Shown here piece by piece: positions 1-64,000 of a stretch of DNA of 64,000 nucleotides; the first letter of the stretch is position 1; each line of letters begins with the position of its first letter. The notes beneath the pieces are model-generated. The model was not told where the DNA came from, made no database searches, and saw nothing but the letters and a program-made list of their open reading frames with translations. This DNA is from Lachnospiraceae bacterium 3-1. Its GTDB lineage: Bacteria > Bacillota > Clostridia > Lachnospirales > Lachnospiraceae. The position numbers were made by a program, and so were the translations under genes. The stretch spans positions 62,001 through 126,000 of the forward strand of contig KE159597.1 in assembly GCA_000403255.2 (NCBI GenBank). The letters are read 5' to 3'.

Positions 1-216
1 GTGAAAGAAAAGCAGAACGGGGAGGTGGTTCTGATTTCCAGAAATCAGAAATTGAATTTTCGTTTCCATAATCCAAATAAGCCCGAGGATACGGCTGATT
101 ACATACTTAAGATTTTTATGGAGGTAAATCAGAAAAAATTTGACCAGATTTTGCAAGAGAGAAAATTAAAATGTACGAATAGAAAAGGACAGGAAAAGGA
201 CCGCTGCATTGTGTAG
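1..216 (+). CDS. Small hypothetical protein upstream of a serine recombinase (possibly partial)
   Basis: A 71-residue frame opens with GTG at the first base of the window, so the true start may lie further left. The middle of the protein (RFHNPN..., then DTADYILKIFMEVN) is compact and looks like a real fold. Small proteins of this kind often sit just ahead of large serine recombinases in clostridial elements, which fits the recombinase at 476. I do not recognise a characterised function. The stop codon lies inside a terminator hairpin, so this gene probably ends its own transcript. Confidence 0.55.
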   Translation: MKEKQNGEVVLISRNQKLNFRFHNPNKPEDTADYILKIFMEVNQKKFDQILQERKLKCTNRKGQEKDRCIV

Positions 217-226
217 CGGTTTTTTA
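200..226 (+). terminator. Intrinsic terminator of the first small gene
   Basis: ACCGCT (200-205) pairs with AGCGGT (215-220) and is followed by a TTTTTATT tract. The hairpin overlaps the stop codon of the 1-216 gene. Confidence 0.7.
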
Positions 227-279
227 TTCTATAGGAAAGACCTTGTCATGCTAATGCGTGAAAGTGTCTTCCTATAGAA
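227..279. repeat. Dispersed 53-nt palindromic repeat, copy 1
   Basis: Outer arms TTCTATAGGAAAGA and TCTTCCTATAGAA enclose CCTTGTCATGCTAATGCGTG. Related units lie at 2663-2715, 2811-2864 and 4965-5015. All share AGACCTTGTCA. Copies 1 to 3 each directly follow a terminator T-run, so the unit may act as a second bidirectional hairpin or be a small palindromic mobile unit. Confidence 0.75.
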
Positions 280-475
280 TAAAAAATAATATGCGCACTC
301 GTGCAAATAGAAGATGTCACTGTGTGACCGCACTCGGCGCAGCAAATCGTCCAAGTCCCTCATGAATGAGGGATTTAGGGAGCCCCAGCGGACTTGTCCG
401 CTTTGTTCTCTTAATGAGGCTAGGGTGTCAAAAGCACCCGAATCTTAATATCAAATAAACAGAAAGGAACAATCT
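280..475 (+). other. Intergenic leader of the serine recombinase, with hairpins
   Basis: No convincing gene is seen. Two perfect short hairpins are present: TCCCTCAT/ATGAGGGA (357-374) and AGCGGACTTGTCCGCT (387-402). They sit 75-120 nt ahead of the recombinase start and could be part of its leader RNA or its attachment site. The ribosome site is the AAAGGAAC just upstream of 476. Confidence 0.4.
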
Positions 476-2002
476 ATGAATGTAGCAGCATATTGTCGAG
501 TTTCTACCGATAAATCCGATCAGCTTAACAGTCTGGAAGCGCAAAAGAAATTTTTTACGGAATATACCGAAAAGAATGGACATAATCTTGTCCGTTTATA
601 TGCAGATGAGGGAATATCTGGAACAAAAATCAAGAACCGAAAAGAATTTCTAAGACTTATGGGTGATGCACAGCAGGACTTATTTGATATGGTAGTGGTA
701 AAGGATATTTCTAGATTTGCCAGAAACACAGTAGATTTGTTGCAAAGCATAAGGACTTTAAAGGCATTGGGAATAGAGACAACCTTTTTAACTGCAAATA
801 TGACGGTTTTGGGACAGTCTGAATTTGTCCTGACGATATTCGGGGCTCTGGCACAGGAGGAAAGCGCCAACACCTCAAAACGTGTGAAATTCGGCAAGAA
901 ACTGAATGCAGAAAAAGGACGTGTTCCTAATTTTGTGTATGGATATGACAAAACCAATGGAGATTATTTTAATCTTGAAATCAATCAGGAAGAAGCAAAA
1001 ATTGTTTGTCAAATATATGACTGGTATATCAGGGAGGGATACGGCGCATCTAAAATTGCCAATATGCTCAATGAGAAAGGTTTAAAAACTAAGCGCAACT
1101 GTAACTGGAGCCAGAATGCAATCTGCCGGATTCTTACCAATGAACTGTATACCGGAAAAATTATAAATGGAAAGCAGGAGGTTACAGATTTTCTTACCAG
1201 TAAGAGGGAAAATAAGGATGAATCAGAATGGATGGTGACAGAAAGAGAGGATTTGCGTATTATTGGGCCAAAACAGTTTGCCCGGGCACAGGAAATTTTG
1301 CATGGACGTCGCGCTGCATTTCAGGTAAAGCATGAACGTCAAAGCAATAAATATCTGTTCAGTACTTTAATCAAATGTAAGGAATGCGGATGGTCATTCC
1401 GGCGTACTGTCCGTACCTACCAAAACACATATATTCGATGGGTGTGTTCTGGACATAATGGAAAGGGTGCAAAAAGCTGTCCCAATGCAATAACCATGGA
1501 TGAAGATAAACTAATACAGGCATTGGAAGAATATTTCACTGAATTATTAAAGAAAAAGAAAAACGTAATCAATCGTGTGGTGAAAGAATTTACAAAGGTA
1601 TACAAAGCCAAGGACGATAATGAAAATTACGAAAAGGAATTAAACGCCCAGCTTGCTAAGATGAAAAAAATGCGTCAGAAATATATGGATATGTATACTG
1701 ACGATTTAATTAGCCGTCAGGAATTGAATGATAAAATTGGAGGTATGAAATCAGAAATAGAGCGGCTGGAGAATGATTTGAAATTGGTGGGAAACAATCT
1801 TGACAAAGGAGAACAGTTGGAAGAGCTTTTAAAGAAAACTTTTGGGACAATTGAGGATGTAACCTCCGTTGGTGACATGACAAATGAACAGCTCAAACAG
1901 ATTGTAAAGAAAATAGAAGTAGACAAGGAAGGAAACGTAGATATTTATTTGAGCCTGTTTGGGGAGTTAGGACTGGAGGAGTCTGTGCTGCTTGTAGAGT
2001 GA
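476..2002 (+). CDS. Large serine recombinase (resolvase/invertase family)
   Basis: This 508-residue protein has a resolvase catalytic domain in the first 140 residues (AAYCRVSTDKSDQ, with the catalytic Ser in CRVS, and VVVKDISRFARN). A 'recombinase' domain follows (KIANMLNEKG, NELYTGKI), then a zinc ribbon (LIKCKECGWSFR ... WVCSGH, with Cys pairs) and a coiled-coil C-terminus rich in Lys/Glu. Length and order match large serine integrases that insert and excise elements through att sites. It is much lower in GC than the recombinases further right, so it is an unrelated acquisition. The element it belongs to probably extends left of the window. Confidence 0.93.
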   Translation: MNVAAYCRVSTDKSDQLNSLEAQKKFFTEYTEKNGHNLVRLYADEGISGTKIKNRKEFLRLMGDAQQDLFDMVVVKDISRFARNTVDLLQSIRTLKALGIETTFLTANMTVLGQSEFVLTIFGALAQEESANTSKRVKFGKKLNAEKGRVPNFVYGYDKTNGDYFNLEINQEEAKIVCQIYDWYIREGYGASKIANMLNEKGLKTKRNCNWSQNAICRILTNELYTGKIINGKQEVTDFLTSKRENKDESEWMVTEREDLRIIGPKQFARAQEILHGRRAAFQVKHERQSNKYLFSTLIKCKECGWSFRRTVRTYQNTYIRWVCSGHNGKGAKSCPNAITMDEDKLIQALEEYFTELLKKKKNVINRVVKEFTKVYKAKDDNENYEKELNAQLAKMKKMRQKYMDMYTDDLISRQELNDKIGGMKSEIERLENDLKLVGNNLDKGEQLEELLKKTFGTIEDVTSVGDMTNEQLKQIVKKIEVDKEGNVDIYLSLFGELGLEESVLLVE

Positions 2003-2027
2003 GAAGCAGACAATAACGTTCTAATTA

Positions 2028-2189
2028 GTGATTACCATACATAAAGACGTAACAGAACGTCTCATGCAAATCAATCCAGCTCTTGCAAATCAGGCAAGAA
2101 AGGTATTGGATGTAAATAAATCAGAAAGGCATATTAGGGGCGGTCTGGCAACCAGGGAAAAGTATCTGCATCAGAAGGGAATTGTCTGA
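2028..2189 (+). pseudogene. C-terminal remnant of an unidentified gene
   Basis: A 53-codon frame follows an in-frame stop at 2022-2024. It reads VITIHKDVTERLMQINPALA and later SERHIRGGLATREKYLHQKG. The HIRGGLATREKYL tail has the look of a conserved protein end, but no ribosome site or N-terminal portion is present. It may be the distal piece of a host gene split by the recombinase element to its left. Function not recognised. Confidence 0.4.
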
Positions 2190-2200
2190 AAGGTACTGGA

Positions 2201-2262
2201 AAGAAAAGGATGGATAAGTTTTGTACCGTAAAAGATACTGGTCTGTCCTTTTCTTATTCGAT
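2201..2262 (+). terminator. Terminator-like inverted repeat
   Basis: AAGAAAAGGA (2201-2210) pairs with TCCTTTTCTT (2246-2255). The inner part also contains AGATACT-type complementarity. It lies directly after the gene remnant and before the T-box leader. Confidence 0.45.
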
Positions 2263-2334
2263 ATTAAAATAAATCAATAAAACTGATTAAAATTATCACT
2301 ATACAATTTAAAAGATCTGTGTTAAGATAAAACC

Positions 2335-2660
2335 CGTGAAAAGCGAAGAAAGGGAAGAGTAGCTGTAAAGGAACACACAGAGAGCCATTGGTGGTGGAAA
2401 ATGGCAGGGACAATACAGTGAACTGGCCCTGGAGCTTCCGGCTGAAGGATGCAGCATGGAACAATAGAAGAATTCCATATTCTTTGGTGTAAGGCACAGG
2501 AGAAGCAAAAGTAAGTCAGGACGGGTTCTCCCGTTACAGAGATAGGTGTAGAAGCGCCGATAAGTGCATGTGAATACATGAAGCAGAGTGGTACCGCGCA
2601 AGATTATGATATCTTTCGTCTCTATTGTCCCCTTGGGATGGTAGATATGAAAGATTTTTT
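2335..2660 (+). promoter_or_regulatory. T-box leader (probable leucine specificity) upstream of leuA
   Basis: Hallmarks in order: GGGAAGAGTAG (stem I base), AGAGAGCC...GGTGGTGGAAAATGGC (stem I apical region), GAACTGG (specifier-loop region), the conserved T-box core GAGTGGTACCGCG ending at 2598, and a terminator in which ATCTTTC (2611-2617) pairs with GAAAGAT (2649-2655) before seven T residues. If the specifier follows GAA, it is CTG at 2423-2425, a leucine codon, which fits the 2-isopropylmalate synthase downstream. Uncharged tRNA should stabilise the antiterminator and allow read-through into leuA. The specifier assignment is inferred; the T-box itself is clear. Confidence 0.88.
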
Positions 2661-2662
2661 TG

Positions 2663-2715
2663 TTCTATAGGAAAGACCTTGTCACGCTAACGCGTGAAAG
2701 TATCTTTCCTATAGA
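2663..2715. repeat. Dispersed 53-nt palindromic repeat, copy 2
   Basis: Same length and architecture as 227-279: TTCTATAGGAAAGACC at one end, CTTTCCTATAGAA at the other, and GTCACGCTAACGCGTGA in the middle. It follows the T-box terminator T-run immediately, so any read-through leuA transcript must pass it. Confidence 0.75.
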
Positions 2716-2782
2716 ATAAAAAAGTTCTTATCGCACTGCGGCGGGTATGAAATTTGTCGCAAAGCGACCCGCCGTAGGCGGA

Positions 2783-2809
2783 GAATCCTGCAAAGCAGGA
2801 TTCTTTCTT
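2783..2809 (+). terminator. Perfect hairpin with T-rich tail between T-box and leuA
   Basis: GAATCCTGC (2783-2791), AAA loop, GCAGGATTC (2795-2803), then TTTCTT. It is a second potential terminator in the leuA leader, about 125 nt downstream of the T-box terminator. Confidence 0.55.
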
Positions 2810-2810
2810 G

Positions 2811-2864
2811 TTCGATCAAAAAGACCTTGTCACGCGAAAGTATGAAAGTGTCTTTTCGATGGAA
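2811..2864. repeat. Dispersed palindromic repeat, divergent copy
   Basis: Arms TTCGATCAAAAAGAC and GTCTTTTCGATGGAA enclose CTTGTCACGCGAAAGTATG. The centre matches the 53-nt repeat family, but the arms have changed in a paired way. Confidence 0.6.
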
Positions 2865-2895
2865 GAACTCTTAATTTTATTATGGAGGATGGAAA

Positions 2896-4896
2896 ATGAA
2901 GAATTTTGAAAAATACGAAAGACAATATTTTATGCCCCCAGAAGTTACCTATGACTGGGTGAAAAAAGAGTATATCACTGCTCCGCCCATTTGGTGTAGT
3001 GTAGATTTGCGAGATGGGAATCAGGCGTTGATTGAGCCTATGAGCCTGGAAGAAAAGCTGGAATTTTTTCAATTATTAGTGGAAGTAGGATTTAAGGAAA
3101 TAGAAGTAGGATTTCCGGCGGCGTCTGAAACTGAGTACAATTTTATGCGGGCATTGATCGAACGTGATATGATACCAGATGACGTGACAGTTCAGGTGCT
3201 GACACAGGCAAGAGAGCATATTATCCGCAAGACTTTTGAGGCAGTAAAGGGCGCTCCTCATGCAGTTGTACATCTTTATAATTCTACTTCACTGGCACAG
3301 CGGGAACAGGTATTTAAAAAGAGTAAAAAGGAGATTCTTGATATTGCAGTCAGCGGCGCCAAGCTGCTCAAAGAGCTGGCAGAGGAAACAGATGGGAATT
3401 TTACCTTTGAATACAGTCCAGAAAGTTTTTCGGGGACAGAGGTGGATTATGCACTTGAGGTATGTAACGCAGTTCTTGATATATGGCAGCCCACGCCAGA
3501 ACAAAAAGCAATCATCAACCTTCCCACCACAGTGGAAAATGCAATGCCTCATATTTTTGCAGGGCAGGTGGAATATATGAGTAAGCATATGAAATATCGG
3601 GAAAATGTAGTGCTTTCTCTGCATCCCCATAATGACAGAGGGGTTGGGGTTTGCGATGCAGAATTTGGCATCCTGGCAGGAGCAGACCGTATAGAGGGAA
3701 CCTTGTTTGGAAACGGAGAGCGTACGGGAAATGTGGATATTGTAACGCTTGCCATGAATATGTTCTCTCATGGGGTCGATCCGAAATTGGACTTTAGCAA
3801 TATGTCTAAAATTGCGGAAACTTATGAACGCTGCACCCGTATGCAGGTTTCACCCAGGCAGCCTTATGCAGGGGAATTGGTATTTACCGCTTTTTCTGGT
3901 TCCCACCAGGATGCCATTGCCAAAGGAATGGCTTACAGGGAAGAATGCTTGGATGGCGCATGGACTGTGCCTTACCTGCCCATTGATCCGCGGGATGTGG
4001 GACGGACTTATGACTCAGATGTTATCCGTATTAACAGCCAGTCGGGGAAAGGCGGCGTAGGCTATATCCTCAAACAGAATTATGGCATTACGATTCCAGA
4101 CAAGATGAAGGAGGAGGTTGGATATACGGTAAAAGGGGTGTCAGATCATCAGCATATGGAATTGTCCCCCTCCCGCGTATATGAGATTTTTGAAGAGCAT
4201 TATGTGAACAATATGCCTCATTTTCAGATTTCAGAATGCCATTTCCGGCAAAAAAATGGAATATTGGCTGAGGTGACCATTTGTCATGGAGGACAAAAGC
4301 GCAATGTAACAGGTAACGGAAATGGACGTCTGGATGCAGTGAGCAATGCTTTAAAACAGTATTTTAATGTGAGTTATGAACTGTCTGTTTATGAAGAGCA
4401 CTCGTTGTCCCGAGGGTCTTCAGCAAAAGCGATGTCCTATATGGGAATTTCCTGTCATAATCAATTGTACTGGGGAGTGGGAATTGATGAGGATATTATC
4501 AAATCTTCCATTGAAGCTCTCTGTGTGGCGGTCAATAAGCTGGAGCAGATTCAGCAGGCGGATCAGTGCAGAGATGAGCGGTTGAATGGAATTATGAATT
4601 ACATCCAGGAACATTATCTGACTGTGACATTGGATGAGCTTGCAGAAAAAATGCATTTGTCAAAGCCTTATCTTTCTAAGTATATCAGGGAAAAATCGGG
4701 AAAAACCTTTGGCGATATTGTCAAAAACGTGCGCATGAAAAAGGCACGTACTTTGCTGAAAAATACCAGCATGACAGTAGAAAATATTGCAGATAGTGTA
4801 GGGTATCAGAACGTAGAGCATTTTAACCGCCTGTTTAAAAAAAGGTATGGAATGACGCCAGTACAGTATCGAAATAGAGAGCAGAATGTGAAATAA
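2896..4896 (+). CDS. leuA: 2-isopropylmalate synthase fused to a C-terminal AraC-type DNA-binding domain
   Basis: The enzyme condenses acetyl-CoA with 2-oxoisovalerate, the first committed step of leucine synthesis. The TIM-barrel (residues about 30-310) has [11 protein letters not shown] and the metal-binding LHPHNDRG, followed by [13 protein letters not shown] LeuA allosteric/dimer domain spans about 420-545. From about 560 to 662 there is a complete AraC double helix-turn-helix: [20 protein letters not shown], then a second helix pair ending [18 protein letters not shown]. Ordinary LeuA of this long type ends near 550-560, so about 100 residues are extra. The fusion is uninterrupted in one frame. 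Ribosome site GGAGG at 2884-2888. It is controlled by the T-box upstream. That the protein also binds DNA is an inference. Confidence 0.95.
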
Positions 4897-4917
4897 GAAA
4901 ACATAGTTTTAAATAAG

Positions 4918-4964
4918 GGCTATATATTTGGTGATGGAAAACACCGGATATATGGCTTTTTTTA
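4918..4964 (+). terminator. Terminator after leuA
   Basis: GCTATATATTTGGTG pairs with CACCGGATATATGGC and is followed by seven T residues. The dispersed repeat follows directly. Confidence 0.8.
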
Positions 4965-5015
4965 TTCTATAGGAAAGACCTTGTCACGCTAACGCGTGAA
5001 AGTATATTTCCTAAT
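4965..5015. repeat. Dispersed palindromic repeat, copy 3 (right arm decayed)
   Basis: Starts TTCTATAGGAAAGACC and keeps TTGTCACGCTAACGCGTGA, but the right arm reads TATTTCCTAATATA instead of CTTTCCTATAGAA. The following 5016-5123 is very AT-rich, with TATAAT at 5092-5097 as a likely -10 for the next gene. Confidence 0.6.
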
Positions 5016-5123
5016 ATATTGAGTGTATAATTATATAGTATATATAATTATACTGTATATAAATAAAATGTTTATTTTTCTAATATTTGGGTATAATGTG
5101 TCTAAATAGAAAGAGGTACATAT

Positions 5124-5351
5124 ATGAAGTATTTACATATTAGAATTGTAGAATTGCTGCAGGAGAAGCAAATAAGTAAAACGAGAATTTGTAAAGATTT
5201 GGATTTACAGAGAGGAAATTTTAACAGATATTGCAGGGATGAATTTCAGAGAATTGATGCAAATTTAATTATCAAGCTGTGTGAATATCTTGGTTGTGAT
5301 ATTACAGATTTATTAGAGATTAGAGAAAAAGACAATACAGATGATACATAA
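5124..5351 (+). CDS. Small XRE/Cro-type helix-turn-helix regulator
   Basis: A 75-residue protein that is almost wholly a helix-turn-helix domain: VELLQEKQISKTRICKDLDL, later LIIKLCEYLGCDITDLLEI, which is the typical end of the YozG/HTH_26-like class. The ribosome site is AAAGAGG a few bases upstream. It is a probable DNA-binding repressor, with no partner evident. The gene stands alone between two terminator-bounded units and is very AT-rich, like its flanks. Confidence 0.8.
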   Translation: MKYLHIRIVELLQEKQISKTRICKDLDLQRGNFNRYCRDEFQRIDANLIIKLCEYLGCDITDLLEIREKDNTDDT

Positions 5352-5581
5352 TATGGAATCTGATTTGTTATGGGTGCCGCTGGATTGGGATACGCTTAAT
5401 TATAGAAGGGCAGTCAGGTGAATCAAGCATTACTCTTTCGGAGCGCTTTCATCTTTTGAAAAGTCAGAAGAAACGAATTCTTATTTGCCATATCAAAGGA
5501 CGTTTCTTTTGGAAAATTTTTTACAGAGTGTTTCTTAAGAAGCAAGAAATAGAATGAAACAGAGAATTTGTGGTTTTTCTC
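5352..5581 (+). other. Intergenic region before the guaA promoter
   Basis: No gene is supported. AGAAACG and CGTTTCT around 5468-5514 can pair over a 25-nt loop and are followed by a T-rich stretch, so this may be the terminator of the small regulator. No purine riboswitch core was found. Confidence 0.35.
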
Positions 5582-5610
5582 TTGTAAATATAAAACTCCT
5601 CCGATATAAT
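5582..5610 (+). promoter_or_regulatory. Sigma-A-type promoter of guaA
   Basis: TTGTAA (5582-5587), a 17-nt spacer, TATAAT (5605-5610). The -10 lies in the loop of a short inverted repeat, CTCCTC / GAGGAG. It is 76 nt upstream of the start codon. Confidence 0.75.
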
Positions 5611-5686
5611 GAGGAGAAAGAAGCTGTTTTGAAGAAAAGAATTTCTATGCGGCATAAAAGAGAATGAAAGACAGGAGGAAAAAATT

Positions 5687-7228
5687 TTGGCTAGAGAGAC
5701 AGTGATTGTCCTTGATTTTGGTGGACAGTATAATCAGCTTATTGCTCGCCGTGTGCGGGAATGCAACGTATACTGCGAAGTAAAGCCTTATACTATGAGC
5801 TTGGATGAAATTAAGGCTATGAATCCAAAGGGAATTATTTTTACCGGAGGGCCAAACAGTGTTTATGAAGAAACGTCGCCTCACTACCCGAAAGAGATTT
5901 TTGAATTGGGGATACCTATTTTGGGAATTTGCTATGGATCACAGTTAATGGCATATCTTCTTGGGGGAACGGTGAAGACTGCTCCAGTGAGTGAATATGG
6001 ACATACAGAAGTGGAAATAGATACGAAGGATATTATATTTGAAGGCGTATCTTCAAACAGTGTTTGCTGGATGAGCCATACAGATTATATTGCTGAGGCG
6101 CCAGAAGGGTTCCAGGTTATAGCGCATACCCCTGTCTGCCCAATTGCTGCAATGTCATTTCCAGAGAAGAAATTATATGCAACTCAATTCCATCCAGAAG
6201 TGATGCATACCAAGGAAGGCATGAAAATGCTTGAAAATTTTGTTTATAAAGTGTGTGGTTGTGCTGGGGATTGGAAAATGGGTTCTTTTGTGGAATCTAC
6301 GATTGAGAGTTTGCGGGAAAAAATTGGCGATGGCAAAGTTCTATGTGCTTTGTCTGGCGGCGTGGATTCTTCCGTAGCGGCAGTCTTGCTTTCCAAGGCA
6401 GTTGGCAGGCAGTTGACTTGCGTGTTTGTAGATCATGGTCTGCTACGTAAAAATGAAGGCGATGAAGTGGAGGCAGTGTTTGGACCGAATGGAGCTTATG
6501 AACTGAATTTTATCCGGGTCAATGCGCAGCAAAGATACTATGAAAAACTAAAAGGGATCACTGAGCCAGAAGAGAAGCGCAAAATTATTGGAGCGGAATT
6601 TATTCGTGTATTTGAGGAAGAAGCGCAAAAAATCGGTGCAGTGGATTTTCTGGTGCAGGGAACGATTTATCCAGACGTGATAGAATCGGGGCTTGGAAAA
6701 TCTGCAGTGATAAAATCCCATCACAATGTAGGAGGACTTCCGGATGTGGTGGACTTTAAAGAAATTATTGAACCTTTGCGTATGCTTTTTAAGGATGAGG
6801 TGCGCAAAGCTGGGCTGGAGCTTGGCATTCCAAAACATCTGGTATTTCGTCAACCATTCCCTGGGCCTGGACTTGGCATTCGTATTATTGGCGAGGTTAC
6901 CGAAGAAAAAGTAAAAATTGTGCAGGAGGCGGACTACATTTACCGGGAAGAAATTGCAAAAGCGGGATTAGATCAAGAGCTTGGTCAGTATTTTGCAGCA
7001 CTGACAAATATGCGTTCTGTGGGTGTTATGGGAGATTTTCGAACCTATGATTATGCGGTTGCGCTGCGGGCTGTGAATACTTCTGATTTTATGACTGCTG
7101 AGGCAGCACAGATTCCTTGGGAGGTATTAAATAAGGTTACGAACCGGATTGTGAATGAGGTGAAGGGGGTGAACCGGGTGGTTTATGACTGTACTGGGAA
7201 GCCACCAGGGACGATTGAGTTCGAATAA
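5687..7228 (+). CDS. guaA: GMP synthase (glutamine-hydrolysing)
   Basis: Converts XMP to GMP using glutamine and ATP in purine synthesis. The 513 residues carry a class I amidotransferase domain (nucleophile Cys in LGICYGSQ near residue 82, with the QFHPEV histidine/glutamate pair), an ATP pyrophosphatase P-loop (LSGGVDSS near 224) and the GMPS dimer domain to the end. Start is TTG at 5687, with AGGAGG 8 nt upstream. The last codons (KPPGTIEFE) differ from the more usual ...TIEWE. This is expected where an element has integrated at the 3' end, a well-known integration target in Firmicutes, and the element-A genes follow at once. Confidence 0.97.
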
Positions 7229-7310
7229 ACAAAAATGCTTAGTAAATCCAGTGTTTATGCGGGTTTGCGGACTTTTGAAAGGTCTTTTGATAACAAATTG
7301 ATAACAGTTG
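7190..7310. other. Probable left attachment region of element A at the guaA 3' end
   Basis: The guaA stop is followed at 7230 by CAAAAATGCTTAG, a 13-mer that recurs in the element-A control region. Two direct TTGATAACA repeats (7287-7295 and 7299-7307, 12-bp period) resemble integrase arm sites. The right boundary lies outside the window, so the exact core cannot be fixed here. Confidence 0.45.
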
Positions 7311-7401
7311 TTTGAGTGCGATTATTCTTACTGTCAAGTGGTTTGTTGGTGGGGGAATGATTTGCAAGAGGTTTGGATGGCTGAAATAAATCCATATTAG
7401 A

Positions 7402-7447
7402 AACGCCCTTAGCTGTGGGTAGTAACTCATGGCTAAGGGCGTTTTTT
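7402..7447. terminator. Strong bidirectional terminator
   Basis: AACGCCCTTAGC (7402-7413) pairs perfectly with GCTAAGGGCGTT (7432-7443), with T-runs on the plus side. It lies between guaA and the convergent regulator gene at 7458-7988. Confidence 0.8.
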
Positions 7448-7457
7448 GTCGTGCTTG

Positions 7458-7988
7458 TCAATCGGTTTTCAGTTTGTCCTTGAACGCTTTGGCTAAGGTA
7501 TCGCTCAATTCCTTAGAGGAGACTTTCGCCCAATGCTGCGTGGTGTCAAACTTCGGATAATTGTACCGCCACTGGTCGTAATTTTCCCTGCTGATTTCCT
7601 CGGAAGAGAGCTTGTCCGCCTGCTCTTTCCAAGCGCAGAGCATTTTCAGCAGCTCGTCGGCGTTCTTGCTTTTGTCTTTGCTGACTTTTAAGCAGATTTC
7701 ACCGTCTGATTCACTGACGGTAAGACCGTAAATGTCCTCAAGGGTAAATAAGGTGTGCATAAGCCCGATGTAACTGTCAATGTCGGGTATGTCCAGAGCC
7801 TGCGGCGCAACGTCCAGAGCCTGCGCCAGTGCAGCCGTCAAGTCTGCCTTTGGCTTGCGTGAGCCAGTTTCATACTGTGCCAGACGCACGTCTGCGCTCC
7901 GTTCGGGAAAACCGACAAGCATACCAAGGTATTTCTGTGTCATGCCCCGCATGATGCGGAAAAAATGTATTCTTTCGCCAATCGCCAT
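7458..7988 (-). CDS. XRE-family regulator of element A
   Basis: A 176-residue protein with an N-terminal helix-turn-helix (GERIHFFRIMRGMTQKYLGM, then RLAQYETGSRKPKADLTAAL) and a longer C-terminal part of unknown fold. It is divergent from the excisionase and integrase genes, so it is probably the element's master repressor. The repeated CAAAAAYGYTTAG motif in the shared promoter region is its likely operator. Start ATG at 7988, preceded by an AAGGAG-type site. Confidence 0.82.
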   Translation of the reverse strand: MAIGERIHFFRIMRGMTQKYLGMLVGFPERSADVRLAQYETGSRKPKADLTAALAQALDVAPQALDIPDIDSYIGLMHTLFTLEDIYGLTVSESDGEICLKVSKDKSKNADELLKMLCAWKEQADKLSSEEISRENYDQWRYNYPKFDTTQHWAKVSSKELSDTLAKAFKDKLKTD

Positions 7989-8094
7989 AATGTTTCACTC
8001 CTTGTTCGTATGTTTATAAGGAGTATAGCATATATGCTTAGAAAAAGTCAAGAATAAGCGAAACAAAAAAGTTTAATATTTTCTTGCAAACCTA

Positions 8095-8144
8095 TTGACA
8101 GTAGCAAAAATGTTTAGTATTATGAATTAAGCAAAAACGCTTAG
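8095..8144 (+). promoter_or_regulatory. Excisionase/integrase promoter with repeated operator-like 13-mers
   Basis: TTGACA (8095-8100), 17-nt spacer, TATTAT (8118-8123). CAAAAATGTTTAG (8105-8117) fills the spacer and CAAAAACGCTTAG (8132-8144) lies just downstream, 27 bp apart. A related ATGCTTAG is at 8034-8041. The placement would let a repressor block polymerase. Confidence 0.7.
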
Positions 8145-8164
8145 AAAGAGAAAGGAGAGGTTGT

Positions 8165-8365
8165 ATGGACAACAAATTTATCCGTGTGGACGAGGTGGCG
8201 CAAGAGCTTTCCATATCGAAGCCTTACGCCTACAAGCTCATTAAAAAGTTGAATGACGAGCTGAAGGAGCAGGGATTTATCACGATTGCAGGGAGAGTGA
8301 ACCGCCAGTATTTTCAAGAAAGGTTTTACGGGGCAGGAGAAAAACAGGGAAAGGAGATGGAGTAA
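8165..8365 (+). CDS. Excisionase-like small DNA-binding protein
   Basis: 66 residues with a MerR/excisionase-type helix-turn-helix at the N-terminus (RVDEVAQELSISKPYAYKLI) and a basic C-terminus. It sits immediately before the integrase (stop 8365, next start 8366). The ribosome site is AAAGGAGAGG. By position and fold it should act as the recombination directionality factor of the tyrosine integrase. Because the integrase is truncated, it is now probably without a partner. Confidence 0.75.
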   Translation: MDNKFIRVDEVAQELSISKPYAYKLIKKLNDELKEQGFITIAGRVNRQYFQERFYGAGEKQGKEME

Positions 8366-9280
8366 ATGCCAGTATTTAAGAATGAGGGCAACGGCACATG
8401 GTATGTGATGGCTCGGTATGTGAACTGGAAAGGGGAGCGGAAACAGAAGTGCAAGCGTGGGTTTGCAACAAAGCGTGAAGCGCAGGAGTGGGAGCGGAAG
8501 TTCCAGTTACAAAATTCCGCTGACCTTGACATGGACTTTGAAGCATTTACGGAACTTTATGCGAATGATGTAAAGAACCGACTGAAAGAGAACACTTGGC
8601 TGACAAAGGAGCATATCATTCGGACGAAGATTCTTCCGTATTTTGGAAAGATGAAAATTAGCGGGATTGGCACAAAGGAAATCATCGCATGGCAGAATGA
8701 GCTGCTTGCCTACCGTGATGAAAAACGCAATCCCTATTCGCAGACGTATCTGAAAACAGTTCACAATCAGCTTTCAGCAATATTTAACCATGCAGTGCGC
8801 TATTATGACCTTCGCTCCAATCCTGCGGCAAAGGCGGGCAATATGGGGAGCGAGGAACACAAAGAAATGCTGTTCTGGACGAAAGAGGAATATAAGAGGT
8901 TTGCGGATGAAATGATGGACAAGCCAGTTTCCTTTTATGCTTTTGAAATGCTTTACTGGTGCGGAATCCGTGAGGGAGAATTATTAGCTTTGACTGCCGC
9001 AGATTTTAACTTTGATAAGGAAACGGTCACGATTAATAAATCTTATCAGCGTATGCATGGCGAGGATGTGATTACCTCTCCGAAAACGAAAAAGAGCAAC
9101 CGTACAATTAAAATGCCAAAGTTTCTATGCGAGGAAATGCAGGAGTATATTGGTATGCTGTATGGTTTAAAGAAAAAAGACCGTATCTTTACAATAACAA
9201 AGAGCTATCTCCATCACGAGATGGACAGAGGTGCAAAAGCCGCAGGGGTGAAACGCATACGGATTCACGATTTGCGGCAC
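8366..9280 (+). pseudogene. int: Tyrosine integrase truncated after the HDLRH motif
   Basis: The N-terminal AP2-like arm-binding domain, core-binding domain (residues about 60-160) and start of the catalytic domain are normal for a Tn916-family integrase. The first catalytic Arg is in YWCGIREGELLAL and the second Arg motif is in RIHDLRH. After HDLRH (about 9280) the frame runs into unrelated sequence and stops at 9346. The second His/Trp and the catalytic Tyr are missing. The break is where element B begins, so the 3' part should lie beyond the right end of the window. Confidence 0.85.
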
Positions 9281-9379
9281 CCGTATGTCAAGCCCACGAC
9301 AAAAAAATTTACAACTTTTTTTGAGGATTTCCGGGCAGCCGCATAGCTGCCCGTAGCTGCTTAATACGGTACTCATGGC
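9281..9379. other. Left end of element B
   Basis: Begins right after the integrase break. It holds an A-run/T-run pair (AAAAAAATT ... AACTTTTTTT, about 9300-9322) and the hairpin CGGGCAGC/GCTGCCCG (9330-9351), which follows the recombinase operon on the minus strand. This is probably the att end plus the operon terminator. Confidence 0.5.
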
Positions 9380-10924
9380 TCACGCCTCCTTTCCCGGTTC
9401 GCTTATCCCTAAGAAATCCTGTGTCACATATTCAATCTCGATCCGGTCTCCCGGAAAGATATAGACCTTACTGATAAGCCTGTCAATCAGGGCTTGCGTC
9501 AGTGTGTCGGCGCTGCCTACTTCCTGAACGATCTCACGCTGTTTCAGCTTTGCTTCATAATCGCTCTGTATCTGCCTGGTCTGTGCGGTAATGGCGGCAT
9601 GGACATTCCTTGCCTGCACCAGTTCCGCGTCATATACCGCCTTGCGCTCCTGATAGGTTTCCAGGTCAATTTCTCCAAGTGCATATTGTTCATAAAGCTG
9701 CCGTTTGCTGTCCTGGATAGAGCGCAGCTTATCTTCATGCTCGGCCTGCTGGACCGTCTGCAAATTCAGCTTATCCTTGCTGCTGTCAATCCCCAGCGCC
9801 GGACACATCTGTGCCCGGATTGTTTCAAGGACCGCCTGCTCCAGATCAGCCATTTTCACCCTTACCCCATGGCAGGGAAGGGTTTCTGCCACTTCGGAGT
9901 GACGGCAGTAAAACCACGTTCCATTTCTAAGTGACATAGCATGGTCGCAGCAGCCGCAGAATACTTTCCCGCGGAGAAGGTAGTTGCGCCGTTTTTTATT
10001 GGGAAGGGAGAAACGCCTGATCGAAGCGTTGGCTTTCTCAAACAGCTCCATGCTTACGATTGCCGGGTGGTGGTCCGGTATTTTGAACCATTCGCTTTCA
10101 TCCTTTAGCTTCATGCGGCGGCTGCCGATTTCCTGTACCTTACGCTTGCCGATCACATAAGTGCCGATATACCGCTGATCCTCCAGCATCCGCAGGACTG
10201 TTGAGCTACTCCAGACGCCGTGTGTCCTGGACACATTATAGTGGTCTTTCCCTTTATCCCTCCGGTATTCCCCAGGGGTGGGGATATTCATGGCATACAG
10301 TTTCCGCGTGATCCCGGCGGCAGTATTGCCGTCAGCCGCCCATTCAAATATCTGCCGGACAATCCCTGCGACATCCCCGTCCGGCTCCATGCGCCCGTCT
10401 GCGCTCTTGCGGTAGCCATAGGGACAGATAACGCTCTGGTACTCGCCCCGGCGCATCTTTGCGTATTTGGCGCTTTTCGTTTTCATGGACATATCCCGGC
10501 TGTAACATTCGCTGATAAGATACTTAAAGGCAACGTCAATCCCTCCGGTATCTCCTTTGAAATTGGCGGTGTCAAAATCATCACTGACCGAGATAAACCG
10601 GGTATGGTAGAGCGGAAACACCCGCTCAATGAAATAGCCGGTCTCAATGCTGTTACGGCCAAACCGGGAGAGGTCTTTTACGATGATACAGTCGATCTTC
10701 CCGGCCTGGACCATCGTCAAAAGCTCCTGTACCGCAGGGCGCTCAAAATTCGTACCCGTATGGCCGTTATCAACAAATTCCAGTACCTCGCCGTTATCCC
10801 ATTCTGGCAGCGACATGGCCTTTTCCCGGAGGATCAGCTTTTGGTTGGGAATACTCAAACTCTCGGTCTTAAAGTCCTCCACAGACAGACGGATATAAAG
10901 GGCGATCACATATTTTTTGTGCAT
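9380..10924 (-). CDS. Serine recombinase 1 of the element-B trio
   Basis: 514 residues. The catalytic domain opens VIALYIRLSVEDFKTES (Ser in IRLS) with IVKDLSRFGRNSIETG. The recombinase domain spans about 160-270, and a zinc-ribbon region (VFCGCCDHAMSLR ... FYCRHSE) is followed by a coiled coil. It overlaps the start of the neighbouring recombinase by 19 nt, so the three genes form one transcript. Trios of this kind belong to elements in which several recombinases act together at the ends; which one is essential is not visible here. Confidence 0.92.
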   Translation of the reverse strand: MHKKYVIALYIRLSVEDFKTESLSIPNQKLILREKAMSLPEWDNGEVLEFVDNGHTGTNFERPAVQELLTMVQAGKIDCIIVKDLSRFGRNSIETGYFIERVFPLYHTRFISVSDDFDTANFKGDTGGIDVAFKYLISECYSRDMSMKTKSAKYAKMRRGEYQSVICPYGYRKSADGRMEPDGDVAGIVRQIFEWAADGNTAAGITRKLYAMNIPTPGEYRRDKGKDHYNVSRTHGVWSSSTVLRMLEDQRYIGTYVIGKRKVQEIGSRRMKLKDESEWFKIPDHHPAIVSMELFEKANASIRRFSLPNKKRRNYLLRGKVFCGCCDHAMSLRNGTWFYCRHSEVAETLPCHGVRVKMADLEQAVLETIRAQMCPALGIDSSKDKLNLQTVQQAEHEDKLRSIQDSKRQLYEQYALGEIDLETYQERKAVYDAELVQARNVHAAITAQTRQIQSDYEAKLKQREIVQEVGSADTLTQALIDRLISKVYIFPGDRIEIEYVTQDFLGISEPGKEA

Positions 10925-12558
10925 GGTTCCACCACCTTTCCCTGGAATTCACTCTTGAAACGGAAAGTTACATGGATATTCCGCTCATGGTCGATTTCGA
11001 TCCGCTCAATCAGCCGGTCAATCAGTTCTGCCGTAAGCGCGTGGTCCTGCGCCAGTGACTTTGCATCCTTTTCCATTGCCCGGTAGCGCACAAGCCGGCT
11101 GTCCAGGGCGTCCATATCCTTTTCCAGCGCCTCAATCTCGCTGGACAGTGTACGGATGGATTCCTCATAATCCGCTTTCAGCTCAAAGTATTCCTCATTT
11201 GTTAAGATACCCTGGACGAAGTTCTCATACAGGCCGCGGATCAGCCGGCGTTTCTTTTCGGTTTCCTGCCGCCTGGCCGACATCTGGGTTTTCAGCCTGT
11301 CTTTGTCCTTTTTCTGTTTTGCCTCCAGCTGTAAGAGGGGGAGGGACATTCCCAGGGCAACAGACAGCTCTTTTTCCAGAATAGCTGTGACCGTGGCGAT
11401 AAGCTCCGTTTCCTGCATCATCACGCCTTTACAGCTATCCTTTGCCACACGGCTGTTGGTGAGGCAGTGGAACCAGTATACGTCCGGCCCTTTCTTTCGC
11501 TCGGCGCGCTGCCGGTGGAGGCTCCTGCCGCAGTCGGCACAGAACACCTTCCCCTTGAAAATGTTTGGGGTGTAGGGCCGCTTTGGGACCGCCCGGCTTT
11601 CCTCGCAGATTTGTTTCCGGTATTCCTGCACCGCTGTAAAGAGCTCATAACTGATGATCGGCTCATGGGTGCATTTGGCAATAATCAGGTTGTCCTCCCC
11701 TGCCTTAACCTGCTGATGGTCCACAATCTTTGTCTTTCCCTGTACCAGATCGCCGGTGTAGACCTCGCTTTCCAGAATCTTCATTACGGTACGTGTCTGC
11801 CATTTCCCGCTCCCGATCAGGCCGGGGCTGGTAATCTCGCCGGTGGATTTTTTATAGTGGCTGGGCGCCGTGATCCCCATTTCATTCAGGTTGCGGACGA
11901 TACGGTTCAGCGCCACATGCTCATGCGCCCACTCAAAAATCTGCCTTACGACAGGGGCGGTATCTTCATCAATCAGCAGTTTATGGCAGTTATCCGGGTC
12001 TTTGCGGTAACCGTAGGGCGCCCGTGCGCCGATGTAATCGCCGTCTTTCATGGCCTGCCTTGCCTGGGCCTTGATTTTCCTGCCAATATCTAATGCGTAA
12101 GCCTCGTTTATCATATTTTTCAAGGGAAGCATAATACCGCTGTGGAGGCTGCCGGGGTCTGCCGTGTCAAACTGGTCCGTGACCGCAATAAAACGGACGT
12201 TGTGGGTATGGAAATACTGTTCGATATAATAACCGGTATCAATGGAATTCCGCCCCAACCGGGAGAGGTCCTTGACAATCACACAGTCAATATGGCCCGC
12301 CTCAATATCGGAAAGCATCTGCTGGAAGCCGGGGCGGTGGAAGTTTGTGCCCGTCGCCCCATTGTCGATATAAGTATCATAGACAACGAAATCCGGCTTG
12401 TCCACAAGGAAATCATTCAGCACCAGCTTTTGGTTTTCCACGGAGCAGCCCCGCTTTTTGTTATCTTCCACAGAAAGACGGATATACAGTGCCACATGCA
12501 CATATAAGGACGGGGCCGGCATGGGAGCCAACCTCTGTTTCCTGCTCTTTCTTGCCAT
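10906..12558 (-). CDS. Serine recombinase 2 of the element-B trio
   Basis: 550 residues. It has an N-terminal basic extension (MARKSRKQR...), then HVALYIRLSVEDNKKRG with the catalytic Ser, [18 protein letters not shown], a recombinase domain (VYTGDLVQGKTKIV), a zinc ribbon (KVFCADCGRSLHRQ) and a coiled-coil tail. The start codon abuts the end of recombinase 3 (12,559), and its 3' end overlaps recombinase 1. Confidence 0.92.
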   Translation of the reverse strand: MARKSRKQRLAPMPAPSLYVHVALYIRLSVEDNKKRGCSVENQKLVLNDFLVDKPDFVVYDTYIDNGATGTNFHRPGFQQMLSDIEAGHIDCVIVKDLSRLGRNSIDTGYYIEQYFHTHNVRFIAVTDQFDTADPGSLHSGIMLPLKNMINEAYALDIGRKIKAQARQAMKDGDYIGARAPYGYRKDPDNCHKLLIDEDTAPVVRQIFEWAHEHVALNRIVRNLNEMGITAPSHYKKSTGEITSPGLIGSGKWQTRTVMKILESEVYTGDLVQGKTKIVDHQQVKAGEDNLIIAKCTHEPIISYELFTAVQEYRKQICEESRAVPKRPYTPNIFKGKVFCADCGRSLHRQRAERKKGPDVYWFHCLTNSRVAKDSCKGVMMQETELIATVTAILEKELSVALGMSLPLLQLEAKQKKDKDRLKTQMSARRQETEKKRRLIRGLYENFVQGILTNEEYFELKADYEESIRTLSSEIEALEKDMDALDSRLVRYRAMEKDAKSLAQDHALTAELIDRLIERIEIDHERNIHVTFRFKSEFQGKVVEPCTKNM

Positions 12559-14016
12559 TTAGCCCACCTTCCTTTCTTTGCCCTGTACGGCAATCTGTTC
12601 CGCCAGGGAGACCGCCTTCTGGTATTCATCCTGGTAATTAAATTCAATATGCAGCTCGTCTTTCCCCATTACCCGTATGCTGCGGATAAGCTGCATGACC
12701 GCTCTCCGGTCAATTTCCTCCATCGTGGAGAATTGCATAAAGTGGTTGATCCAGCGGTTCCGCTCGCTGCGGTTCTCCAGTACGTCCGTCAGCTTTTCGT
12801 TCCACTCGGCAACCGCTTTCTGCAGCAGTTCAATATCCGCATTGTATTTCCGCTTATAGGAGAGGAATTCTTCTTTGGTGAGAATCCCGCTCACCAGGTT
12901 TTCATAGAGCTTTGCCTTGAAGCCCTCAGCCTGCGCCATACGCTTTTCATTCGCCCTGATCTGCCTTGCGTATTCCTGGGCCAGCTCCCGGTTGATCCGC
13001 TCCTGGCTGATACTGGACAGCAACGCATCCAGGGAAGCGACATTTTCAATATGCCCTTTCAGGCTGCCCTGCACGCACTCGATCAGGTCGGACTCTTTCA
13101 CCATGACCGAGGAAGTGCACCCGTTCTTTTTGCCGGTAGGACAATAATAATAGTGGTATTCCTTATCTTTGTAGCGGTTGGTCTTGCGTGTCATACGGCA
13201 TCCGCAACATCCGCAGATCAAAATGCCGGAGAACAGGTAGACTTTATCCGATTTTGGAGATGTCCGGGTATCAATCCTGCGGAGGCGCTGCACCAGGTCA
13301 AAATCATGTTTCTGGATGATCGCCTCATGGGCGCCTTCTACACGGACCCATTCAGAAGAAGGCCTGTCCTCACGTTCTTTCAGCTTGAAGTGTGGCGTGG
13401 TCTGTTTTCCCTGCACCAGCGTTCCGGTATAGGTTTCATCCTGCAAAATGCGGATGATCGTTGTGGCAGACCATTTACAATCTTTACGGTCCGTATAGCC
13501 GCCTTTGGCGTGGGGCATCCCGTTGTTGCGCTTATAAGCCAGCGGTGAGAGAATGCCCATGCGGTTCAGCTCGTCCGCAATATGGGAAGCGCTGAACCCC
13601 TCCAGCCGCTTTCTGAAAATATCCCGCACCACGTTAGCGGCGTATTCGTCAATTTCCAGGCTCTTGTGCTTATCACCGGCTTTTATATATCCGTAGATGG
13701 GAAACGCACCCACAAAATCACCGCTGCGCCGTTTCACATCCAGGGCGCTCCGGGTCTTGACGGAAATGTCCCGGCTGTATGCCTCGTTCATAATGTTTTT
13801 TACTGATACGGTAAGGTCATCGGCAGCGTCATTCTCTGTGTCCACGTTATCGTTGATGGCGATAAAGCGGACGCCGTAGGCCGGAAATACCCGGCGCATA
13901 TAGCGGCCGGTCTCTATGTATTCACGACCCAGGCGGGAGAGGTCCTTGACGATCACACAGTTGGCCTCGCCCTGCTCGATCATCCGCATCATTTCCTGAA
14001 ATGCCGGGCGGTCAAA
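12559..14016 (-). pseudogene. Serine recombinase 3 of the element-B trio, C-terminal 485 codons (split by element C)
   Basis: Reads DRPAFQEMMRMIEQGEANCV onward, with [16 protein letters not shown], a recombinase domain, a zinc ribbon (LICGCCGCRMTRK) and a coiled coil, but has no catalytic N-terminus. The frame upstream of about 14,016 is element-C end sequence, so the apparent start at 14,082 is spurious. The missing 57 residues, ending GYSGVLF, lie at 63,685-63,855. The two pieces rejoin as VLF-DRPAF, giving a 541-residue protein. Confidence 0.9.
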
Positions 14017-14117
14017 AGCTGACGTTAGATAACGATACTTTTGAAAACACTGGAAAATCAAGGTTTTTCGAGCGACGGACAAGCAGGGTATTGTACTAAA
14101 AACTGAATACGACGCAG

Positions 14118-14167
14118 AAGCGGCGTTTCTTACTCTCTACATGGGAGAACAGGAACGCCGCTTTTTT
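14118..14167 (+). terminator. Terminator-like hairpin near the left end of element C
   Basis: AAGCGGCGTT (14,118-14,127) pairs with AACGCCGCTT (14,153-14,162), followed by T residues. It would insulate the element from outside transcription. Confidence 0.65.
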
Positions 14168-14177
14168 CATGCCCTTT

Positions 14178-14289
14178 GTTACGCAGTAGGGGCAGAAAAA
14201 GCCTTGCTACAAGCGGTTTTGCGGGTGTGTATCTGGCGCGGCAAGGGATTTATACCTTATCCCCCGAAACCGCGCTTCTACTGCGTAAC
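14178..14289 (+). repeat. 112-nt palindrome-bounded motif, copy 1
   Basis: Bounded by GTTACGCAGTAG (14,178-14,189) and its exact complement CTACTGCGTAAC (14,278-14,289). Inside are GCAGAAAAAGCCTTG near the start and TTTATACCTT followed by CCCCCGAAA near the end. Copies of 112 and 111 nt lie at 52,568-52,679 and 26,884-26,994. It stands 28 nt before a replication-initiator-like gene. It could be a structured RNA or a replication/transfer DNA signal. Confidence 0.75.
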
Positions 14290-14317
14290 AAATCCACAGC
14301 AAAAGGAGTGATTTACT

Positions 14318-15301
14318 ATGGCAGTTTTCCGGGTGGAACGAAACAAGGGCTATACCGTAATGAGCAACCACCACCTACGCAACAAGGAGCTTTCCCTAAA
14401 GGCAAAGGGGCTGTTGTCGCAAATGCTGTCACTCCCCGAAGATTGGGACTACACCTTGAAAGGCTTATCCCTTATCAACCGGGAGAAGATAGACGCTATC
14501 CGCGAAGCCATTAAGGAGCTTGAACGCGCCGGGTATATCGTCCGGTCAAGGGAGCGCGACGAGAAAGGACGCTTGCGGGGCGCGGACTATGTGATATTCG
14601 AGCAGCCGCAGCCGCCTACGCCGGATTTACCTACATTGGAAAATCCAACATTGGATAATCCAACGCAGGAAAAACCAACATTGGAAAAACCTACGTTGGA
14701 AAATCCAACGCAATTAAATAAAGATATACAAAGAACTGACTTACCAAAAAAAGAAAAAATAATTACTGATGAACAAAGTACCCATTCCATTCCTATCCTT
14801 TCCCCTAACCCCTCTCCTTGCGGGGAAGCGGCTACGCCGCCGGAACGGAAAGGAACGGAAGCGGCAGCACAGAGCGCAGTAGAGATATACCGGGAAATCA
14901 TCAAGGACAATATCGACTACCACATTCTCAAACAGGACATGAAGTTTGACAGTGACAGGCTGGACGAGATTGTAGACCTCATGCTTGAAACCGTATGCAC
15001 CGCCAGAAAGCGGGTACGGATTGCGGGGGACGACTACCCGGCAGAGCTTGTGAAATCTAAGTTTATGAAACTGGACGGCGAACATATCCGCTTTGTGCTT
15101 GACTGTATGCGGGAGAACACAACCAAAATCCGCAACATCAAGCAATATCTGAAAGCAGCCCTTTTCAATGCCCCTTCCACAATCGGCAACTACTACACTT
15201 CCCTTGTCGCCCATGACATGGCAAGCGGCGCACTGTCACCGAAAAAGCCGCAGTACGGCGACCCGGACTATTATTCATGCAACGAGGGCGAAAGCCTGTA
15301 A
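14318..15301 (+). CDS. Replication-initiator/helix-turn-helix protein with DUF6017-like C-terminus
   Basis: 327 residues. The N-terminus (VERNKGYTVMSNHHLRNKEL, then LSLPEDWDYTLKGLSLINRE) is the winged-helix domain typical of RepA-like proteins at the start of Tn1549-type elements. A low-complexity linker holds six pentapeptide units of the type PTLEN (14,630-14,712). The C-terminal domain (YREIIKDNIDYHIL ... LKAALFNAPSTIGNYY) is DUF6017-like. The ribosome site is AAAGGAGTG. It probably binds element DNA for replication or control; no activity is proven. The 112-nt motif lies directly upstream. Confidence 0.8.
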   Translation: MAVFRVERNKGYTVMSNHHLRNKELSLKAKGLLSQMLSLPEDWDYTLKGLSLINREKIDAIREAIKELERAGYIVRSRERDEKGRLRGADYVIFEQPQPPTPDLPTLENPTLDNPTQEKPTLEKPTLENPTQLNKDIQRTDLPKKEKIITDEQSTHSIPILSPNPSPCGEAATPPERKGTEAAAQSAVEIYREIIKDNIDYHILKQDMKFDSDRLDEIVDLMLETVCTARKRVRIAGDDYPAELVKSKFMKLDGEHIRFVLDCMRENTTKIRNIKQYLKAALFNAPSTIGNYYTSLVAHDMASGALSPKKPQYGDPDYYSCNEGESL

Positions 15302-15332
15302 CCACCCACAACCACAAAAGGAGGATTTTATT

Positions 15333-15554
15333 ATGGCACAGAAAATGACAGGAGCATTGGTATTTGACGAGCGCACCGACCGTTACGACATCCGCTTTGA
15401 CTTAAACAGCTACTACGGGGGCTTGCATTGCGGCGAGTGCTTTGACGTATTCGTGCGGGGCAAGTGGAAGCCGACCCGGATTGAGTACGGCGACAACTGG
15501 TATCTTGTGGGTATCAGAGCCGAGGACTTGAACGGGCTGCGGGTGCGTATCTGA
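15333..15554 (+). CDS. DUF5348 family small protein
   Basis: 73 residues: MAQKMTGALVFDERTDRYDI with FDVFVRGKWKPTRIEYGDNW later. The pattern matches the DUF5348 proteins found between the replication protein and PcfB in Tn1549-type elements. AAAGGAGG lies a few bases before the ATG at 15,333. Function unknown. Confidence 0.75.
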   Translation: MAQKMTGALVFDERTDRYDIRFDLNSYYGGLHCGECFDVFVRGKWKPTRIEYGDNWYLVGIRAEDLNGLRVRI

Positions 15555-15595
15555 CCGCCGCCCCATAAAGAAACGCGAAAGGAGGACGCGACAAA

Positions 15596-16072
15596 TTGCA
15601 GGACGAAGTAAACGAAAAGACCATAGCCCTTTACATCAAGACCGGGAAGCTGACCGCGCAGACGCTCCAAAAGGCAATGAAAGCCATACTGTCAAAGGGC
15701 AAAAAGCAGCTTGCAAAACCGCCACAGGGAAAGCAGAGCTTAAAGCAGCTTATGAAGCAGAACGCGGGCGTTTCCAACATTGAGATTACCGAGGGCAATA
15801 TCAAAGCCTTTGAGAGTACGGCGAAAAAGTACGGTATCGACTTTGCGCTGAAAAAGGACGCGACGGAAAGCCCGCCCCGCTATCTGGTTTTCTTCAAGGG
15901 GCGGGACGCGGACGTACTGACCGCAGCCTTTAAGGAATTTTCCGCAAAAAAGCTGACACAGGAGAAAAAGCCCTCAATCCGAAAGCTGCTCTCTACCCTC
16001 AAAGAAGCTGCACAGGGCAGAAACGCGGAACGGGCAAAGGTCAAGAACAAGGACAGGGAGGTATCGCTATGA
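15596..16072 (+). CDS. PcfB family (DUF3801) conjugation protein
   Basis: 158 residues from a TTG start with AAAGGAGG upstream. PcfB-type proteins bind the VirD4 coupling protein and help load the relaxosome. Visible features: GKLTAQTLQKAMKAILSKGK, NIEITEGNIKAFESTAKKYG, and a basic tail containing KPSIRKLLSTLKE. The stop overlaps the virD4 start by 4 nt (ATGA-type coupling), as expected for partners. A very similar PSIR tail occurs on two other proteins of this element. Confidence 0.85.
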   Translation: MQDEVNEKTIALYIKTGKLTAQTLQKAMKAILSKGKKQLAKPPQGKQSLKQLMKQNAGVSNIEITEGNIKAFESTAKKYGIDFALKKDATESPPRYLVFFKGRDADVLTAAFKEFSAKKLTQEKKPSIRKLLSTLKEAAQGRNAERAKVKNKDREVSL

Positions 16073-17036
16073 AGCCGGAAATCAAGATGCTGCTTATCCT
16101 AAATCTCCCGTATCTGCTCTTTGTCTGGCTCTTTGATAAAGTGGGCGCGGCTGTCCGGCTCTCCCCCGGCGCGGACGCAAGCGCAAAGCTGCTACATCTT
16201 GGGGACGGTTTTACCGCCGCCTTTTCCAGTATCGCGCCGAGCTTCCACCCGGCAGACTTAGCTTTAGGCATTGCGGGGGCGGTCATTGTCCGGCTGATTA
16301 TCTACACCAAAGGCAAGAACGCGAAGAAATACCGCCGCGGGACAGAATACGGTTCGGCGCGTTGGGGCGGGGCTGACGACATAAAGCCGTACACCGACCC
16401 GGTATTTGAGAACAATATCCCCTTAACGCAGACGGAACGGCTCACCATGAACAGCCGCCCGAAGCAGCCGAAATACGCAAGAAACAAAAATATCCTTGTA
16501 ATCGGCGGTTCCGGCAGCGGCAAGACCCGGTTCTTTGTGAAACCGTCGCTCATGCAATGTACGTCAAAGGATTTTCCAACGTCGTATATCGTCACTGACC
16601 CGAAAGGAACACTGATTTTGGAAACCGGGAAAATGTTGCAGCGGTACAAATACCGTATCAAAGTGCTAAATACGATTAACTTCAAAAAATCCATGAAATA
16701 CAATCCCTTTGCCTATCTGCGGAGCGAAAAGGACATTTTGAAATTAGTCAATACCATTATCGCCAACACCAAAGGCGACGGGGAAAAATCCGGCGAGGAT
16801 TTCTGGGTGAAAGCGGAAAAGCTCTACTACACCGCACTAATCGGCTATATCTGGTATGAAGCCCCAGAGGACGAGAAGAACTTCACGACGCTGCTTGAAA
16901 TGATAAATGCGTCGGAAGCCCGCGAGGACGACGAGGATTTCCAGAACCCGGTTGACCTCATGTTTGAACGTCTGGAAGAAAAAGACCCGGAACATTTTGC
17001 AGTCAAGCAGTACAAAAAATACAAACTTGCGGCGGG
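16069..17036 (+). pseudogene. virD4: VirD4/TraG coupling protein, exon 1 (split by element D)
   Basis: The coupling ATPase feeds the relaxase-DNA complex into the type IV channel. This part has two N-terminal membrane segments (MLLILNLPYLLFVWLFDKVG and LALGIAGAVIVRLIIY), the Walker A motif GGSGSGKTRFF near residue 145 and the VTDPKGTL motif. It is intact to KQYKKYKLAAG, then enters element D and stops (17,055). Removing element D joins GCGGCGG to CAAGACC and continues ...KTAKSILISCGA in frame at 31,641. As it stands the protein lacks Walker B and should be inactive. Confidence 0.9.
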
Positions 17037-17040
17037 TGAT

Positions 17041-17109
17041 ATATGCTCTAAATGACTTCTTAATCACGAGATTTTCTCATGGTTAGTGAAGAACTCATTT
17101 AGAGCATAT
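17041..17109. repeat. Inverted repeat at the left end of element D (recombinase site/leader)
   Basis: ATATGCTCTAAATGA (17,041-17,055) and TCATTTAGAGCATAT (17,095-17,109) are perfect 15-bp arms. Inner bases also pair partly (CTTCTTAATCAC with GTTAGTGAAG). It lies between the crossover point and the recombinase gene. It is probably the recombinase-binding site and may also let the recombinase control its own promoter. Confidence 0.8.
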
Positions 17110-17131
17110 TTCATGTAAGGAGGCAGACGCT

Positions 17132-18994
17132 ATGACGAAAACCAAGATTACCCCGCTGTACGAGAGGCTCTCCCGTGACGATGAACTCCAAGGTGAGAGT
17201 AATTCCATCAGCAACCAGAAATCCATGTTGGAAGATTACGCCCGCCGCAACGGTTTTCCCAACCCGACCCATTTCACGGACGATGGAATCTCCGGAACCC
17301 GGTTCGACCGCCCCGGATTCACCGCCATGATGGAGGAAGTGGAGGCCGGGAACGTGGAGGCAATCATCATCAAAGACATGAGCCGCCTGGGGCGTGACTA
17401 TCTCAAAGTCGGCCAGGTCATGGAAATCCTGCGGCAGAGAGGCGTCCGGCTGATCGCCATCAATGACGGAGTGGACAGCGCCAAGGGAGAGAATGATTTT
17501 ACCCCGTTCTTGAACATCATGTATGAATTTTACGCCAGAGATACCAGCCGCAAGATTAAGTCCGTATTCAAGGCAAAAGGCATGAGCGGCAAGCACCTGA
17601 CCGGCACGGTCATTTACGGCTACTTATGGGACGAAAAGCGGGAACACTGGATTGTGGACGAAGAAGCCGCTGGCGTGGTGCGCCGGATATTCGCTATGAC
17701 TTTGGAGGGATACGGCCCCTACCAGATTGCGAACCGGCTGTCACAGGAAAAGATTGAGATACCTTCCCTGCACCTCTCCCATTACGGGGAGGGCGTGAAC
17801 CAATCCAAGACGTTTAAAGACCCTTATGGCTGGGGTTCTTCTACTATCGTCAATATCCTGAAAAAGCGTGAGTATTTAGGCCACACCATCAACTTCAAGA
17901 CCCGCAAACACTTCAAGGACAAGAAAAGCCACTACGTTGACGAAAATGAATGGGTAATTTTTGAGGACACCCACACCGCCATTATCGACCCGGAAACCTT
18001 TGAGAATGTGCAGAGAATCCGCTCCAACGTGAAGCGTTACCCGGACGGCTGGGGAGAAGCCGCCCCGCTTACCGGCCTGCTCTACTGCGCCGACTGCGGC
18101 GGCAAGATGTACGTCCACCGCACCAACAATGGTAAGCGTATCTCACAGTATACTTGCTCCCAATATAGCAAGGTTCCGGTTGGCGTCCTCTGCTCCACGC
18201 AGCACCGAATCAATGAAAGCGCCGTCCTGACACTGGTTTCCGATATGCTCCGGGCGATTGCGGAGTATTCCAGAAATGACAGGGCAGAGTTTATCAAAGC
18301 GGTTCAGGAAACTCAGGCCGAGCAGCAGGCCAGCGACATCACCAGAAAGCGGAAACGGCTAGCGGCGGCACAGAAACGGGCCGGGGAACTGGAAAAACTG
18401 ATATGCAAGATTTATGAGGACAATGTGCTGGGCAAGCTGCCTGACGCAAGGTACGCCGCCCTGGACGCACAGTACGCAAAGGAGCAGGAATCCCTTTCCG
18501 GCGAGATTACTGAACTGGAAAAGGCAATCGCTGGATATGAGCAGAGCCGGAAATCAGCGGAGAAATTTATCGCCCTTGTTGACAAGTATGAGAATTTTGA
18601 CAACCTGACTACCACCATGCTGAATGAGTTTGTGGAGAAAATCCTTGTCCATGAGCGTGACCGAAAAGGCAGCATTGAAACCACGCAGGAAGTTGAGATT
18701 TACTTCAATTTTGTCGGAAGGTACATACCGCCCCATTTTGGGGAAATGAACCTCACGCCGGAGGAACTGGAAGCCCTGCGGAAGAAAGAGGAACGCAAGG
18801 ACAAGCTGCACCAGGCATATCTCCGGCGCAAGGCCAACGGGACACAGAAACGGTACGAGGATAAAATCAAGGCAAAGAAAAAGGCTGAAATCGAGGCGAA
18901 GAAAGCCGCTATTCGTGCCGAGGATATGAAAAGAGGCGTGTTTATCCCGGCCAACAGCCTGCCAACGAAAGAACCACGAGTGGGAAAAATATGA
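17132..18994 (+). CDS. Serine recombinase of element D
   Basis: 620 residues. The catalytic domain has ITPLYERLSRDDELQGESNS (Ser in ERLS) and IIKDMSRLGRDYLKVGQVME. It also has a recombinase domain (REYLGHTINFKTRKHFKDKK), a zinc ribbon (LLYCADCGGKMYVHR), a coiled coil and a DUF4368-type C-terminus (HFGEMNLTPEELEALRKKEE). This is the TnpX/TndX-like class of large integrases. Ribosome site AAGGAGG. Its position against the left end, and the matching terminal repeats, indicate that it moves element D. Confidence 0.93.
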   Translation: MTKTKITPLYERLSRDDELQGESNSISNQKSMLEDYARRNGFPNPTHFTDDGISGTRFDRPGFTAMMEEVEAGNVEAIIIKDMSRLGRDYLKVGQVMEILRQRGVRLIAINDGVDSAKGENDFTPFLNIMYEFYARDTSRKIKSVFKAKGMSGKHLTGTVIYGYLWDEKREHWIVDEEAAGVVRRIFAMTLEGYGPYQIANRLSQEKIEIPSLHLSHYGEGVNQSKTFKDPYGWGSSTIVNILKKREYLGHTINFKTRKHFKDKKSHYVDENEWVIFEDTHTAIIDPETFENVQRIRSNVKRYPDGWGEAAPLTGLLYCADCGGKMYVHRTNNGKRISQYTCSQYSKVPVGVLCSTQHRINESAVLTLVSDMLRAIAEYSRNDRAEFIKAVQETQAEQQASDITRKRKRLAAAQKRAGELEKLICKIYEDNVLGKLPDARYAALDAQYAKEQESLSGEITELEKAIAGYEQSRKSAEKFIALVDKYENFDNLTTTMLNEFVEKILVHERDRKGSIETTQEVEIYFNFVGRYIPPHFGEMNLTPEELEALRKKEERKDKLHQAYLRRKANGTQKRYEDKIKAKKKAEIEAKKAAIRAEDMKRGVFIPANSLPTKEPRVGKI

Positions 18995-19030
18995 TTTCAA
19001 CTATTGCATAATAAACAAAACTTTTTCACC

Positions 19031-19097
19031 TTGACAATATGTGTTACAAATGTTATTATTTACTTGCGAATATTTATAACGAATATTCGCAAGTAAA
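19031..19097 (+). promoter_or_regulatory. Autoregulated promoter with large TetR-type operator
   Basis: TTGACA (19,031-19,036), 17 nt, TATTAT (19,054-19,059). A perfect 16-bp-arm palindrome follows: TTTACTTGCGAATATT (19,059-19,074) and AATATTCGCAAGTAAA (19,082-19,097), overlapping the expected transcription start. This fits repression by the TetR protein encoded next. Confidence 0.85.
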
Positions 19098-19123
19098 ATT
19101 CACCAGAAGGGAGAAATAGAATT

Positions 19124-19714
19124 ATGCCGTCAAAGCCAGTCCTTTCGGACGCTGATAAAAAAGCAATCCGCAAAAAGCTGGAAGAACTATGCGAGGAATG
19201 TTGGATAGCGCAAGGGTACAAGAAGACAAGCATTAAGAATCTATGCGATAAGGCTGTTATATCTATCGGTACTTTTTATACGCTCTACCCGACAAAGGAA
19301 GATTTATTCCTTGAAACAATCACAGACATACAAAGGAGGTTGACAGAAAAGATTATCGACATAAACAGGAACAGCCGGACGAAAGAGGGCTTTGCACAGT
19401 CCATGAAAAGGCTTTTCCGGGAATACGACAGCAAGCCGTTCCTCTACAATGTCAATACGCCGGATTTTCAGTCTTTTGTGACAAAGCTGCCGGAAGAAAC
19501 GATTAAGAAAATCAAGTTTGACAGTTTCGATTTTTTCAGACAGGTTATCCATGCCGCAGACCTCAATCTGAAAATGGAGGAAGCACAGGCGTATGGAATT
19601 TTGAGTGCGCTGCTGTCAACAATCAATGCAAAAGAAACGCTTTCCGTCACTTGTGATTATTTCGCTGTTTTTGATTTTATGGTGGATAGCCTTGTGGCAG
19701 ATATTTTTGAGTAA
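19124..19714 (+). CDS. TetR/AcrR-family repressor
   Basis: 196 residues. The N-terminal helix-turn-helix spans about 15-60 (KTSIKNLCDKAVISIGTFYT, typical of TetR), then a helical ligand domain of unknown specificity. It is first in a cluster with an ABC ATPase and permease. The palindrome over its promoter is the natural operator, so it probably represses itself and the transporter until a substrate binds. Ribosome site AAGGGAG. Confidence 0.88.
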   Translation: MPSKPVLSDADKKAIRKKLEELCEECWIAQGYKKTSIKNLCDKAVISIGTFYTLYPTKEDLFLETITDIQRRLTEKIIDINRNSRTKEGFAQSMKRLFREYDSKPFLYNVNTPDFQSFVTKLPEETIKKIKFDSFDFFRQVIHAADLNLKMEEAQAYGILSALLSTINAKETLSVTCDYFAVFDFMVDSLVADIFE

Positions 19715-19725
19715 AGGAGATTTTT

Positions 19726-19956
19726 ATGACAGAATTTGAGTACAAAACGATAGTAATTGACAGCAAGGAAACAGAACATTCCGAAAAGTCGCTGTCTGAT
19801 AAGCTGAATCATTACGGTAAGGACGGTTGGGAACTGGTTACTTGTTTTTCTTATCCATGTATAGGCAGCTCCCAATATTCCCTTATCGGAATCGCACAGA
19901 AAGCGACTTTGATATTTAAAAAGCGGCTATGCCCCGAAAAGGGGGCGAGCGAATGA
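19726..19956 (+). CDS. DUF4177 family small protein
   Basis: 76 residues with the DUF4177 pattern: FEYKTIVIDSK, then LNHYGKDGWELVTCFSYPCI near the middle. It begins 12 nt after tetR with AAAGGAG, and its stop overlaps the ABC ATPase start (ATGA at 19,953), so it is in the same operon. The role of the family is unknown. Confidence 0.75.
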   Translation: MTEFEYKTIVIDSKETEHSEKSLSDKLNHYGKDGWELVTCFSYPCIGSSQYSLIGIAQKATLIFKKRLCPEKGASE

Positions 19957-20699
19957 CAAATGCGGTTGAAGTCCGGCATTTATCAAAATCCATAGAGGGC
20001 AGCCCCATACTGAATGATATTTGCATGAATGTAAGGCAAGGGGAAGTATACGGATTTCTGGGCGCAAACGGCGCAGGAAAAACTTCGCTGATGAAAACAC
20101 TGTACCACATCATTTTCCCCGATACAGGTACGGTATGTTTATTAGGCGAAACTATCAACAAGGGGAACAATCCCGTTTTCTCCCGTATCGGCAGCATTAT
20201 TGAAAGCCCTGTTTTTTACAGCCATTTAAGCGCATACGAGAACATGGAACTCCATTGCCGGTACATGGGCGCAGGCTATGAAAACATCATGGAAACGCTG
20301 TCATTATTGGGAATTGCAGAAACGGGCAATAAAGCCGTAGGGAAATTCTCTTTGGGAATGAAACAGCGGCTTGCGCTTGCAAGGGCAATGCTCACAAATC
20401 CGGATTTGCTCATTTTAGACGAACCTATAAACGGCTTAGACCCACAGGGAATTATCGAAGTACGGGAACTACTGCTGCGAATCAACCATGAATACCACAC
20501 AAGCATTTTAATATCCAGCCATATCCTTGACGAGCTATCTAAAATTGCCGACACAATCGGAATTATTGACCACGGGGCTATGCTTGCGGAAGTATCTATG
20601 AAAGAACTCACGGCGAAAGGGATAGACCTTGAATCCTATTATTTAGGCTTATTGGGAGGAGGTGGAAAAAATGTGGAATCTTATCCGCATGGAAATTAA
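19953..20699 (+). CDS. ABC transporter ATPase (BcrA-like)
   Basis: 248 residues. Walker A GANGAGKTS, ABC signature FSLGMKQRLALA, Walker B LLILDEPINGLDP and the H-loop ISSHILDE are all present. The class is that of peptide-antibiotic/bacitracin exporters (ABC-2). The start at 19,953 overlaps the previous stop. The partner permease starts inside its last codons (20,671). It should power export of a compound sensed by the TetR protein; the substrate is not predictable. Confidence 0.9.
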   Translation: MTNAVEVRHLSKSIEGSPILNDICMNVRQGEVYGFLGANGAGKTSLMKTLYHIIFPDTGTVCLLGETINKGNNPVFSRIGSIIESPVFYSHLSAYENMELHCRYMGAGYENIMETLSLLGIAETGNKAVGKFSLGMKQRLALARAMLTNPDLLILDEPINGLDPQGIIEVRELLLRINHEYHTSILISSHILDELSKIADTIGIIDHGAMLAEVSMKELTAKGIDLESYYLGLLGGGGKNVESYPHGN

Positions 20700-21366
20700 G
20701 AAAGTACCGTTAAAGCCGCATATCGCCGGATTGTTAATCGCTAACTTTATCATTTTTCTGCTTTCCGCCTTTACGTCCAGCCTTTTAACTGCAAGCGGCA
20801 ATATATCCACGCTTCCGGGATTTGCCCCAGTCCAGTTAGATACGGTTACGTTAGCGGCAATGCTTGTAAGGGCTACTCTGATTGTATGGGAAGCGGTACT
20901 GATTTCCGTATTTGTGATTGAAGAATACAGAAACAAGACAATCGGCTTGCTTTTCACTTACCCGATCAGCCGCACGAAACTGATTACGGCAAAACTCATC
21001 TTGATATGCTGCATTAGTTTTACGTTCCATGTGCTGTCAAATATCTTCCAATATGCCACAATCTTTCTTGCGGCAAAATGTTTTGATTTTGTCACGTTCA
21101 GCTTTGGAAACATACTGGCACAGGCAGTTACAACAATATCCGCTATCCTGTTGGGGCTTCTCCCGCTGTATGTTGGAATGATAAAGAAGTCAACGATTGC
21201 AACCGTTGTTTCGTCTATTGTCATTGTTGCCATAGCGTCAAACTCACAGGGAAGTAGCGCAGGATTGATGTCAATCCCCGTTGCGGCAGTTATTTTCGGT
21301 ATCATAGGCATCATTTTTTCAGCAGTCGCAATGAGAAAAATGATTTTATCAGATTTGAGCAATTAA
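20671..21366 (+). CDS. ABC-2 type permease
   Basis: 231 residues with about six hydrophobic segments, for example HIAGLLIANFIIFLLSAF and IVIVAIASN. It begins RMEIKKVPLKPH, as in small antibiotic-export permeases. Start ATG 20,671 is chosen because GGAGGAGG ends at 20,661, a better distance than the GTG at 20,662. It overlaps the ATPase gene by 29 nt, so it is translationally coupled. Confidence 0.88.
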   Translation: MWNLIRMEIKKVPLKPHIAGLLIANFIIFLLSAFTSSLLTASGNISTLPGFAPVQLDTVTLAAMLVRATLIVWEAVLISVFVIEEYRNKTIGLLFTYPISRTKLITAKLILICCISFTFHVLSNIFQYATIFLAAKCFDFVTFSFGNILAQAVTTISAILLGLLPLYVGMIKKSTIATVVSSIVIVAIASNSQGSSAGLMSIPVAAVIFGIIGIIFSAVAMRKMILSDLSN

Positions 21367-21384
21367 AAGAAAGGGGGCGATAAT

Positions 21385-21609
21385 ATGAATTTTCCAATTC
21401 CCGATTTTGTACCCGTTCCAAGTGCGGAAATCATGCAGACCATTTCAATCGTATCATTGATTGTTGGTATCTGCCTTGTGGGCGTGGGATTGATTTTCCT
21501 GTTTCTGAACAAGAGAAAAGGGAAAGAAAAGAAAGCCACAGCCCTATGGATTGTCATAGGCGTTGGCGTGTTGCTTATTGTAAATCACGGCATACAGTTA
21601 TTGTTTTAA
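21385..21609 (+). CDS. Small two-helix membrane protein
   Basis: 74 residues with two clear transmembrane stretches (TISIVSLIVGICLVGVGLIF and ALWIVIGVGVLLIVNHGIQL) separated by a very basic loop (NKRKGKEKK). AAAGGGGG lies upstream, and the gene is 18 nt after the permease. It is possibly an accessory subunit or immunity protein of the transporter; the family is not recognised. Confidence 0.7.
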   Translation: MNFPIPDFVPVPSAEIMQTISIVSLIVGICLVGVGLIFLFLNKRKGKEKKATALWIVIGVGVLLIVNHGIQLLF

Positions 21610-21620
21610 AGGAGGACAAA

Positions 21621-21866
21621 ATGATTAAAGAAGTAAATCGGGCTTGCGAAAAGTTGAATGGTAGATTGGGGATTTCCGTAGAACTTCCCAACCCGAAAAA
21701 GAAAGCGTTAAAAACGGCTGCGGCTTATAACTTAGTTGTCGGTGCTGGTCTGGTGGCGGCAGGAATCCTTTTCCCGTCAAAATCTTGTGCGTTGTTGGGC
21801 GGCATCAGCGTTATCAGCAGCGTTGTACTGCGAAAAGAAAGCAAGCATAAGAACCATGAATCATGA
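21621..21866 (+). CDS. Small hydrophobic hypothetical protein of the transporter operon
   Basis: 81 residues from ATG 21,621 with AAAGGAGG 6-7 nt upstream. It has a polar N-terminus (EVNRACEKLNGRLGISVELP), then a hydrophobic hairpin (YNLVVGAGLVAAGILF and ALLGGISVISSVVL) and a basic end. It probably inserts in the membrane. It overlaps the next gene. Confidence 0.6.
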   Translation: MIKEVNRACEKLNGRLGISVELPNPKKKALKTAAAYNLVVGAGLVAAGILFPSKSCALLGGISVISSVVLRKESKHKNHES

Positions 21867-22059
21867 CGGGAACGAGCAATTCAAATGGTTATTATGCCCT
21901 GTTTGCGGAAGCAAGACACGCATTAAAATGCGGTCAGACACAGAGCTTCGGAATTTCCCGCTGTTCTGCCCCAAATGTAAGCAGGAAATGATAATCCACG
22001 TAAAAGATTATAATGTATTAGTTATCAAAGAGCCAGACGCACAGACGCAGAGCCGGTAA
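21856..22059 (+). CDS. Cysteine-rich KTR-domain protein
   Basis: 67 residues with two CxxC knuckles (LLCPVCGSKTRIK and LFCPKCKQE), the zinc-ribbon KTR pattern. It overlaps the previous stop. Its last ten codons (EPDAQTQSR) and terminator closely match the gene at 59,850-60,038 in element C. Both sit at the end of an ABC-transporter cluster, so the gene travels with such cargo. Role unknown. Confidence 0.8.
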   Translation: MNHDGNEQFKWLLCPVCGSKTRIKMRSDTELRNFPLFCPKCKQEMIIHVKDYNVLVIKEPDAQTQSR

Positions 22060-22100
22060 CATTGAGCAAATTCACTCATTGTTATCGGTTCATTTTTTTA
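22050..22100 (+). terminator. Terminator of the element-D transporter operon
   Basis: GAGCCGGTAACATTGAG pairs with CTCATTGTTATCGGTTC and is followed by a T7 run. The hairpin begins inside the KTR coding sequence. Confidence 0.75.
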
Positions 22101-22439
22101 TAAGCCGTTGCTCTTTTAACTCTTGAAGGTATAACATTTTTTGACTTGTAGACAACAGCGGTTTAGATGGGAGCTGTTATGATACAAGTTATCTATAAAT
22201 GTGAACTGACACAAAATATATTACTGTCAAAAAAAGCATATTAGCCAGTTGGGAACACCCTGACAGCAAATGCGAAATTTGTCATATTCTAACTGAATAC
22301 CGTATCTTATGCGTCCGAATGGAATTTAACCATCCGGGCGCTTTTGTTTTCTTGGGAGGTGCACACGCTCCCCACTGCCACTCTCCGCCTCACTCCGTTC
22401 AGAAATCTTTGCAAAAAAATCTGAACGGAGGAAAGGAAG
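22101..22439. other. Intergenic region with long palindromes
   Basis: No gene is supported. ACTTGT...AACAGC (22,144-22,157) pairs with GCTGTT...ACAAGT (22,173-22,189). Further on, GCGTCCG..ATGG pairs with CCAT.CGGGCGC before TTTTG (about 22,310-22,345), a hairpin closely like that before the sigma-type gene of element C. The stretch probably holds the control region of the sigma-like genes. Confidence 0.45.
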
Positions 22440-22835
22440 ATGGAAGTCACCATCAACATAGACGGACAAGCACTGTCCGTGGAGGTCACAGTCGAAGTAT
22501 ATGAGTACCTGGACAGAGCCGACCACAAGGAAGAAAACCTTGCCCATGAGAAGCGGAGGCACTGGGACAGCCGGGAGTTTGACGAGTACATAGTCCTCAC
22601 CGAAGGGCGCTCCTGCTACTACCAGACACCGGAACAGTGGGTATGCAGGAAAGAAACCCTGCTGGAGATTAAGGCCGCCCTTGCGCTCTGCACCGAGGCG
22701 CAGCGCCGCCGGTTCCTGCTCTACGCATTGGAGGGTTTGAGCTATGCCGAGATTGCCGGGCTTTGCCGCTGCTCCAAAGCTGCCATACAGGACAGCATTG
22801 AGGCGGTACGGAAAAAAATTAAAAAATTTTTCTGA
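22440..22835 (+). CDS. Sigma-factor-like regulator (region 4 type)
   Basis: 131 residues. The C-terminal half (ALCTEAQRRRFLLYALEGLS, then YAEIAGLCRCSKAAIQDSIE) is a sigma region 4-type helix-turn-helix. The N-terminal half (MEVTINIDGQALSVEVTVEV) is specific to clostridial mobile elements. GAGGAAAGG precedes the ATG. It probably activates or controls transfer genes; no region 2 is visible. Confidence 0.75.
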   Translation: MEVTINIDGQALSVEVTVEVYEYLDRADHKEENLAHEKRRHWDSREFDEYIVLTEGRSCYYQTPEQWVCRKETLLEIKAALALCTEAQRRRFLLYALEGLSYAEIAGLCRCSKAAIQDSIEAVRKKIKKFF

Positions 22836-22902
22836 TACAGACCCTACGATTGGCCGATTTCGGGCTAACCAGTGAAGGGAACTTTTTCCCTATCACATTA
22901 TC

Positions 22903-22939
22903 GGAGAGGACAGGCAGGAAACCGCTGCCTGTCCTCTCC
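22903..22939. terminator. Perfect 15-bp hairpin between two sigma-like genes
   Basis: GGAGAGGACAGGCAG (22,903-22,917) and CTGCCTGTCCTCTCC (22,925-22,939) flank a 7-nt loop, followed by ACATTTTA. It ends the first gene's message or attenuates read-through. Confidence 0.6.
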
Positions 22940-22960
22940 ACATTTTAGGAGAGATTAGCC

Positions 22961-23419
22961 ATGAAAACAATCAACCTGAAAAAGTATTATTACCCGCTTT
23001 TTGTTACAGACACATTTATTGAGGTATCGGACGAGGTGGCCGAGGCTCTGCTGTTTATGCGGAGGGAGGAAAACAACCTCACCCATAAAATCTGGTATCA
23101 CAAGGCGTACTATTCCCTTGACTGTGAGGACGGGATTGAAAACTGTGCCTTTGATTTTACCGCCAAATCCCCAGAGGAGATTCTGCTGGAACAGGAGGAA
23201 GAACAGCTTTTCCTTGCCACACTGGAACATCTGTCCGAAGCTATGAATAGTCTGACGGACATACAGGCAAGACGTATCCATGCCCGCTACATACTTGGCA
23301 AAAAACTGATTGAGATTGCCGTAGAGGAAGGCGTGAGTGTATCCGTGGTACAGCAGACCGTTAAGAGCGGATTAAAGCGAATGCGGAACTATTTTGAGAA
23401 AAAGAAGTGGAGGGAATAA
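22961..23419 (+). CDS. Sigma-70-family-like regulator
   Basis: 152 residues. An N-terminal segment (YYYPLFVTDTFIEVSDEVAE) leads to a helix-turn-helix C-terminal domain (LTDIQARRIHARYILGKKLI, then VSVSVVQQTVKSGLKRMRNY), as in mobile-element sigma factors. The ribosome site is AGGAGAG. It partners the gene at 22,440 in layout, and the following gene starts 5 nt after its stop. Confidence 0.78.
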   Translation: MKTINLKKYYYPLFVTDTFIEVSDEVAEALLFMRREENNLTHKIWYHKAYYSLDCEDGIENCAFDFTAKSPEEILLEQEEEQLFLATLEHLSEAMNSLTDIQARRIHARYILGKKLIEIAVEEGVSVSVVQQTVKSGLKRMRNYFEKKKWRE

Positions 23420-23424
23420 GGCAA

Positions 23425-23958
23425 ATGAATTTTACCAAAAGCGAACTGGAAATGCTCTGCCAGTATGCCGCACCAACGAAGGAAGAAACCCTTGCCGGGC
23501 TGAAAGAGATTGTGCCGGTTCTGGAAAGGAAGGACGATCTACTCTCAAAAGTGATTGTCGAGAATACCATACGGAAACTGGAAAAACTGGCGGAGCCGGA
23601 GTGCAGCCGGTTTATTGCGGATAACCGGACAGCCTTTATCGAAAAACGGGATAATTCTATCCGCCAGAGGCTTGCCGCAGCCAAAGCCAGGAAGGGGGAG
23701 CCGGTTCTGCAGGGGCATGACCTGGCAGGCATGGAGCGGTTCCTGCCGGAAACAAGGCACATGGTAACGGTGGATATTCTGAACAGTGACAGCCCAGTGG
23801 GATTCCCCGGAGAGCGATACCGATTTTTCCTCTCTGATGAGGGCTACAAAAACGCCAGAGCCAGTGAGAAGCGGGGAGAAATCAAAATCAGGAACCATGC
23901 CGCTGTCATGGCCGGGAAACTCTACCTGGATAAGAAACCGCCGGCGCAGGAACGGTGA
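23425..23958 (+). CDS. Conserved mobile-element protein of unknown function
   Basis: 177 residues from ATG 23,425 (GGAGG 12 nt upstream). The N-terminal third (SELEMLCQYAAPTKEETLAG, then helices) recalls the transposon-transfer assisting (TTRAP) fold, though the match is weak. The C-terminal two thirds (TVDILNSDSPVGFPGERYRF) are not recognised. It is co-transcribed with the sigma-like gene. Confidence 0.6.
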   Translation: MNFTKSELEMLCQYAAPTKEETLAGLKEIVPVLERKDDLLSKVIVENTIRKLEKLAEPECSRFIADNRTAFIEKRDNSIRQRLAAAKARKGEPVLQGHDLAGMERFLPETRHMVTVDILNSDSPVGFPGERYRFFLSDEGYKNARASEKRGEIKIRNHAAVMAGKLYLDKKPPAQER

Positions 23959-24005
23959 AGGCAATAAAAAAAGAGGCTCTGCAAATCCAAATCTGCATTG
24001 CCCCT

Positions 24006-24218
24006 TTAGTCCGTATCTTCGTCTGGTACATACTCCATGATGTCCTCAATACGGCAGTTTAGAATCCGGCACAAGTTGTTAAGAATCATGGTTTTGACAA
24101 CCATGTTTTTCCGCAGCCGATGAAGCTGTGCTTTATCTATGCCGAAATCCTTGATTAGTCTGTACTGGCTAATCTCCCGCTCTTTAAGGGTAGACCAGAG
24201 CCGGTCATATTTAATCAT
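24006..24218 (-). CDS. Small XRE-type repressor
   Basis: 70 residues, start ATG 24,218 with GGGAG upstream on the minus strand. The helix-turn-helix covers nearly all of it (REISQYRLIKDFGIDKAQLH, then LNNLCRILNCRIEDIMEYVP), the same class as the regulator at 5124. It is convergent with the preceding gene and divergent from the mobilisation genes, so it may repress mobilisation. Confidence 0.8.
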   Translation of the reverse strand: MIKYDRLWSTLKEREISQYRLIKDFGIDKAQLHRLRKNMVVKTMILNNLCRILNCRIEDIMEYVPDEDTD

Positions 24219-24450
24219 GCTGTCAGCTCCCTTCCCTTGTATTTTAACTGTCAGCAAGCCTTAATCATATGGTGCGTGTATGCTCCCCTTTATATGCTAA
24301 ATTGGAATATAAAAAGCGATTATCAGAGAATACAGACAGCAAAGGGGGAACGGAATCACTTCATGCAAAAACAGTAACAACAAATTTTTTATTATACGAG
24401 GCAACCGGAAACGGCTGTCTTTTTTACCGCCCGAAAGGAGGTGACTGCAA

Positions 24451-24714
24451 ATGCCAGATATAGACAAGCTGAAAAACCAGCAGGAAAAAGTAAAGACGGA
24501 AATCCGCCAGTTGGAGAACCGCCAGAAGATTCTCCTGAACCGGAAAACGGACGCAGAGCGGAAAGCCAGGACACGCCGCCTGATTGAGCATGGGGCAATT
24601 CTGGAAAGTATCTTCCCTGCCGCTACTGCCATGACCGGCGAGGAAGTCAAAGCATTTTTATCCGCCATTTCCTGCCTGCCGGAAGTCATGCGGCTGCTGA
24701 AAAACGAGCCTTAA
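24451..24714 (+). CDS. DUF3847 family protein
   Basis: 87 residues, strongly helical and basic (KNQQEKVKTEIRQLENRQKI), then a small hydrophobic C-terminal domain (TGEEVKAFLSAISCLPEVMR). This family precedes MobA/MobL relaxases in clostridial elements and probably works as a relaxosome accessory protein. Ribosome site AAAGGAGG. Confidence 0.78.
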   Translation: MPDIDKLKNQQEKVKTEIRQLENRQKILLNRKTDAERKARTRRLIEHGAILESIFPAATAMTGEEVKAFLSAISCLPEVMRLLKNEP

Positions 24715-24759
24715 AGCCAGGGTGTGCAGCAATCTTAAAAATCCAACGGCGCACTTATA

Positions 24760-24845
24760 CACCGTTCCGGTGCGTGCGCCCTGCCGGGGGCGTGGCGTCC
24801 TCTGGACGCAATGGGGAGCTACACTCCCCAAACCCCTTGTGAGCT
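24760..24845 (+). other. Probable oriT of element D (MOB_Q type) and adjacent hairpin
   Basis: CACCG-TTC-CGGTG (24,760-24,772) is followed directly by CGTGCGCCCTG (24,773-24,783). A small hairpin leading into TGCGCCCT is the classical nick region of RSF1010/pSC101-class relaxases, and a MobA/MobL relaxase gene follows. A second hairpin, TGGGGAGCTACACTCCCCA (24,812-24,830), and ACCCCTTGTGAGCT (24,832-24,845) have a close relative at 35,454-35,508 in element C. The nick position is inferred. Confidence 0.65.
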
Positions 24846-24925
24846 CCGCCGGAAAGGACACCCGCCCTGCGTCTGCCCTTTCCAGCGAAGCCAATCTATC
24901 CCCACCCGAAAGGAGGCGAACCGCC

Positions 24926-26368
24926 ATAGCCATATTCCATATGCCCGTCCAGATTATCAAGCGCAGCAAGGCCAAGTCTGCCGTGGGCGCTGCCGCTTAC
25001 CGGAGCGGAACAAAAATGACCAACGAATGGGACGGGCTTACCCATGATTACACCCGGAAACGTGGCGTAGTCCACTCTGAAATCATATTGCCGCCCCATG
25101 CCCCGCCGGAATTTCAAGACCGCAGAACTCTCTGGAACAGTGTGGAGATGGTTGAAAAGACCCATGACGCACAGCTTGCCCGTGAGATAGAGATTTCCCT
25201 GCCGGTAGAACTGAACCGGGAGGAACAGCTGCGGCTTGCCCGCTCCTTCATCAGCGATACCTTTGTCGCCGCCGGTATGTGTGCGGATTTCTCTATCCAT
25301 GACAAGAAAGACGGCAATCCCCACTTCCATGTCATGCTCACTATCCGACCGCTAAAGGAGGATGGGCAGTGGGGAGCGAAATGCCGGAAGGTCTACGAAC
25401 TGGACGAAAACGGCCAGAGAATCCCCAACGGCAAAGGCGGCTGGAAGAGCCATCGGGAGGACACCACCGACTGGAACGACAAGGGAAATGTAGAGAAGTG
25501 GAGGACTGCCTGGGCTGCCTACGCCAACAGAGCGTTGGAGGCTGCTGGCAGGCCGGAACGGATTGACCACCGCTCCTACGAGCGTCAGGGCATTGACAAG
25601 ATACCTTCCATCCATCTGGGAGTTGCCGCCAGCCAGATGGAACGGAAAGGCATTGCAACGGAGAAGGGGAACATCAACCGCCAGATTGCCGCCGACAATA
25701 AACTGCTGAAGGAAATCAAGGCACGGATTGCCCGGCTCTACAAATGGACAAAGGAGCAGGTGGGGAAACCGGAAGGAAAAGACAGTATCATGGCACAGCT
25801 TTACGAGGCCCAACTGTCAACAGGGAACCCTGACTCCCGGTATGGGAAGATAAAGAACCTGAAAGAAAGCGCCGCCCTGTTTAATTTCCTGAACAGCAAC
25901 AACATCACTTCCATAGAGCAGCTTTATGAAAAGGTGGCCGCCATGAACAAAGATTACTATTCCCTGCGTGGGAAGATTGTCAACGCCGAGCGGCGTATCA
26001 AAGTGCTGAACGAACATCTTTCCATGTGGGAGAAATACGAGAGGAACAAAGGAACCCGCCGCCAGTTCGACAAGATGAAGCCGGGGAGGAAAAAGGAGCA
26101 GTTTGAGCAGAAGCACAGTGCGGAACTGGCGTTATATGAGGCCGCCGTCCGGTATCTGGAAAAGCTGAAAGCCAACGGCGAAGAAGTCACCCCGAAGAAA
26201 TGGCAGGCCGAGGCTGACCGCCTGAAAGCGGAGAAATCGGTACAGTACCAGAAAATGAAATCCATGCGGGAGGACATCAAGGCGGTGGAGAACCTGAAAA
26301 AGACAGCGGAGCAGTTGGCTAGGACGGAAAATGAACCGGCCAGAAAGAAGGAGGAACAAGAATTATGA
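24926..26368 (+). CDS. mobL: MobA/MobL-family relaxase of element D
   Basis: Relaxase that nicks oriT and pilots element D through a borrowed channel. From the start: IAIFHMPVQIIKRSKAKSAV, then AAYRSGTKMTNEWDG and the metal-binding GNPHFHVMLTIRP, followed by a long coiled-coil C-terminus. Family members begin MAIFHM. Here that methionine position is ATA (24,926-24,928), 9 nt after AAAGGAGG. The frame is open back to ATG 24,722, but that stretch overlaps the oriT-like sequence, so it is unlikely to be coding. Initiation at ATA or at the ATG of FHMP (24,941) is uncertain. Confidence 0.88.
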   Translation: MAIFHMPVQIIKRSKAKSAVGAAAYRSGTKMTNEWDGLTHDYTRKRGVVHSEIILPPHAPPEFQDRRTLWNSVEMVEKTHDAQLAREIEISLPVELNREEQLRLARSFISDTFVAAGMCADFSIHDKKDGNPHFHVMLTIRPLKEDGQWGAKCRKVYELDENGQRIPNGKGGWKSHREDTTDWNDKGNVEKWRTAWAAYANRALEAAGRPERIDHRSYERQGIDKIPSIHLGVAASQMERKGIATEKGNINRQIAADNKLLKEIKARIARLYKWTKEQVGKPEGKDSIMAQLYEAQLSTGNPDSRYGKIKNLKESAALFNFLNSNNITSIEQLYEKVAAMNKDYYSLRGKIVNAERRIKVLNEHLSMWEKYERNKGTRRQFDKMKPGRKKEQFEQKHSAELALYEAAVRYLEKLKANGEEVTPKKWQAEADRLKAEKSVQYQKMKSMREDIKAVENLKKTAEQLARTENEPARKKEEQEL

Positions 26369-26535
26369 CACAGCAGTTTATCACCATGACAATCACTATC
26401 ACCGTAAAGATACCCGTGCCGCCCACGCCGCCAGCGCCTACGGGGGCGAAAGCGCCGGAGCCGGTTTTCCTTTTCAGGGAGGGGCAGCCGCCTTTATGCC
26501 GATGCAAGGTGAGATATGGGAAACAGGCGGCATGA
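26365..26535 (+). CDS. Short proline-rich protein coupled to the relaxase
   Basis: 56 codons starting in the ATGA overlap with the relaxase stop. It has a Thr/Ile-rich start (MTQQFITMTITITVKIPVPP), then Pro/Ala repeats and a CRC near the end. The coupling and codon use favour a real gene, but no function is recognised. Confidence 0.5.
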   Translation: MTQQFITMTITITVKIPVPPTPPAPTGAKAPEPVFLFREGQPPLCRCKVRYGKQAA

Positions 26536-26914
26536 GCGAATCCCGGCCATGGACTATCGGCAGTACCGCAGGGCGAGGCGGCTGGTGCGTGAGTGCTGCA
26601 ACTATGACAATGGCCAGTGTATGGTGCTTGACGAGGGGGACGGGTGCGTCTGTGTCCAGAGCATTTCCCACTCCCTGCTCTGCCGCTGGTTCCGTGTGGC
26701 GGTGCTGCCTTTAGACCACCAGCTGGAAACGGCTCTTTACCACCGGCTGGAAAGCAGGCGGTGCAGCGAGTGCGGCGCTCTTTTCCTTCCCGGCTCCAAC
26801 CGGGCGAAATACTGTAAGGAGTGTGCCGCCAGGGTGCGCCGGAGGAAGGAGGCAGAACGCCAAAGGAAAAGATACCATGATTCTACGCATTTAGGAGTGG
26901 AAAAAGCCTTGTAA
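26516..26914 (+). CDS. Cysteine-rich VLP domain protein (element D)
   Basis: 132 residues. Cys pattern CCNYDNGQC ... CVCVQ ... LLCRWFRVAVLPLD (the VLP signature), then a CxxC..CxxC zinc knuckle (RRCSECGALFLP, YCKECAARVRRR) and a basic tail. A homologue with the same layout is at 52,214-52,579. It is probably a small zinc-binding nucleic-acid protein of the mobilisation or replication module. The 111-nt motif overlaps its 3' end. Confidence 0.85.
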   Translation: MGNRRHERIPAMDYRQYRRARRLVRECCNYDNGQCMVLDEGDGCVCVQSISHSLLCRWFRVAVLPLDHQLETALYHRLESRRCSECGALFLPGSNRAKYCKECAARVRRRKEAERQRKRYHDSTHLGVEKAL

Positions 26915-26994
26915 ATCAAGCGCTTTCGGAGCGTGTCGGAGGGGAGGCAATACTTTTTATCACTGACACCCCAAAAGCCCCATTAAAATGCGTA
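26884..26994 (+). repeat. Palindrome-bounded motif, copy 3 (element D)
   Basis: Bounded by TACGCATTT (26,884-26,892) and AAATGCGTA (26,986-26,994). Inside, GGAAAAAGCCTTG and GGCAATACTTTTTATC followed by CACCCCAAAA align with the two element-C copies. The closing stem differs in sequence but still pairs, and the length is 111 nt against 112. It lies between the Cys-rich VLP gene and the replication-initiator gene. Confidence 0.7.
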
Positions 26995-27036
26995 CATAGG
27001 CTTAAAAAAGCTATTCAGAACAAAAGGAGCAACTAA

Positions 27037-27789
27037 ATGACAGAGAACCGACGATTTTATTACCTCAAGCTGAAAGAGAATTTTTATAACAGCGAAACCA
27101 TGGTCATTCTGGAGAGTATGCAGGACGGCCTTCTGTACTCCAATCTCCTTCTCAAGATGTATTTGATGTCCCTGAAAAGCAGCGGCGTACTCCTGCTGAA
27201 TGACTGCCTGCCCCATACGGTGCAGACCATAGCCACCTTTACCCGGCATCAGGTAGGCACGGTGGAACGGGCTTTGAAGATATTCCAGGAGTTTGGGCTT
27301 GTGGAGATACTGACGGACGGGGCCTATTACATGAGCGACATCCAGCTGCTGATCGGCCAGTCGTCCAGCGAGGGGGAGAGGAAGAAAAAGGAGCGCATGA
27401 GGCTGAAACGCCAGAACCTGCTCCCTGCCGGGGAAGCGGACATTTGTCCGTCCAATGGCCGGGTGGACAAATGTCCGCCTATATTAGAGTATAGAGATAA
27501 AGAGATTAGAGATAAGAGTATAGAGAATAGAAAGGGGGATAAGACACACGCCTATGGGAGATACCGGAATGTATTTCTATCTTCTGCAGAACTGGCAGAA
27601 CTCCAAGCGGAACTGCCCTCTCTCTGGGAACAGTACATTGAGCGGCTGTCCGAGTATATGGAATCCAGTGGAAAGGGATATAAAAACCATGCAGCCACAA
27701 TCCGGCGCTGGGCGAACGCCGACAAAAAGAAAGAGGAACCGCCTGCCCGGAACCGGGATTACAGCGTGGAGGAAGGAGAAACCATATGA
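27037..27789 (+). CDS. Phage replisome organiser-type replication initiator
   Basis: 250 residues. The N-terminal domain (YYLKLKENFYNSETMVILES, then LLYSNLLLKMYLMSLKSSGV) is the Rep_Org domain that melts or marks an origin. The middle is low-complexity, and the C-terminus is DnaD-like (ELQAELPSLWEQYIERLSEY). It overlaps the DnaC-like loader by 4 nt. Together they suggest that element D replicates after excision. Ribosome site AAAGGAG. Confidence 0.82.
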   Translation: MTENRRFYYLKLKENFYNSETMVILESMQDGLLYSNLLLKMYLMSLKSSGVLLLNDCLPHTVQTIATFTRHQVGTVERALKIFQEFGLVEILTDGAYYMSDIQLLIGQSSSEGERKKKERMRLKRQNLLPAGEADICPSNGRVDKCPPILEYRDKEIRDKSIENRKGDKTHAYGRYRNVFLSSAELAELQAELPSLWEQYIERLSEYMESSGKGYKNHAATIRRWANADKKKEEPPARNRDYSVEEGETI

Positions 27790-28643
27790 TAGAGATTACC
27801 GCAGAAGTCCGGGCAGCCATTGACCGGGCAGCCGGGGATATGGAACTTGCCGGGGACGAATACATAGAACCGGCTGACGGGCTTATCCACTGTAAGAAAT
27901 GCCATGGCAGCCGCCAGACTGTCGTGCCTAGGTTCGGAGGCTCCGGCTATTTCATGCCCCGCTGCCTCTGTCCCTGCCAGCAGAAGGCGCAGGAGGAACG
28001 GAAAGCCATGGAGGAACAGAAGGAACACATGGAGCGTGTCAAACGCCGGAAGGCGCAGGGGCTTCAGGACAGATACCTTTATGATTACACTTTTGCCAAT
28101 GATAACGGCCAGAATCCCGTCATGGAGAAAGCCCACGCCTATGTGGAGCATTGGAAGGAGGCATACCGGGACAATGCCGGCCTTCTGCTTTTTGGTGACG
28201 TGGGAACCGGGAAATCCTTTTTTGCCGGCTGTATCGCCAATGCCCTGCTTGACCGTGACGTGCCGGTTCTGATGACAAATTTCCCGTCTATCCTGAACCG
28301 GCTGACCGGCGTGTTTGCCGAGGACAGGGCGGCCTTTATCGCCAGCCTGGACGATTACAGCCTGCTTGTCATTGATGATTTAGGAGTGGAGCGCAGTACC
28401 GAGTATGCCATGGAGCAAATGTTCACCGTCATTGACAGCCGATATCGGAGTAAGAAGCCGTTGATTGTCACAACAAACCTGAAACTGGAAGAAATCAAGA
28501 ACCCGCCAGACCTTGCCCACGCAAGGATTTATGACCGCATACTGGAACGGTGTGCTCCGATTCTTTTTTCCGGTAAAAATTTCCGGGAGGAAGGAGCCAG
28601 GGCGACCAAAGCGGCGGCGAAAGAGATTGTGAGTAAGGGATAA
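27786..28643 (+). CDS. DnaC/IstB-like helicase-loader ATPase
   Basis: 285 residues. Cys knuckle near the start (HCKKCHGSRQ ... CLCPCQQK), Walker A GDVGTGKSFFA, Walker B LLVIDDLGVERS and sensor TTNLKLEEI. It belongs to the DnaC-type AAA+ loaders that deliver the replicative helicase. It is coupled by ATGA overlap to the initiator upstream. Confidence 0.88.
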   Translation: MIEITAEVRAAIDRAAGDMELAGDEYIEPADGLIHCKKCHGSRQTVVPRFGGSGYFMPRCLCPCQQKAQEERKAMEEQKEHMERVKRRKAQGLQDRYLYDYTFANDNGQNPVMEKAHAYVEHWKEAYRDNAGLLLFGDVGTGKSFFAGCIANALLDRDVPVLMTNFPSILNRLTGVFAEDRAAFIASLDDYSLLVIDDLGVERSTEYAMEQMFTVIDSRYRSKKPLIVTTNLKLEEIKNPPDLAHARIYDRILERCAPILFSGKNFREEGARATKAAAKEIVSKG

Positions 28644-28673
28644 CAAAACCTGATTGTATGTAAAGGAGAATTT

Positions 28674-28856
28674 ATGGGCAGCGAGAAAATCACAGAGGAC
28701 ATTACCACCACGACACCGGCTAAGGACGCTCCCGCACTGGTGAAGAAGATTGGCCGGACTACCTACATTGTGAGGGTTCATTTCAGTAAGACCAGCAGGG
28801 AAACCATGAGCGACAAAATCAAGCGTATGCTGAAAAATGAGATACAGCAGATGTGA
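28674..28856 (+). CDS. tnpW: TnpW family small protein (element D)
   Basis: 60 residues: LVKKIGRTTYIVRVHFSKTS, then DKIKRMLKNEI. This is the pattern of transposon-encoded TnpW proteins from Tn4451-like elements. A paralogue is at 61,674-61,841 next to the element-C recombinase. Function not established. Ribosome site AAAGGAG. Confidence 0.8.
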   Translation: MGSEKITEDITTTTPAKDAPALVKKIGRTTYIVRVHFSKTSRETMSDKIKRMLKNEIQQM

Positions 28857-28874
28857 AAAAGCGATAACGGAAAC

Positions 28875-28911
28875 AGGCCGGGATTCAGAAATGCGCTGGC
28901 TCCCGGCTTGT
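28875..28911 (+). terminator. Hairpin after tnpW
   Basis: AGGCCGGGA and TCCCGGCTT flank about 18 nt. It marks the end of the replication operon before the nuclease gene. Confidence 0.5.
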
Positions 28912-28934
28912 AAAATCAGGAGGTTTATGGTAGT

Positions 28935-29789
28935 ATGGAGATACGAAAACAGAAGGGAAAGCAGGTGGGAAGATTGACAGTGACGGAACAGATAGACCAG
29001 AAACATCAGGAAGATTTACAGAGGCTAAGAGACTTTCGCCTGCTTGATGATGATTTCCTCACAAAGTGTTTTGAGGGAGATACGGCAAGCATAGAACTGG
29101 TATTGCGGATTGTACTGGAAAAGCCGGATTTAAAAGTGCTGGACGTTCGCACCCAGGTATTTGTGGAGAATTTGTTGAATCGTTCAGTAAGGTTTGATAT
29201 TCTTGCTACTGACAGTACTGGCGCTAAAATAAATGTTGAAATCCAACGAGCCGATAAAGGAGCCGGGAGAAAAAGAGCAAGGTATAATTCCAGCATGATG
29301 GACGCAACTCTTTTGAAGAAAGGTGATGATTTTGACAATCTCCCAGAAACATGGGTAGTGTTCATCACGGAAAATGATGTGATAGGAAAAGGGCTGCCGC
29401 TCTATCCGGTTGAGCGCTGCTTTTTAGGAACCGGAGAAAGATTTGAAGATGGTTCACATATACTGTATGTAAACGGTGCTTATCGTGGAGATACACCAAT
29501 CGGAAAACTCATGCATGATTTTTCATGTACTAATGCGGCAGATATGTATTATACGACACTGGCAGACAGAGTTCGTTTTTTCAAGGAAAGTAAGGAGGGC
29601 ATTTTAATCATGTGCAAAGTCATGGAGGATATGAGAAAAGAATCTTTACAAGAGGGCATAAAAGAAGGGGCAATAAATACTGCTAAAAGAATGTTGACAG
29701 ATGGAATATTGACACTTGAAAAAATTGCGGAATATGCAGGACTTCCTCTTGACGAAGTAAAAAAATTGAAAGCAGAGCGGACAGCATAA
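28935..29789 (+). CDS. Rpn-family/PD-(D/E)XK nuclease 'transposase'
   Basis: 284 residues. The core has FDILATDSTGAKINVEIQRA, the D-x(n)-E-x-Q form of a PD-(D/E)XK active site, followed by RARYNSSMMDATLLKKGDDF and VVFITENDV. The C-terminus (EGIKEGAINTAKRMLTDGIL) is the usual Rpn repeat-like helical tail. Family members promote recombination or act as nucleases of uncertain role. It is more AT-rich than the preceding genes, so it is possibly a late arrival. Confidence 0.82.
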   Translation: MEIRKQKGKQVGRLTVTEQIDQKHQEDLQRLRDFRLLDDDFLTKCFEGDTASIELVLRIVLEKPDLKVLDVRTQVFVENLLNRSVRFDILATDSTGAKINVEIQRADKGAGRKRARYNSSMMDATLLKKGDDFDNLPETWVVFITENDVIGKGLPLYPVERCFLGTGERFEDGSHILYVNGAYRGDTPIGKLMHDFSCTNAADMYYTTLADRVRFFKESKEGILIMCKVMEDMRKESLQEGIKEGAINTAKRMLTDGILTLEKIAEYAGLPLDEVKKLKAERTA

Positions 29790-29810
29790 AACAAAACCGT
29801 AGGCCGGGAA

Positions 29811-29840
29811 TCTAAAAACAGGTTCCCGGCCTTATTTTTT
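29811..29840 (+). terminator. Terminator after the Rpn-like gene
   Basis: AGGCCGGGAA pairs with TTCCCGGCCT and is followed by TATTTTTTT. Confidence 0.75.
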
Positions 29841-29882
29841 TGCCCTGAAATGTAAATTTTCTATGAATTTGATTAAAAAGTC

Positions 29883-31613
29883 GAATCTTTCCAAAGTTAG
29901 TTGATTTTGCGTTTTAATTCAAGCCGTAGCAGCTTTCCTTTCAGCATCTCGAAGCTGTTGCGACCATACATGATTCTTTTGACAACCTTTAGCTTATTTA
30001 CGCTTCCTTCCGCAAGTCCATTATTATAATCAAGCAAAATTGCATTTTTTACTGCCGCGATATCCCTTCTGATCCCGTTTATAAAACTGCTTAATTCATC
30101 TATTTCCAGGGAGTCTGTTTCTTCCAGCCATTTATCAAGTTCAGATTCTTTTTTCCCTAATAACGTCTGTTTAAAGCCTGACACAGCATCGTAAACACGC
30201 CCTATGACTGGATATTCCCCTATAATTCGGTCGAGCTGCTCCGCGCTGATGGCTGAAATCTTGTCAATCGGACGGTACAACAGGCTGACCAGCCATTTCC
30301 GTTCAATCTTTTCACCGGAGACCCCTTGCCGGGCAGTTTCCTTCATGATCTTGCGCTCCCTTGTGGCAAACATACGGATTGCGGCGTCCGACCCGGCGTA
30401 TCCTTTTTCACGGATGATAATGCCTATCTGCTTAAATGTCTTTCCTTCTGACAGCATTGTTTTTATGGCTTCTGCATACGGCTTTATTTTACTTGGAATG
30501 GTAGTGTTATAATAAGAGTTTGCCGGGTTAAAATCCTCTTTCAGGTATTTTGCCACGGTTGCCCTGCTGATGCCCGCCAGCCCGGCAATCTCCCCTTTGT
30601 TGAATCCCTGTTTTCTTAGTTCCCGCACCTGTTTCACCACTTTCATCTTCTTTTCCACATTTGCATTATGTTTTGCGGTAGGAGAATCTTCCTTAATGGG
30701 TTTATCCCAATAATCCCCGGTGAGCTTCCCGTCATAATGAGATGCTTCTGTGGGGAGCATAAAGTTTGCCGAAAGCAGGCGTGATATGAATTTTTTTGCG
30801 GCATCCGTAAGGCCCTTGAGAAGATGGAAACGGTCACTTACCTGCTGTATGTCCATCCCTGCCTGTTCAATGGCACTTTTATAGGAAACAGAGCCGTCTC
30901 GTGATACGATTCGGATATTCGGGTAGCTTCTAAGCCATTCCGCCACATCTTCCACATCACGGGATGCAAGCAGGTCTACTACACGGTGTGTATCTATGTC
31001 CACCATGATAGTGCCATAAGTCTGTCTTTTCCTAAATGCGAAATCATCAATACACACTTTTGTTATGGAATGCTTTTCAGGGAGCGGTATATCTTTTTTT
31101 TAAGAGATTGCAGATGGTGCTTTTCCCGACATCTGCAATCCCGTCCTTTATTGTCCTTGATGCTGCAACAGAACTGGTATTCAATGATATGTCTATAATC
31201 TTGTCAATAAGGCGTTTTGTCTTTTTCCCTTTCTGTGCCAGGAAGTCGAAACGCTCTGCAAAAGTAGTGAATCCGCAGTCTGGATTGTCGCAGAAGAATT
31301 TTCTGTTTTCAATAACGACTTTTGTTTTTTTGCCCATGATTGGAAGATCCTGAAAACTTTTTTCGTAGCGGCTATGTATTCGCGCCGATTCAGAGCCGCA
31401 ATATGGGCATCTGCATATTTTTCTGTTTGAGGCTGCATAAATAATGACTTCATTCTCTATTATTTTATAATCCAGATAATCCAGATTTGGATCAAGTTCC
31501 TTGATAAATTCATCCATGGTATCAACTCCCGCAAACACTTTAAAATCTATGCTTAGTATACCATGTTTTTCCATTTGACAAAAGCTTTATTTCAATTAAC
31601 TTTGGAAAGATTC
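29883..31613 (-). mobile_element. ISL3-family insertion sequence
   Basis: Terminal inverted repeats of 22 bp begin GAATCTTTCCAAAGTTA at 29,883-29,904 and, reversed, at 31,592-31,613, with one mismatch. An 8-bp direct duplication AAAAAGTC flanks it (29,875-29,882 and 31,614-31,621), the size usual for ISL3. It lies 26 nt from the right end of element D and splits its recombination arm. Confidence 0.92.
29897..31574 (-). pseudogene. ISL3-family transposase, frameshifted
   Basis: The first part (31,574 to about 31,090) has the zinc-finger N-terminus (CRCPYCGSESARIHSRYEKS ... CDNPDCGFTTFAERF) and breaks at LLKKRYTAP. The second part (to 29,897) resumes with the DDE domain (VCIDDFAFRKRQTYGTIMVD, then DVAEWLRSYPNIRIVSRDGS) and a helix-turn-helix insert. 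The break is at a run of eight A residues on the coding strand (31,094-31,101). Removing one A joins LLKK to DIPLPEKHSITKVCIDD in frame. It is a replication error, sequencing error or slippage site. Confidence 0.88.
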
Positions 31614-31640
31614 AAAAAGTCCTTTACAAAACGTCACTGG

Positions 31641-31696
31641 CAAGACCGCAAAAAGCATACTTATCTCATGCGGCGCGAGGTTAGCCCCATTCGACA
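31641..31696 (+). pseudogene. virD4: virD4 exon 2 (between element D and the group II intron)
   Basis: Starting at the element-D junction, the frame reads KTAKSILISCGARLAPFD, the VirD4 segment expected after KLAAG. It ends at GACA, where the intron begins with GTGCAGCG. Only 56 nt of the gene survive here. Confidence 0.9.
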
Positions 31697-34487
31697 GTGC
31701 AGCGACACGTTGTCGCATATAAACTCTGCGTGGGATTTTCCTGCAAAGAGGTAAAAGTGACGGAAAGGCTATAGCCTTTCTAACTGATATTCCGAGAAGT
31801 GGAATGACGGGGTAACGCCCTGAAACGCTTCCCTTGATACTGCGTTGGAAGAAACGGGACGTATTTCCCGCGACTGACACAGCACGCTGAAGTCGGCTGT
31901 CTGCACCCGCGACTGTCCCCTTTGGGGGATAAAGCAAAGCCGAGCCAGAGGTGGCCGGGGGTGTTAGGCCGGAGGTCTATAAAGTACCTATGTCCAGAAT
32001 GCGGCTGACTACCGCTGACAAAAGCCCGAATGTACAGGTCTATAACGGGATATGGCAGAAATGCCATAGCCGTGGAAACGGCGTATGTGGGGTAAAGTAA
32101 GATTTGTCGATATGAAATTCCCTATGGTGTTACAGGCACCATCAGGCATACAGGCCTAAAGGGCAGGGTTAAGGGTATTATGCAAAGATAGGAATATCGG
32201 AACGTGGAAAGCCCCGGATGTGGAGTGGATACGCATGATGAAGCAATGGGCGGGAAAATCGTGCCGCCTTTTATGGGAGGTGCGGTATAACCGTTCTTAA
32301 TCCGGGAGGAAAGAGCAGCCATGCTACCTGTGAAGCCGTGAACAAAGTAAGCGGTGGAGGGACGGGCTGTAGTCAGGAACAGAAACAAAACCATATTCAA
32401 TAAACACGCATAGGTTCGAGTAGGACTAAGAAAGGCGAAAATCCAAACGAAAGTGGGGATAAGTAACCGACTATGGCAACAGGAAAGGCAAAGAAGAAAG
32501 ATAAGTTAAGGCACGCCGAGTATTATGACTTCCAGGCAATTCAAGATAAGCTGTATGCCGACAGCAATAAAGGCAAAGTTTTCAAACATCTGGTTGGAAT
32601 CATTGCATTACCCGAAAACATACGGCTGGCATACCGCAACATCAAGAAGAACCACGGGAGTACGACGCCCGGCACAGATGGAAAAACAATCACAGAATTA
32701 TCAGCACTCTCTGATGAACAGCTTATATGCGCCGTACAGCGCAAATTAAACTGGTATGTCCCACAAAGCGTCCGGCGGGTAGAAATTCCGAAAGGAAATG
32801 ACCCAATGAAGAAGCGCCCGCTCGGAATACCGACGATTATGGACAGGCTGATACAACAGTGCGTATTGCAGGTCATGGAGCCGATATGTGAGGCGAAATT
32901 CCACGACCACAGTTATGGATTCCGCCCTAACCGGAACCAACAGCACGCAATCGCCCAGGTTCACAAAAATATGCAGAGAAGCAATCTCCACTATGTCGTA
33001 GACATAGATGTTAAGGGGTTCTTTGACAACGTGAACCACGGAAAACTGCTGAAACAGCTCTGGACAATGGGAATCCAAGACAAGAAGCTGCTTAGTATTA
33101 TATCAGCTATGCTAAAAGCGGAGGTGGCCGGGATAGGATTCCCGGAGGTGGGTACGCCGCAGGGAGGTATTATCTCTCCCCTGCTATCCAATGTAGTTCT
33201 AAACGAATTGGATTGGTGGCTTGCCAGCCAATGGGAAGAAATACCAACGGAGTTCCCTTACAAGGAATCGGTCAATTACAACGGAAGCGTGAGCAAGAGC
33301 CATAAATTTGCCGCACTGCGGAGGACAAGGCTGAAAGAAGTCACCTGCGTCCGATACGCTGATGATTTTAAGATATTCACGAACAGCTATCAAAATGCGG
33401 TGAAGTTATTCCACGCAACCAAAAGCTGGCTCCATGAAAGGCTTTCTCTTGAAATCAGTCCTGAAAAATCAAAGGTGATTAACCTGAAAGAGCAGTATTC
33501 AGAGTTTCTTGGTTTCAAGTTAAAGGTTATCCCCCGTGGGAAACGGAGCAACGGACGCGCCAAATATGTAGTAGAGAGCCATATCAGAGAGAAATCTATT
33601 GCGAAAATAAAACCAAACTTAAAACGGCTGATTTACGACATTGAGTTCCCGTCACAAGGCAAACGTACTGAATATCAGGCGATTTGCCGCTACAACGTTT
33701 ATGTAATGGGAATCCATGACTACTATCAATTAGCCACAAAGGTCTGCGATGACCTTACGCCATTCGCCTTATCTGTCCACAAGAGCCTGCGGGCAAGACT
33801 GAAAGAACGGGTTAAAACTGCAAAACAGGTCAGAAAAAGGAAGATTCCGTGTGAAGTTCCGAAAGTTATCAGGGAACGGTATGGGAAAAGCAAACAGCTC
33901 CGATATGTAGCCGGACACGCAGTTGTCCCGATTGGCTACATACGGCACAAGCCCCCAAAGTCCATGAACCGCAAAATCAATTCCTATACGCCCGAGGGCA
34001 GAGCCGAAATCCATAAGAATCTGGACAGAATCGACATGACGGTTCTTCATTACTTAATGAGGAACCCGGTTCTGTACCGTACTATCGAATACAACGATAA
34101 CAGGCTTTCACTGTATTCGGCCCAAATGGGAAAATGCGCCGTATCTGGCAAAGTGCTTTCTATTGGCGATATTCATTGCCATCACAAAGTGCCACGGTAT
34201 TTAGGCGGCAAGGACAATTATCAAAATCTGGTGTTGGTATGTGAAGATGTACACCATCTGATTCATGCTACAAACCCTGATATTATCAGAAAGTATATGG
34301 AAATCCTAGGCCTTGACCAAAAGCAGAAAGAAAAACTCAATAAGTTAAGAAGCCTTGTCCACGTTGAGAGTTATTGAGATGAAATAAATTCTGTTCCTGA
34401 TGGCAAGCCGGGTGAGCTGAAAGGTTCATGCCCGGTTTAGGGCGGGGGAAAATCCGGAGATAACATCAAAGGATTACCTATCGCTAT
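31697..34487 (+). mobile_element. Group II intron in virD4
   Basis: It begins GTGCAGCG and ends GCTAT (an AY end). Removing it gives CCATTCGACA+TTAAGGAG, read as APFD-I-KELRELM, the expected VirD4 sequence. Domain V is a 34-nt hairpin starting AAGCCGGGTGAGCT with a GAAA tetraloop (about 34,402-34,435). Domain VI (34,437-34,487) is a long stem with an unpaired A near its 3' end. An RT-HNH protein is encoded in domain IV. Ends are predicted from exon reading, not from RNA data. Confidence 0.9.
32473..34377 (+). CDS. ltrA: Group II intron reverse transcriptase/maturase with HNH endonuclease
   Basis: 634 residues. It has RT domains with PLGIPTIMDRLIQQCVLQVM, DIDVKGFFDNVNHGKLL, GTPQGGIISPLLSN and the catalytic VRYADDFKIF near residue 295, a maturase domain (about 380-500) and a C-terminal HNH nuclease (CAVSGKV ... 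CHHKVPRYLGGKDNYQNLVL). It helps the intron RNA fold and splice and copies it into new DNA targets. All key residues are present, so the intron looks active. Confidence 0.95.
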   Translation: MATGKAKKKDKLRHAEYYDFQAIQDKLYADSNKGKVFKHLVGIIALPENIRLAYRNIKKNHGSTTPGTDGKTITELSALSDEQLICAVQRKLNWYVPQSVRRVEIPKGNDPMKKRPLGIPTIMDRLIQQCVLQVMEPICEAKFHDHSYGFRPNRNQQHAIAQVHKNMQRSNLHYVVDIDVKGFFDNVNHGKLLKQLWTMGIQDKKLLSIISAMLKAEVAGIGFPEVGTPQGGIISPLLSNVVLNELDWWLASQWEEIPTEFPYKESVNYNGSVSKSHKFAALRRTRLKEVTCVRYADDFKIFTNSYQNAVKLFHATKSWLHERLSLEISPEKSKVINLKEQYSEFLGFKLKVIPRGKRSNGRAKYVVESHIREKSIAKIKPNLKRLIYDIEFPSQGKRTEYQAICRYNVYVMGIHDYYQLATKVCDDLTPFALSVHKSLRARLKERVKTAKQVRKRKIPCEVPKVIRERYGKSKQLRYVAGHAVVPIGYIRHKPPKSMNRKINSYTPEGRAEIHKNLDRIDMTVLHYLMRNPVLYRTIEYNDNRLSLYSAQMGKCAVSGKVLSIGDIHCHHKVPRYLGGKDNYQNLVLVCEDVHHLIHATNPDIIRKYMEILGLDQKQKEKLNKLRSLVHVESY

Positions 34488-35272
34488 TTAAGGAGCTGCG
34501 GGAGCTTATGGAAACCGACGAAATGGAGCTTGACACCATAGGCGACAGAAAGACCGCCCTTTTCGTCATCATCAGCGACACCGACGACACTTTTAACTTT
34601 GTCGTTTCAATCCTTTACACACAGCTATTCAACTTGCTTTGTGACAAGGCAGATGATGAATACGGCGGGCGGCTTCCCGTCCATGTTAGGTGCTTACTTG
34701 ATGAATTTGCGAATATCGGGCAGATACCAAAGTTTGAAAAGCTCATTGCAACGATACGGAGCCGGGAAATATCCGCGTCAATCATCTTGCAGAGCCAGTC
34801 ACAGCTAAAAGCCATTTACAAAGACAACGCCGATACCATAGTCGGCAACTGCGACACCACGCTTTTCTTGGGCGGCAAGGAGAAAACCACCCTTAAAGAA
34901 ATATCGGAAATTTTAGGAAAAGAAACGATAGACAGCTTTAACACGTCCGAAACAAGGGGGCGGGAGCTTTCGCATGGGCTGAACTATCAGAAATTGGGAA
35001 AGCAGCTTATGACGGAAGATGAAATTGCAGTCATGGACGGAGGGAAATGTATCTTACAGCTACGCGGGGTGCGCCCGTTCTTTTCGGACAAATTCGACAT
35101 AACGAAGCACCCGAAATACAAGTACCTGTCCGACGCAGACCCGAAGAACGCCTTTGACATGGAAAAGCACCTTAAACGCCGCCCCGCCATTGTCAAGCCC
35201 GACGAGGTTTTTGACTATTACGAGATTGACGCGGCAGACTTACAGGAGGGCGCAGACCATGAGGAAACGTAG
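34488..35272 (+). pseudogene. virD4: VirD4/TraG coupling protein, exon 3
   Basis: Reads ...KELRELMETDEMELDTIGDR and then FVIISDTDDTFNFVVSILYT, Walker B VRCLLDEFANIGQIPKFEKL and the C-terminal all-alpha/ATPase end ITKHPKYKYLSDADPKNAFD. The apparent ATG at 34,508 is internal to the exon. After splicing of the intron alone the message would still be broken by element D, so full VirD4 needs both events. Confidence 0.9.
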
Positions 35273-35429
35273 CGCAGAGGAAAAACAAAAGCAGCTTGAA
35301 CGGTTTTTAATGAATGTTGCGGAAGCCGCCGACGCTGCATTATGGGAGTATTGGCGGGAAAAGGAAGCGGAACACCGCCGTTTTGCAACGGAGTATGTCA
35401 CGCGCCGGGGGCTTATCCCGCAACAGTGA
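35259..35429 (+). CDS. Small basic helical protein after virD4
   Basis: 56 residues (MRKRSAEEKQKQLERFLMNV, then ALWEYWREKEAEHRRF), starting 14 nt inside the virD4 3' end with GGAGG upstream. It is highly charged and helical. Such a gene is common after VirD4 in Tn1549-like modules, but its function is unknown. Confidence 0.6.
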   Translation: MRKRSAEEKQKQLERFLMNVAEAADAALWEYWREKEAEHRRFATEYVTRRGLIPQQ

Positions 35430-35836
35430 CAGCATGGCAGACCGCCGGGGGACAGGGGAAGCTACACTTCCCCTACGCTGCCTGGCGGCAGCTACCCCTT
35501 TGTGAACTTGCAGGAAGCGAACACCTTGCTACGCAAGCTATTCACTTCCCGCAAGTCTGAAAAAAACGTCCGGCAACACAGCGGGACACAGAAAGGAGCG
35601 ATTGAAGCAATCACATCTATCCATACCGGCTACATGATACGCGCCCCCACTTTCCGGCGCAGTACACAGCGGCAGGAGCCGCACCCCTTACAACTGAATA
35701 CCGCCGCGCCGCAGAACTTACGCAGCGCGGGGACAGCCGCCTTTACCAGAGGGCGGTTTTTTTGTGCGGCGGCATATGCTGACCGCCTTTTGTCCGCTTG
35801 CCGGACAGCCGCAGACGCGGCAGAAAGGATATATTT
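35430..35836 (+). other. Intergenic region with conserved hairpin
   Basis: No convincing gene. AGGGGAAGCTACACTTCCCC (35,454-35,473) folds on itself, and ACCCCTTTGTGAACT (35,494-35,508) follows. The same pair of motifs lies next to the oriT of element D (24,812-24,845). A later GCGG/CCGC-rich stretch (35,720-35,820) can form several weak stems. The AAAGGATATATTT before 35,837 is the ribosome site of the next gene. Confidence 0.5.
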
Positions 35837-36052
35837 ATGGCATTTTTCAATAGCGCAGTAGACGTTTTGCAGACCCTTGTTGTAGCACTTGGAGCCGGGC
35901 TTGGTATCTGGGGCGTAATCAATCTGATGGAGGGCTACGGCAACGACAATCCGGGCGCGAAAAGCCAGGGCATGAAGCAGCTTATGGCGGGCGGCGGCGT
36001 TGCCCTTATCGGCATGACCCTTGTACCGCTGCTTTCCGGCTTGTTCGGTTAA
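35837..36052 (+). CDS. Maff2-family small membrane protein
   Basis: 71 residues with two hydrophobic segments (VLQTLVVALGAGLGIWGVIN and ALIGMTLVPLLSGLF) around MEGYGNDNPGAKSQGMKQ. This is the VirB2-like pilin/Maff2 pattern always found before TrbL in clostridial conjugative elements. It is a probable structural subunit of the channel or pilus. Confidence 0.88.
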   Translation: MAFFNSAVDVLQTLVVALGAGLGIWGVINLMEGYGNDNPGAKSQGMKQLMAGGGVALIGMTLVPLLSGLFG

Positions 36053-36071
36053 GAAGCGCGGGTAAAGGCTT

Positions 36072-36941
36072 ATGCAGAGCATACTTGACGCGATTAACGA
36101 ATGGATAAAGGAAATCCTCATAGGAGCCATAAACGGTAATCTGTCAACTATGTTCGGGGACGTAAACGAGAAAGTCGGCACTATCGCCGCAGAGGTAGGG
36201 CAGACCCCGCAAGGGTGGAACGCAAATATATTCTCCATGATACAGACGCTTAGTGAGAATGTAATCGTACCCATTGCGGGGCTTGTCATTACCTACGTCC
36301 TATGCTATGAGCTTATCAGCATGGTAACGGAAAAGAACAATATGCACGACGTTGACACTTCCATGTTCTTCAAGTGGGTGTTCAAGGCGTTTGTGGCAGT
36401 CTACCTTGTGACGCACACCTTTGACATCACTATGGCGGTGTTCGATATGGCGCAGCACGTTGTTTCCGGCGCGGCGGGGGTAATTGGCGGCAGCACGAAT
36501 ATTGATGTTGCCGCCGCCCTTGCTTCCATGCAGGAAGGGCTTGATGCTATGGAAATCCCCGAACTGCTCTTACTTGTCATGGAAACAAGCCTTGTGAGCT
36601 TGTGCATGAAGATAATGTCCGTACTGATAACCGTTATCCTCTACGGGCGCATGATAGAGATTTACCTTTACTGTTCGGTATCGCCTATCCCGTTTGCAAC
36701 TATGACGAACCGGGAATGGGGGCAGATAGGAAACAACTACCTAAAATCCCTGTTCGCTATCGGTTTTCAAGGCTTCCTCATTATGATATGCGTCGGCATT
36801 TACGCGGTTCTGGTAAACAACATGATAATAGCGGACAATCTGCACAGTGCGATATTCTCCCTTGCAGCCTATACCGTTATCCTCTGTTTCTCCCTGTTCA
36901 AATCCGGCGCACTGGCGAAGTCGATTTTTTCCGCGCATTAG
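36072..36941 (+). CDS. TrbL/VirB6-like channel protein
   Basis: 289 residues, with about six transmembrane segments (for example VIVPIAGLVITYVLCYELIS and AVYLVTHTFDITMAVFDM), starting QSILDAINEWIKEILIGAIN. It forms the inner-membrane part of the conjugation channel. It lies 19 nt after the Maff2 gene. About 175 nt follow with no clear gene. Confidence 0.88.
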   Translation: MQSILDAINEWIKEILIGAINGNLSTMFGDVNEKVGTIAAEVGQTPQGWNANIFSMIQTLSENVIVPIAGLVITYVLCYELISMVTEKNNMHDVDTSMFFKWVFKAFVAVYLVTHTFDITMAVFDMAQHVVSGAAGVIGGSTNIDVAAALASMQEGLDAMEIPELLLLVMETSLVSLCMKIMSVLITVILYGRMIEIYLYCSVSPIPFATMTNREWGQIGNNYLKSLFAIGFQGFLIMICVGIYAVLVNNMIIADNLHSAIFSLAAYTVILCFSLFKSGALAKSIFSAH

Positions 36942-37118
36942 CGGCGTGTCAAGGGCAGGGTGGAGATTTTCAGAGCGAAGCGGCGAAAATACGACCCGAC
37001 CTTGACGCGGATAACCCCCATATAATACGGGCGGGCAAAGGGCATAGATTGACCTTTGCCTTGATTACCCTTATGGAAAATTACAGCAACACCAAACCCG
37101 GAGAAAGGAGGTTTTCAC

Positions 37119-37520
37119 TTGGCGTATGTACCCGTACCCAAAGACTTATCCAAAGTCAAGACAAAAGTAGCGTTCAACCTTACCAAACGGCAGATTGTAT
37201 GTTTTGCGGCGGCTCTCCTGTTCGGCTTGCCGCTTTTTTTTCTGCTCAAAGACAGCACAGGCACAAGCCTTGCGTCTATGGCTATGATTGCCGTCATGCT
37301 GCCCTGTTTCCTGTTCGCCATGTATGAAAAGCATGGACAGCCCCTTGAAGTGGTGGTGAAGAACATCATACGGACGAAATTCATAGCCCCCAAAGAACGA
37401 CCATACAGGACAGACAACTTTTATTCCGTCTTAGAACGGCAGAGAAAACTTGAAAAGGAGGTATCAGCGATTGCAAAAGGAAACACGAAGAAACAGCGCG
37501 GCGGGAAGCGCAAAGCCTAA
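37119..37520 (+). CDS. prgI: PrgI-family conjugation protein
   Basis: 133 residues from a TTG start with AAAGGAGG upstream. AYVPVPKDLSKVKTKVAFNL, two transmembrane segments (QIVCFAAALLFGLPLFFLL and SMAMIAVMLPCFLFAMYE) and the C-terminal FIAPKERPYRTDNFYSVL are the PrgI/TcpE-type pattern, the VirB3-like partner of VirB4. The end overlaps the virB4 start by about 50 nt. Confidence 0.88.
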   Translation: MAYVPVPKDLSKVKTKVAFNLTKRQIVCFAAALLFGLPLFFLLKDSTGTSLASMAMIAVMLPCFLFAMYEKHGQPLEVVVKNIIRTKFIAPKERPYRTDNFYSVLERQRKLEKEVSAIAKGNTKKQRGGKRKA

Positions 37521-39909
37521 CCCGCCCCGCAAGCTCACCCGCGCCGAGAAAAAGCAGATTGCGGAAATCATCAGACAGGCAAAGGGCGACGGGAAAGCCC
37601 ACACCGCACAGCAGACAATCCCCTATATCCAGATGTACCCGGACGGTATCTGCAAGGTTACGGGACGGAAATACTCAAAGACCGTCGCCTTTGAAGATAT
37701 TAACTATCAGCTTGCACAGGCAGACGACAAGACCGCCATTTTTGAGAACTGGTGCGACTTCCTCAACTACTTTGACGCTTCCGTTTCGGTGCAGCTCTCT
37801 TTCATCAATCAGGGGACGCAGCAGGGCGAAGCGGAAAAGGCGGTCAATATCCCGGCACAGGAGGACGCTTTCAATTCTATCCGCACAGAATACCGGGATA
37901 TGCTGAAAAACCAGCTTGCAAAGGGCAACAACGGGCTTGTCAAAGCAAAATATATCACCTTTGCCATTGAAGCCGACAGTCTGGGCGCGGCGAAATCCCG
38001 CCTTGCCCGTATCGAAACGGACGTACTCAACAACTTTAAGCTCTTGGGCGTGTCTGCCCGCCCCATGACAGGCTATGAACGCCTTAAAATGCTGCATGGC
38101 ATTTTCCACCCGGAGGGCGGGCAGTTTGCCTTTGATTTTTCATGGCTTGCCCCGTCCGGGCTTTCCACAAAGGACTTTATCGCCCCGTCCTCTTTCCGTT
38201 TTGGCGAGGGGCGGTATTTCCGCATGGGGCGCAAAATCGGCGCGGTTTCATTCCTTGAAATCCTTGCGCCGGAATTAAACGACCGTATCTTATCTGACAT
38301 TCTGGACTTGGAAACGGGCGTTATCGTCAATCTGCATATCCACAGTATCGACCAGACCGAAGCCATAAAGACAATCAAGCGGAAAATCACCGACCTTGAC
38401 AAAATGAAAATCGAAGAACAGAAAAAAGCGGTACGCAGCGGCTACGACATGGATATAATCCCGTCCGACCTTGCCACTTTCGGCAGCGAAGCGAAGAACC
38501 TCTTACAGGACTTGCAGAGCCGGAATGAAAGAATGTTCCTCTTGACATTCCTTGTGGTGAACATGGCAGACACGAAGCGGAAACTGGAAAATGACGTGTT
38601 CGCGGCGGCGGGCATAGCACAGAAGAACAACTGCGCCTTGACCCGCCTTGACTACCAACAGGAAGCGGGGCTTATGTCCTCTGTACCGCTTGGGGAGAAC
38701 CTTATCCCCATTCAAAGAGGGCTTACCACGTCAAGCACCGCTATCTTTATCCCCTTTATCACGCAGGAGCTTTTCCAGACGGGCGCGGCTTTGTACTACG
38801 GCTTAAACGCCCTGTCTAACAACATGATACTCTGCGACCGCAAGCAGCTAAAGAACCCCAACGGCTTAATCTTGGGTACGCCGGGAAGCGGGAAATCCTT
38901 TGCCGCCAAACGGGAAATGACAAACGCTTTCCTCATTACCGACGACGACATAATTATCTGCGACCCGGAAGCAGAGTATTTTTCCCTTGTGCAGCGGCTT
39001 GACGGGCAAGTGATACGGTTATCGCCTACGGGCAAGGGCATTGACGGGAAGCCCCAGTATGTGAACCCTATGGATATTAACCTCAACTATTCCGAGGACG
39101 ACAGCCCCCTTGCGCTGAAATCCGACTTTATCCTCTCCCTCTGCGAGCTTGTCATAGGCGGCAAGGAGGGCTTGCAGCCCGTCGATAAGACCGTCATTGA
39201 CCGCGCTGTTAGGAACGTGTACCGCCCTTTCCTTGCAGACCCCGACCCGGAGAAAATGCCTATCTTGGGCGACCTCTACAACGAGCTTTTGAAGCAGCCG
39301 GAGCCGGAAGCGGCGCGTATCGCGGCGGCGTTGGAGCTTTATGTTTCCGGGAGCCTTAACGTCTTTAACCACAGGACGAATGTAGAGCTTTCAAACCGCC
39401 TTGTCTGCTTTGACATCAAGCAGCTTGGGAAGCAGCTCAAAAAATTAGGTATGCTCATTGTGCAGGACCAGGTATGGAACCGCGTCACCGTCAACCGGGC
39501 AGAAAGGAAATCCACCCGGTATTTTATGGACGAATTTCATCTTCTCTTGAAAGAGGAACAGACCGCCGCCTATTCCGTTGAAATCTGGAAGCGTTTCAGA
39601 AAATGGGGCGGCATACCCACAGCCATTACGCAGAACGTCAAAGATTTGCTTGCTTCCCGCGAAGTGGAGAATATCTTTGAAAACTCTGATTTTGTCCTCA
39701 TGCTCAATCAAGCGGCGGGCGACCGGGCTATCCTTGCAAAGCAGTTAAACATCTCCCCGCAGCAGATGAAATATGTCACCCACACCGAAGCGGGCGAGGG
39801 GCTTATCTTCTACGGAAACGTGGTGCTGCCCTTTGTTGACCGCTTCCCGAAAGACACCGAGCTTTACCGGGTAATGACGACGAAGCCGGAGGAAGTGGGC
39901 GAAGCATGA
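37471..39909 (+). CDS. virB4: VirB4-family conjugation ATPase
   Basis: Motor of the type IV secretion channel. Start TTG 37,471 is chosen because GGAGG lies 9 nt upstream; the frame is open from 37,450. 812 codons. Walker A GTPGSGKSFAAKREM near residue 470, DIIICDPEAEYFSLV, and Walker B RYFMDEFHLLLKEE near 686. The C-terminus overlaps the methylase start by 4 nt. The gene is complete and shows no damage. Confidence 0.93.
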   Translation: MQKETRRNSAAGSAKPNPPRKLTRAEKKQIAEIIRQAKGDGKAHTAQQTIPYIQMYPDGICKVTGRKYSKTVAFEDINYQLAQADDKTAIFENWCDFLNYFDASVSVQLSFINQGTQQGEAEKAVNIPAQEDAFNSIRTEYRDMLKNQLAKGNNGLVKAKYITFAIEADSLGAAKSRLARIETDVLNNFKLLGVSARPMTGYERLKMLHGIFHPEGGQFAFDFSWLAPSGLSTKDFIAPSSFRFGEGRYFRMGRKIGAVSFLEILAPELNDRILSDILDLETGVIVNLHIHSIDQTEAIKTIKRKITDLDKMKIEEQKKAVRSGYDMDIIPSDLATFGSEAKNLLQDLQSRNERMFLLTFLVVNMADTKRKLENDVFAAAGIAQKNNCALTRLDYQQEAGLMSSVPLGENLIPIQRGLTTSSTAIFIPFITQELFQTGAALYYGLNALSNNMILCDRKQLKNPNGLILGTPGSGKSFAAKREMTNAFLITDDDIIICDPEAEYFSLVQRLDGQVIRLSPTGKGIDGKPQYVNPMDINLNYSEDDSPLALKSDFILSLCELVIGGKEGLQPVDKTVIDRAVRNVYRPFLADPDPEKMPILGDLYNELLKQPEPEAARIAAALELYVSGSLNVFNHRTNVELSNRLVCFDIKQLGKQLKKLGMLIVQDQVWNRVTVNRAERKSTRYFMDEFHLLLKEEQTAAYSVEIWKRFRKWGGIPTAITQNVKDLLASREVENIFENSDFVLMLNQAAGDRAILAKQLNISPQQMKYVTHTEAGEGLIFYGNVVLPFVDRFPKDTELYRVMTTKPEEVGEA

Positions 39910-40853
39910 TAAAAAACGAAAAAAATATAAAACCACTGACACATTTAAGCCTGTTTACCGGGATAGGCGGCATAGACATAGCCGCCGAAGCCGCAGGCTT
40001 CACAACCGTCTGCCAGTGCGAATGGGCGGATTACCCAACCGCAGTATTGGAAAAGCACTGGCCGGACGTTCCACGTTTCAGAGATATACACACTCTGACA
40101 AAGGAGGCTTTCTATGAACGGACAGGAAAAAAAGAACTCACGCTGCTCTCCGGCGGCTTCCCATGCCAGCCCTTTTCCAGTATCGGGCCAAAAAAGGGGT
40201 TTGAGGACACCCGTTACCTCTGGCCGGAAATGTGCCGCGTCATTAACGAACTCCGGCCCCATTATGTGCTTGGCGAAAATGTTGCTAACTTCATCAATAT
40301 GGGGTTCCACAAAACGCTCATTGACCTGGCAAAAGCGGGATATGCTGTTTGGACATTCGTATTTCCTGCTTGTGCCGTCGGCGCATGGCATGAACGCAAG
40401 CGAACTTTTATCGTGGGGATTGATGTTTCCTACTCCCCTTGCCGCCGACACAGGCTCAAGGACAAGGACGGAACGGATAAGCATATCCCCAAACGGGGCG
40501 TTCCGCCGGAAGAAACGGGACGGGAGGTACTGGTCGGCGGGGCTTTCGGAAACAATCTATTTTCTGACGCCGGTAACAGACCCGTCCCTGCGCTTCAACC
40601 CGGAATGGGTGGAATGGCTGATGGGCTTCCCACAGGGGTGGACGGAAATATCCTCTGGTGCATAGAGCCTACGGATATTCCCCGGCTGTCCCCGAACACA
40701 AAGGACAGGTCAAAACGCCTAAAAACGCTTGGGAACGCCGTAGTGCCGGCACAGGTTTACCCAATCTTAAAATATATCGCGGACATGGAAACCGGGAAAT
40801 GTTCGGAATGGTGCGTCTGGGAAAAGGAGGTGGCAGACCATGAAACAGTATAA
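39906..40853 (+). CDS. DNA (cytosine-5) methyltransferase
   Basis: 315 residues. Motif I LSLFTGIGGIDIAAEAAGF, catalytic PCQPFSSIGP near residue 87, motif VI GENVANF and the C-terminal motif X LGNAVVPAQVYPILKYIAD. It probably protects the element from host restriction by methylating cytosine in an unknown target. It is coupled to virB4 and the next gene by overlaps. The region 40,430-40,660 also reads in another frame as a typical methylase segment (FPTPLAADTG ... NPEWVEWLMGFPQGWTE), which is odd for one gene. Confidence 0.9.
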   Translation: MIKNEKNIKPLTHLSLFTGIGGIDIAAEAAGFTTVCQCEWADYPTAVLEKHWPDVPRFRDIHTLTKEAFYERTGKKELTLLSGGFPCQPFSSIGPKKGFEDTRYLWPEMCRVINELRPHYVLGENVANFINMGFHKTLIDLAKAGYAVWTFVFPACAVGAWHERKRTFIVGIDVSYSPCRRHRLKDKDGTDKHIPKRGVPPEETGREVLVGGAFGNNLFSDAGNRPVPALQPGMGGMADGLPTGVDGNILWCIEPTDIPRLSPNTKDRSKRLKTLGNAVVPAQVYPILKYIADMETGKCSEWCVWEKEVADHETV

Positions 40854-42948
40854 ATCCAGTGACAAGACCATGCTGAAAATGACCCGCGAGGGGGCTGTCG
40901 AGGTAAACGCCGCCACCGGGAAAAAGAAACGTATCAGCAAGCGGATAAGGGACGCGGACTTTGCAAAGACCGAGGCACCGCAGCCGCCGGAACAGGCAGC
41001 GCAGCCCCTACCGGGCGGCGCAGCTCCCGCGCCCACAGCCGCCGCGCCGCCGCTTCCCCATGCGCCGGGGGCAGAACGGGAACAGGACACCGCCGCAGCC
41101 GAGCGCGTCTTGGAGCGTATCGACGGGGCGCGTACCAGAAAGGCGAGTAAAAAAGCGGCGAGGAAAGCACAGGCAGAAGCCACAGCAAAAGAAAAATCTT
41201 CCCGCTTGCAGTTTACCGACGAGGAACGGGCAACGCCGGAGCTTGAAAGGTATATCCGTAAATCGGACAAAGCCGCTGACCGTCTGGACGCTGCAAAGGC
41301 GGCTATCCCCAAAGAAAAGAAACTTGTCAAGGAGCGCACCTTTGACGAAGCCACCGGGAAAGGCAAGACCCGCCTACATTTTGAGGAACAGGAAAAGCCC
41401 ATAGGAAAGAACAAGCCCCACAATAACCCGCTATCCCGCCCCGCACAGGAAGCGGGTATTTTCGTCCACAACAAGATACATTCCGTTGAAAAGGACAATT
41501 CCGGCGTTGAGGGGGCGCACAAATCCGAAGAACTGGCAGAGCGCGGCGTAAAGTACGGGGCGCGGAAAGTCAAGGAGGGCTACCACAGCCACAAGCTGAA
41601 ACCTTACCGGGCGGCGGCAAAGGCAGAGAAAGCGGCGTTCAAGGCGAATGTGGATTTCCAGTACCACAAAGCCCTGCATGACAATCCGCAGATTGCGGGC
41701 AATCCCCTTTCCCGCTTTATGCAGAAGCAGCAAATCAAGCGGCAGTATGCAAAGGCGGCAAGGAAAGGCGGCGTAAAAACGGCGCAGAAAGCCGCAGAGA
41801 ACACCCGCAAGGCGGCAAAAAAGACCGCCGAGGAAACAAAAAAGGCAATCGCTTTTGTAGGGCGGCACCCGGCGGGCGTATGTATCGCCGTTGCCGCGCT
41901 GCTCTTATTCATCATGGTATCGGCGGGGCTTTCCTCTTGCGGCTCCATGTTCTCCGGCTTGATGAACGGCATACTTGGGACTTCCTACACGTCGGAGGAC
42001 AGCGACCTTGTGGCGACGGAAAATAATTATGCCGCAAAGGAAAACGAGCTTCAGCAGCAGATTGACAATATCGAAAGCACCCACCCCGGCTATGACGAAT
42101 ACCGCTATGACCTTGACAGTATCGGGCATAACCCCCATGACTTAGCGTCCTACCTCACCGCCCTTTTACAGACCTACACCCCGCAGAGCGCACAGGCAGA
42201 ATTAAACCGCGTCTTTGCCATGCAGTACACTTTGACGCTGACGGAAGAAACGGAAATCCGCTACCGCACAGAAACAAGCACAGACCCGGAAACCGGGGAA
42301 ACGACCACCGAGGAAGTACCCTACGAGTACCATATCCTCAACGTGAAGCTGACGAACAAGCCCATTTCCGAGATTGCGGAGGAACTTCTAACGCCACAGC
42401 AGCTTGAAATGTACCGCGTCTATCTGGAAACAAGCGGCAACAAACCGCTGATTTTCGGCGGCGGCTCCCCCGATATGGGCGCGTCCGAGGATTTAAGCGG
42501 CGTACAGCTTGTAAACGGCACACGCCCCGGCAACACCGCCGTTGTAGACCTTGCGAAGCGGCAAGTCGGCAACGTGGGCGGGCGACCCTTTTGGAGCTGG
42601 TACGGATTTAACAGCCGCGTGGAATGGTGCGCCTGTTTCGTTTCATGGTGCTACAATCAAGCCGGGAAAAGCGAGCCGCGCTTTGCCGGGTGCCAGTCAC
42701 AGGGCGTACCCTGGTTCCAGTCACGCGGGCAATGGGGCGCGAGGGGCTATGAGAATATCGCCCCCGGCGACGCTATCTTTTTCGACTGGGACGGGGACGG
42801 GAGCGCAGACCATGTAGGGCTTGTTATCGGGACGGACGGGGAGCGCGTCTATACCGTCGAGGGCAATTCCGGCGACGCCTGCAAGATAAAGAGCTACCCC
42901 GTTAATTACTCCTGTATCAAAGGATATGGGCTGATGAACTGGAATTAA
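40840..42948 (+). CDS. CHAP-domain peptidoglycan hydrolase of the conjugation module
   Basis: 702 residues. A basic, Ala/Lys-rich cytoplasmic part of about 340 residues includes a Pro-rich stretch. One transmembrane segment (VCIAVAALLLFIMVSAGLSS) comes next, then an external part with a helical region (ENELQQQIDNIESTHPGYDE) and a C-terminal CHAP domain (EWCACFVSWCYNQAGK with the Cys, DHVGLVIGTDGERVYTVEGN with the His). It cuts the cell wall to let the channel pass. It overlaps the methylase gene by 14 nt. Confidence 0.9.
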   Translation: MKQYKSSDKTMLKMTREGAVEVNAATGKKKRISKRIRDADFAKTEAPQPPEQAAQPLPGGAAPAPTAAAPPLPHAPGAEREQDTAAAERVLERIDGARTRKASKKAARKAQAEATAKEKSSRLQFTDEERATPELERYIRKSDKAADRLDAAKAAIPKEKKLVKERTFDEATGKGKTRLHFEEQEKPIGKNKPHNNPLSRPAQEAGIFVHNKIHSVEKDNSGVEGAHKSEELAERGVKYGARKVKEGYHSHKLKPYRAAAKAEKAAFKANVDFQYHKALHDNPQIAGNPLSRFMQKQQIKRQYAKAARKGGVKTAQKAAENTRKAAKKTAEETKKAIAFVGRHPAGVCIAVAALLLFIMVSAGLSSCGSMFSGLMNGILGTSYTSEDSDLVATENNYAAKENELQQQIDNIESTHPGYDEYRYDLDSIGHNPHDLASYLTALLQTYTPQSAQAELNRVFAMQYTLTLTEETEIRYRTETSTDPETGETTTEEVPYEYHILNVKLTNKPISEIAEELLTPQQLEMYRVYLETSGNKPLIFGGGSPDMGASEDLSGVQLVNGTRPGNTAVVDLAKRQVGNVGGRPFWSWYGFNSRVEWCACFVSWCYNQAGKSEPRFAGCQSQGVPWFQSRGQWGARGYENIAPGDAIFFDWDGDGSADHVGLVIGTDGERVYTVEGNSGDACKIKSYPVNYSCIKGYGLMNWN

Positions 42949-42982
42949 CATATTTTTGAGCAAAGAAAGGAGAAATTTATTT

Positions 42983-43261
42983 ATGGCTATGAACAAGATT
43001 GAACGTATCGACAGGGAGATTGCAAAGACCCGCGAGAAAATCACCGAGTACCAGAACAAATTAAGGGGGCTTGAAGCGCAGAAAACCGAAGCGGAAAACC
43101 TGCAAATCGTACAGCTTGTGCGCTCCATGCGCCTTTCCCCTCATGAGCTTTCCGCTATGCTTTCCGGGGGCGGTATTCCGGGCATGGAAGCCGCGCCGGG
43201 CTACCCCGCAGAACCCGCAGACCATGACACCGAAGAAATGGAGGACACCGAGAATGAATAA
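42983..43261 (+). CDS. DUF4315 family protein
   Basis: 92 residues from ATG 42,983 (AAAGGAG upstream). A coiled-coil start ([20 protein letters not shown]), [18 protein letters not shown] in the middle and an acidic tail. It is found beside DUF4366 in most Tn1549-like elements; function unknown. The stop overlaps the next start. Confidence 0.82.
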
Positions 43262-43970
43262 GAAAATCCTTAGAACCTTGACCGCACTTTGCGCCGCCCT
43301 TATGCTTTCGGGCGGCTTTTCCGTCACCGCTTTTGCACAGACCCCGGAGGGCGAGGACGCTACTGACGACAGCGGCGTTATCTACGAGGAACCCCAAAAG
43401 GAAGAACCCCTTACCCCGGACGGGAACGCGACCCTTGTAGACGATTTCGGCGGCAACAAGCAGCTTATCACCGTAACGACCAAAAACGGCAATTACTTTT
43501 ATATCCTCATTGACCGGGACGACGAGGGCGAGAATACTGTACATTTCCTTAATCAAGTAGACGAAGCCGACCTCTTAGCACTTATGGAGGACGGAAGCAC
43601 CGAAGCAGCCCCGCCCGCCGTTTGCAGTTGCACCGAGAAATGCGAAGCCGGGAAAGTAAATGTGAGCTGCCCCGTCTGCAAGGAGAACATGACCGCTTGC
43701 AGCGGCAAGGAAGCGGAGCCGGAAACCGAAGAACCGCCGGAGCAGCCCAAAGAAAAAGGCAATGCGGGCGGGCTTGTGCTTTTCCTTGTCGTGGCACTTC
43801 TTGGCGGCGGGGGCGCACTCTATTATTTTAAGTTTATGAAGCCGAAGCAAAACGTCAAGGGCGGCACCGACCTTGAAGATTTCGATTTTGACGATTACGA
43901 CGAGGACGAGCCGGAGCCGGACGAGGGGGACGGGCTTTCTGATGAAGAACAGGAGGACGAGGAAGCATGA
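43254..43970 (+). CDS. DUF4366 family secreted/membrane protein
   Basis: 238 residues. Signal peptide ([20 protein letters not shown], cleavage near AFAQ), an external domain with [20 protein letters not shown] and a Cys cluster ([20 protein letters not shown]), a transmembrane segment ([19 protein letters not shown]) and a very acidic cytoplasmic tail. It is a probable surface component of the channel. It overlaps its neighbours at both ends. Confidence 0.85.
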
Positions 43971-44137
43971 CCCTGTTTACCGACAATCCCTTTGAAAAGA
44001 TGATGATACAAAGACCGGGCGGGCGGCGTGACAATGCGCCGCCCGCTTCCGTTCCCCTACGCTGCAAGGGCTGCCCCTACAACCATGAGCAGCCCTGTTT
44101 GGGGTACTGTATCAAGAAACTTATTGAAAAGAAATAA
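43967..44137 (+). CDS. Small cysteine-rich protein of the conjugation module
   Basis: 56 residues starting in the ATGA overlap with DUF4366. Near the end, [18 protein letters not shown] has four Cys residues, suggesting a zinc knuckle. Tight coupling and composition like its neighbours support a real gene. Function unknown. Confidence 0.65.
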
Positions 44138-44141
44138 GTGT

Positions 44142-45278
44142 TTATTTGAGTAAAGCACTTTGGAGAATAAAGCCCCCTATTTCACGTTCTTCAATACTTT
44201 CTACGGAATTGAGCAGCAATTTGCTTAAAGTTTCCGACTTTATAATAAGTTTTGCAAACAATCTTAGTGCATTTAATTGTTTTTCAGAAATTGTCTTAAA
44301 TAAGCATTGTGCTTGAAATAGATTAAGACTGTTTATATAAGTATAATATTTCCCTAAAAGACCAACAACACAGTCTGAAATTTGTATATAAGGATTACTT
44401 GTTGAATTAGCAAAACAATAGTTTTTCACCTTACTATCTCCGTTATAAAACTCATATTTTTCAAATATTTCTTCAATTTTATATTCATTGTCAAAAATAT
44501 GTTTGGCAAACGGGAATACACCTATTGGGCGAATATAAAAAGAGGAATAATTGTCAAGAATCGTTTTCTCTGGATTGCCTTGTAGAAAAGCTAATTCGCT
44601 TTGCTTTCGAGCAACTTTTAATCCTTGTCGGAGAACCTCTAAATCAAATGGAAGCTCGGAATAGTCACTATCAATATAATCAAGTATATGCTCATAAAAC
44701 GGAGCAATATTTTTTATATCAATGTTAGGGTAATTGCATTTGATAAGTAATTTATAAAAATCGTCGTAATGAGTATGTACCAGTTTATATAATTCATTTT
44801 TCATTTGAAAGACAAAAGGGATATATCCCGGTTCTTCAATACTATCTATTATATCTACAATAGCAAAATACAAATTATTCACATTTGAATAGTGAATATA
44901 AAGACCGCTATCATCAAGCCATTGAAAAAAGCGCAATACTTTATCCTCATTTAGACATTCTAAAAAGGTTTTTGCTCTACTTATGTGTTTGAACTTAATT
45001 TCTTTTGCTGATTTTTGTAAACGTAATTCCTTTTTTAATATATCTATATCAGCAGATGGTGCATCTCCAAAGTGCATTACTCCACCCAAAACAAAATCAC
45101 TATCTATGGGGGCATTAAAGCTATTGGTATTTAGCCACAATTTGCGAATATTATTTGACTCATCATAATAGAAAGTGCATTTTTGAGTATCAAATTTTGC
45201 AAAATCATTACTTATATCTTGAAACTCATTACTTAGTACCATCGAACGGAATAACCCTATATCCATTTTATCAGCCAT
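44142..45278 (-). CDS. DUF3800 family protein
   Basis: 378 residues. CTFYYDESNNIRKLWLNTNS is the metal-binding YDES start of DUF3800, and PYIQISDCVVGLLGKYYTYI the late conserved Asp motif. The family has an RNase H-like pattern and is linked to mobile elements and defence, but its reaction is not established. The gene points against the conjugation operon and is far richer in A and T than the genes on both sides, so it is a separate acquisition. Start ATG 45,278 with GAGGTGAT upstream. Confidence 0.8.
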   Translation of the reverse strand: MADKMDIGLFRSMVLSNEFQDISNDFAKFDTQKCTFYYDESNNIRKLWLNTNSFNAPIDSDFVLGGVMHFGDAPSADIDILKKELRLQKSAKEIKFKHISRAKTFLECLNEDKVLRFFQWLDDSGLYIHYSNVNNLYFAIVDIIDSIEEPGYIPFVFQMKNELYKLVHTHYDDFYKLLIKCNYPNIDIKNIAPFYEHILDYIDSDYSELPFDLEVLRQGLKVARKQSELAFLQGNPEKTILDNYSSFYIRPIGVFPFAKHIFDNEYKIEEIFEKYEFYNGDSKVKNYCFANSTSNPYIQISDCVVGLLGKYYTYINSLNLFQAQCLFKTISEKQLNALRLFAKLIIKSETLSKLLLNSVESIEEREIGGFILQSALLK

Positions 45279-45352
45279 ATAATCACCTCTTCATAAAGTT
45301 TAAAACTATTATACAATGGCAATTCAATTAAAACAATAAGGAGGAAATCAAA

Positions 45353-47437
45353 TTGAGATTAGTGATTGCAGAAAAACCGAGCGTGGCGCAGACTATCGCC
45401 GCCGCGCTTGGCATTAAGGGAAAGAAAGACGGATTTATCGAGGGCGGCGGCTACCTCATTTCATGGTGTGTCGGGCATTTGGTACAGCTTGCGGAAGCCG
45501 CCGCCTACGGGGAACAGTACAGGAAATGGCAGCTTGACAGCTTACCCATTCTACCGGAGGAATGGCAGTACGCCGTTGACCCGGACAAGGGGAAGCAATT
45601 CAAAACCATTAAAGAGCTTATGCACCGCGCCGACGTTTCCGAAGTGGTAAATGCGTGTGACGCGGGGCGCGAGGGAGAATTGATTTTCCGCTTTGTCTAC
45701 GAAGCGGCGGACTGCAAGAAGCCCATGCGCCGCTTGTGGATTTCCTCAATGGAGGACGGGGCAATCAAGGCGGGCTTTGCTTCCCTCAAAGACGGGCGGG
45801 ACTATGACGCGCTCTTTGCGTCTGCCCTCTGCCGCGCAAAGGCTGACTGGCTTATCGGCATTAACGCCACCCGGCTTTTCTCCTGCCTGTATGGAAAGAC
45901 CTTGAACGTGGGGCGCGTCCAGACACCGACCTTGAAAATGCTTACCGACCGGGACGCGGCTATCTCCCATTTCCAGAAAGAAAAATATTATCATGTGCGC
46001 CTTGATTTATCCGGCGCGGAAGCGGCAAGCGAAAGGATTTCAGACAAGGCAGAAGCCGCCGCGCTGAAAGGGGCTTGCGAAACAGAAACGGCGGTATGCG
46101 TTTCCCTTACCAGAGAGAAGAAAACCGCAGCCCCGCCGAAGCTCTTTGACCTTACCTCTTTGCAGCGGGAAGCGAACCGCATTTTCGGCTACACCGCGAA
46201 GCAGACCCTTGACCTTGCACAATCCCTTTATGAAAAGCGGCTGTTGACTTATCCGAGGACGGACAGCAGCTTTCTTACTGACGACATGGGCGGCACCGCA
46301 GCGGGCATTATCAAGCTGCTTTGTGAGAAATTTTCCTTTATGGAGGGCTTGGGCTTCACGCCGGAGGTTGCAAAGGTAACAGACAGTAAAAAAGTATCAG
46401 ACCACCACGCAATCATTCCCACTATGGAGCTTGCAAAGGCTGACCCGGACGCGCTGCCGGAAAGCGAGAAAAATATCCTTACCCTTGCGGGGGCGCGTCT
46501 GCTTTTTGCCACCGCCGAGCCGCATATTTATGAAGCGGTTACGGCGGTTTTCTCATGCGCCGGGACAGACTTCACCGCAAAAGGAAAGACGGTGCTTTCG
46601 GACGGTTGGAAAGAGATTGAACGCAGATACCGGGCGACGCTGAAAGATAAGCCCGAAGCGGAGGACGGGGAAAATGCAGACGTGACGCTGCCGGAGCTTT
46701 CCGAGGGACAGGGCTTTCCTAACCCCGCCGCAAAAGTAACGGAGCATACCACAACGCCGCCGAAGCCCCACAGCGAAGCAAGCCTTTTGTCGGCTATGGA
46801 ACGCGCCGGGAACGGGGACACCGACCCGGACGCGGAACGCCGGGGGCTTGGCACTCCCGCCACCCGCGCCGCCGTCATTGAAAAACTGGTAAAGGGCGGC
46901 TTTGCGGAGCGCAAGGGGAAGCAGCTTATCCCTACCAAAAACGGGAACAGCCTTATCTGTATTCTGCCGGATATGCTCACTTCCCCACAGCTTACCGCAG
47001 AATGGGAAAACAATCTGACGCAGATAGCAAAGGGAGCCGCAGACCCCGGCGAATTTCTGTCCGGCATTGAAGCTATGGCGCGGGAGCTTGTGCAGACACA
47101 CGCCGCAGCACTGGACGGGAAAAAGGATTTGTTCCAGGAGGAAAAGCCCTCTGTCGGCAAATGCCCCCGTTGCGGTTCCCCCGTCCATGAGGGGAAGAAA
47201 AACTATTATTGCAGCAACAAAGAATGTGCCTTTGTCATGTGGAAGAACGACCGCTTTTTCGAGGAACGCAAGACCGCTTTTTCCGCGAAGATTGCCGCCG
47301 CGCTCCTTAAATCCGGCAAGGCGAATGTGAAGAAGCTCTACTCCCCGAAAACAGACAAGACCTACGACGGAACTATCGTTTTGGCTGACACTGGCGGGAA
47401 ATACGTCAACTACCGTATCGAAGTGCAGAAGAACTAA
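45353..47437 (+). CDS. topB: DNA topoisomerase III
   Basis: 694 residues from TTG 45,353 (AAGGAGG upstream). TOPRIM domain (LVIAEKPSVAQTIAAALGIK ... NACDAGREGELIF), active-site Tyr in LLTYPRTDSSFL near residue 300, and a C-terminal zinc finger (GKCPRCGSPVHEGKKNYYCS). Type IA enzymes like this relieve or resolve ssDNA during transfer or replication and are standard in Tn1549-like elements. Confidence 0.95.
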   Translation: MRLVIAEKPSVAQTIAAALGIKGKKDGFIEGGGYLISWCVGHLVQLAEAAAYGEQYRKWQLDSLPILPEEWQYAVDPDKGKQFKTIKELMHRADVSEVVNACDAGREGELIFRFVYEAADCKKPMRRLWISSMEDGAIKAGFASLKDGRDYDALFASALCRAKADWLIGINATRLFSCLYGKTLNVGRVQTPTLKMLTDRDAAISHFQKEKYYHVRLDLSGAEAASERISDKAEAAALKGACETETAVCVSLTREKKTAAPPKLFDLTSLQREANRIFGYTAKQTLDLAQSLYEKRLLTYPRTDSSFLTDDMGGTAAGIIKLLCEKFSFMEGLGFTPEVAKVTDSKKVSDHHAIIPTMELAKADPDALPESEKNILTLAGARLLFATAEPHIYEAVTAVFSCAGTDFTAKGKTVLSDGWKEIERRYRATLKDKPEAEDGENADVTLPELSEGQGFPNPAAKVTEHTTTPPKPHSEASLLSAMERAGNGDTDPDAERRGLGTPATRAAVIEKLVKGGFAERKGKQLIPTKNGNSLICILPDMLTSPQLTAEWENNLTQIAKGAADPGEFLSGIEAMARELVQTHAAALDGKKDLFQEEKPSVGKCPRCGSPVHEGKKNYYCSNKECAFVMWKNDRFFEERKTAFSAKIAAALLKSGKANVKKLYSPKTDKTYDGTIVLADTGGKYVNYRIEVQKN

Positions 47438-47447
47438 AAACTTGAAT

Positions 47448-47546
47448 AGCAAGCATAGGAAGCGGGTACCCACTTCCGTAAATCCCTGTCCTGCCGCTGA
47501 CGCGCCGGACGGGGATTTTGCTTGTTGGGAAGTTTCCCAAACCCTC
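47448..47546 (+). repeat. 99-nt structured element, copy A (upstream of the anti-restriction gene)
   Basis: Starts AGCAAGCATAGG followed by the near-palindrome GGAAGCGGGTACCCACTTCC, and ends CTTGTTGGGAAGTTTCCCAA plus ACCCTC. Between lie 40 nt with the hairpin AATCCCTGTCC/GGACGGGGATT. The inverted partner of exactly the same length is at 54,737-54,835. Confidence 0.8.
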
Positions 47547-47676
47547 TTTTTGCGGAGGGCTTCACCCTCTGAAAATTTTCATAAATCTTTGGCAGAAATG
47601 CGTGTGTACCGTAGTAGGCTATGCAGCCAAAAAATGCAGCTTATGACGCTGACGCAGAGAAAGGAGGTTTTCATTT

Positions 47677-50600
47677 ATGGCAAGTTTACGGGACACCGTA
47701 AAGGACTATCAAGACGAGCTTAGGGACGGTATCGCGTGGGTAGCGTTCTGGAAACAGGGGCGTTCATGGAACGCGGAATATTTTCATCTTGATATGGACG
47801 ACACGCTCTACCCGGAGGACAGGAGCCGGTTAGAGGAAATCAAAAGCACCGACCCCGCCGCCGTTATCCTAAACGGCTATTACTGCGGGCATTTAGGCGG
47901 GGACATGAGCCTTGACGAGCTGACCGCCGGAGTGCGCTACCACTACGAAAACAGCATGAACGACATTGACGGTTTTATCGGGGCGCATGACGACAGGCTT
48001 CCCCCGGAGGTTATCGAGGAAGCGAGAGCCGCAGCCCATGAAGCGGGGCTTCCCTTTTCCGAAAAGCCCTACCGGGACGGGGAGGATTTTGACCCCTATG
48101 TATTTGACGGTAGACAGAGCTACGAAGATTACGAGCTTATGCACCGCATGATGAACGAAGAAAGGAGCAGACAAATGGCAGAACCGATTTTAAGCGGCTA
48201 TCTTTCCAATCTTGGGAAGTACACCGAGGGCAGACCCGCGGGCGAATGGGTGACGTTCCCCACGACTGCCGAACATCTGAAAGAAGTCTTTGACCGTATC
48301 GGGATTGACTTCAAGCACTACGAGGAATGGCATTTCACAGAATTTCAATCCCCTATCCCCGGCTTGACGGAACATTTAAGCGAGTATTCCCACCCCGACG
48401 AGCTGAACTATTTAGGGAAGCTCTTGGAAATGCAGTTTGACGACGACCGGGAGAAATTCATTGCAGCCATTGAATACGGCGACCATGCCGACAGCTTACA
48501 GGACATCATCAACCTTGCACAAAACCTTGACTGCTACTGGCTTTATCCGTCCGTCCACAGTGAAGAAGAATACGGGCATTATCTGGTTGATGAACTGGAA
48601 GAACCGGAGCTATCCGACGAAGTGAAACGGTATTTCATGTATGAGGAATACGGGCGGGACGCTTCCATTAACGACGACGGTATGTTTACCGAAAAGGGCT
48701 ATATCTACAACAACCGCAACACCTTTACAGAATGGTACGACGGGCGCGACGTGCCACAGGAATACCGGGTAACGCCGCAGCCCCCGCAGCGGTCACGCCC
48801 CGACCCGGAAAAGGTAGAAATGGACGCAGCCGCGCCGGGACAGAGAACCGCACAGACCGCAGAGCAGCCACAGGAGCCGCGCCCGGTTATCCCTATCGTG
48901 CTGACGAGCGAGAAGCCCGCCGAGAAATTAAAAGAGATTACCGACCGTCTGGAACAGGGTATTGCGGAACTCTTTGACAGCGAGCGTTACAAGGAATATC
49001 TGAAAGTCATGTCAAAATTCCATAATTACAGCTTCCGAAACACCGTCCTTATCGCCATGCAGAAGCCGGACGCTTCCCTTGTGGCGGGCTTTTCCGCTTG
49101 GAAGAACAACTTTGAGCGAAACGTGATGAAAGGGCAAAAGGGAATTAAAATCATTGCCCCGTCGCCCTATAAAATCAAACAGGAAATGCAGAAAATCGAC
49201 CCGCACACGCAGAAGCCCATAATCGGCAAGGACGGGAAGCCTGTCACCGAGGAAAAGGAAGTCACCATACCCGCCTACAAGGTGGTATCCGTCTTTGACG
49301 TTTCCCAGACCGAGGGAAAGGAGCTGCCGGACATTGCCGTTGACGAGCTGACAGGCGACGTTGACCGCTACAAGGATTTTTTCGCAGCCCTTGAAAAGAC
49401 TTCCCCCGTTCCTATCGCCTTTGAGAATATCGAGGGCGGCTCTCATGGCTACTACCACTTGGAGGACAAGCGCATTGCTATCAACGAGGGCATGAGCGAA
49501 TTACAGACCTTAAAGACCGCTATTCACGAAATCGCCCATGCGAAGCTGCACGACATTGACCTCAACGCGCCAAAGGACGAGCAGCAGCCCCACATTGACC
49601 GCCGCACCCGCGAAGTCGAAGCGGAAAGCGTCGCCTATACCGTCTGCCAACATTACGGGCTTGACACGTCGGACTACTCTTTCGGCTATGTCGCCGGGTG
49701 GAGCAGCGGGCGGGAGCTGTCCGAGCTGAAAAGCTCCCTTGAAACGATACGCAGCGCAGCCGCCGAGATTATCAATTCAATAGACGAAAATCTTGCGGAG
49801 CTGCAAAAGGCACAGGACAAGGAGCAGACCGCCGGACAGGAGCAGCCCACCAGAGAGGAAAAGGCAGCCCCGAAAGAACAGCCGCAGCCGGAAGCCCCGT
49901 CAAAGGCAGATACAGCCGGAAAAGAGAAGCCGGAGCCGGAAGCAGCCGCACCGGGAAAATCCGGCGCACAGGAAAAAGCGGGCACAGCCCCGAAAGAAGC
50001 CTTTACCCCGGAAACGATTTACAGAGTACGCCGGAACCCTTACAGCGACAGCCGGGATAACAGCTACCTCTTGCAAGCCTATGTGACACAGGAGAACGGG
50101 CGGGCGAAAATGGGCGACGTGCTTTATACGGGAACGCCGGAGAAATGCCGCGAGCTTATGGGGCAGCTCAAAAGCGGCGAGCTGACCGAGGGCGACATAA
50201 AGCAGCTTTACGCAAAGGCACAGGAAACGGCGCAGACCGCCGGACAGGACAAAGACACCTTTTCCATTTACCAGATAAAGGGCGGGGACGAAACAAGGGA
50301 TTTCCGCTTTGAGCCTTACGACCGCCTGCAGGCGGCGGGAAATGTGGTTGACAGGGCGAACTATGAGCTTGTCTATTCCGCGCCCCTTGCGCCGGAAACT
50401 TCCCTTGAAGATATTTACACCCGTTTCAATATCGACCACCCCAAAGATTTTAAGGGACACAGCCTTTCCGTTTCGGACGTGGTAGTGCTTCATCAGGACG
50501 GACAGGACGCGGCGCATTTCGTTGACAGTATAGGTTTCCGGGAAGTGCCGGAGTTTTTACAGGAGCAAAAGCAGCTTACCCCGGACGACTTGGAAACGGG

Positions 50601-51051
50601 CGAAACTGTCAAAACACCGAGAGGGACTTTCCATGTAACCGCCATGAGCCGGGAGCAGATAGAAGCCGCCGGATATGGCTTTCACCACCAGTCGGACGAC
50701 GGAAAGTATCTGATTATGGGGAATGGGACGCGGGCGTTTGCTGTTGCCGCAGAACAGGCGCAGCGGGACAATCCCTTGAAAACCGCCGAGCAGACCATAG
50801 AGCAGAACGGAAACATGATTGACGGTATCATCAACAACACCCCCACCGTTGACGAACTGGAAGCAAAGGTAAAGGCGGGCGAGCAGATTTCCCTTGTTGA
50901 CCTGGCTAATGCAGTCAAAGCCGACAAGGAGCGCGGCAAGGGAACGAAGCCGGAAAAGAAGCCCTCTATCCGGGCGCAGCTTAGAGCCGACAAGGAAAAG
51001 GCGCAGAAGAAAAACGCAAAGCAGAAGTCACAGGACTTGGAAAGGAGCTGA
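47677..51051 (+). CDS. Giant anti-restriction protein: ArdA + ArdC-like/zincin + YodL domains
   Basis: 1124 residues, AAAGGAGG before ATG 47,677. An N-terminal domain (about 1-150) of DUF3849-like type comes first. An ArdA-type domain spans about 165-370 (AEPILSGYLSNLGKYTEGRP, then the acidic FHLTEF-like WHFTEFQSPIPG and YYLGKLL-like stretch). An ArdC-type ssDNA-binding domain is at about 420-550 (FHNYSFRNTVLIAMQKPDAS). A zincin peptidase has the HEIAHAKLH motif near 620. A low-complexity linker, a YodL-type domain (about 850-960) and the tail KPSIRAQLRADKEKAQKK complete it. ArdA mimics DNA to block type I restriction; the zincin part may act in the recipient. Confidence 0.85.
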   Translation: MASLRDTVKDYQDELRDGIAWVAFWKQGRSWNAEYFHLDMDDTLYPEDRSRLEEIKSTDPAAVILNGYYCGHLGGDMSLDELTAGVRYHYENSMNDIDGFIGAHDDRLPPEVIEEARAAAHEAGLPFSEKPYRDGEDFDPYVFDGRQSYEDYELMHRMMNEERSRQMAEPILSGYLSNLGKYTEGRPAGEWVTFPTTAEHLKEVFDRIGIDFKHYEEWHFTEFQSPIPGLTEHLSEYSHPDELNYLGKLLEMQFDDDREKFIAAIEYGDHADSLQDIINLAQNLDCYWLYPSVHSEEEYGHYLVDELEEPELSDEVKRYFMYEEYGRDASINDDGMFTEKGYIYNNRNTFTEWYDGRDVPQEYRVTPQPPQRSRPDPEKVEMDAAAPGQRTAQTAEQPQEPRPVIPIVLTSEKPAEKLKEITDRLEQGIAELFDSERYKEYLKVMSKFHNYSFRNTVLIAMQKPDASLVAGFSAWKNNFERNVMKGQKGIKIIAPSPYKIKQEMQKIDPHTQKPIIGKDGKPVTEEKEVTIPAYKVVSVFDVSQTEGKELPDIAVDELTGDVDRYKDFFAALEKTSPVPIAFENIEGGSHGYYHLEDKRIAINEGMSELQTLKTAIHEIAHAKLHDIDLNAPKDEQQPHIDRRTREVEAESVAYTVCQHYGLDTSDYSFGYVAGWSSGRELSELKSSLETIRSAAAEIINSIDENLAELQKAQDKEQTAGQEQPTREEKAAPKEQPQPEAPSKADTAGKEKPEPEAAAPGKSGAQEKAGTAPKEAFTPETIYRVRRNPYSDSRDNSYLLQAYVTQENGRAKMGDVLYTGTPEKCRELMGQLKSGELTEGDIKQLYAKAQETAQTAGQDKDTFSIYQIKGGDETRDFRFEPYDRLQAAGNVVDRANYELVYSAPLAPETSLEDIYTRFNIDHPKDFKGHSLSVSDVVVLHQDGQDAAHFVDSIGFREVPEFLQEQKQLTPDDLETGETVKTPRGTFHVTAMSREQIEAAGYGFHHQSDDGKYLIMGNGTRAFAVAAEQAQRDNPLKTAEQTIEQNGNMIDGIINNTPTVDELEAKVKAGEQISLVDLANAVKADKERGKGTKPEKKPSIRAQLRADKEKAQKKNAKQKSQDLERS

Positions 51052-51054
51052 CCC

Positions 51055-52008
51055 ATGCCGGAACAGAGCAAATTTGAAAACGTGGATTTGTTCGCTTCCC
51101 TTGAAGCGATTATGAAGCAGAACACAGGCTTTTACCAGAGCGACTTAGACATTGACAAAGAGATTATCGCAAAGGCGGCGGCAAGCCCCCACAGGGAGGA
51201 CAAGACCCTTTTGTGGTTCTGCCGCCCGTCCGGGACGCACTGTTTCCGGGAGCGCGACGTTTTCCTCAAAGACACCGCGCCCCACAACACATGGCGTTTC
51301 TACATGGAGCAGACAAGCGACCGCGTCCTTGCCTATGCAATCGAGCTGACGGGAAAGGAGCGCGGGAAAATCAAGGGCAATCTGTACGAACTGGACTACG
51401 CTAAACATTATGAGCGTGTCAAGGAAAAGGAGCTGCCCGCCGATACGGTGAAGCTGATTTATGAGCGAGGGGAAAGGGAGATACCCGCCGGACGGTTCTT
51501 CAACGGCAACCCAGACCCGCAGCTTGGGAAGTTTGAACGCTTTGAAGCCCTACCCAACGACCCGGACGCGCTGCAATCGCTCTTACAGGAAGAACGGCGC
51601 AGCCGGGAGCAGCTTTCACCGGGGGACTTCAAGGCGCATATCGCCGCTTTGCGGGACGGGCTGATTGAAACGGAAGCGCGGCGCATTGTGCGGGAAATGA
51701 AGCGGCATTACGAGCCGAACAGCCCGAACAAGACCCATTTCATGGCAGAGCTTTCCCCGGCGTTCATGCGGCTTGCAGCCACAAAGGACACTGACCGCCT
51801 TTTCTCCATGCTGCCCTACAAGACACTTTCCTTTTCCAAAATCGAGGGCAGACATGGGACGTATGCGCTGATTGACAAGGGGGAGAACCGGGACAGGGAG
51901 ATAAGGAGGCCCCGCCCCTCTATCCGGGCGCAGCTTAAAGCAGACAAGGCAAAGACCGCCCCGAAAAAGGCGGCGGCGAAAACAAAAAATCACGATATGG
52001 AGGTATGA
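51055..52008 (+). CDS. Conserved ICE protein with PSIRAQL tail, function unknown
   Basis: 317 residues, starting 3 nt after the anti-restriction gene. Visible segments: FENVDLFASLEAIMKQNTGF at the start, then LLWFCRPSGTHCFRERDVFL and LTGKERGKIKGNLYELDYAK in the first half, and a tail RPSIRAQLKADKAKTAPKK nearly identical to that of the upstream protein. No catalytic motif is recognised. Co-expression and the shared tail suggest a common partner. Confidence 0.7.
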   Translation: MPEQSKFENVDLFASLEAIMKQNTGFYQSDLDIDKEIIAKAAASPHREDKTLLWFCRPSGTHCFRERDVFLKDTAPHNTWRFYMEQTSDRVLAYAIELTGKERGKIKGNLYELDYAKHYERVKEKELPADTVKLIYERGEREIPAGRFFNGNPDPQLGKFERFEALPNDPDALQSLLQEERRSREQLSPGDFKAHIAALRDGLIETEARRIVREMKRHYEPNSPNKTHFMAELSPAFMRLAATKDTDRLFSMLPYKTLSFSKIEGRHGTYALIDKGENRDREIRRPRPSIRAQLKADKAKTAPKKAAAKTKNHDMEV

Positions 52009-52010
52009 GC

Positions 52011-52217
52011 ATGATTAGACTGACTGTTGAAGAAACAAACCTTTTGAGCATTTACAACGAGGGCGGCAAGCGGGCTTTGATTGAGAATGTCAACGCCGCA
52101 CTGCCCTACATGGACGCGGATATGCGGGAGCTTGCAAAGCGCACCCTTTCCAAAGTGGACGCTTTGACCGAAGCGGAATTTGCGGAGCTTCCCATTTACG
52201 CCGCTGATGAAGTATGA
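52011..52217 (+). CDS. Transposon-transfer assisting protein (TTRAP)
   Basis: 68 residues: MIRLTVEETNLLSIYNEGGK, then LIENVNAALPYMDADMRELA. This is the TTRAP pattern of clostridial conjugative elements. ATG 52,011 is chosen over 52,005 because of the 7-nt distance from GGAGG. It overlaps the VLP gene by 4 nt. Confidence 0.85.
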   Translation: MIRLTVEETNLLSIYNEGGKRALIENVNAALPYMDADMRELAKRTLSKVDALTEAEFAELPIYAADEV

Positions 52218-52579
52218 ACGGGGTTAAGCGGCTGACGCCGCCCCAGAGCCGGAAAGTCAACGCCCTTGTGCGCCGGACGTGCTGCAACTATGATAACGGG
52301 AACTGTATCTTACTGGACGACGGGGACGAGTGCGTTTGTCCGCAGCTCATTTCCTATTCGCTTCTCTGCAAGTGGTTCCGGGTTGCGGTGCTTCCCGCCG
52401 ACAGGCTGCTCTATGCGGAGCTTTACCAGACAGGGGACAAGAAGAAGTGTACCGAGTGCGGCGCGTTCTTTGCGTCAACCTCTAACAGTGTCAAATACTG
52501 CCCCGTCTGCCGGAAACGTATCACCCGCAGACAAGCCGCCGAGCGCATGAGGAAAAGACGCGCCCCTGTTACGCAGTAG
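52214..52579 (+). CDS. Cysteine-rich VLP domain protein (element C)
   Basis: 121 residues. It has CCNYDNGNCILLDDGDECVC and LLCKWFRVAVLPADRLLYAE (VLP signature), then two CxxC pairs (KKCTECGAFF, YCPVCRKRITRR) and a basic end. It is homologous to 26,516-26,914. Its last codons form the left arm of the 112-nt motif, the same arrangement as in element D. Confidence 0.87.
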   Translation: MNGVKRLTPPQSRKVNALVRRTCCNYDNGNCILLDDGDECVCPQLISYSLLCKWFRVAVLPADRLLYAELYQTGDKKKCTECGAFFASTSNSVKYCPVCRKRITRRQAAERMRKRRAPVTQ

Positions 52580-52679
52580 GCGCAGAAAATCCCTTGATTT
52601 ACAGGGCTTTCCGGGCGTGAAAACCGGATAGGCGATACTTTATACCTTTACCCCCGAAAATGGCGTTCTACTGCGTAAC
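52568..52679 (+). repeat. 112-nt palindrome-bounded motif, copy 2
   Basis: GTTACGCAGTAG (52,568-52,579) and CTACTGCGTAAC (52,668-52,679) bound it, as in copy 1. Inside, GCAGAAAATCCCTTG and GGCGATACTTTATACC followed by CCCCCGAAAA are shared while the rest diverges. Confidence 0.75.
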
Positions 52680-52706
52680 ATTCACGAAAACAGCACCCAT
52701 AAAAAG

Positions 52707-52753
52707 ACAGGGCGCGGAAGTCATATACTGGCTTCCGCGTCCTGTTCTTTTTT
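52707..52753. terminator. Bidirectional terminator between convergent operons
   Basis: ACAGGGCGCGGAAG (52,707-52,720) pairs with CTTCCGCGTCCTGT (52,732-52,745), followed by TTCTTTTTTT. The opposite operon ends just to the right (52,757). Confidence 0.85.
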
Positions 52754-52756
52754 TGC

Positions 52757-53008
52757 CTATCTGACATTTCCCTTTTCCATTTCTTCAAGCGGGAACTGCG
52801 GGAGGGCTTCTATCAGCTTCTTTGTGATAGACTGGCGCATATCTTCGTTGATTTCCTGTTTCGTGCTTCCGTCCGGCTGTCTGACCGCTACCGTCGATAG
52901 CCTGTCGATTTCGTCCTTGTAGCACTCCACGACTTTCTCCACCGCCCATTTTTCCCCGGCAACGGCGGCGCGTATGGTTTCATATTCCGGCATTTTCTGG
53001 TTTTCCAT
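52757..53008 (-). CDS. Small helix-turn-helix protein (HTH_16-like)
   Basis: 83 residues: YETIRAAVAGEKWAVEKVVE, YKDEIDRLSTV and INEDMRQSITKKLIEALPQF. This is the pattern of the Tn916 ORF7-neighbour helix-turn-helix family. A paralogue with the opposite surroundings is at 60,934-61,194. It is last in the MobC-relaxase operon, so it may tune mobilisation. Confidence 0.72.
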   Translation of the reverse strand: MENQKMPEYETIRAAVAGEKWAVEKVVECYKDEIDRLSTVAVRQPDGSTKQEINEDMRQSITKKLIEALPQFPLEEMEKGNVR

Positions 53009-53073
53009 GCTTCAATGCTCCTGTCTATATTTGATAGCCCTATCATAGCACAGCGGCGGGGATTTTTCTATCC

Positions 53074-54420
53074 TTATCCGCGCTCTGTTTCCTTTTCCCG
53101 TTCCGGCTGTCTGTCTGCCTGTAAAATGCTGTCAATGTTCTGCTTGATAATGTCATATTCCCGGACTTTCTTTTTCAGCTTCCCATAGTTGGCGTAAAGG
53201 GCTTCTTTCTGCGCGTGGAGAGCTTCATATTCCGATTGCAGCGTGGCAAGGTTCGGGAGCTTCACAATACCCGCCGCTTTCAGCGACCTTGCGGCGGCTT
53301 CCTGGAGGATAATCGCCTGTTCCTGTCCGGCGCGGTACTTCTCCCTGTTCCTTGCCTTGCGGTATGCGTCATAGACGGGCTTTGTCTTTTGGTAGGTGGA
53401 AACATTCTTGATAAGCACCGCCATGTCCGCAAGCCGCTTTTCCGCGTCCTTCAATGCGTCTGCCGCCTGTCCGCTTTCCGCTACCATTTCCTCAATCCGG
53501 CTGACTAAATCCGCGTACTGTTCAATCTTGTGTTCCGTCAAGAAATTCATGGTCTTTGCTGCCTGTTTCAGATTGTGGATTTTCGCCCACTGTTCGTAGC
53601 CTTTGCTCTGCGCTGCCTTGATACTGTTCTCAATGTCGATAAGCAGCGAAACGCCGCGCTGCTCTCTGGGGGCTTTCGCTGCCCTTGCCCGTCTGCCCGC
53701 TATCCGTTCCCTTATGGCTTCCTCTGTATAGTCTGCGCCGAGGGTTTTTAGGCGGGTGAAGCGTTCCTGTCCGGGGGCGCGGCATGAAACATATTTCCCC
53801 GGCTTTATCTCATAGCCCGCCGCCTGTAACCGCTGCAACAATTCCTCAAAACTGGAAACTTGGGGGATAAGCGCGTCAAGGGCGGTTTTTAGCTTGCCTT
53901 TCCAACTTGTACCCGTCTTTTCTGCCTGGTACTCTGCATAGCTTTTTCCCTTGCTGCCCTTGCCGGGAACAACGACGGACAAGCCATTTTCCCGGCACAG
54001 CTTGTCGCTCATGTTCCGTATGCCGTAATAGCTCCTTTTGTTGGAATTGTATTTGTGGTGGTCTACGAAATTTACGGCGCAGAAAATAATGTGATTGTGG
54101 ACGTGTCCTTTGTCAATGTGCGTCGTGAGTACATACTCATGCTGCCCCTTTGTTACTGCGTCGGCAAGCTGCTTTCCGATTTCATGGGCTTTTTGATAAT
54201 CTACTTCCCCCGGCTCAAAGGACTGTATCAGATGAAAGGCTAAATTGTTCCCCTTTTGGAGTGCTTGCGACAATGTATATTCAAACTCAATATCTGCCGT
54301 TTCATAGGAGCAGCCGAAAGAGGACACAAGCATTTTTCCGTCCGTCTTGTCCGGGTTTTCGATATAGTCAAGGGCTTTGCTTAGGGTGCTTTTAATAGGC
54401 TTAATCTTTGTAACCGCCAT
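53074..54420 (-). CDS. Relaxase of element C (MOB_P, Tn1549-type)
   Basis: 448 residues. Relaxase domain: KIKPIKSTLSKALDYIENPD, NLAFHLIQSFEPGEVDYQKA and the metal-binding THIDKGHVHNHIIFCAVNF (three His). A coiled-coil C-terminus follows. It nicks oriT and stays on the 5' end during transfer. The start overlaps the mobC 3' end by 40 nt. The 99-nt element copy B lies 26 nt upstream of mobC and is the best oriT candidate. Confidence 0.92.
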   Translation of the reverse strand: MAVTKIKPIKSTLSKALDYIENPDKTDGKMLVSSFGCSYETADIEFEYTLSQALQKGNNLAFHLIQSFEPGEVDYQKAHEIGKQLADAVTKGQHEYVLTTHIDKGHVHNHIIFCAVNFVDHHKYNSNKRSYYGIRNMSDKLCRENGLSVVVPGKGSKGKSYAEYQAEKTGTSWKGKLKTALDALIPQVSSFEELLQRLQAAGYEIKPGKYVSCRAPGQERFTRLKTLGADYTEEAIRERIAGRRARAAKAPREQRGVSLLIDIENSIKAAQSKGYEQWAKIHNLKQAAKTMNFLTEHKIEQYADLVSRIEEMVAESGQAADALKDAEKRLADMAVLIKNVSTYQKTKPVYDAYRKARNREKYRAGQEQAIILQEAAARSLKAAGIVKLPNLATLQSEYEALHAQKEALYANYGKLKKKVREYDIIKQNIDSILQADRQPEREKETERG

Positions 54421-54710
54421 ATTTCCGCAAGCACCCCCTTTATTTCCTCTATGTCCTCTTGGTATGCGTTCCCCGTCGCGTTTACGCGGCGCGCTATCTG
54501 GTTGACGTTGACACCGATTTTCTGTATCTCTGCGGTCATTGCCTTAATGTCGCTGTGGTCTATCTGAATGATGTACCCGTCAATGGCAATCTTCCGCAGA
54601 TACGCCGCCATGTTCCGGGTGGGTACGAGCTTCATTTTTTCCAGTATTAAATCCCGTTCCGCTTCCGTCACTCTGAATTTGATTTGTACTGTTCTTTTCC
54701 GTCCGTCCAT
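54381..54710 (-). CDS. mobC: MobC-like relaxosome protein
   Basis: 109 residues from ATG 54,710 (AAAGGAG upstream; an earlier ATG at 54,761 lies inside the oriT-like element). The ribbon-helix-helix part (RTVQIKFRVTEAERDLILEK) and IGVNVNQIARRVNATGNAYQ near the end are the MobC signature. It bends oriT DNA and recruits the relaxase. Confidence 0.87.
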   Translation of the reverse strand: MDGRKRTVQIKFRVTEAERDLILEKMKLVPTRNMAAYLRKIAIDGYIIQIDHSDIKAMTAEIQKIGVNVNQIARRVNATGNAYQEDIEEIKGVLAEIWRLQRLSLLKAP

Positions 54711-54736
54711 TGCTTCGCTCCTTTCCTTTCCGTTCC

Positions 54737-54835
54737 GAGGGTTTGGGACACTTCCCAACAAGCCATTTTCAACCGACGCGCCGCAGCGCGGGAGGGGGAA
54801 AATACGGAAGTGGGTACCCGCTTCCTATGCTTGCT
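54737..54835 (-). repeat. 99-nt structured element, copy B (probable oriT, upstream of mobC)
   Basis: Inverted relative to 47,448-47,546: GGAAGTGGGTACCCGCTTCC then TATGCTTGCT on one side, GAGGGTTTGGGACACTTCCC on the other. The 40-nt middle has a different hairpin (TTTTC...CGCGC / GCGCG...GAAAA). Position just upstream of MobC and relaxase fits an origin of transfer. The nick site is not identified. Confidence 0.75.
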
Positions 54836-54979
54836 ACGAATGTTTTTATCCTTTAGGCTCTTATCCCTTACTACGGAGAAAAAGCGATTTTGCCAAACTT
54901 ACGCAAAAGAAAAACGCTGCAATCTCAAAAAAAGATTACAACGCTCTCTAAATACTGTTCAGTTTTAAGCCGGACATTC

Positions 54980-55333
54980 CTATTCGCCCTCTTTTTCGAC
55001 TTCGGAAATCTCTTTTGCCGTTGCGGTCACAATCCGTATGCCCGTATCGCTCATACCGTCAAGAAGCGCGTCGAGCTGCCGCCGCTTTGTGTCCTTTGCG
55101 GCGGGCGTGTCTAACAGGAATTGGTCTACGGATATATTGTAGCGGAGCATAAGCTCAAAGAAAATCTGTAAACTTGGGTGCTGCCCCTTATTCTCAATGT
55201 TCGCAAGGTAGCGCGGCGAGATAAACATTTCGTCGCTTACTTTCTTGCGGCTCTCCTTGCGCCCTGTCCGCGCCGCCTTTATAGCTGCCCCAAAAGCCTT
55301 GAAGTCGTATTTTGGTACTGGTCTTTTTGCCAT
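54980..55333 (-). CDS. XRE-family regulator of element C
   Basis: 117 residues. The helix-turn-helix (FKAFGAAIKAARTGRKESRK, then EMFISPRYLANIENKGQHPS, FELMLRYNISVDQFL) is followed by a helical C-terminus. It lies between the mobilisation operon and the divergent transporter cluster and may control the conjugation genes. Confidence 0.85.
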   Translation of the reverse strand: MAKRPVPKYDFKAFGAAIKAARTGRKESRKKVSDEMFISPRYLANIENKGQHPSLQIFFELMLRYNISVDQFLLDTPAAKDTKRRQLDALLDGMSDTGIRIVTATAKEISEVEKEGE

Positions 55334-55448
55334 AGTTATTCACCCTATTACATTTTACTGTTCACCTTTCCTTTTGGATATGTCTACACAGTTCTATTAG
55401 TTAGTCAAAATAAAGCATATATACTTGTAACCTTTTCCTTGAAGTCTA

Positions 55449-55503
55449 TTGACAACGCAAAGAATAAGAGCTATAATGGGTAAAACATACATACGTATGT
55501 TTT
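55449..55503 (+). promoter_or_regulatory. Promoter and TetR operator of the element-C transporter cluster
   Basis: TTGACA (55,449-55,454), 17 nt, TATAAT (55,472-55,477), and the operator ACATACATACGTATGT (55,485-55,500) over the start region. The same 16-mer recurs at 56,207-56,222. Confidence 0.88.
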
Positions 55504-55515
55504 GGAGGTGATTGT

Positions 55516-56160
55516 ATGCCACGTTCTGATAAAAAAACGAAACAGGAGATATTAGAAACAGCCACACGTCTTTTTGCCGAAAAGGGATTAGAAAATGTCA
55601 ATGTTGAAGATGTTGTAAAGGAGCTTGGCGTAACTCGCGGAGCATTTTATCATTACTTCAAATCACGTGAAGAATTGATTTCTGGCGTTATGTATAAGTC
55701 TTTTAATGACAACAATCCGTTTCTCCTTGCTAACAGGCAGAAAGAGCTAAACGCCCTTGAAAAACTTAGGTTTGTATTCAAACTTGACCTCACGCCCCGT
55801 TTGGATATGAGCGATAGTTTAAGAGCAGAAATGAAAAAATTATCAGATAGCCCTGTTGTCTTTAAGAACGAAATGCTCACGCAAGTAAATGTAGTAGCTC
55901 CCTACGTTGAAAAACTGTTGATTGAGGGAAATACGGACGGTTCGATTTCCGTAAAATACCCAAAGCAAACAGCACAAGTTATCTCTATGCTGATTGCTTC
56001 ATGGTTAAGTCCTTTTACATTTCAAGTATCTTACAAAGAGTATTCCGATAAAGTATCATTTCTCGAACAGTTGGGACAAGTGTTGGGCGTACCCTTTATG
56101 GATAAAGAAATGAAAGAGCTTCTGGACGAAATAGGCAAACACGAATTTGAAAAAGAATAA
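55516..56160 (+). CDS. TetR/AcrR-family repressor
   Basis: 214 residues. The helix-turn-helix covers residues about 10-55 (ENVNVEDVVKELGVTRGAFY, then HYFKSREELI). The ligand domain is helical. AGGAGGTG-like site upstream. With a matching 16-bp operator before itself and before the ABC genes, it should repress both. AT-rich compared with the conjugation genes, so a cargo module. Confidence 0.9.
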   Translation: MPRSDKKTKQEILETATRLFAEKGLENVNVEDVVKELGVTRGAFYHYFKSREELISGVMYKSFNDNNPFLLANRQKELNALEKLRFVFKLDLTPRLDMSDSLRAEMKKLSDSPVVFKNEMLTQVNVVAPYVEKLLIEGNTDGSISVKYPKQTAQVISMLIASWLSPFTFQVSYKEYSDKVSFLEQLGQVLGVPFMDKEMKELLDEIGKHEFEKE

Positions 56161-56161
56161 A

Positions 56162-56201
56162 GTCTTAATTTAACTGCCCATATAGGCAGTTAAATTAAGA
56201 C
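56162..56201. terminator. Perfect 17-bp hairpin between tetR and the ABC genes
   Basis: GTCTTAATTTAACTGCC (56,162-56,178) and GGCAGTTAAATTAAGAC (56,185-56,201) flank CATATA. No long T-run follows, so it may attenuate transcription or protect the message. Confidence 0.6.
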
Positions 56202-56206
56202 CTAAA

Positions 56207-56222
56207 ACATACATACGTATGT
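56207..56222. promoter_or_regulatory. Second TetR operator
   Basis: ACATACATACGTATGT, identical to the operator at 55,485-55,500, 17 nt before the ABC ATPase start. No separate -35/-10 pair is seen, so bound repressor could act as a roadblock. Confidence 0.75.
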
Positions 56223-56238
56223 ATTTAAGGAGGGTAAT

Positions 56239-57075
56239 ATGATAGAAACTATGATTGACGTATCGGGATTAAAAAAATCTTATAAGGCAAATCACGTCTT
56301 GAAAGATGTTAGCTTTACTGTCCGTAAAGGCAGTGTTTTTGCCCTGCTTGGCTCAAACGGCGCAGGGAAAACAACTGTCGTAAAAATCCTTTCTACATTG
56401 ATGAGGTCGGACAGCGGCAAAGCAACCATTAACGGCTTTGACGTGGTTCGTCAAGGATATTATGTGCGTGAGTGCATTAGTCTGACAGGGCAATTCACAG
56501 CGGTAGATGAAGTTTTGACAGGCAGAGAAAACCTAAACCTTATCGGACAGCTTAAACGTCTGAACAATGTCAAAAACAAGGTGAATGAGTGGTTGTCTTT
56601 CTTCCATTTGCAGGACGCAGCAGACAGCAAAGTATCTACTTATTCTGGAGGTATGCGTCGCAGATTAGATATAGCCATGAGCCTTATGGGAAAGCCACAA
56701 ATTATTTTTCTTGATGAACCCACCACTGGACTTGACCCTCAAAATCGTATTGCCATGTGGGATTTAGTAAAAGAATTAGCTGCCGGAGGAACAACGGTAT
56801 TCCTTACTACACAGTATTTGGAAGAAGCAGAATATCTTGCGGATTATATCGCCATTCTTCATGGCGGTAAGATACTTGCAGAGGGGACACCGCAATACCT
56901 AAAAACGATAATGCCGCAGCGCGGCGCGCAACTCAATTTTCAAAGTGAAGAACAAGCAAGCGAAGCAATGGCATTATTAAATGAGAACGGTATAACGATT
57001 GACAGCTTTGAGCAAAAACTTCCCTCTTTGGAAGAAGTGTTTTTAGCGTTGACTGATGAAAAAGGAGGAAAATAA
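56239..57075 (+). CDS. ABC transporter ATPase (DrrA-like)
   Basis: 278 residues. Walker A GSNGAGKTTVVKIL, signature YSGGMRRRLDIAMS, Walker B IIFLDEPTTGLDPQNR and a C-terminal DrrA-type extension (LNENGITIDSFEQKLPSLEE). This class pairs with ABC-2 permeases that export drugs such as daunorubicin. The permease follows after 2 nt. Controlled by the TetR protein upstream. Confidence 0.92.
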   Translation: MIETMIDVSGLKKSYKANHVLKDVSFTVRKGSVFALLGSNGAGKTTVVKILSTLMRSDSGKATINGFDVVRQGYYVRECISLTGQFTAVDEVLTGRENLNLIGQLKRLNNVKNKVNEWLSFFHLQDAADSKVSTYSGGMRRRLDIAMSLMGKPQIIFLDEPTTGLDPQNRIAMWDLVKELAAGGTTVFLTTQYLEEAEYLADYIAILHGGKILAEGTPQYLKTIMPQRGAQLNFQSEEQASEAMALLNENGITIDSFEQKLPSLEEVFLALTDEKGGK

Positions 57076-57077
57076 TC

Positions 57078-57848
57078 GTGCATAAACTCAAAAGTATATC
57101 ATTTCTTGACTCTTGGATAATGTTTAAACGCTGCCTGCTTATTTCTTTGCGAAACCCCGAAGCATTGTTGATGGCAACAATAACACCGTTCTTTTTAATG
57201 CTCCTGTTTGGAACGGTATTTGGGAATATAGCAGATGTGGGAAGCCTAAATTACATTGATTTTATTGTGCCGGGAATTATTATGCAAAGTCTTGGGCAGG
57301 CTTCTCAACACTCGGCAATGAACGTCGCAACAGATATGACAAAAGGCATAATAGACCGTTTCCGTTCTATGTCAATTTCAAAATCTGCCGTACTGATAGG
57401 TCATACTGGCGCGGGAGTAGTGAGAAATACAATTTCAAGCACCGTAATCATTATTACTGCCTTTGTCCTTGGTTTTCGGCCACATAGCGGCTTTGTGGAT
57501 TGGCTTATTGTTGCAGCCTTGCTTATCTTAGTAAACATTGCGATTTCATTGCTTGCTGTACTATGTGGACTAATTTCAAAATCGCCGGAAGGCTCCAGTG
57601 GTTTAATGTTTCCACTCTTTATTTTGCCTTTCATCAGTTCCGGCTTTGCTCCTACTGATACCATGTCCGGCGGTATTAGGTGGTTTGCAGAAATACAGCC
57701 TATGACACCGATTATTGACAGTATTCGTGCCTTGACGCTTGGCTTGCCTTTGGGGAACAGCTTGTGGATAGCTCTTGCTTGGTGCATAGCAATAATTATA
57801 ATTGCGTTTACCGCAGCAGCACAAGTTTATAAGCGCAGACTATCATAG
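57078..57848 (+). CDS. ABC-2 permease (DrrB-like)
   Basis: 256 residues from GTG 57,078. Six hydrophobic segments, MATITPFFLMLLFGTVFGNI near the start and LLILVNIAISLLAVLCGLIS in the middle, with the conserved EGSSGLMFPLFILPFISSGF. It forms the exporter with the ATPase. Confidence 0.9.
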   Translation: MHKLKSISFLDSWIMFKRCLLISLRNPEALLMATITPFFLMLLFGTVFGNIADVGSLNYIDFIVPGIIMQSLGQASQHSAMNVATDMTKGIIDRFRSMSISKSAVLIGHTGAGVVRNTISSTVIIITAFVLGFRPHSGFVDWLIVAALLILVNIAISLLAVLCGLISKSPEGSSGLMFPLFILPFISSGFAPTDTMSGGIRWFAEIQPMTPIIDSIRALTLGLPLGNSLWIALAWCIAIIIIAFTAAAQVYKRRLS

Positions 57849-57938
57849 GCACATTATACCTTTTACATAATTTTTTATATGTTCACACATGGAGAGAACT
57901 TTATAAGATATATAAATAACAGGAAAGGAGTATATTGC

Positions 57939-58265
57939 ATGGTTTTTAACACAGGTGCGGCATTGCTGGATGCCGTTGTGCTGGCTATGATATCCCATGA
58001 GCCAGAGGGTACATACGGGTATAAGATTACACAGGAGGTACGGCAGGTCATTGAGATTTCCGAATCTGTGCTATATTCAGTTCTGCGCAGGTTACAGAAA
58101 GATGAGTGTCTGGAAGTGTACGATATGGAATGTGGGGGGCGCAACAGGCGTTACTACAGGATTACGGAGAAAGGAAGAACACAGCTTAATCCGTATATTA
58201 GCGAGTGGTATCGGTATTCTGCCAAATTGAACGGTATCTTTGAGGAATGTTTAAAGAATGGATAG
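57939..58265 (+). CDS. PadR-family regulator
   Basis: 108 residues from ATG 57,939 (GGAAAGGAG upstream). The winged helix (EPEGTYGYKITQEVRQVIEI, then LYSVLRRLQKDECLEVYDME) is the PadR form. The next frame (58,258) overlaps its stop, the usual PadR-HAAS/DUF1700 pairing. Confidence 0.88.
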   Translation: MVFNTGAALLDAVVLAMISHEPEGTYGYKITQEVRQVIEISESVLYSVLRRLQKDECLEVYDMECGGRNRRYYRITEKGRTQLNPYISEWYRYSAKLNGIFEECLKNG

Positions 58266-58338
58266 AACAGAATTTATGAGCAAACTGTCGGCTCTGCTTG
58301 GTAATGTGCCGTCTACGGAGCTGGAAAAGGCAATATAA
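58258..58338 (+). pseudogene. Truncated DUF1700/HAAS-type gene
   Basis: MDRTEFMSKLSALLGNVPST followed by ELEKAI and a stop. This is only the first 26 residues of the HAAS membrane-protein family that normally follows PadR. The rest has been replaced by the ABC module starting at 58,365, which suggests a recombination join here. Confidence 0.7.
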
Positions 58339-58364
58339 TATTCAAAATACGAGGAGGAAATCTA

Positions 58365-59093
58365 ATGTCAACAGAACAAGCCATTCACACGAAAGGATTA
58401 TGCAAATCCTTTGGAAAAAATGAGGTGCTTCGTAAATGTTCATTAACCGTAGAAAAAGGAACAATATACGGCTTTTTAGGAATCAATGGAGCAGGCAAAA
58501 CAACTATGTTCAAAATACTAACCGGCTTATTAACCCCTACTTTGGGCGAGGTTCAAGTATTAGGAAAAGATGTTACAGTACAGAAAGCTGATATATTACG
58601 GCATATCGGCAGTATGATTGATGTTCCTGTTTTTTACGAACATTTATCAGCAAAAGAAAACCTAAACATACATCTTGCCTATATGGGTGTTAAAAAAGCT
58701 GATACGGAAACGACCTTATCCAAAGTCGGATTGCAGAGCGTCGGAAATCAGCCCGTTTCGGAGTTTTCACTTGGTATGAGGCAACGTTTGGCTATTGCAC
58801 GTGCTATGGTACATCAACCTAAACTGCTTATACTGGACGAGCCTGTTAATGGGCTTGACCCCGTAGGTATTCGTGAAATGCGTGATTTATTCAAAAGCCT
58901 TGTAGAAAAGGACGGAATAACTATTCTTTTTTCAAGTCATATTTTATCTGAGGTAGAACATATAGCGGATAAAATCGGTATCATTTCAAATGGTGCGATT
59001 GTGCGGGAAATGACATTGCAGGAATTGAAAAAAGACAACTCATTTAACCTTGAAGAATATTTCATTTCGATTGTGAAAGAGGGGGAAAGATAA
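58365..59093 (+). CDS. ABC transporter ATPase (BcrA-like)
   Basis: 242 residues. Walker A GINGAGKTTMFKIL, signature FSLGMRQRLAIARA, Walker B LLILDEPVNGLDPVG. It resembles the ATPase at 19,953-20,699 in element D, in motif spelling and in its position before a small permease and a KTR gene. The permease start overlaps its stop by one base. Confidence 0.92.
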   Translation: MSTEQAIHTKGLCKSFGKNEVLRKCSLTVEKGTIYGFLGINGAGKTTMFKILTGLLTPTLGEVQVLGKDVTVQKADILRHIGSMIDVPVFYEHLSAKENLNIHLAYMGVKKADTETTLSKVGLQSVGNQPVSEFSLGMRQRLAIARAMVHQPKLLILDEPVNGLDPVGIREMRDLFKSLVEKDGITILFSSHILSEVEHIADKIGIISNGAIVREMTLQELKKDNSFNLEEYFISIVKEGER

Positions 59094-59815
59094 TGTTGAA
59101 TTTAATAAAACTTGAAATTAAGCGTAACCGATTGAAAGGCTACATAACTGCGGGACTTTTAATTACATTTGCAGTATTAGGTCTTGTTTACTTATTTGCT
59201 GCAATACCACATCTTGACGCTTCTGATACAGATGTTCAGATATTTATTACATATAACGGCATAGCCACCTTATCGTTAGTTGTTGCTACGGCTTGCTTTT
59301 CTATCTTATCGTCGGCAATGTATAACAGATTTATTGTTGAAGAATATGCAAGCAAAAAAGTTTTTTTGCTTTTCTCATACCCTGTTAAGCGAAGCCGAGT
59401 ATTATTGGCAAAAGTTATAACTGTATTTTTGTTTACATTTGTTTCCATGCTGTTTAGCGGAGTGATTACTTTTGTAATATTCTTTACCACCGAAGCGTTT
59501 GTTCCTATTTGTCAAGAAGCTATAACAATGTCAACGCTATTCGGGGTTGCAATATCGCTTATTGCTTACTCTATAATAGCTGCTGCATTGGCGGTAATAT
59601 CTTTGTGGTTTGGATATTGGAGAAAATCCGCTTCTGTAACAATTATAGTGGGCGTGATTGTTTCATGTATTTTCGGTAGCTTTGCGTCTGAAATCCTTTT
59701 AGCAGGAGGGATATTTAACAGCGTTATTGTTCTTGTGATTGCGGCGGCAAGTATATTAGTTGCTTTCGTTTTGACAAAAGCACTCTCTAACAAAATTAGC
59801 ACCATGGAAGTGTAA
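59093..59815 (+). CDS. ABC-2 type permease
   Basis: 240 residues, about six transmembrane segments (GYITAGLLITFAVLGLVYLF, FVSMLFSGVITFVIFF). It starts LIKLEIKRNRLKGY, as does the element-D permease. It completes a bacitracin/lantibiotic-type exporter with the previous ATPase. Confidence 0.88.
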   Translation: MLNLIKLEIKRNRLKGYITAGLLITFAVLGLVYLFAAIPHLDASDTDVQIFITYNGIATLSLVVATACFSILSSAMYNRFIVEEYASKKVFLLFSYPVKRSRVLLAKVITVFLFTFVSMLFSGVITFVIFFTTEAFVPICQEAITMSTLFGVAISLIAYSIIAAALAVISLWFGYWRKSASVTIIVGVIVSCIFGSFASEILLAGGIFNSVIVLVIAAASILVAFVLTKALSNKISTMEV

Positions 59816-59849
59816 CACTTTCAACTTGGGCGGAAAACAAGGATTTGCT

Positions 59850-60038
59850 ATGATAGCTGAACAATGGTTATTATGCCCGGTATGCGGCAACAAAACGCGG
59901 GTAAAGATACGCGGCGACACGATACTTGAAAACTTCCCATTGTTCTGTCCGAAATGTAAACAGGAAACGCTTATAAATGTAAAGCAACTGAATATGTCAG
60001 TTATCAAAGAGCCAGACGCACAGACGCAGAGCCGATAA
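59850..60038 (+). CDS. Cysteine-rich KTR-domain protein
   Basis: 62 residues from ATG 59,850. LLCPVCGNKTRVKIR and LFCPKCKQETLINVK give two CxxC pairs. It closely matches 21,856-22,059; the last 35 bases before the terminator are identical in both. Confidence 0.8.
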   Translation: MIAEQWLLCPVCGNKTRVKIRGDTILENFPLFCPKCKQETLINVKQLNMSVIKEPDAQTQSR

Positions 60039-60075
60039 ACTTGCGAGTAATCGCAGTTTGTCGGCTCTCTTTATA
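60028..60075 (+). terminator. Terminator of the element-C transporter cluster
   Basis: AGAGCCGATAAACTTGCGA pairs (two mismatches) with TCGCAGTTTGTCGGCTCT before TTTAT. It begins within the KTR gene, as in element D. Confidence 0.75.
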
Positions 60076-60226
60076 TCCCCCAATATTAAGCCGTTTCTAT
60101 AAACTCATTACCCTGTCTATCAGCGGCGGCTTTGAATAAATCAAGGCTGCCGTTTCTTTCTATCCTCTGAAAAGGAATGACGCCACAAACGCCAACAGAT
60201 ACGGCGGCTAAAAGGAGGTAGCCGCC

Positions 60227-60337
60227 ATGAAGCGCAAAGCGTATCGACAAAATCCGACGGTCATTGACTTGTTAAAAAAAGCCCGACCACCACCGGGGGA
60301 AATTACGCTTTTATATATGAACTGTCTAATCATCTAA
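60227..60337 (+). CDS. Very small ORF with strong ribosome site
   Basis: 36 codons: MKRKAYRQNPTVIDLLKKAR, then PPPGEITLLYMNCLII. AAAAGGAGG lies 7 nt before the ATG. It could be a leader peptide for the sigma-type gene downstream, since a strong hairpin follows it. The 60,076-60,226 stretch before it shows nothing else. Confidence 0.45.
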   Translation: MKRKAYRQNPTVIDLLKKARPPPGEITLLYMNCLII

Positions 60338-60355
60338 ATACTACTTATAATACCT

Positions 60356-60388
60356 ATGCGCCTGTCCGGGCTTTTCGGACGGGCGCAT
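60356..60388 (+). terminator. Hairpin upstream of the sigma-like gene
   Basis: ATGCGCCTGTCCG (60,356-60,368) pairs with CGGACGGGCGCAT (60,376-60,388), followed by TTTG. A similar hairpin lies at about 22,310-22,345 before the sigma-like genes of element D, so it may be a conserved attenuator. Confidence 0.6.
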
Positions 60389-60512
60389 TTTGCTGCTCAA
60401 AAAATTTTTTGAAGAAATTTCAAAAAATCTTCGGCGTTTTTGAAAACCGCCGTATTGCCCCGCGAAAAGGGGGAAGCACCACCAACTTTCCAACGAGAAA
60501 GGAGGTGAGAAT

Positions 60513-60953
60513 GTGGAACCTAATAGCAGGGAGTTTTACAAACAGTGTGCTTTTCAGAAGTTTTGTAATACGGTACTTCACAATGAAGCGTGCGACACTC
60601 ATAGAGAGCTTCGCAGACACAAGGCAAAGGAAGTGACCTTTTCCGACATGACCTTAGACGAAGCGCGACAACTTCATACGTTTGATGAATATTTCAAACG
60701 GGAAACTGTTGAAACCGTCTTTGAGAAAGCCGGGAAGAAAATCACGCCGAAGCTGCTTCTTGAAGCAATCCGTACTTTGCCGGAAGAAAAGCGCAAAGCC
60801 ATATTGCTGTATTATTTCGAGGGAATGAACGACACCGAGATTGCGGAGCTGTTCAATACGTCGAGAAGCACGATACAGTACAGGCGGACAAGCTCTTTTG
60901 AGAAATTAAGAAAATATCTGGAGGAAAATGCTGATGAATGGGACGAATGGTAA
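60513..60953 (+). CDS. Sigma-70-like regulator (Tn1549/Tn916 ORF type)
   Basis: 146 residues from GTG 60,513 with AAAGGAGG 7 nt upstream. The C-terminal region (IRTLPEEKRKAILLYYFEGM, then DTEIAELFNTSRSTIQYRRT) is a sigma region 4 helix-turn-helix. It probably controls excision or transfer genes. It overlaps the next gene. Confidence 0.82.
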   Translation: MEPNSREFYKQCAFQKFCNTVLHNEACDTHRELRRHKAKEVTFSDMTLDEARQLHTFDEYFKRETVETVFEKAGKKITPKLLLEAIRTLPEEKRKAILLYYFEGMNDTEIAELFNTSRSTIQYRRTSSFEKLRKYLEENADEWDEW

Positions 60954-61194
60954 CGAATCTGGCTACCCGGAAAATGCCCTTGTTCCCTATCCTGTCATTG
61001 TGGCAGCGACAAAGGGCGACCCGGACGCTATGAAGATTGTCTTGCAGCATTTCAGCGGCTACATAGCCCGCCTCTCCATGCGGAAGCTGTACGACGAGCG
61101 CGGGAACGTCTATTTCGGCGTAGACCACGACATTCGGGAACGGCTGCAAGCAAAACTGATGATGGCTGTCCTCACCTTTAGGACAGAGGAATAA
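60934..61194 (+). CDS. HTH_16-type small regulator
   Basis: 86 residues from ATG 60,934 (GGAGG 9 nt upstream; ATG 60,928 is also possible). NALVPYPVIVAATKGDPDAM, HFSGYIARLSMRKLYDERGN and DHDIRERLQAKLMMAVLTF form the typical pattern that follows the sigma-like gene in Tn916/Tn1549. It is translationally coupled. Confidence 0.8.
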   Translation: MNGTNGNESGYPENALVPYPVIVAATKGDPDAMKIVLQHFSGYIARLSMRKLYDERGNVYFGVDHDIRERLQAKLMMAVLTFRTEE

Positions 61195-61199
61195 CCGCA

Positions 61200-61610
61200 A
61201 CGGCGGCGGGACGCTTTCACTCTTACCCCCTTTTCCGTTCCGCTGCTGACGCAGGCAGCACAGCCATTTTGAACCTTGAAAAAGAAAGCGGCGTAAGATA
61301 ACGGCGGCGCAGCATAGGGCAAATCGGATACGTTCCTTTTGCGTCGAGCCATACGGCGGGTGCGCCATGACGCTATCCCGGTGGGAGTATTCCCGCCCGG
61401 ACAGCCGAGCGACCAACACCGCGCCGGAAAGCAAGTGTAGCGGCTTGCGGGCGACGACACGCAGAATATACAATGATACTTCCTTACAGCCACAGTCCGA
61501 GCGTTAAGAGCGTCGCAGGCAATGGGTAGGGCTGCATGAGAACCATGCGGGGGTGAAATTCCCATGAGGTTATGCTAATAACCGTCCGATTAAAGCCTTT
61601 GTTTTCTTGA
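61200..61610 (+). ncRNA. Candidate structured RNA region before tnpW and the integrase
   Basis: About 400 nt without a plausible gene. The 3' part holds three hairpins in a row: GCATG-AGAAC-CATGC, GGGGGTGAAATTCCC and GGTTAT-GCTA-ATAACC (within 61,525-61,585). Upstream there are CCCGGTGGGAGTATTCCCGC and several GC-rich complementary stretches. The dense stems suggest an RNA, but I cannot name a family. Confidence 0.45.
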
Positions 61611-61673
61611 ATAGTGGACTTGCTGCTATTCATAGACTGTATTATATGTTTGCGAAAGAAAGGGGGATTTTCT

Positions 61674-61841
61674 TTGACGCAAAACCAAACGCCCGTTACC
61701 ACAACGGAGCATAAAATCGGAAAAGTTACTTACCTTGTATGTTCGTCCGCAAGTGAACGTGCGACGGACACACTGGATAAAAAGATAAAAAAGCTCATTC
61801 GCAAAGACATGGAGCTGAACCCCACAAACGCCCGGAAATAG
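61674..61841 (+). CDS. tnpW: TnpW family small protein (element C)
   Basis: 55 residues from TTG 61,674 with AAGGGGG upstream. KIGKVTYLVCSSASERATDT then LDKKIKKLIRKDM matches the family of 28,674-28,856. It lies just before the integrase gene. Confidence 0.75.
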   Translation: MTQNQTPVTTTEHKIGKVTYLVCSSASERATDTLDKKIKKLIRKDMELNPTNARK

Positions 61842-61896
61842 GGCGTTTCTTCACATTTTATACATGACACAGGCAGCGGTATGTGGTATAATATAG

Positions 61897-63618
<1,722 letters not shown>

Positions 63619-63631
63619 CATACATCAAAAA

Positions 63632-63684
63632 GAGGTAAGATAACGCCCTCTGCAAAAAAGGTTACGTTATCTTACCTCAACAAA
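63632..63684. repeat. Right end of element C with paired recombinase arms
   Basis: GAGGTAAGATAACG (63,632-63,645) and CGTTATCTTACCTC (63,665-63,678) are perfect 14-bp inverted arms around 19 nt, followed by CAAA (63,681-63,684), the base set shared with the left junction. Confidence 0.85.
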
Positions 63685-63855
63685 GAGGACCCCGCTGTAA
63701 CCGTCGTCAATCTTTTCCGCCACGACTTCAATCTCCGGGTGCCGGGCAATGTAATCATCGATCAGCCGCCGCTGGTTGGCAACGCTGTCGCTTTCCACCG
63801 TCTTATCATCGGTATAAGAAAGACGGATGTACTTAATGGCTTTATAAACCTGCAT
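63685..63855 (-). pseudogene. Serine recombinase 3 of the element-B trio, N-terminal 57 residues
   Basis: Reads MQVYKAIKYIRLSYTDDKTV (catalytic Ser in IRLS) ... EKIDDGYSGVLF and stops being homologous at the element-C end. Start ATG 63,855 with AAAGGAG upstream. It joins to the C-terminal part at 12,559-14,016. The sequence beyond (63,856-64,000) is the upstream region of the trio operon; nothing else is recognised. Confidence 0.9.
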
Positions 63856-64000
63856 AAAAAAACACTCCTTTCGTTGCGCAGAAAAATCCCCGCAATCCAA
63901 GAAGTGTGGCTGTGCCGTATTCAATTCCTTTTCCAGTTCTTATTGTACCACGCCCCTGCGGGAAAGTCAGCCCTTTTCCTAAAATAATCCGGCTCACCGT

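Follow-up and report, generated by a model that had tools for sequence, protein, structure and literature searches.

An undescribed, unannotated and widespread component of the mobile elements that move genes between gut bacteria was found in the window, the stretch of 64,000 nucleotides of a Lachnospiraceae genome that was analyzed here as a whole. This component, family M, is a sequence of about 112 bp (114 bp when the outermost T/A pair is counted) with paired ends and a conserved interior, and it occurs, chiefly in Bacillota, on Tn1549-like conjugative elements, on mobilizable elements and on plasmids. It is quite possible, although at somewhat less than an even chance, that M is a discrete DNA site, that a protein of the element itself binds its paired ends as DNA, with the Cys-rich VLP protein as the leading candidate, and that M acts as an operator-like or synaptic node.

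The original prediction, made from the window alone, placed three copies of M in it, and all three were found on the forward strand: copy 1 at 14178..14289 (112 nt), copy 2 at 26884..26994 (111 nt) and copy 3 at 52568..52679 (112 nt). The closing stems were those expected, GTTACGCAGTAG/CTACTGCGTAAC in copies 1 and 3 and TACGCATTT/AAATGCGTA in copy 2. The proposed shared blocks GAAAA, TTTAT and CCCC..AAA aligned, but copies 1 and 3 read CCCCCGAAA in place of CCCC(C/A)AAA. Alignment of copies 1 and 3 extended over their full length, with 73% identity (E 1.8e-9).

Copy 1 lay where the transfer operon begins, 28 nt upstream of a DUF6017/HTH_36 gene (14318..15301, +) and immediately downstream of a terminator-like hairpin identified by eye (14118..14166, +); three large serine recombinase genes lay next to it, the first at 12559..14082 (−). 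Copy 2 was located in a nested mobilizable element, between a Cys_rich_VLP gene (26516..26914, +; PF14194, E 9.3e-24), which extended 31 nt into the copy, and a Phage_rep_org_N gene (27037..27789, +), which began 42 nt after it and was followed by an IstB/AAA ATPase gene (27786..28643, +). The nested element encodes a MobA_MobL relaxase at 24722..26368 (+), and the motif TAAGTGCGC at 24749..24757 (−) is a candidate nick region judged by its consensus. Copy 3 lay at the 3′ end of a second Cys_rich_VLP gene (52214..52579, +; PF14194, E 7.9e-29), with the stop codon inside its left end and an overlap of 12 nt, ahead of a terminator-like hairpin that was scored on either strand (52700..52753). An HTH_16 gene (52757..53008, −) occupied the slot separating copy 3 from the relaxase gene of the large element (53074..54420, −), which is convergent with the VLP gene and copy 3; a relative, L006, is annotated with the same gene order as this region. 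An oriT of the large element was sought and not pinned down. Two copies had been expected to overlap VLP gene ends, as copies 2 and 3 did, and two to precede replication-initiator genes, which held for copy 2, while the gene after copy 1 is a candidate initiator judged by its context.

A covariance-model search, which had been suggested along with the three copies, revealed a large family. Two models found matches in 15 of 61 relatives; across the class they did so in 41 of 393 genomes and across the phylum in 19 of 398, with the window's own genome, in which 16 places matched, counted in every set. No known Rfam family was expected, and none in Rfam 15 overlapped M when the whole window was searched at gathering scores and the region of copy 3 alone permissively; likewise, the literature searched gave no description of M, and copy 3 had no match in the phage collection. 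The vanB (vancomycin-resistance) element on pMG2200, presumably of the Tn1549 type (the name is absent from its record), carried two copies arranged M-HTH-M. Its backbone genes are related to those of the window's element, but M is not among its listed features, and its VLP gene lies behind the relaxase gene rather than behind the transfer operon. M thus recurs in gut Bacillota, on conjugative as well as mobilizable elements, and in an enterococcal vanB element, and it offers a sequence handle on how such elements switch on transfer or replication, or assemble cargo. A pemK RNA (RF02913) at 61470-61567, flanked by a sigma-HTH pair and by a recombinase gene, occupied the interval in which some related elements carry M; its sequence and model differed from M, no M copy scored as pemK, and a relationship between the two was not supported.

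The tie between M and the VLP gene, proposed from the window, extended to the family: of 96 VLP loci, a set that includes many near duplicates (19 share an identical M score of 36.0 bits), 91 had a full M at the 3′ end of the gene. M also followed relaxase genes, sigma-HTH pairs and cargo genes. Two genomes (G261 and G601) contained M with no VLP match found, and a third (G073) had 13 M matches vs. two partial VLP matches, some assemblies among these genomes being fragmented; in G122, a VLP gene at 124.5 kb had no M match directly behind it. The VLP protein, with its conserved cysteines and a predicted Arg/Lys-rich C-terminal helix, is a small cysteine-rich protein that probably binds zinc. 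Its structure model, of medium confidence (pLDDT 73), matched no PDB fold at E up to 0.001, and the best hit of the VLP profile among sequences of solved structures had an E of 0.034. A function of the Cys_rich_VLP family was nowhere found described, and M offers the family a concrete candidate DNA partner.

Covariation of the terminal pairing, anticipated by the original prediction, was evident across 40 diverse members (43 rows minus L005, L058:3040 and L148), as terminal pairs persisted through complete sequence change. Two-sided changes numbered 87, vs. 30 in shuffles, and the terminal covariation score of 0.369 was reached by none of 500 shuffles and by no slid control (at most 0.125), with pair counts biased toward the terminal helix because members were gathered with models containing it. 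Among non-Watson-Crick cells of the outer 7 bp, G.T accounted for 4.0 of 33.8 weighted cells, and among mismatches in 64 end types, each counted once, for 13 of 78, where 17% was expected at random. In the acceptor stems of 22 distinct tRNAs from the same genome, G.T made up 13 of 13 mismatches. G.T was therefore no commoner than chance in the ends of M, which indicated that they resemble DNA rather than an RNA helix. Counts of end-pair mismatches and end sequences left out rows L021, L022, L061, L069, L188, L190 and L145:2054, as well as the minus-strand duplicates of L119 and L120. The 64-end-type count and that of TGT..ACA ends (183 copies) also left out L170:8154 and copies without full flanks, and the former required at least 5 of 9 end pairs in a copy.

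The original prediction had implied a structured RNA, which might act in 5′ leaders and 3′ UTRs through stability, antitermination or VLP-bound autoregulation. Such an RNA would agree with the co-directionality of M and the neighboring operon gene, with the terminator-like hairpin often found 3′ of M, and with the folding of the plus strands of copies 1, 2 and 3, which exceeded that of shuffled sequences (z −4.50, −2.74 and −3.63). However, the minus strands folded almost equally well, the paired ends tolerated G.U no better than other mismatches, clear covariation was confined to the terminal helix, and Rfam yielded no match. A proposed inner helix, GGGG/CCCC (columns 14-17 with 91-94), seemed convincing on inspection but was dropped because it did not rise above shuffles, and inner hairpins had a modest advantage over shuffled sequence. 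RNAalifold did not recover the outer stem from the first MAFFT alignment. The RNA that had been implied was not upheld by these results, and we regarded it as decidedly improbable.

In six elements with two copies, the ends matched at 0.89 of 20 end positions within elements vs. 0.53 between elements (2 of 720 permutations were as high), and the M interior was likewise more alike within elements (0.73 vs. 0.66; 1 of 720 permutations). As the interior too was more alike, the likeness of the ends could stem from conversion between copies. In close tandem pairs, class I ends (GTTACGC-like) preceded class II ends (GTGGA-like) in seven of the eight read, of which about four are independent. Both the order of end classes and the likeness of ends within elements are precise, falsifiable regularities. 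Wider pairs and arrays (L031, L051, L053, L136 and others) had class I ends in both copies, indicating that two classes are not always required. In G019, one M had GTTACGC ends and the other GTGACGC/GCGTCAC, so that a copy can regain its pairing while differing from its sister, a pattern that favors hairpin pairing over recognition.

If M is bound as DNA, its ends would most likely be recognized by an element-encoded protein, with an end specificity that diverges between elements. VLP, whose gene most often stops within M or beside it, would be the leading candidate for this binder. The slots of M are the leader of the transfer or replication operon, the 3′ end of operons with VLP or relaxase genes, and the position following the sigma-HTH pair; from these, a bound M could serve as an operator-like or synaptic node tying the modules of an element to one factor. 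This reading builds on the terminal covariation, the missing G.T preference, the likeness of ends within elements, the end-class order of close tandem pairs, the orientation of M and its spacing to DUF6017, and the VLP loci. Copies away from a VLP 3′ end were found upstream of initiator or DUF6017 genes and next to relaxase, sigma-HTH and cargo genes. The orientation of M tracked VLP, rep or HTH genes and not the relaxase gene, to which M is opposite in the window's element but parallel in mobilizable elements and in the vanB element of pMG2200.

M could alternatively be an exchange site like the attC of integrons, at which cargo cassettes and element modules are swapped by recombination. The core sites of attC are RYYYAAC/GTTRRRY. 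Like attC, M is an imperfect palindrome of comparable size, closed by short paired end boxes whose sequence is free, and it sits at the 3′ ends of genes as well as between cargo genes. Direct copies of M separated genes in L136, which has the order VLP-M-gene-M-gene-M-gene-M-relaxase (four copies) with PBP, OmdA and Lactamase_B families between copies, and in L126, L138, L142 (an HTH_3 gene) and L143, where one or two ORFs lay between two copies. FAD-binding (L138), GNAT (L143) and AbiH (L114) genes were located between the last M and the relaxase gene, and the M-HTH-M arrangement of the pMG2200 vanB element is consistent with exchange, as are the mosaic M copies in mobilizable elements of the window's own genome and a 717-bp cargo stretch common to L143 and another element of that genome (96.5% identity). 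However, M differs from attC in its conserved interior and in repeat units and breakpoints that reach outside it: the repeat unit of the arrays comprises about 45 nt of VLP tail, M and the terminator, cargo boundaries fall outside M, and mosaic breakpoints vary. The integron core consensus was absent by eye from the 64 end types, and no integrase was noticed next to M. A crossover at one fixed base in M was ruled out, as breakpoints differed among mosaics by eye. Exchange at M was thus considered unlikely. That M is the exchange site of an unrecognized integron-like system assembling modules and cargo in conjugative transposons (Tn1549-type vanB elements included), in which the order of end classes (I, then II) would mark polarity and VLP would be the DNA-binding partner, was considered quite unlikely.

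A single-strand origin (sso) or primosome/priming hairpin, folding in single-stranded element DNA at the transfer or rolling-circle stage, appeared unlikely. The DNA-type pairing of M, kept while its sequence is free, its proximity to mob and rep genes, and the pairing restored inside one copy of G019 without matching the sister copy argue for such a hairpin, whereas the end-class order of tandem pairs would be unexpected. If the relaxase gene enters last during transfer, the orientation of M, which follows VLP and flips relative to the relaxase gene when the window's element is compared with the vanB element of pMG2200 or with mobilizable elements, would speak against an sso. One source reports that an sso works in one orientation, that an sso with changed sequence and kept structure still functions, and that structure-based searches are needed for ssos of other ICEs (PMC4595007). 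The ssos of ICEBs1 and rolling-circle plasmids resemble M in keeping structure more than sequence (PMC4595007), and M adjoins mobilization genes, but its orientation is independent of the relaxase gene. Frpo/ssi single-strand promoters are also folded elements in conjugative DNA (PMC11541004), but M showed by eye no recognizable −35/−10 pair and no convincing sigma-70 promoter.

A miniature inverted-repeat transposable element would account for the TGT..ACA ends of 109 of 183 copies, for the tandem copies and for the presence or absence of M among DUF6017 leaders. The interior is conserved across end families, though, the copies read were confined to a few slots of mobile elements or apparent remnants, and target-site duplications were not seen in flanks checked by eye, so that this origin seemed extremely improbable. 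Three end families of M share a distance of 27-28 nt to the DUF6017 start, and M was present in 8 of 30 DUF6017 leaders; its absence from the other 22 was judged by script and eye, as the inverted-repeat script missed four visible copies in these leaders (L298-L300, found by the models, and L316). The region upstream of DUF6017 in the vanB element was considered as an empty M site and was not clean, as another small gene lies there. The pair L314 and L316 gave, by eye, a cleaner comparison of a DUF6017 leader with and without M.

The three copies of the ~112-bp motif with paired ends, each 111–112 bases long, were found where the original prediction had placed them (14,178–14,289, 26,884–26,994 and 52,568–52,679). 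Copies 1 and 3 lay in the same conjugative element of the Tn1549 type. Copy 1 was flanked by serine recombinase genes on one side and a DUF6017 gene on the other, while copy 3 stood at the end of a small, cysteine-rich Cys_rich_VLP (VLP) gene, adjoining the convergent relaxase gene. Copy 2 belonged to a nested mobilizable element, with VLP on one side and a Phage_rep_org_N gene on the other. The gene order of the conjugative element was matched on its VLP side in a Monoglobus plasmid record and on its DUF6017 side in a Pusillibacter record. Next to copy 1, three neighbouring large serine recombinase genes occupied 9380–14,082 (minus strand), the first of which also adjoined the motif and DUF6017 in several related loci.

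The covariance-model search proposed in the original prediction revealed a wider family. Model R1, built from eight copies of the strain's own genome, was run on that genome and 60 relatives, where 15 of the 61 gave 75 matches at E up to 0.01, and on 393 genomes of the class, where it hit 41 at E up to 0.001. A second model, R2, built from 40 diverse members, found the family in 19 of the 398 phylum genomes and gave 16 matches in the own genome at E up to 0.1; the three genome sets overlapped, and each included the own genome. Searched at gathering score, Rfam gave nothing overlapping the three window copies, and a permissive threshold applied to copy 3 likewise gave no match. Among 183 distinct copies with full flanks, the outermost paired ends were 111–118 apart in 163, and the outermost paired trinucleotides were TGT..ACA in 109. 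Two copies were present in the pMG2200 vanB (vancomycin-resistance) element, one at the VLP end (59.6 bits) and the other behind an HTH gene (28.3 bits), and a Campylobacter jejuni plasmid record (Campylobacterota; locus L292) held a compact VLP–motif–RepA–MobV–recombinase element (72.1 bits). A literature search by end sequences and VLP family found no description of the motif.

At VLP loci collected by protein only (the 80 best of those on genome contigs, plus 16 on viral contigs, many being near copies of one another), a full motif (E up to 0.1 with R1, or 0.001 with R2) was at or adjoining the VLP 3′ end in 91 of 96. Two loci (L188, L190) had a partial match, and neither model detected it there in three (L151, L191, L194). 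The motif lay directly 5′ of DUF6017 in 8 of 30 loci inspected, four found by an inverted-repeat script, three more by model and one (L316) by eye; L314 had the gene, hairpin and ribosome-binding site in common with L316, where alone the motif was seen by eye. Other copies followed a sigma-HTH pair, with apparent TnpW and recombinase genes beyond in some elements (labels partly by eye). In L280 the gene ahead of the motif was a relaxase, in L283 and L081 a different terminal gene, and further copies were found between cargo genes. Two motif-bearing genomes had no VLP match. A pemK RNA (RF02913, 62.3 bits) matched 61,470–61,567 (plus strand), where the window's element has its sigma-HTH pair on one side and its recombinase gene on the other; some related elements hold the motif in this interval. 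Another small, cysteine-rich gene was seen by eye in five loci (L298–L300, L303, L316); like VLP, it ended at or near the motif or the DUF6017 start, and it is possibly a further partner.

End sequences resembled each other more within elements than between them. In six two-copy elements, whose pairs were not all in the same two slots, end identity was 0.89 inside an element and 0.53 across elements, a value for the ends that was obtained in two runs and reached by 2 of 720 permutations; interior identity was 0.73 against 0.66 (1 of 720). The vanB pair sat either side of the HTH gene; the pair of genome G122 comprised the DUF6017 leader and the relaxase end. Two copies in genome G057 had a rare GTTACGA end in common, and genome G019 was an exception to this likeness. 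Among eight direct tandem pairs (those noticed, spacers 3–62 bases), seven had class I ends first (GTTACGC, GTCACGC or GTTAGCT) and class II (GTGGA..) second, about four of the seven being independent given the relatedness of L326/L327 and of L329/L330/L088; both copies were class II in L328. Class I ends were found in both copies of wider pairs (L031, L051, L053; ~313 bases apart) and likewise in arrays, and the two copies in L056 were inverted relative to each other.

On balance, the evidence favoured a DNA site whose paired ends are recognised by a protein. Its role may be regulatory, with VLP as the candidate protein partner. That pairing is kept while sequence changes, as originally claimed, held in an alignment of 40 diverse members: the terminal helix and a short second helix together scored 0.369 for covariation (0.140 when shuffled, no more than 0.125 when slid), with 87 cells of two-sided change against 30.1 shuffled. 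The terminal helix supplied most of this signal, and members were collected with models containing it, biasing pair counts towards it. Further inside, a GGGG/CCCC helix did no better than shuffles, and hairpins there exceeded shuffled sequence only modestly (5.72 and 5.70, compared with 4.36 and 4.51). An RNA element is a rival reading that we consider improbable. In a selected RNA helix, departures from Watson-Crick are expected to be mostly G.U. The outer 7 bp gave weighted counts of 269.6 Watson-Crick, 4.0 G.T, 7.2 A.C and 22.6 other, and 64 end types counted once gave 370, 13, 20 and 45 (random expectation among mismatches 17%, 17% and 67%), with shared ancestry of mismatches as a caveat. 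Acceptor stems of own-genome tRNAs (22 distinct from 30 loci) gave 141 Watson-Crick, 13 G.T and 0 other, with a small bias from picking stem orientation by a score accepting G.T. Unlike these stems, the motif ends showed no G.T excess; therefore pairing was kept, but not as RNA pairing.

A single-strand hairpin origin is unlikely. In the contexts inspected, the motif pointed the same way as the VLP, rep, DUF6017 and HTH genes. It ran against the relaxase gene in the window's element and along it in mobilizable elements and the vanB element of pMG2200; provided that relaxase genes enter last in transfer, this flip suggests that it is not tied to the transferred strand. A TAAGTGCGC motif 5′ of MobA_MobL (24,749–24,757, minus strand) is a candidate nick region, judged by the nick consensus. 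An attC-like exchange site, likewise unlikely in our view, would accord with the cargo arrays: in L136, four direct copies ran from VLP to relaxase with one gene per interval (PBP, OmdA and Lactamase_B families), and in L126, L138, L142 and L143 two copies enclosed one or two ORFs. The repeat unit consisted of ~45 nt of VLP tail, the motif and a terminator, the tail missing at the second copy in L142 and shortened at that in L136; cargo borders fell outside the motif, and two copies in L127, 326 bases apart, had no listed ORF between them.

Six loci (L126, L135, L136, L138, L139, L143) carried promoter–gene–terminator cargo units with common flanks between VLP and relaxase, and a 717-bp stretch of L143 recurred at 96.5% identity in another own-genome element (L237). 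Elsewhere in the window, group II intron matches flanked a 634-aa ORF on both sides (31,779–34,487, plus strand), and a T-box leader lay at 2337–2626 (plus strand).
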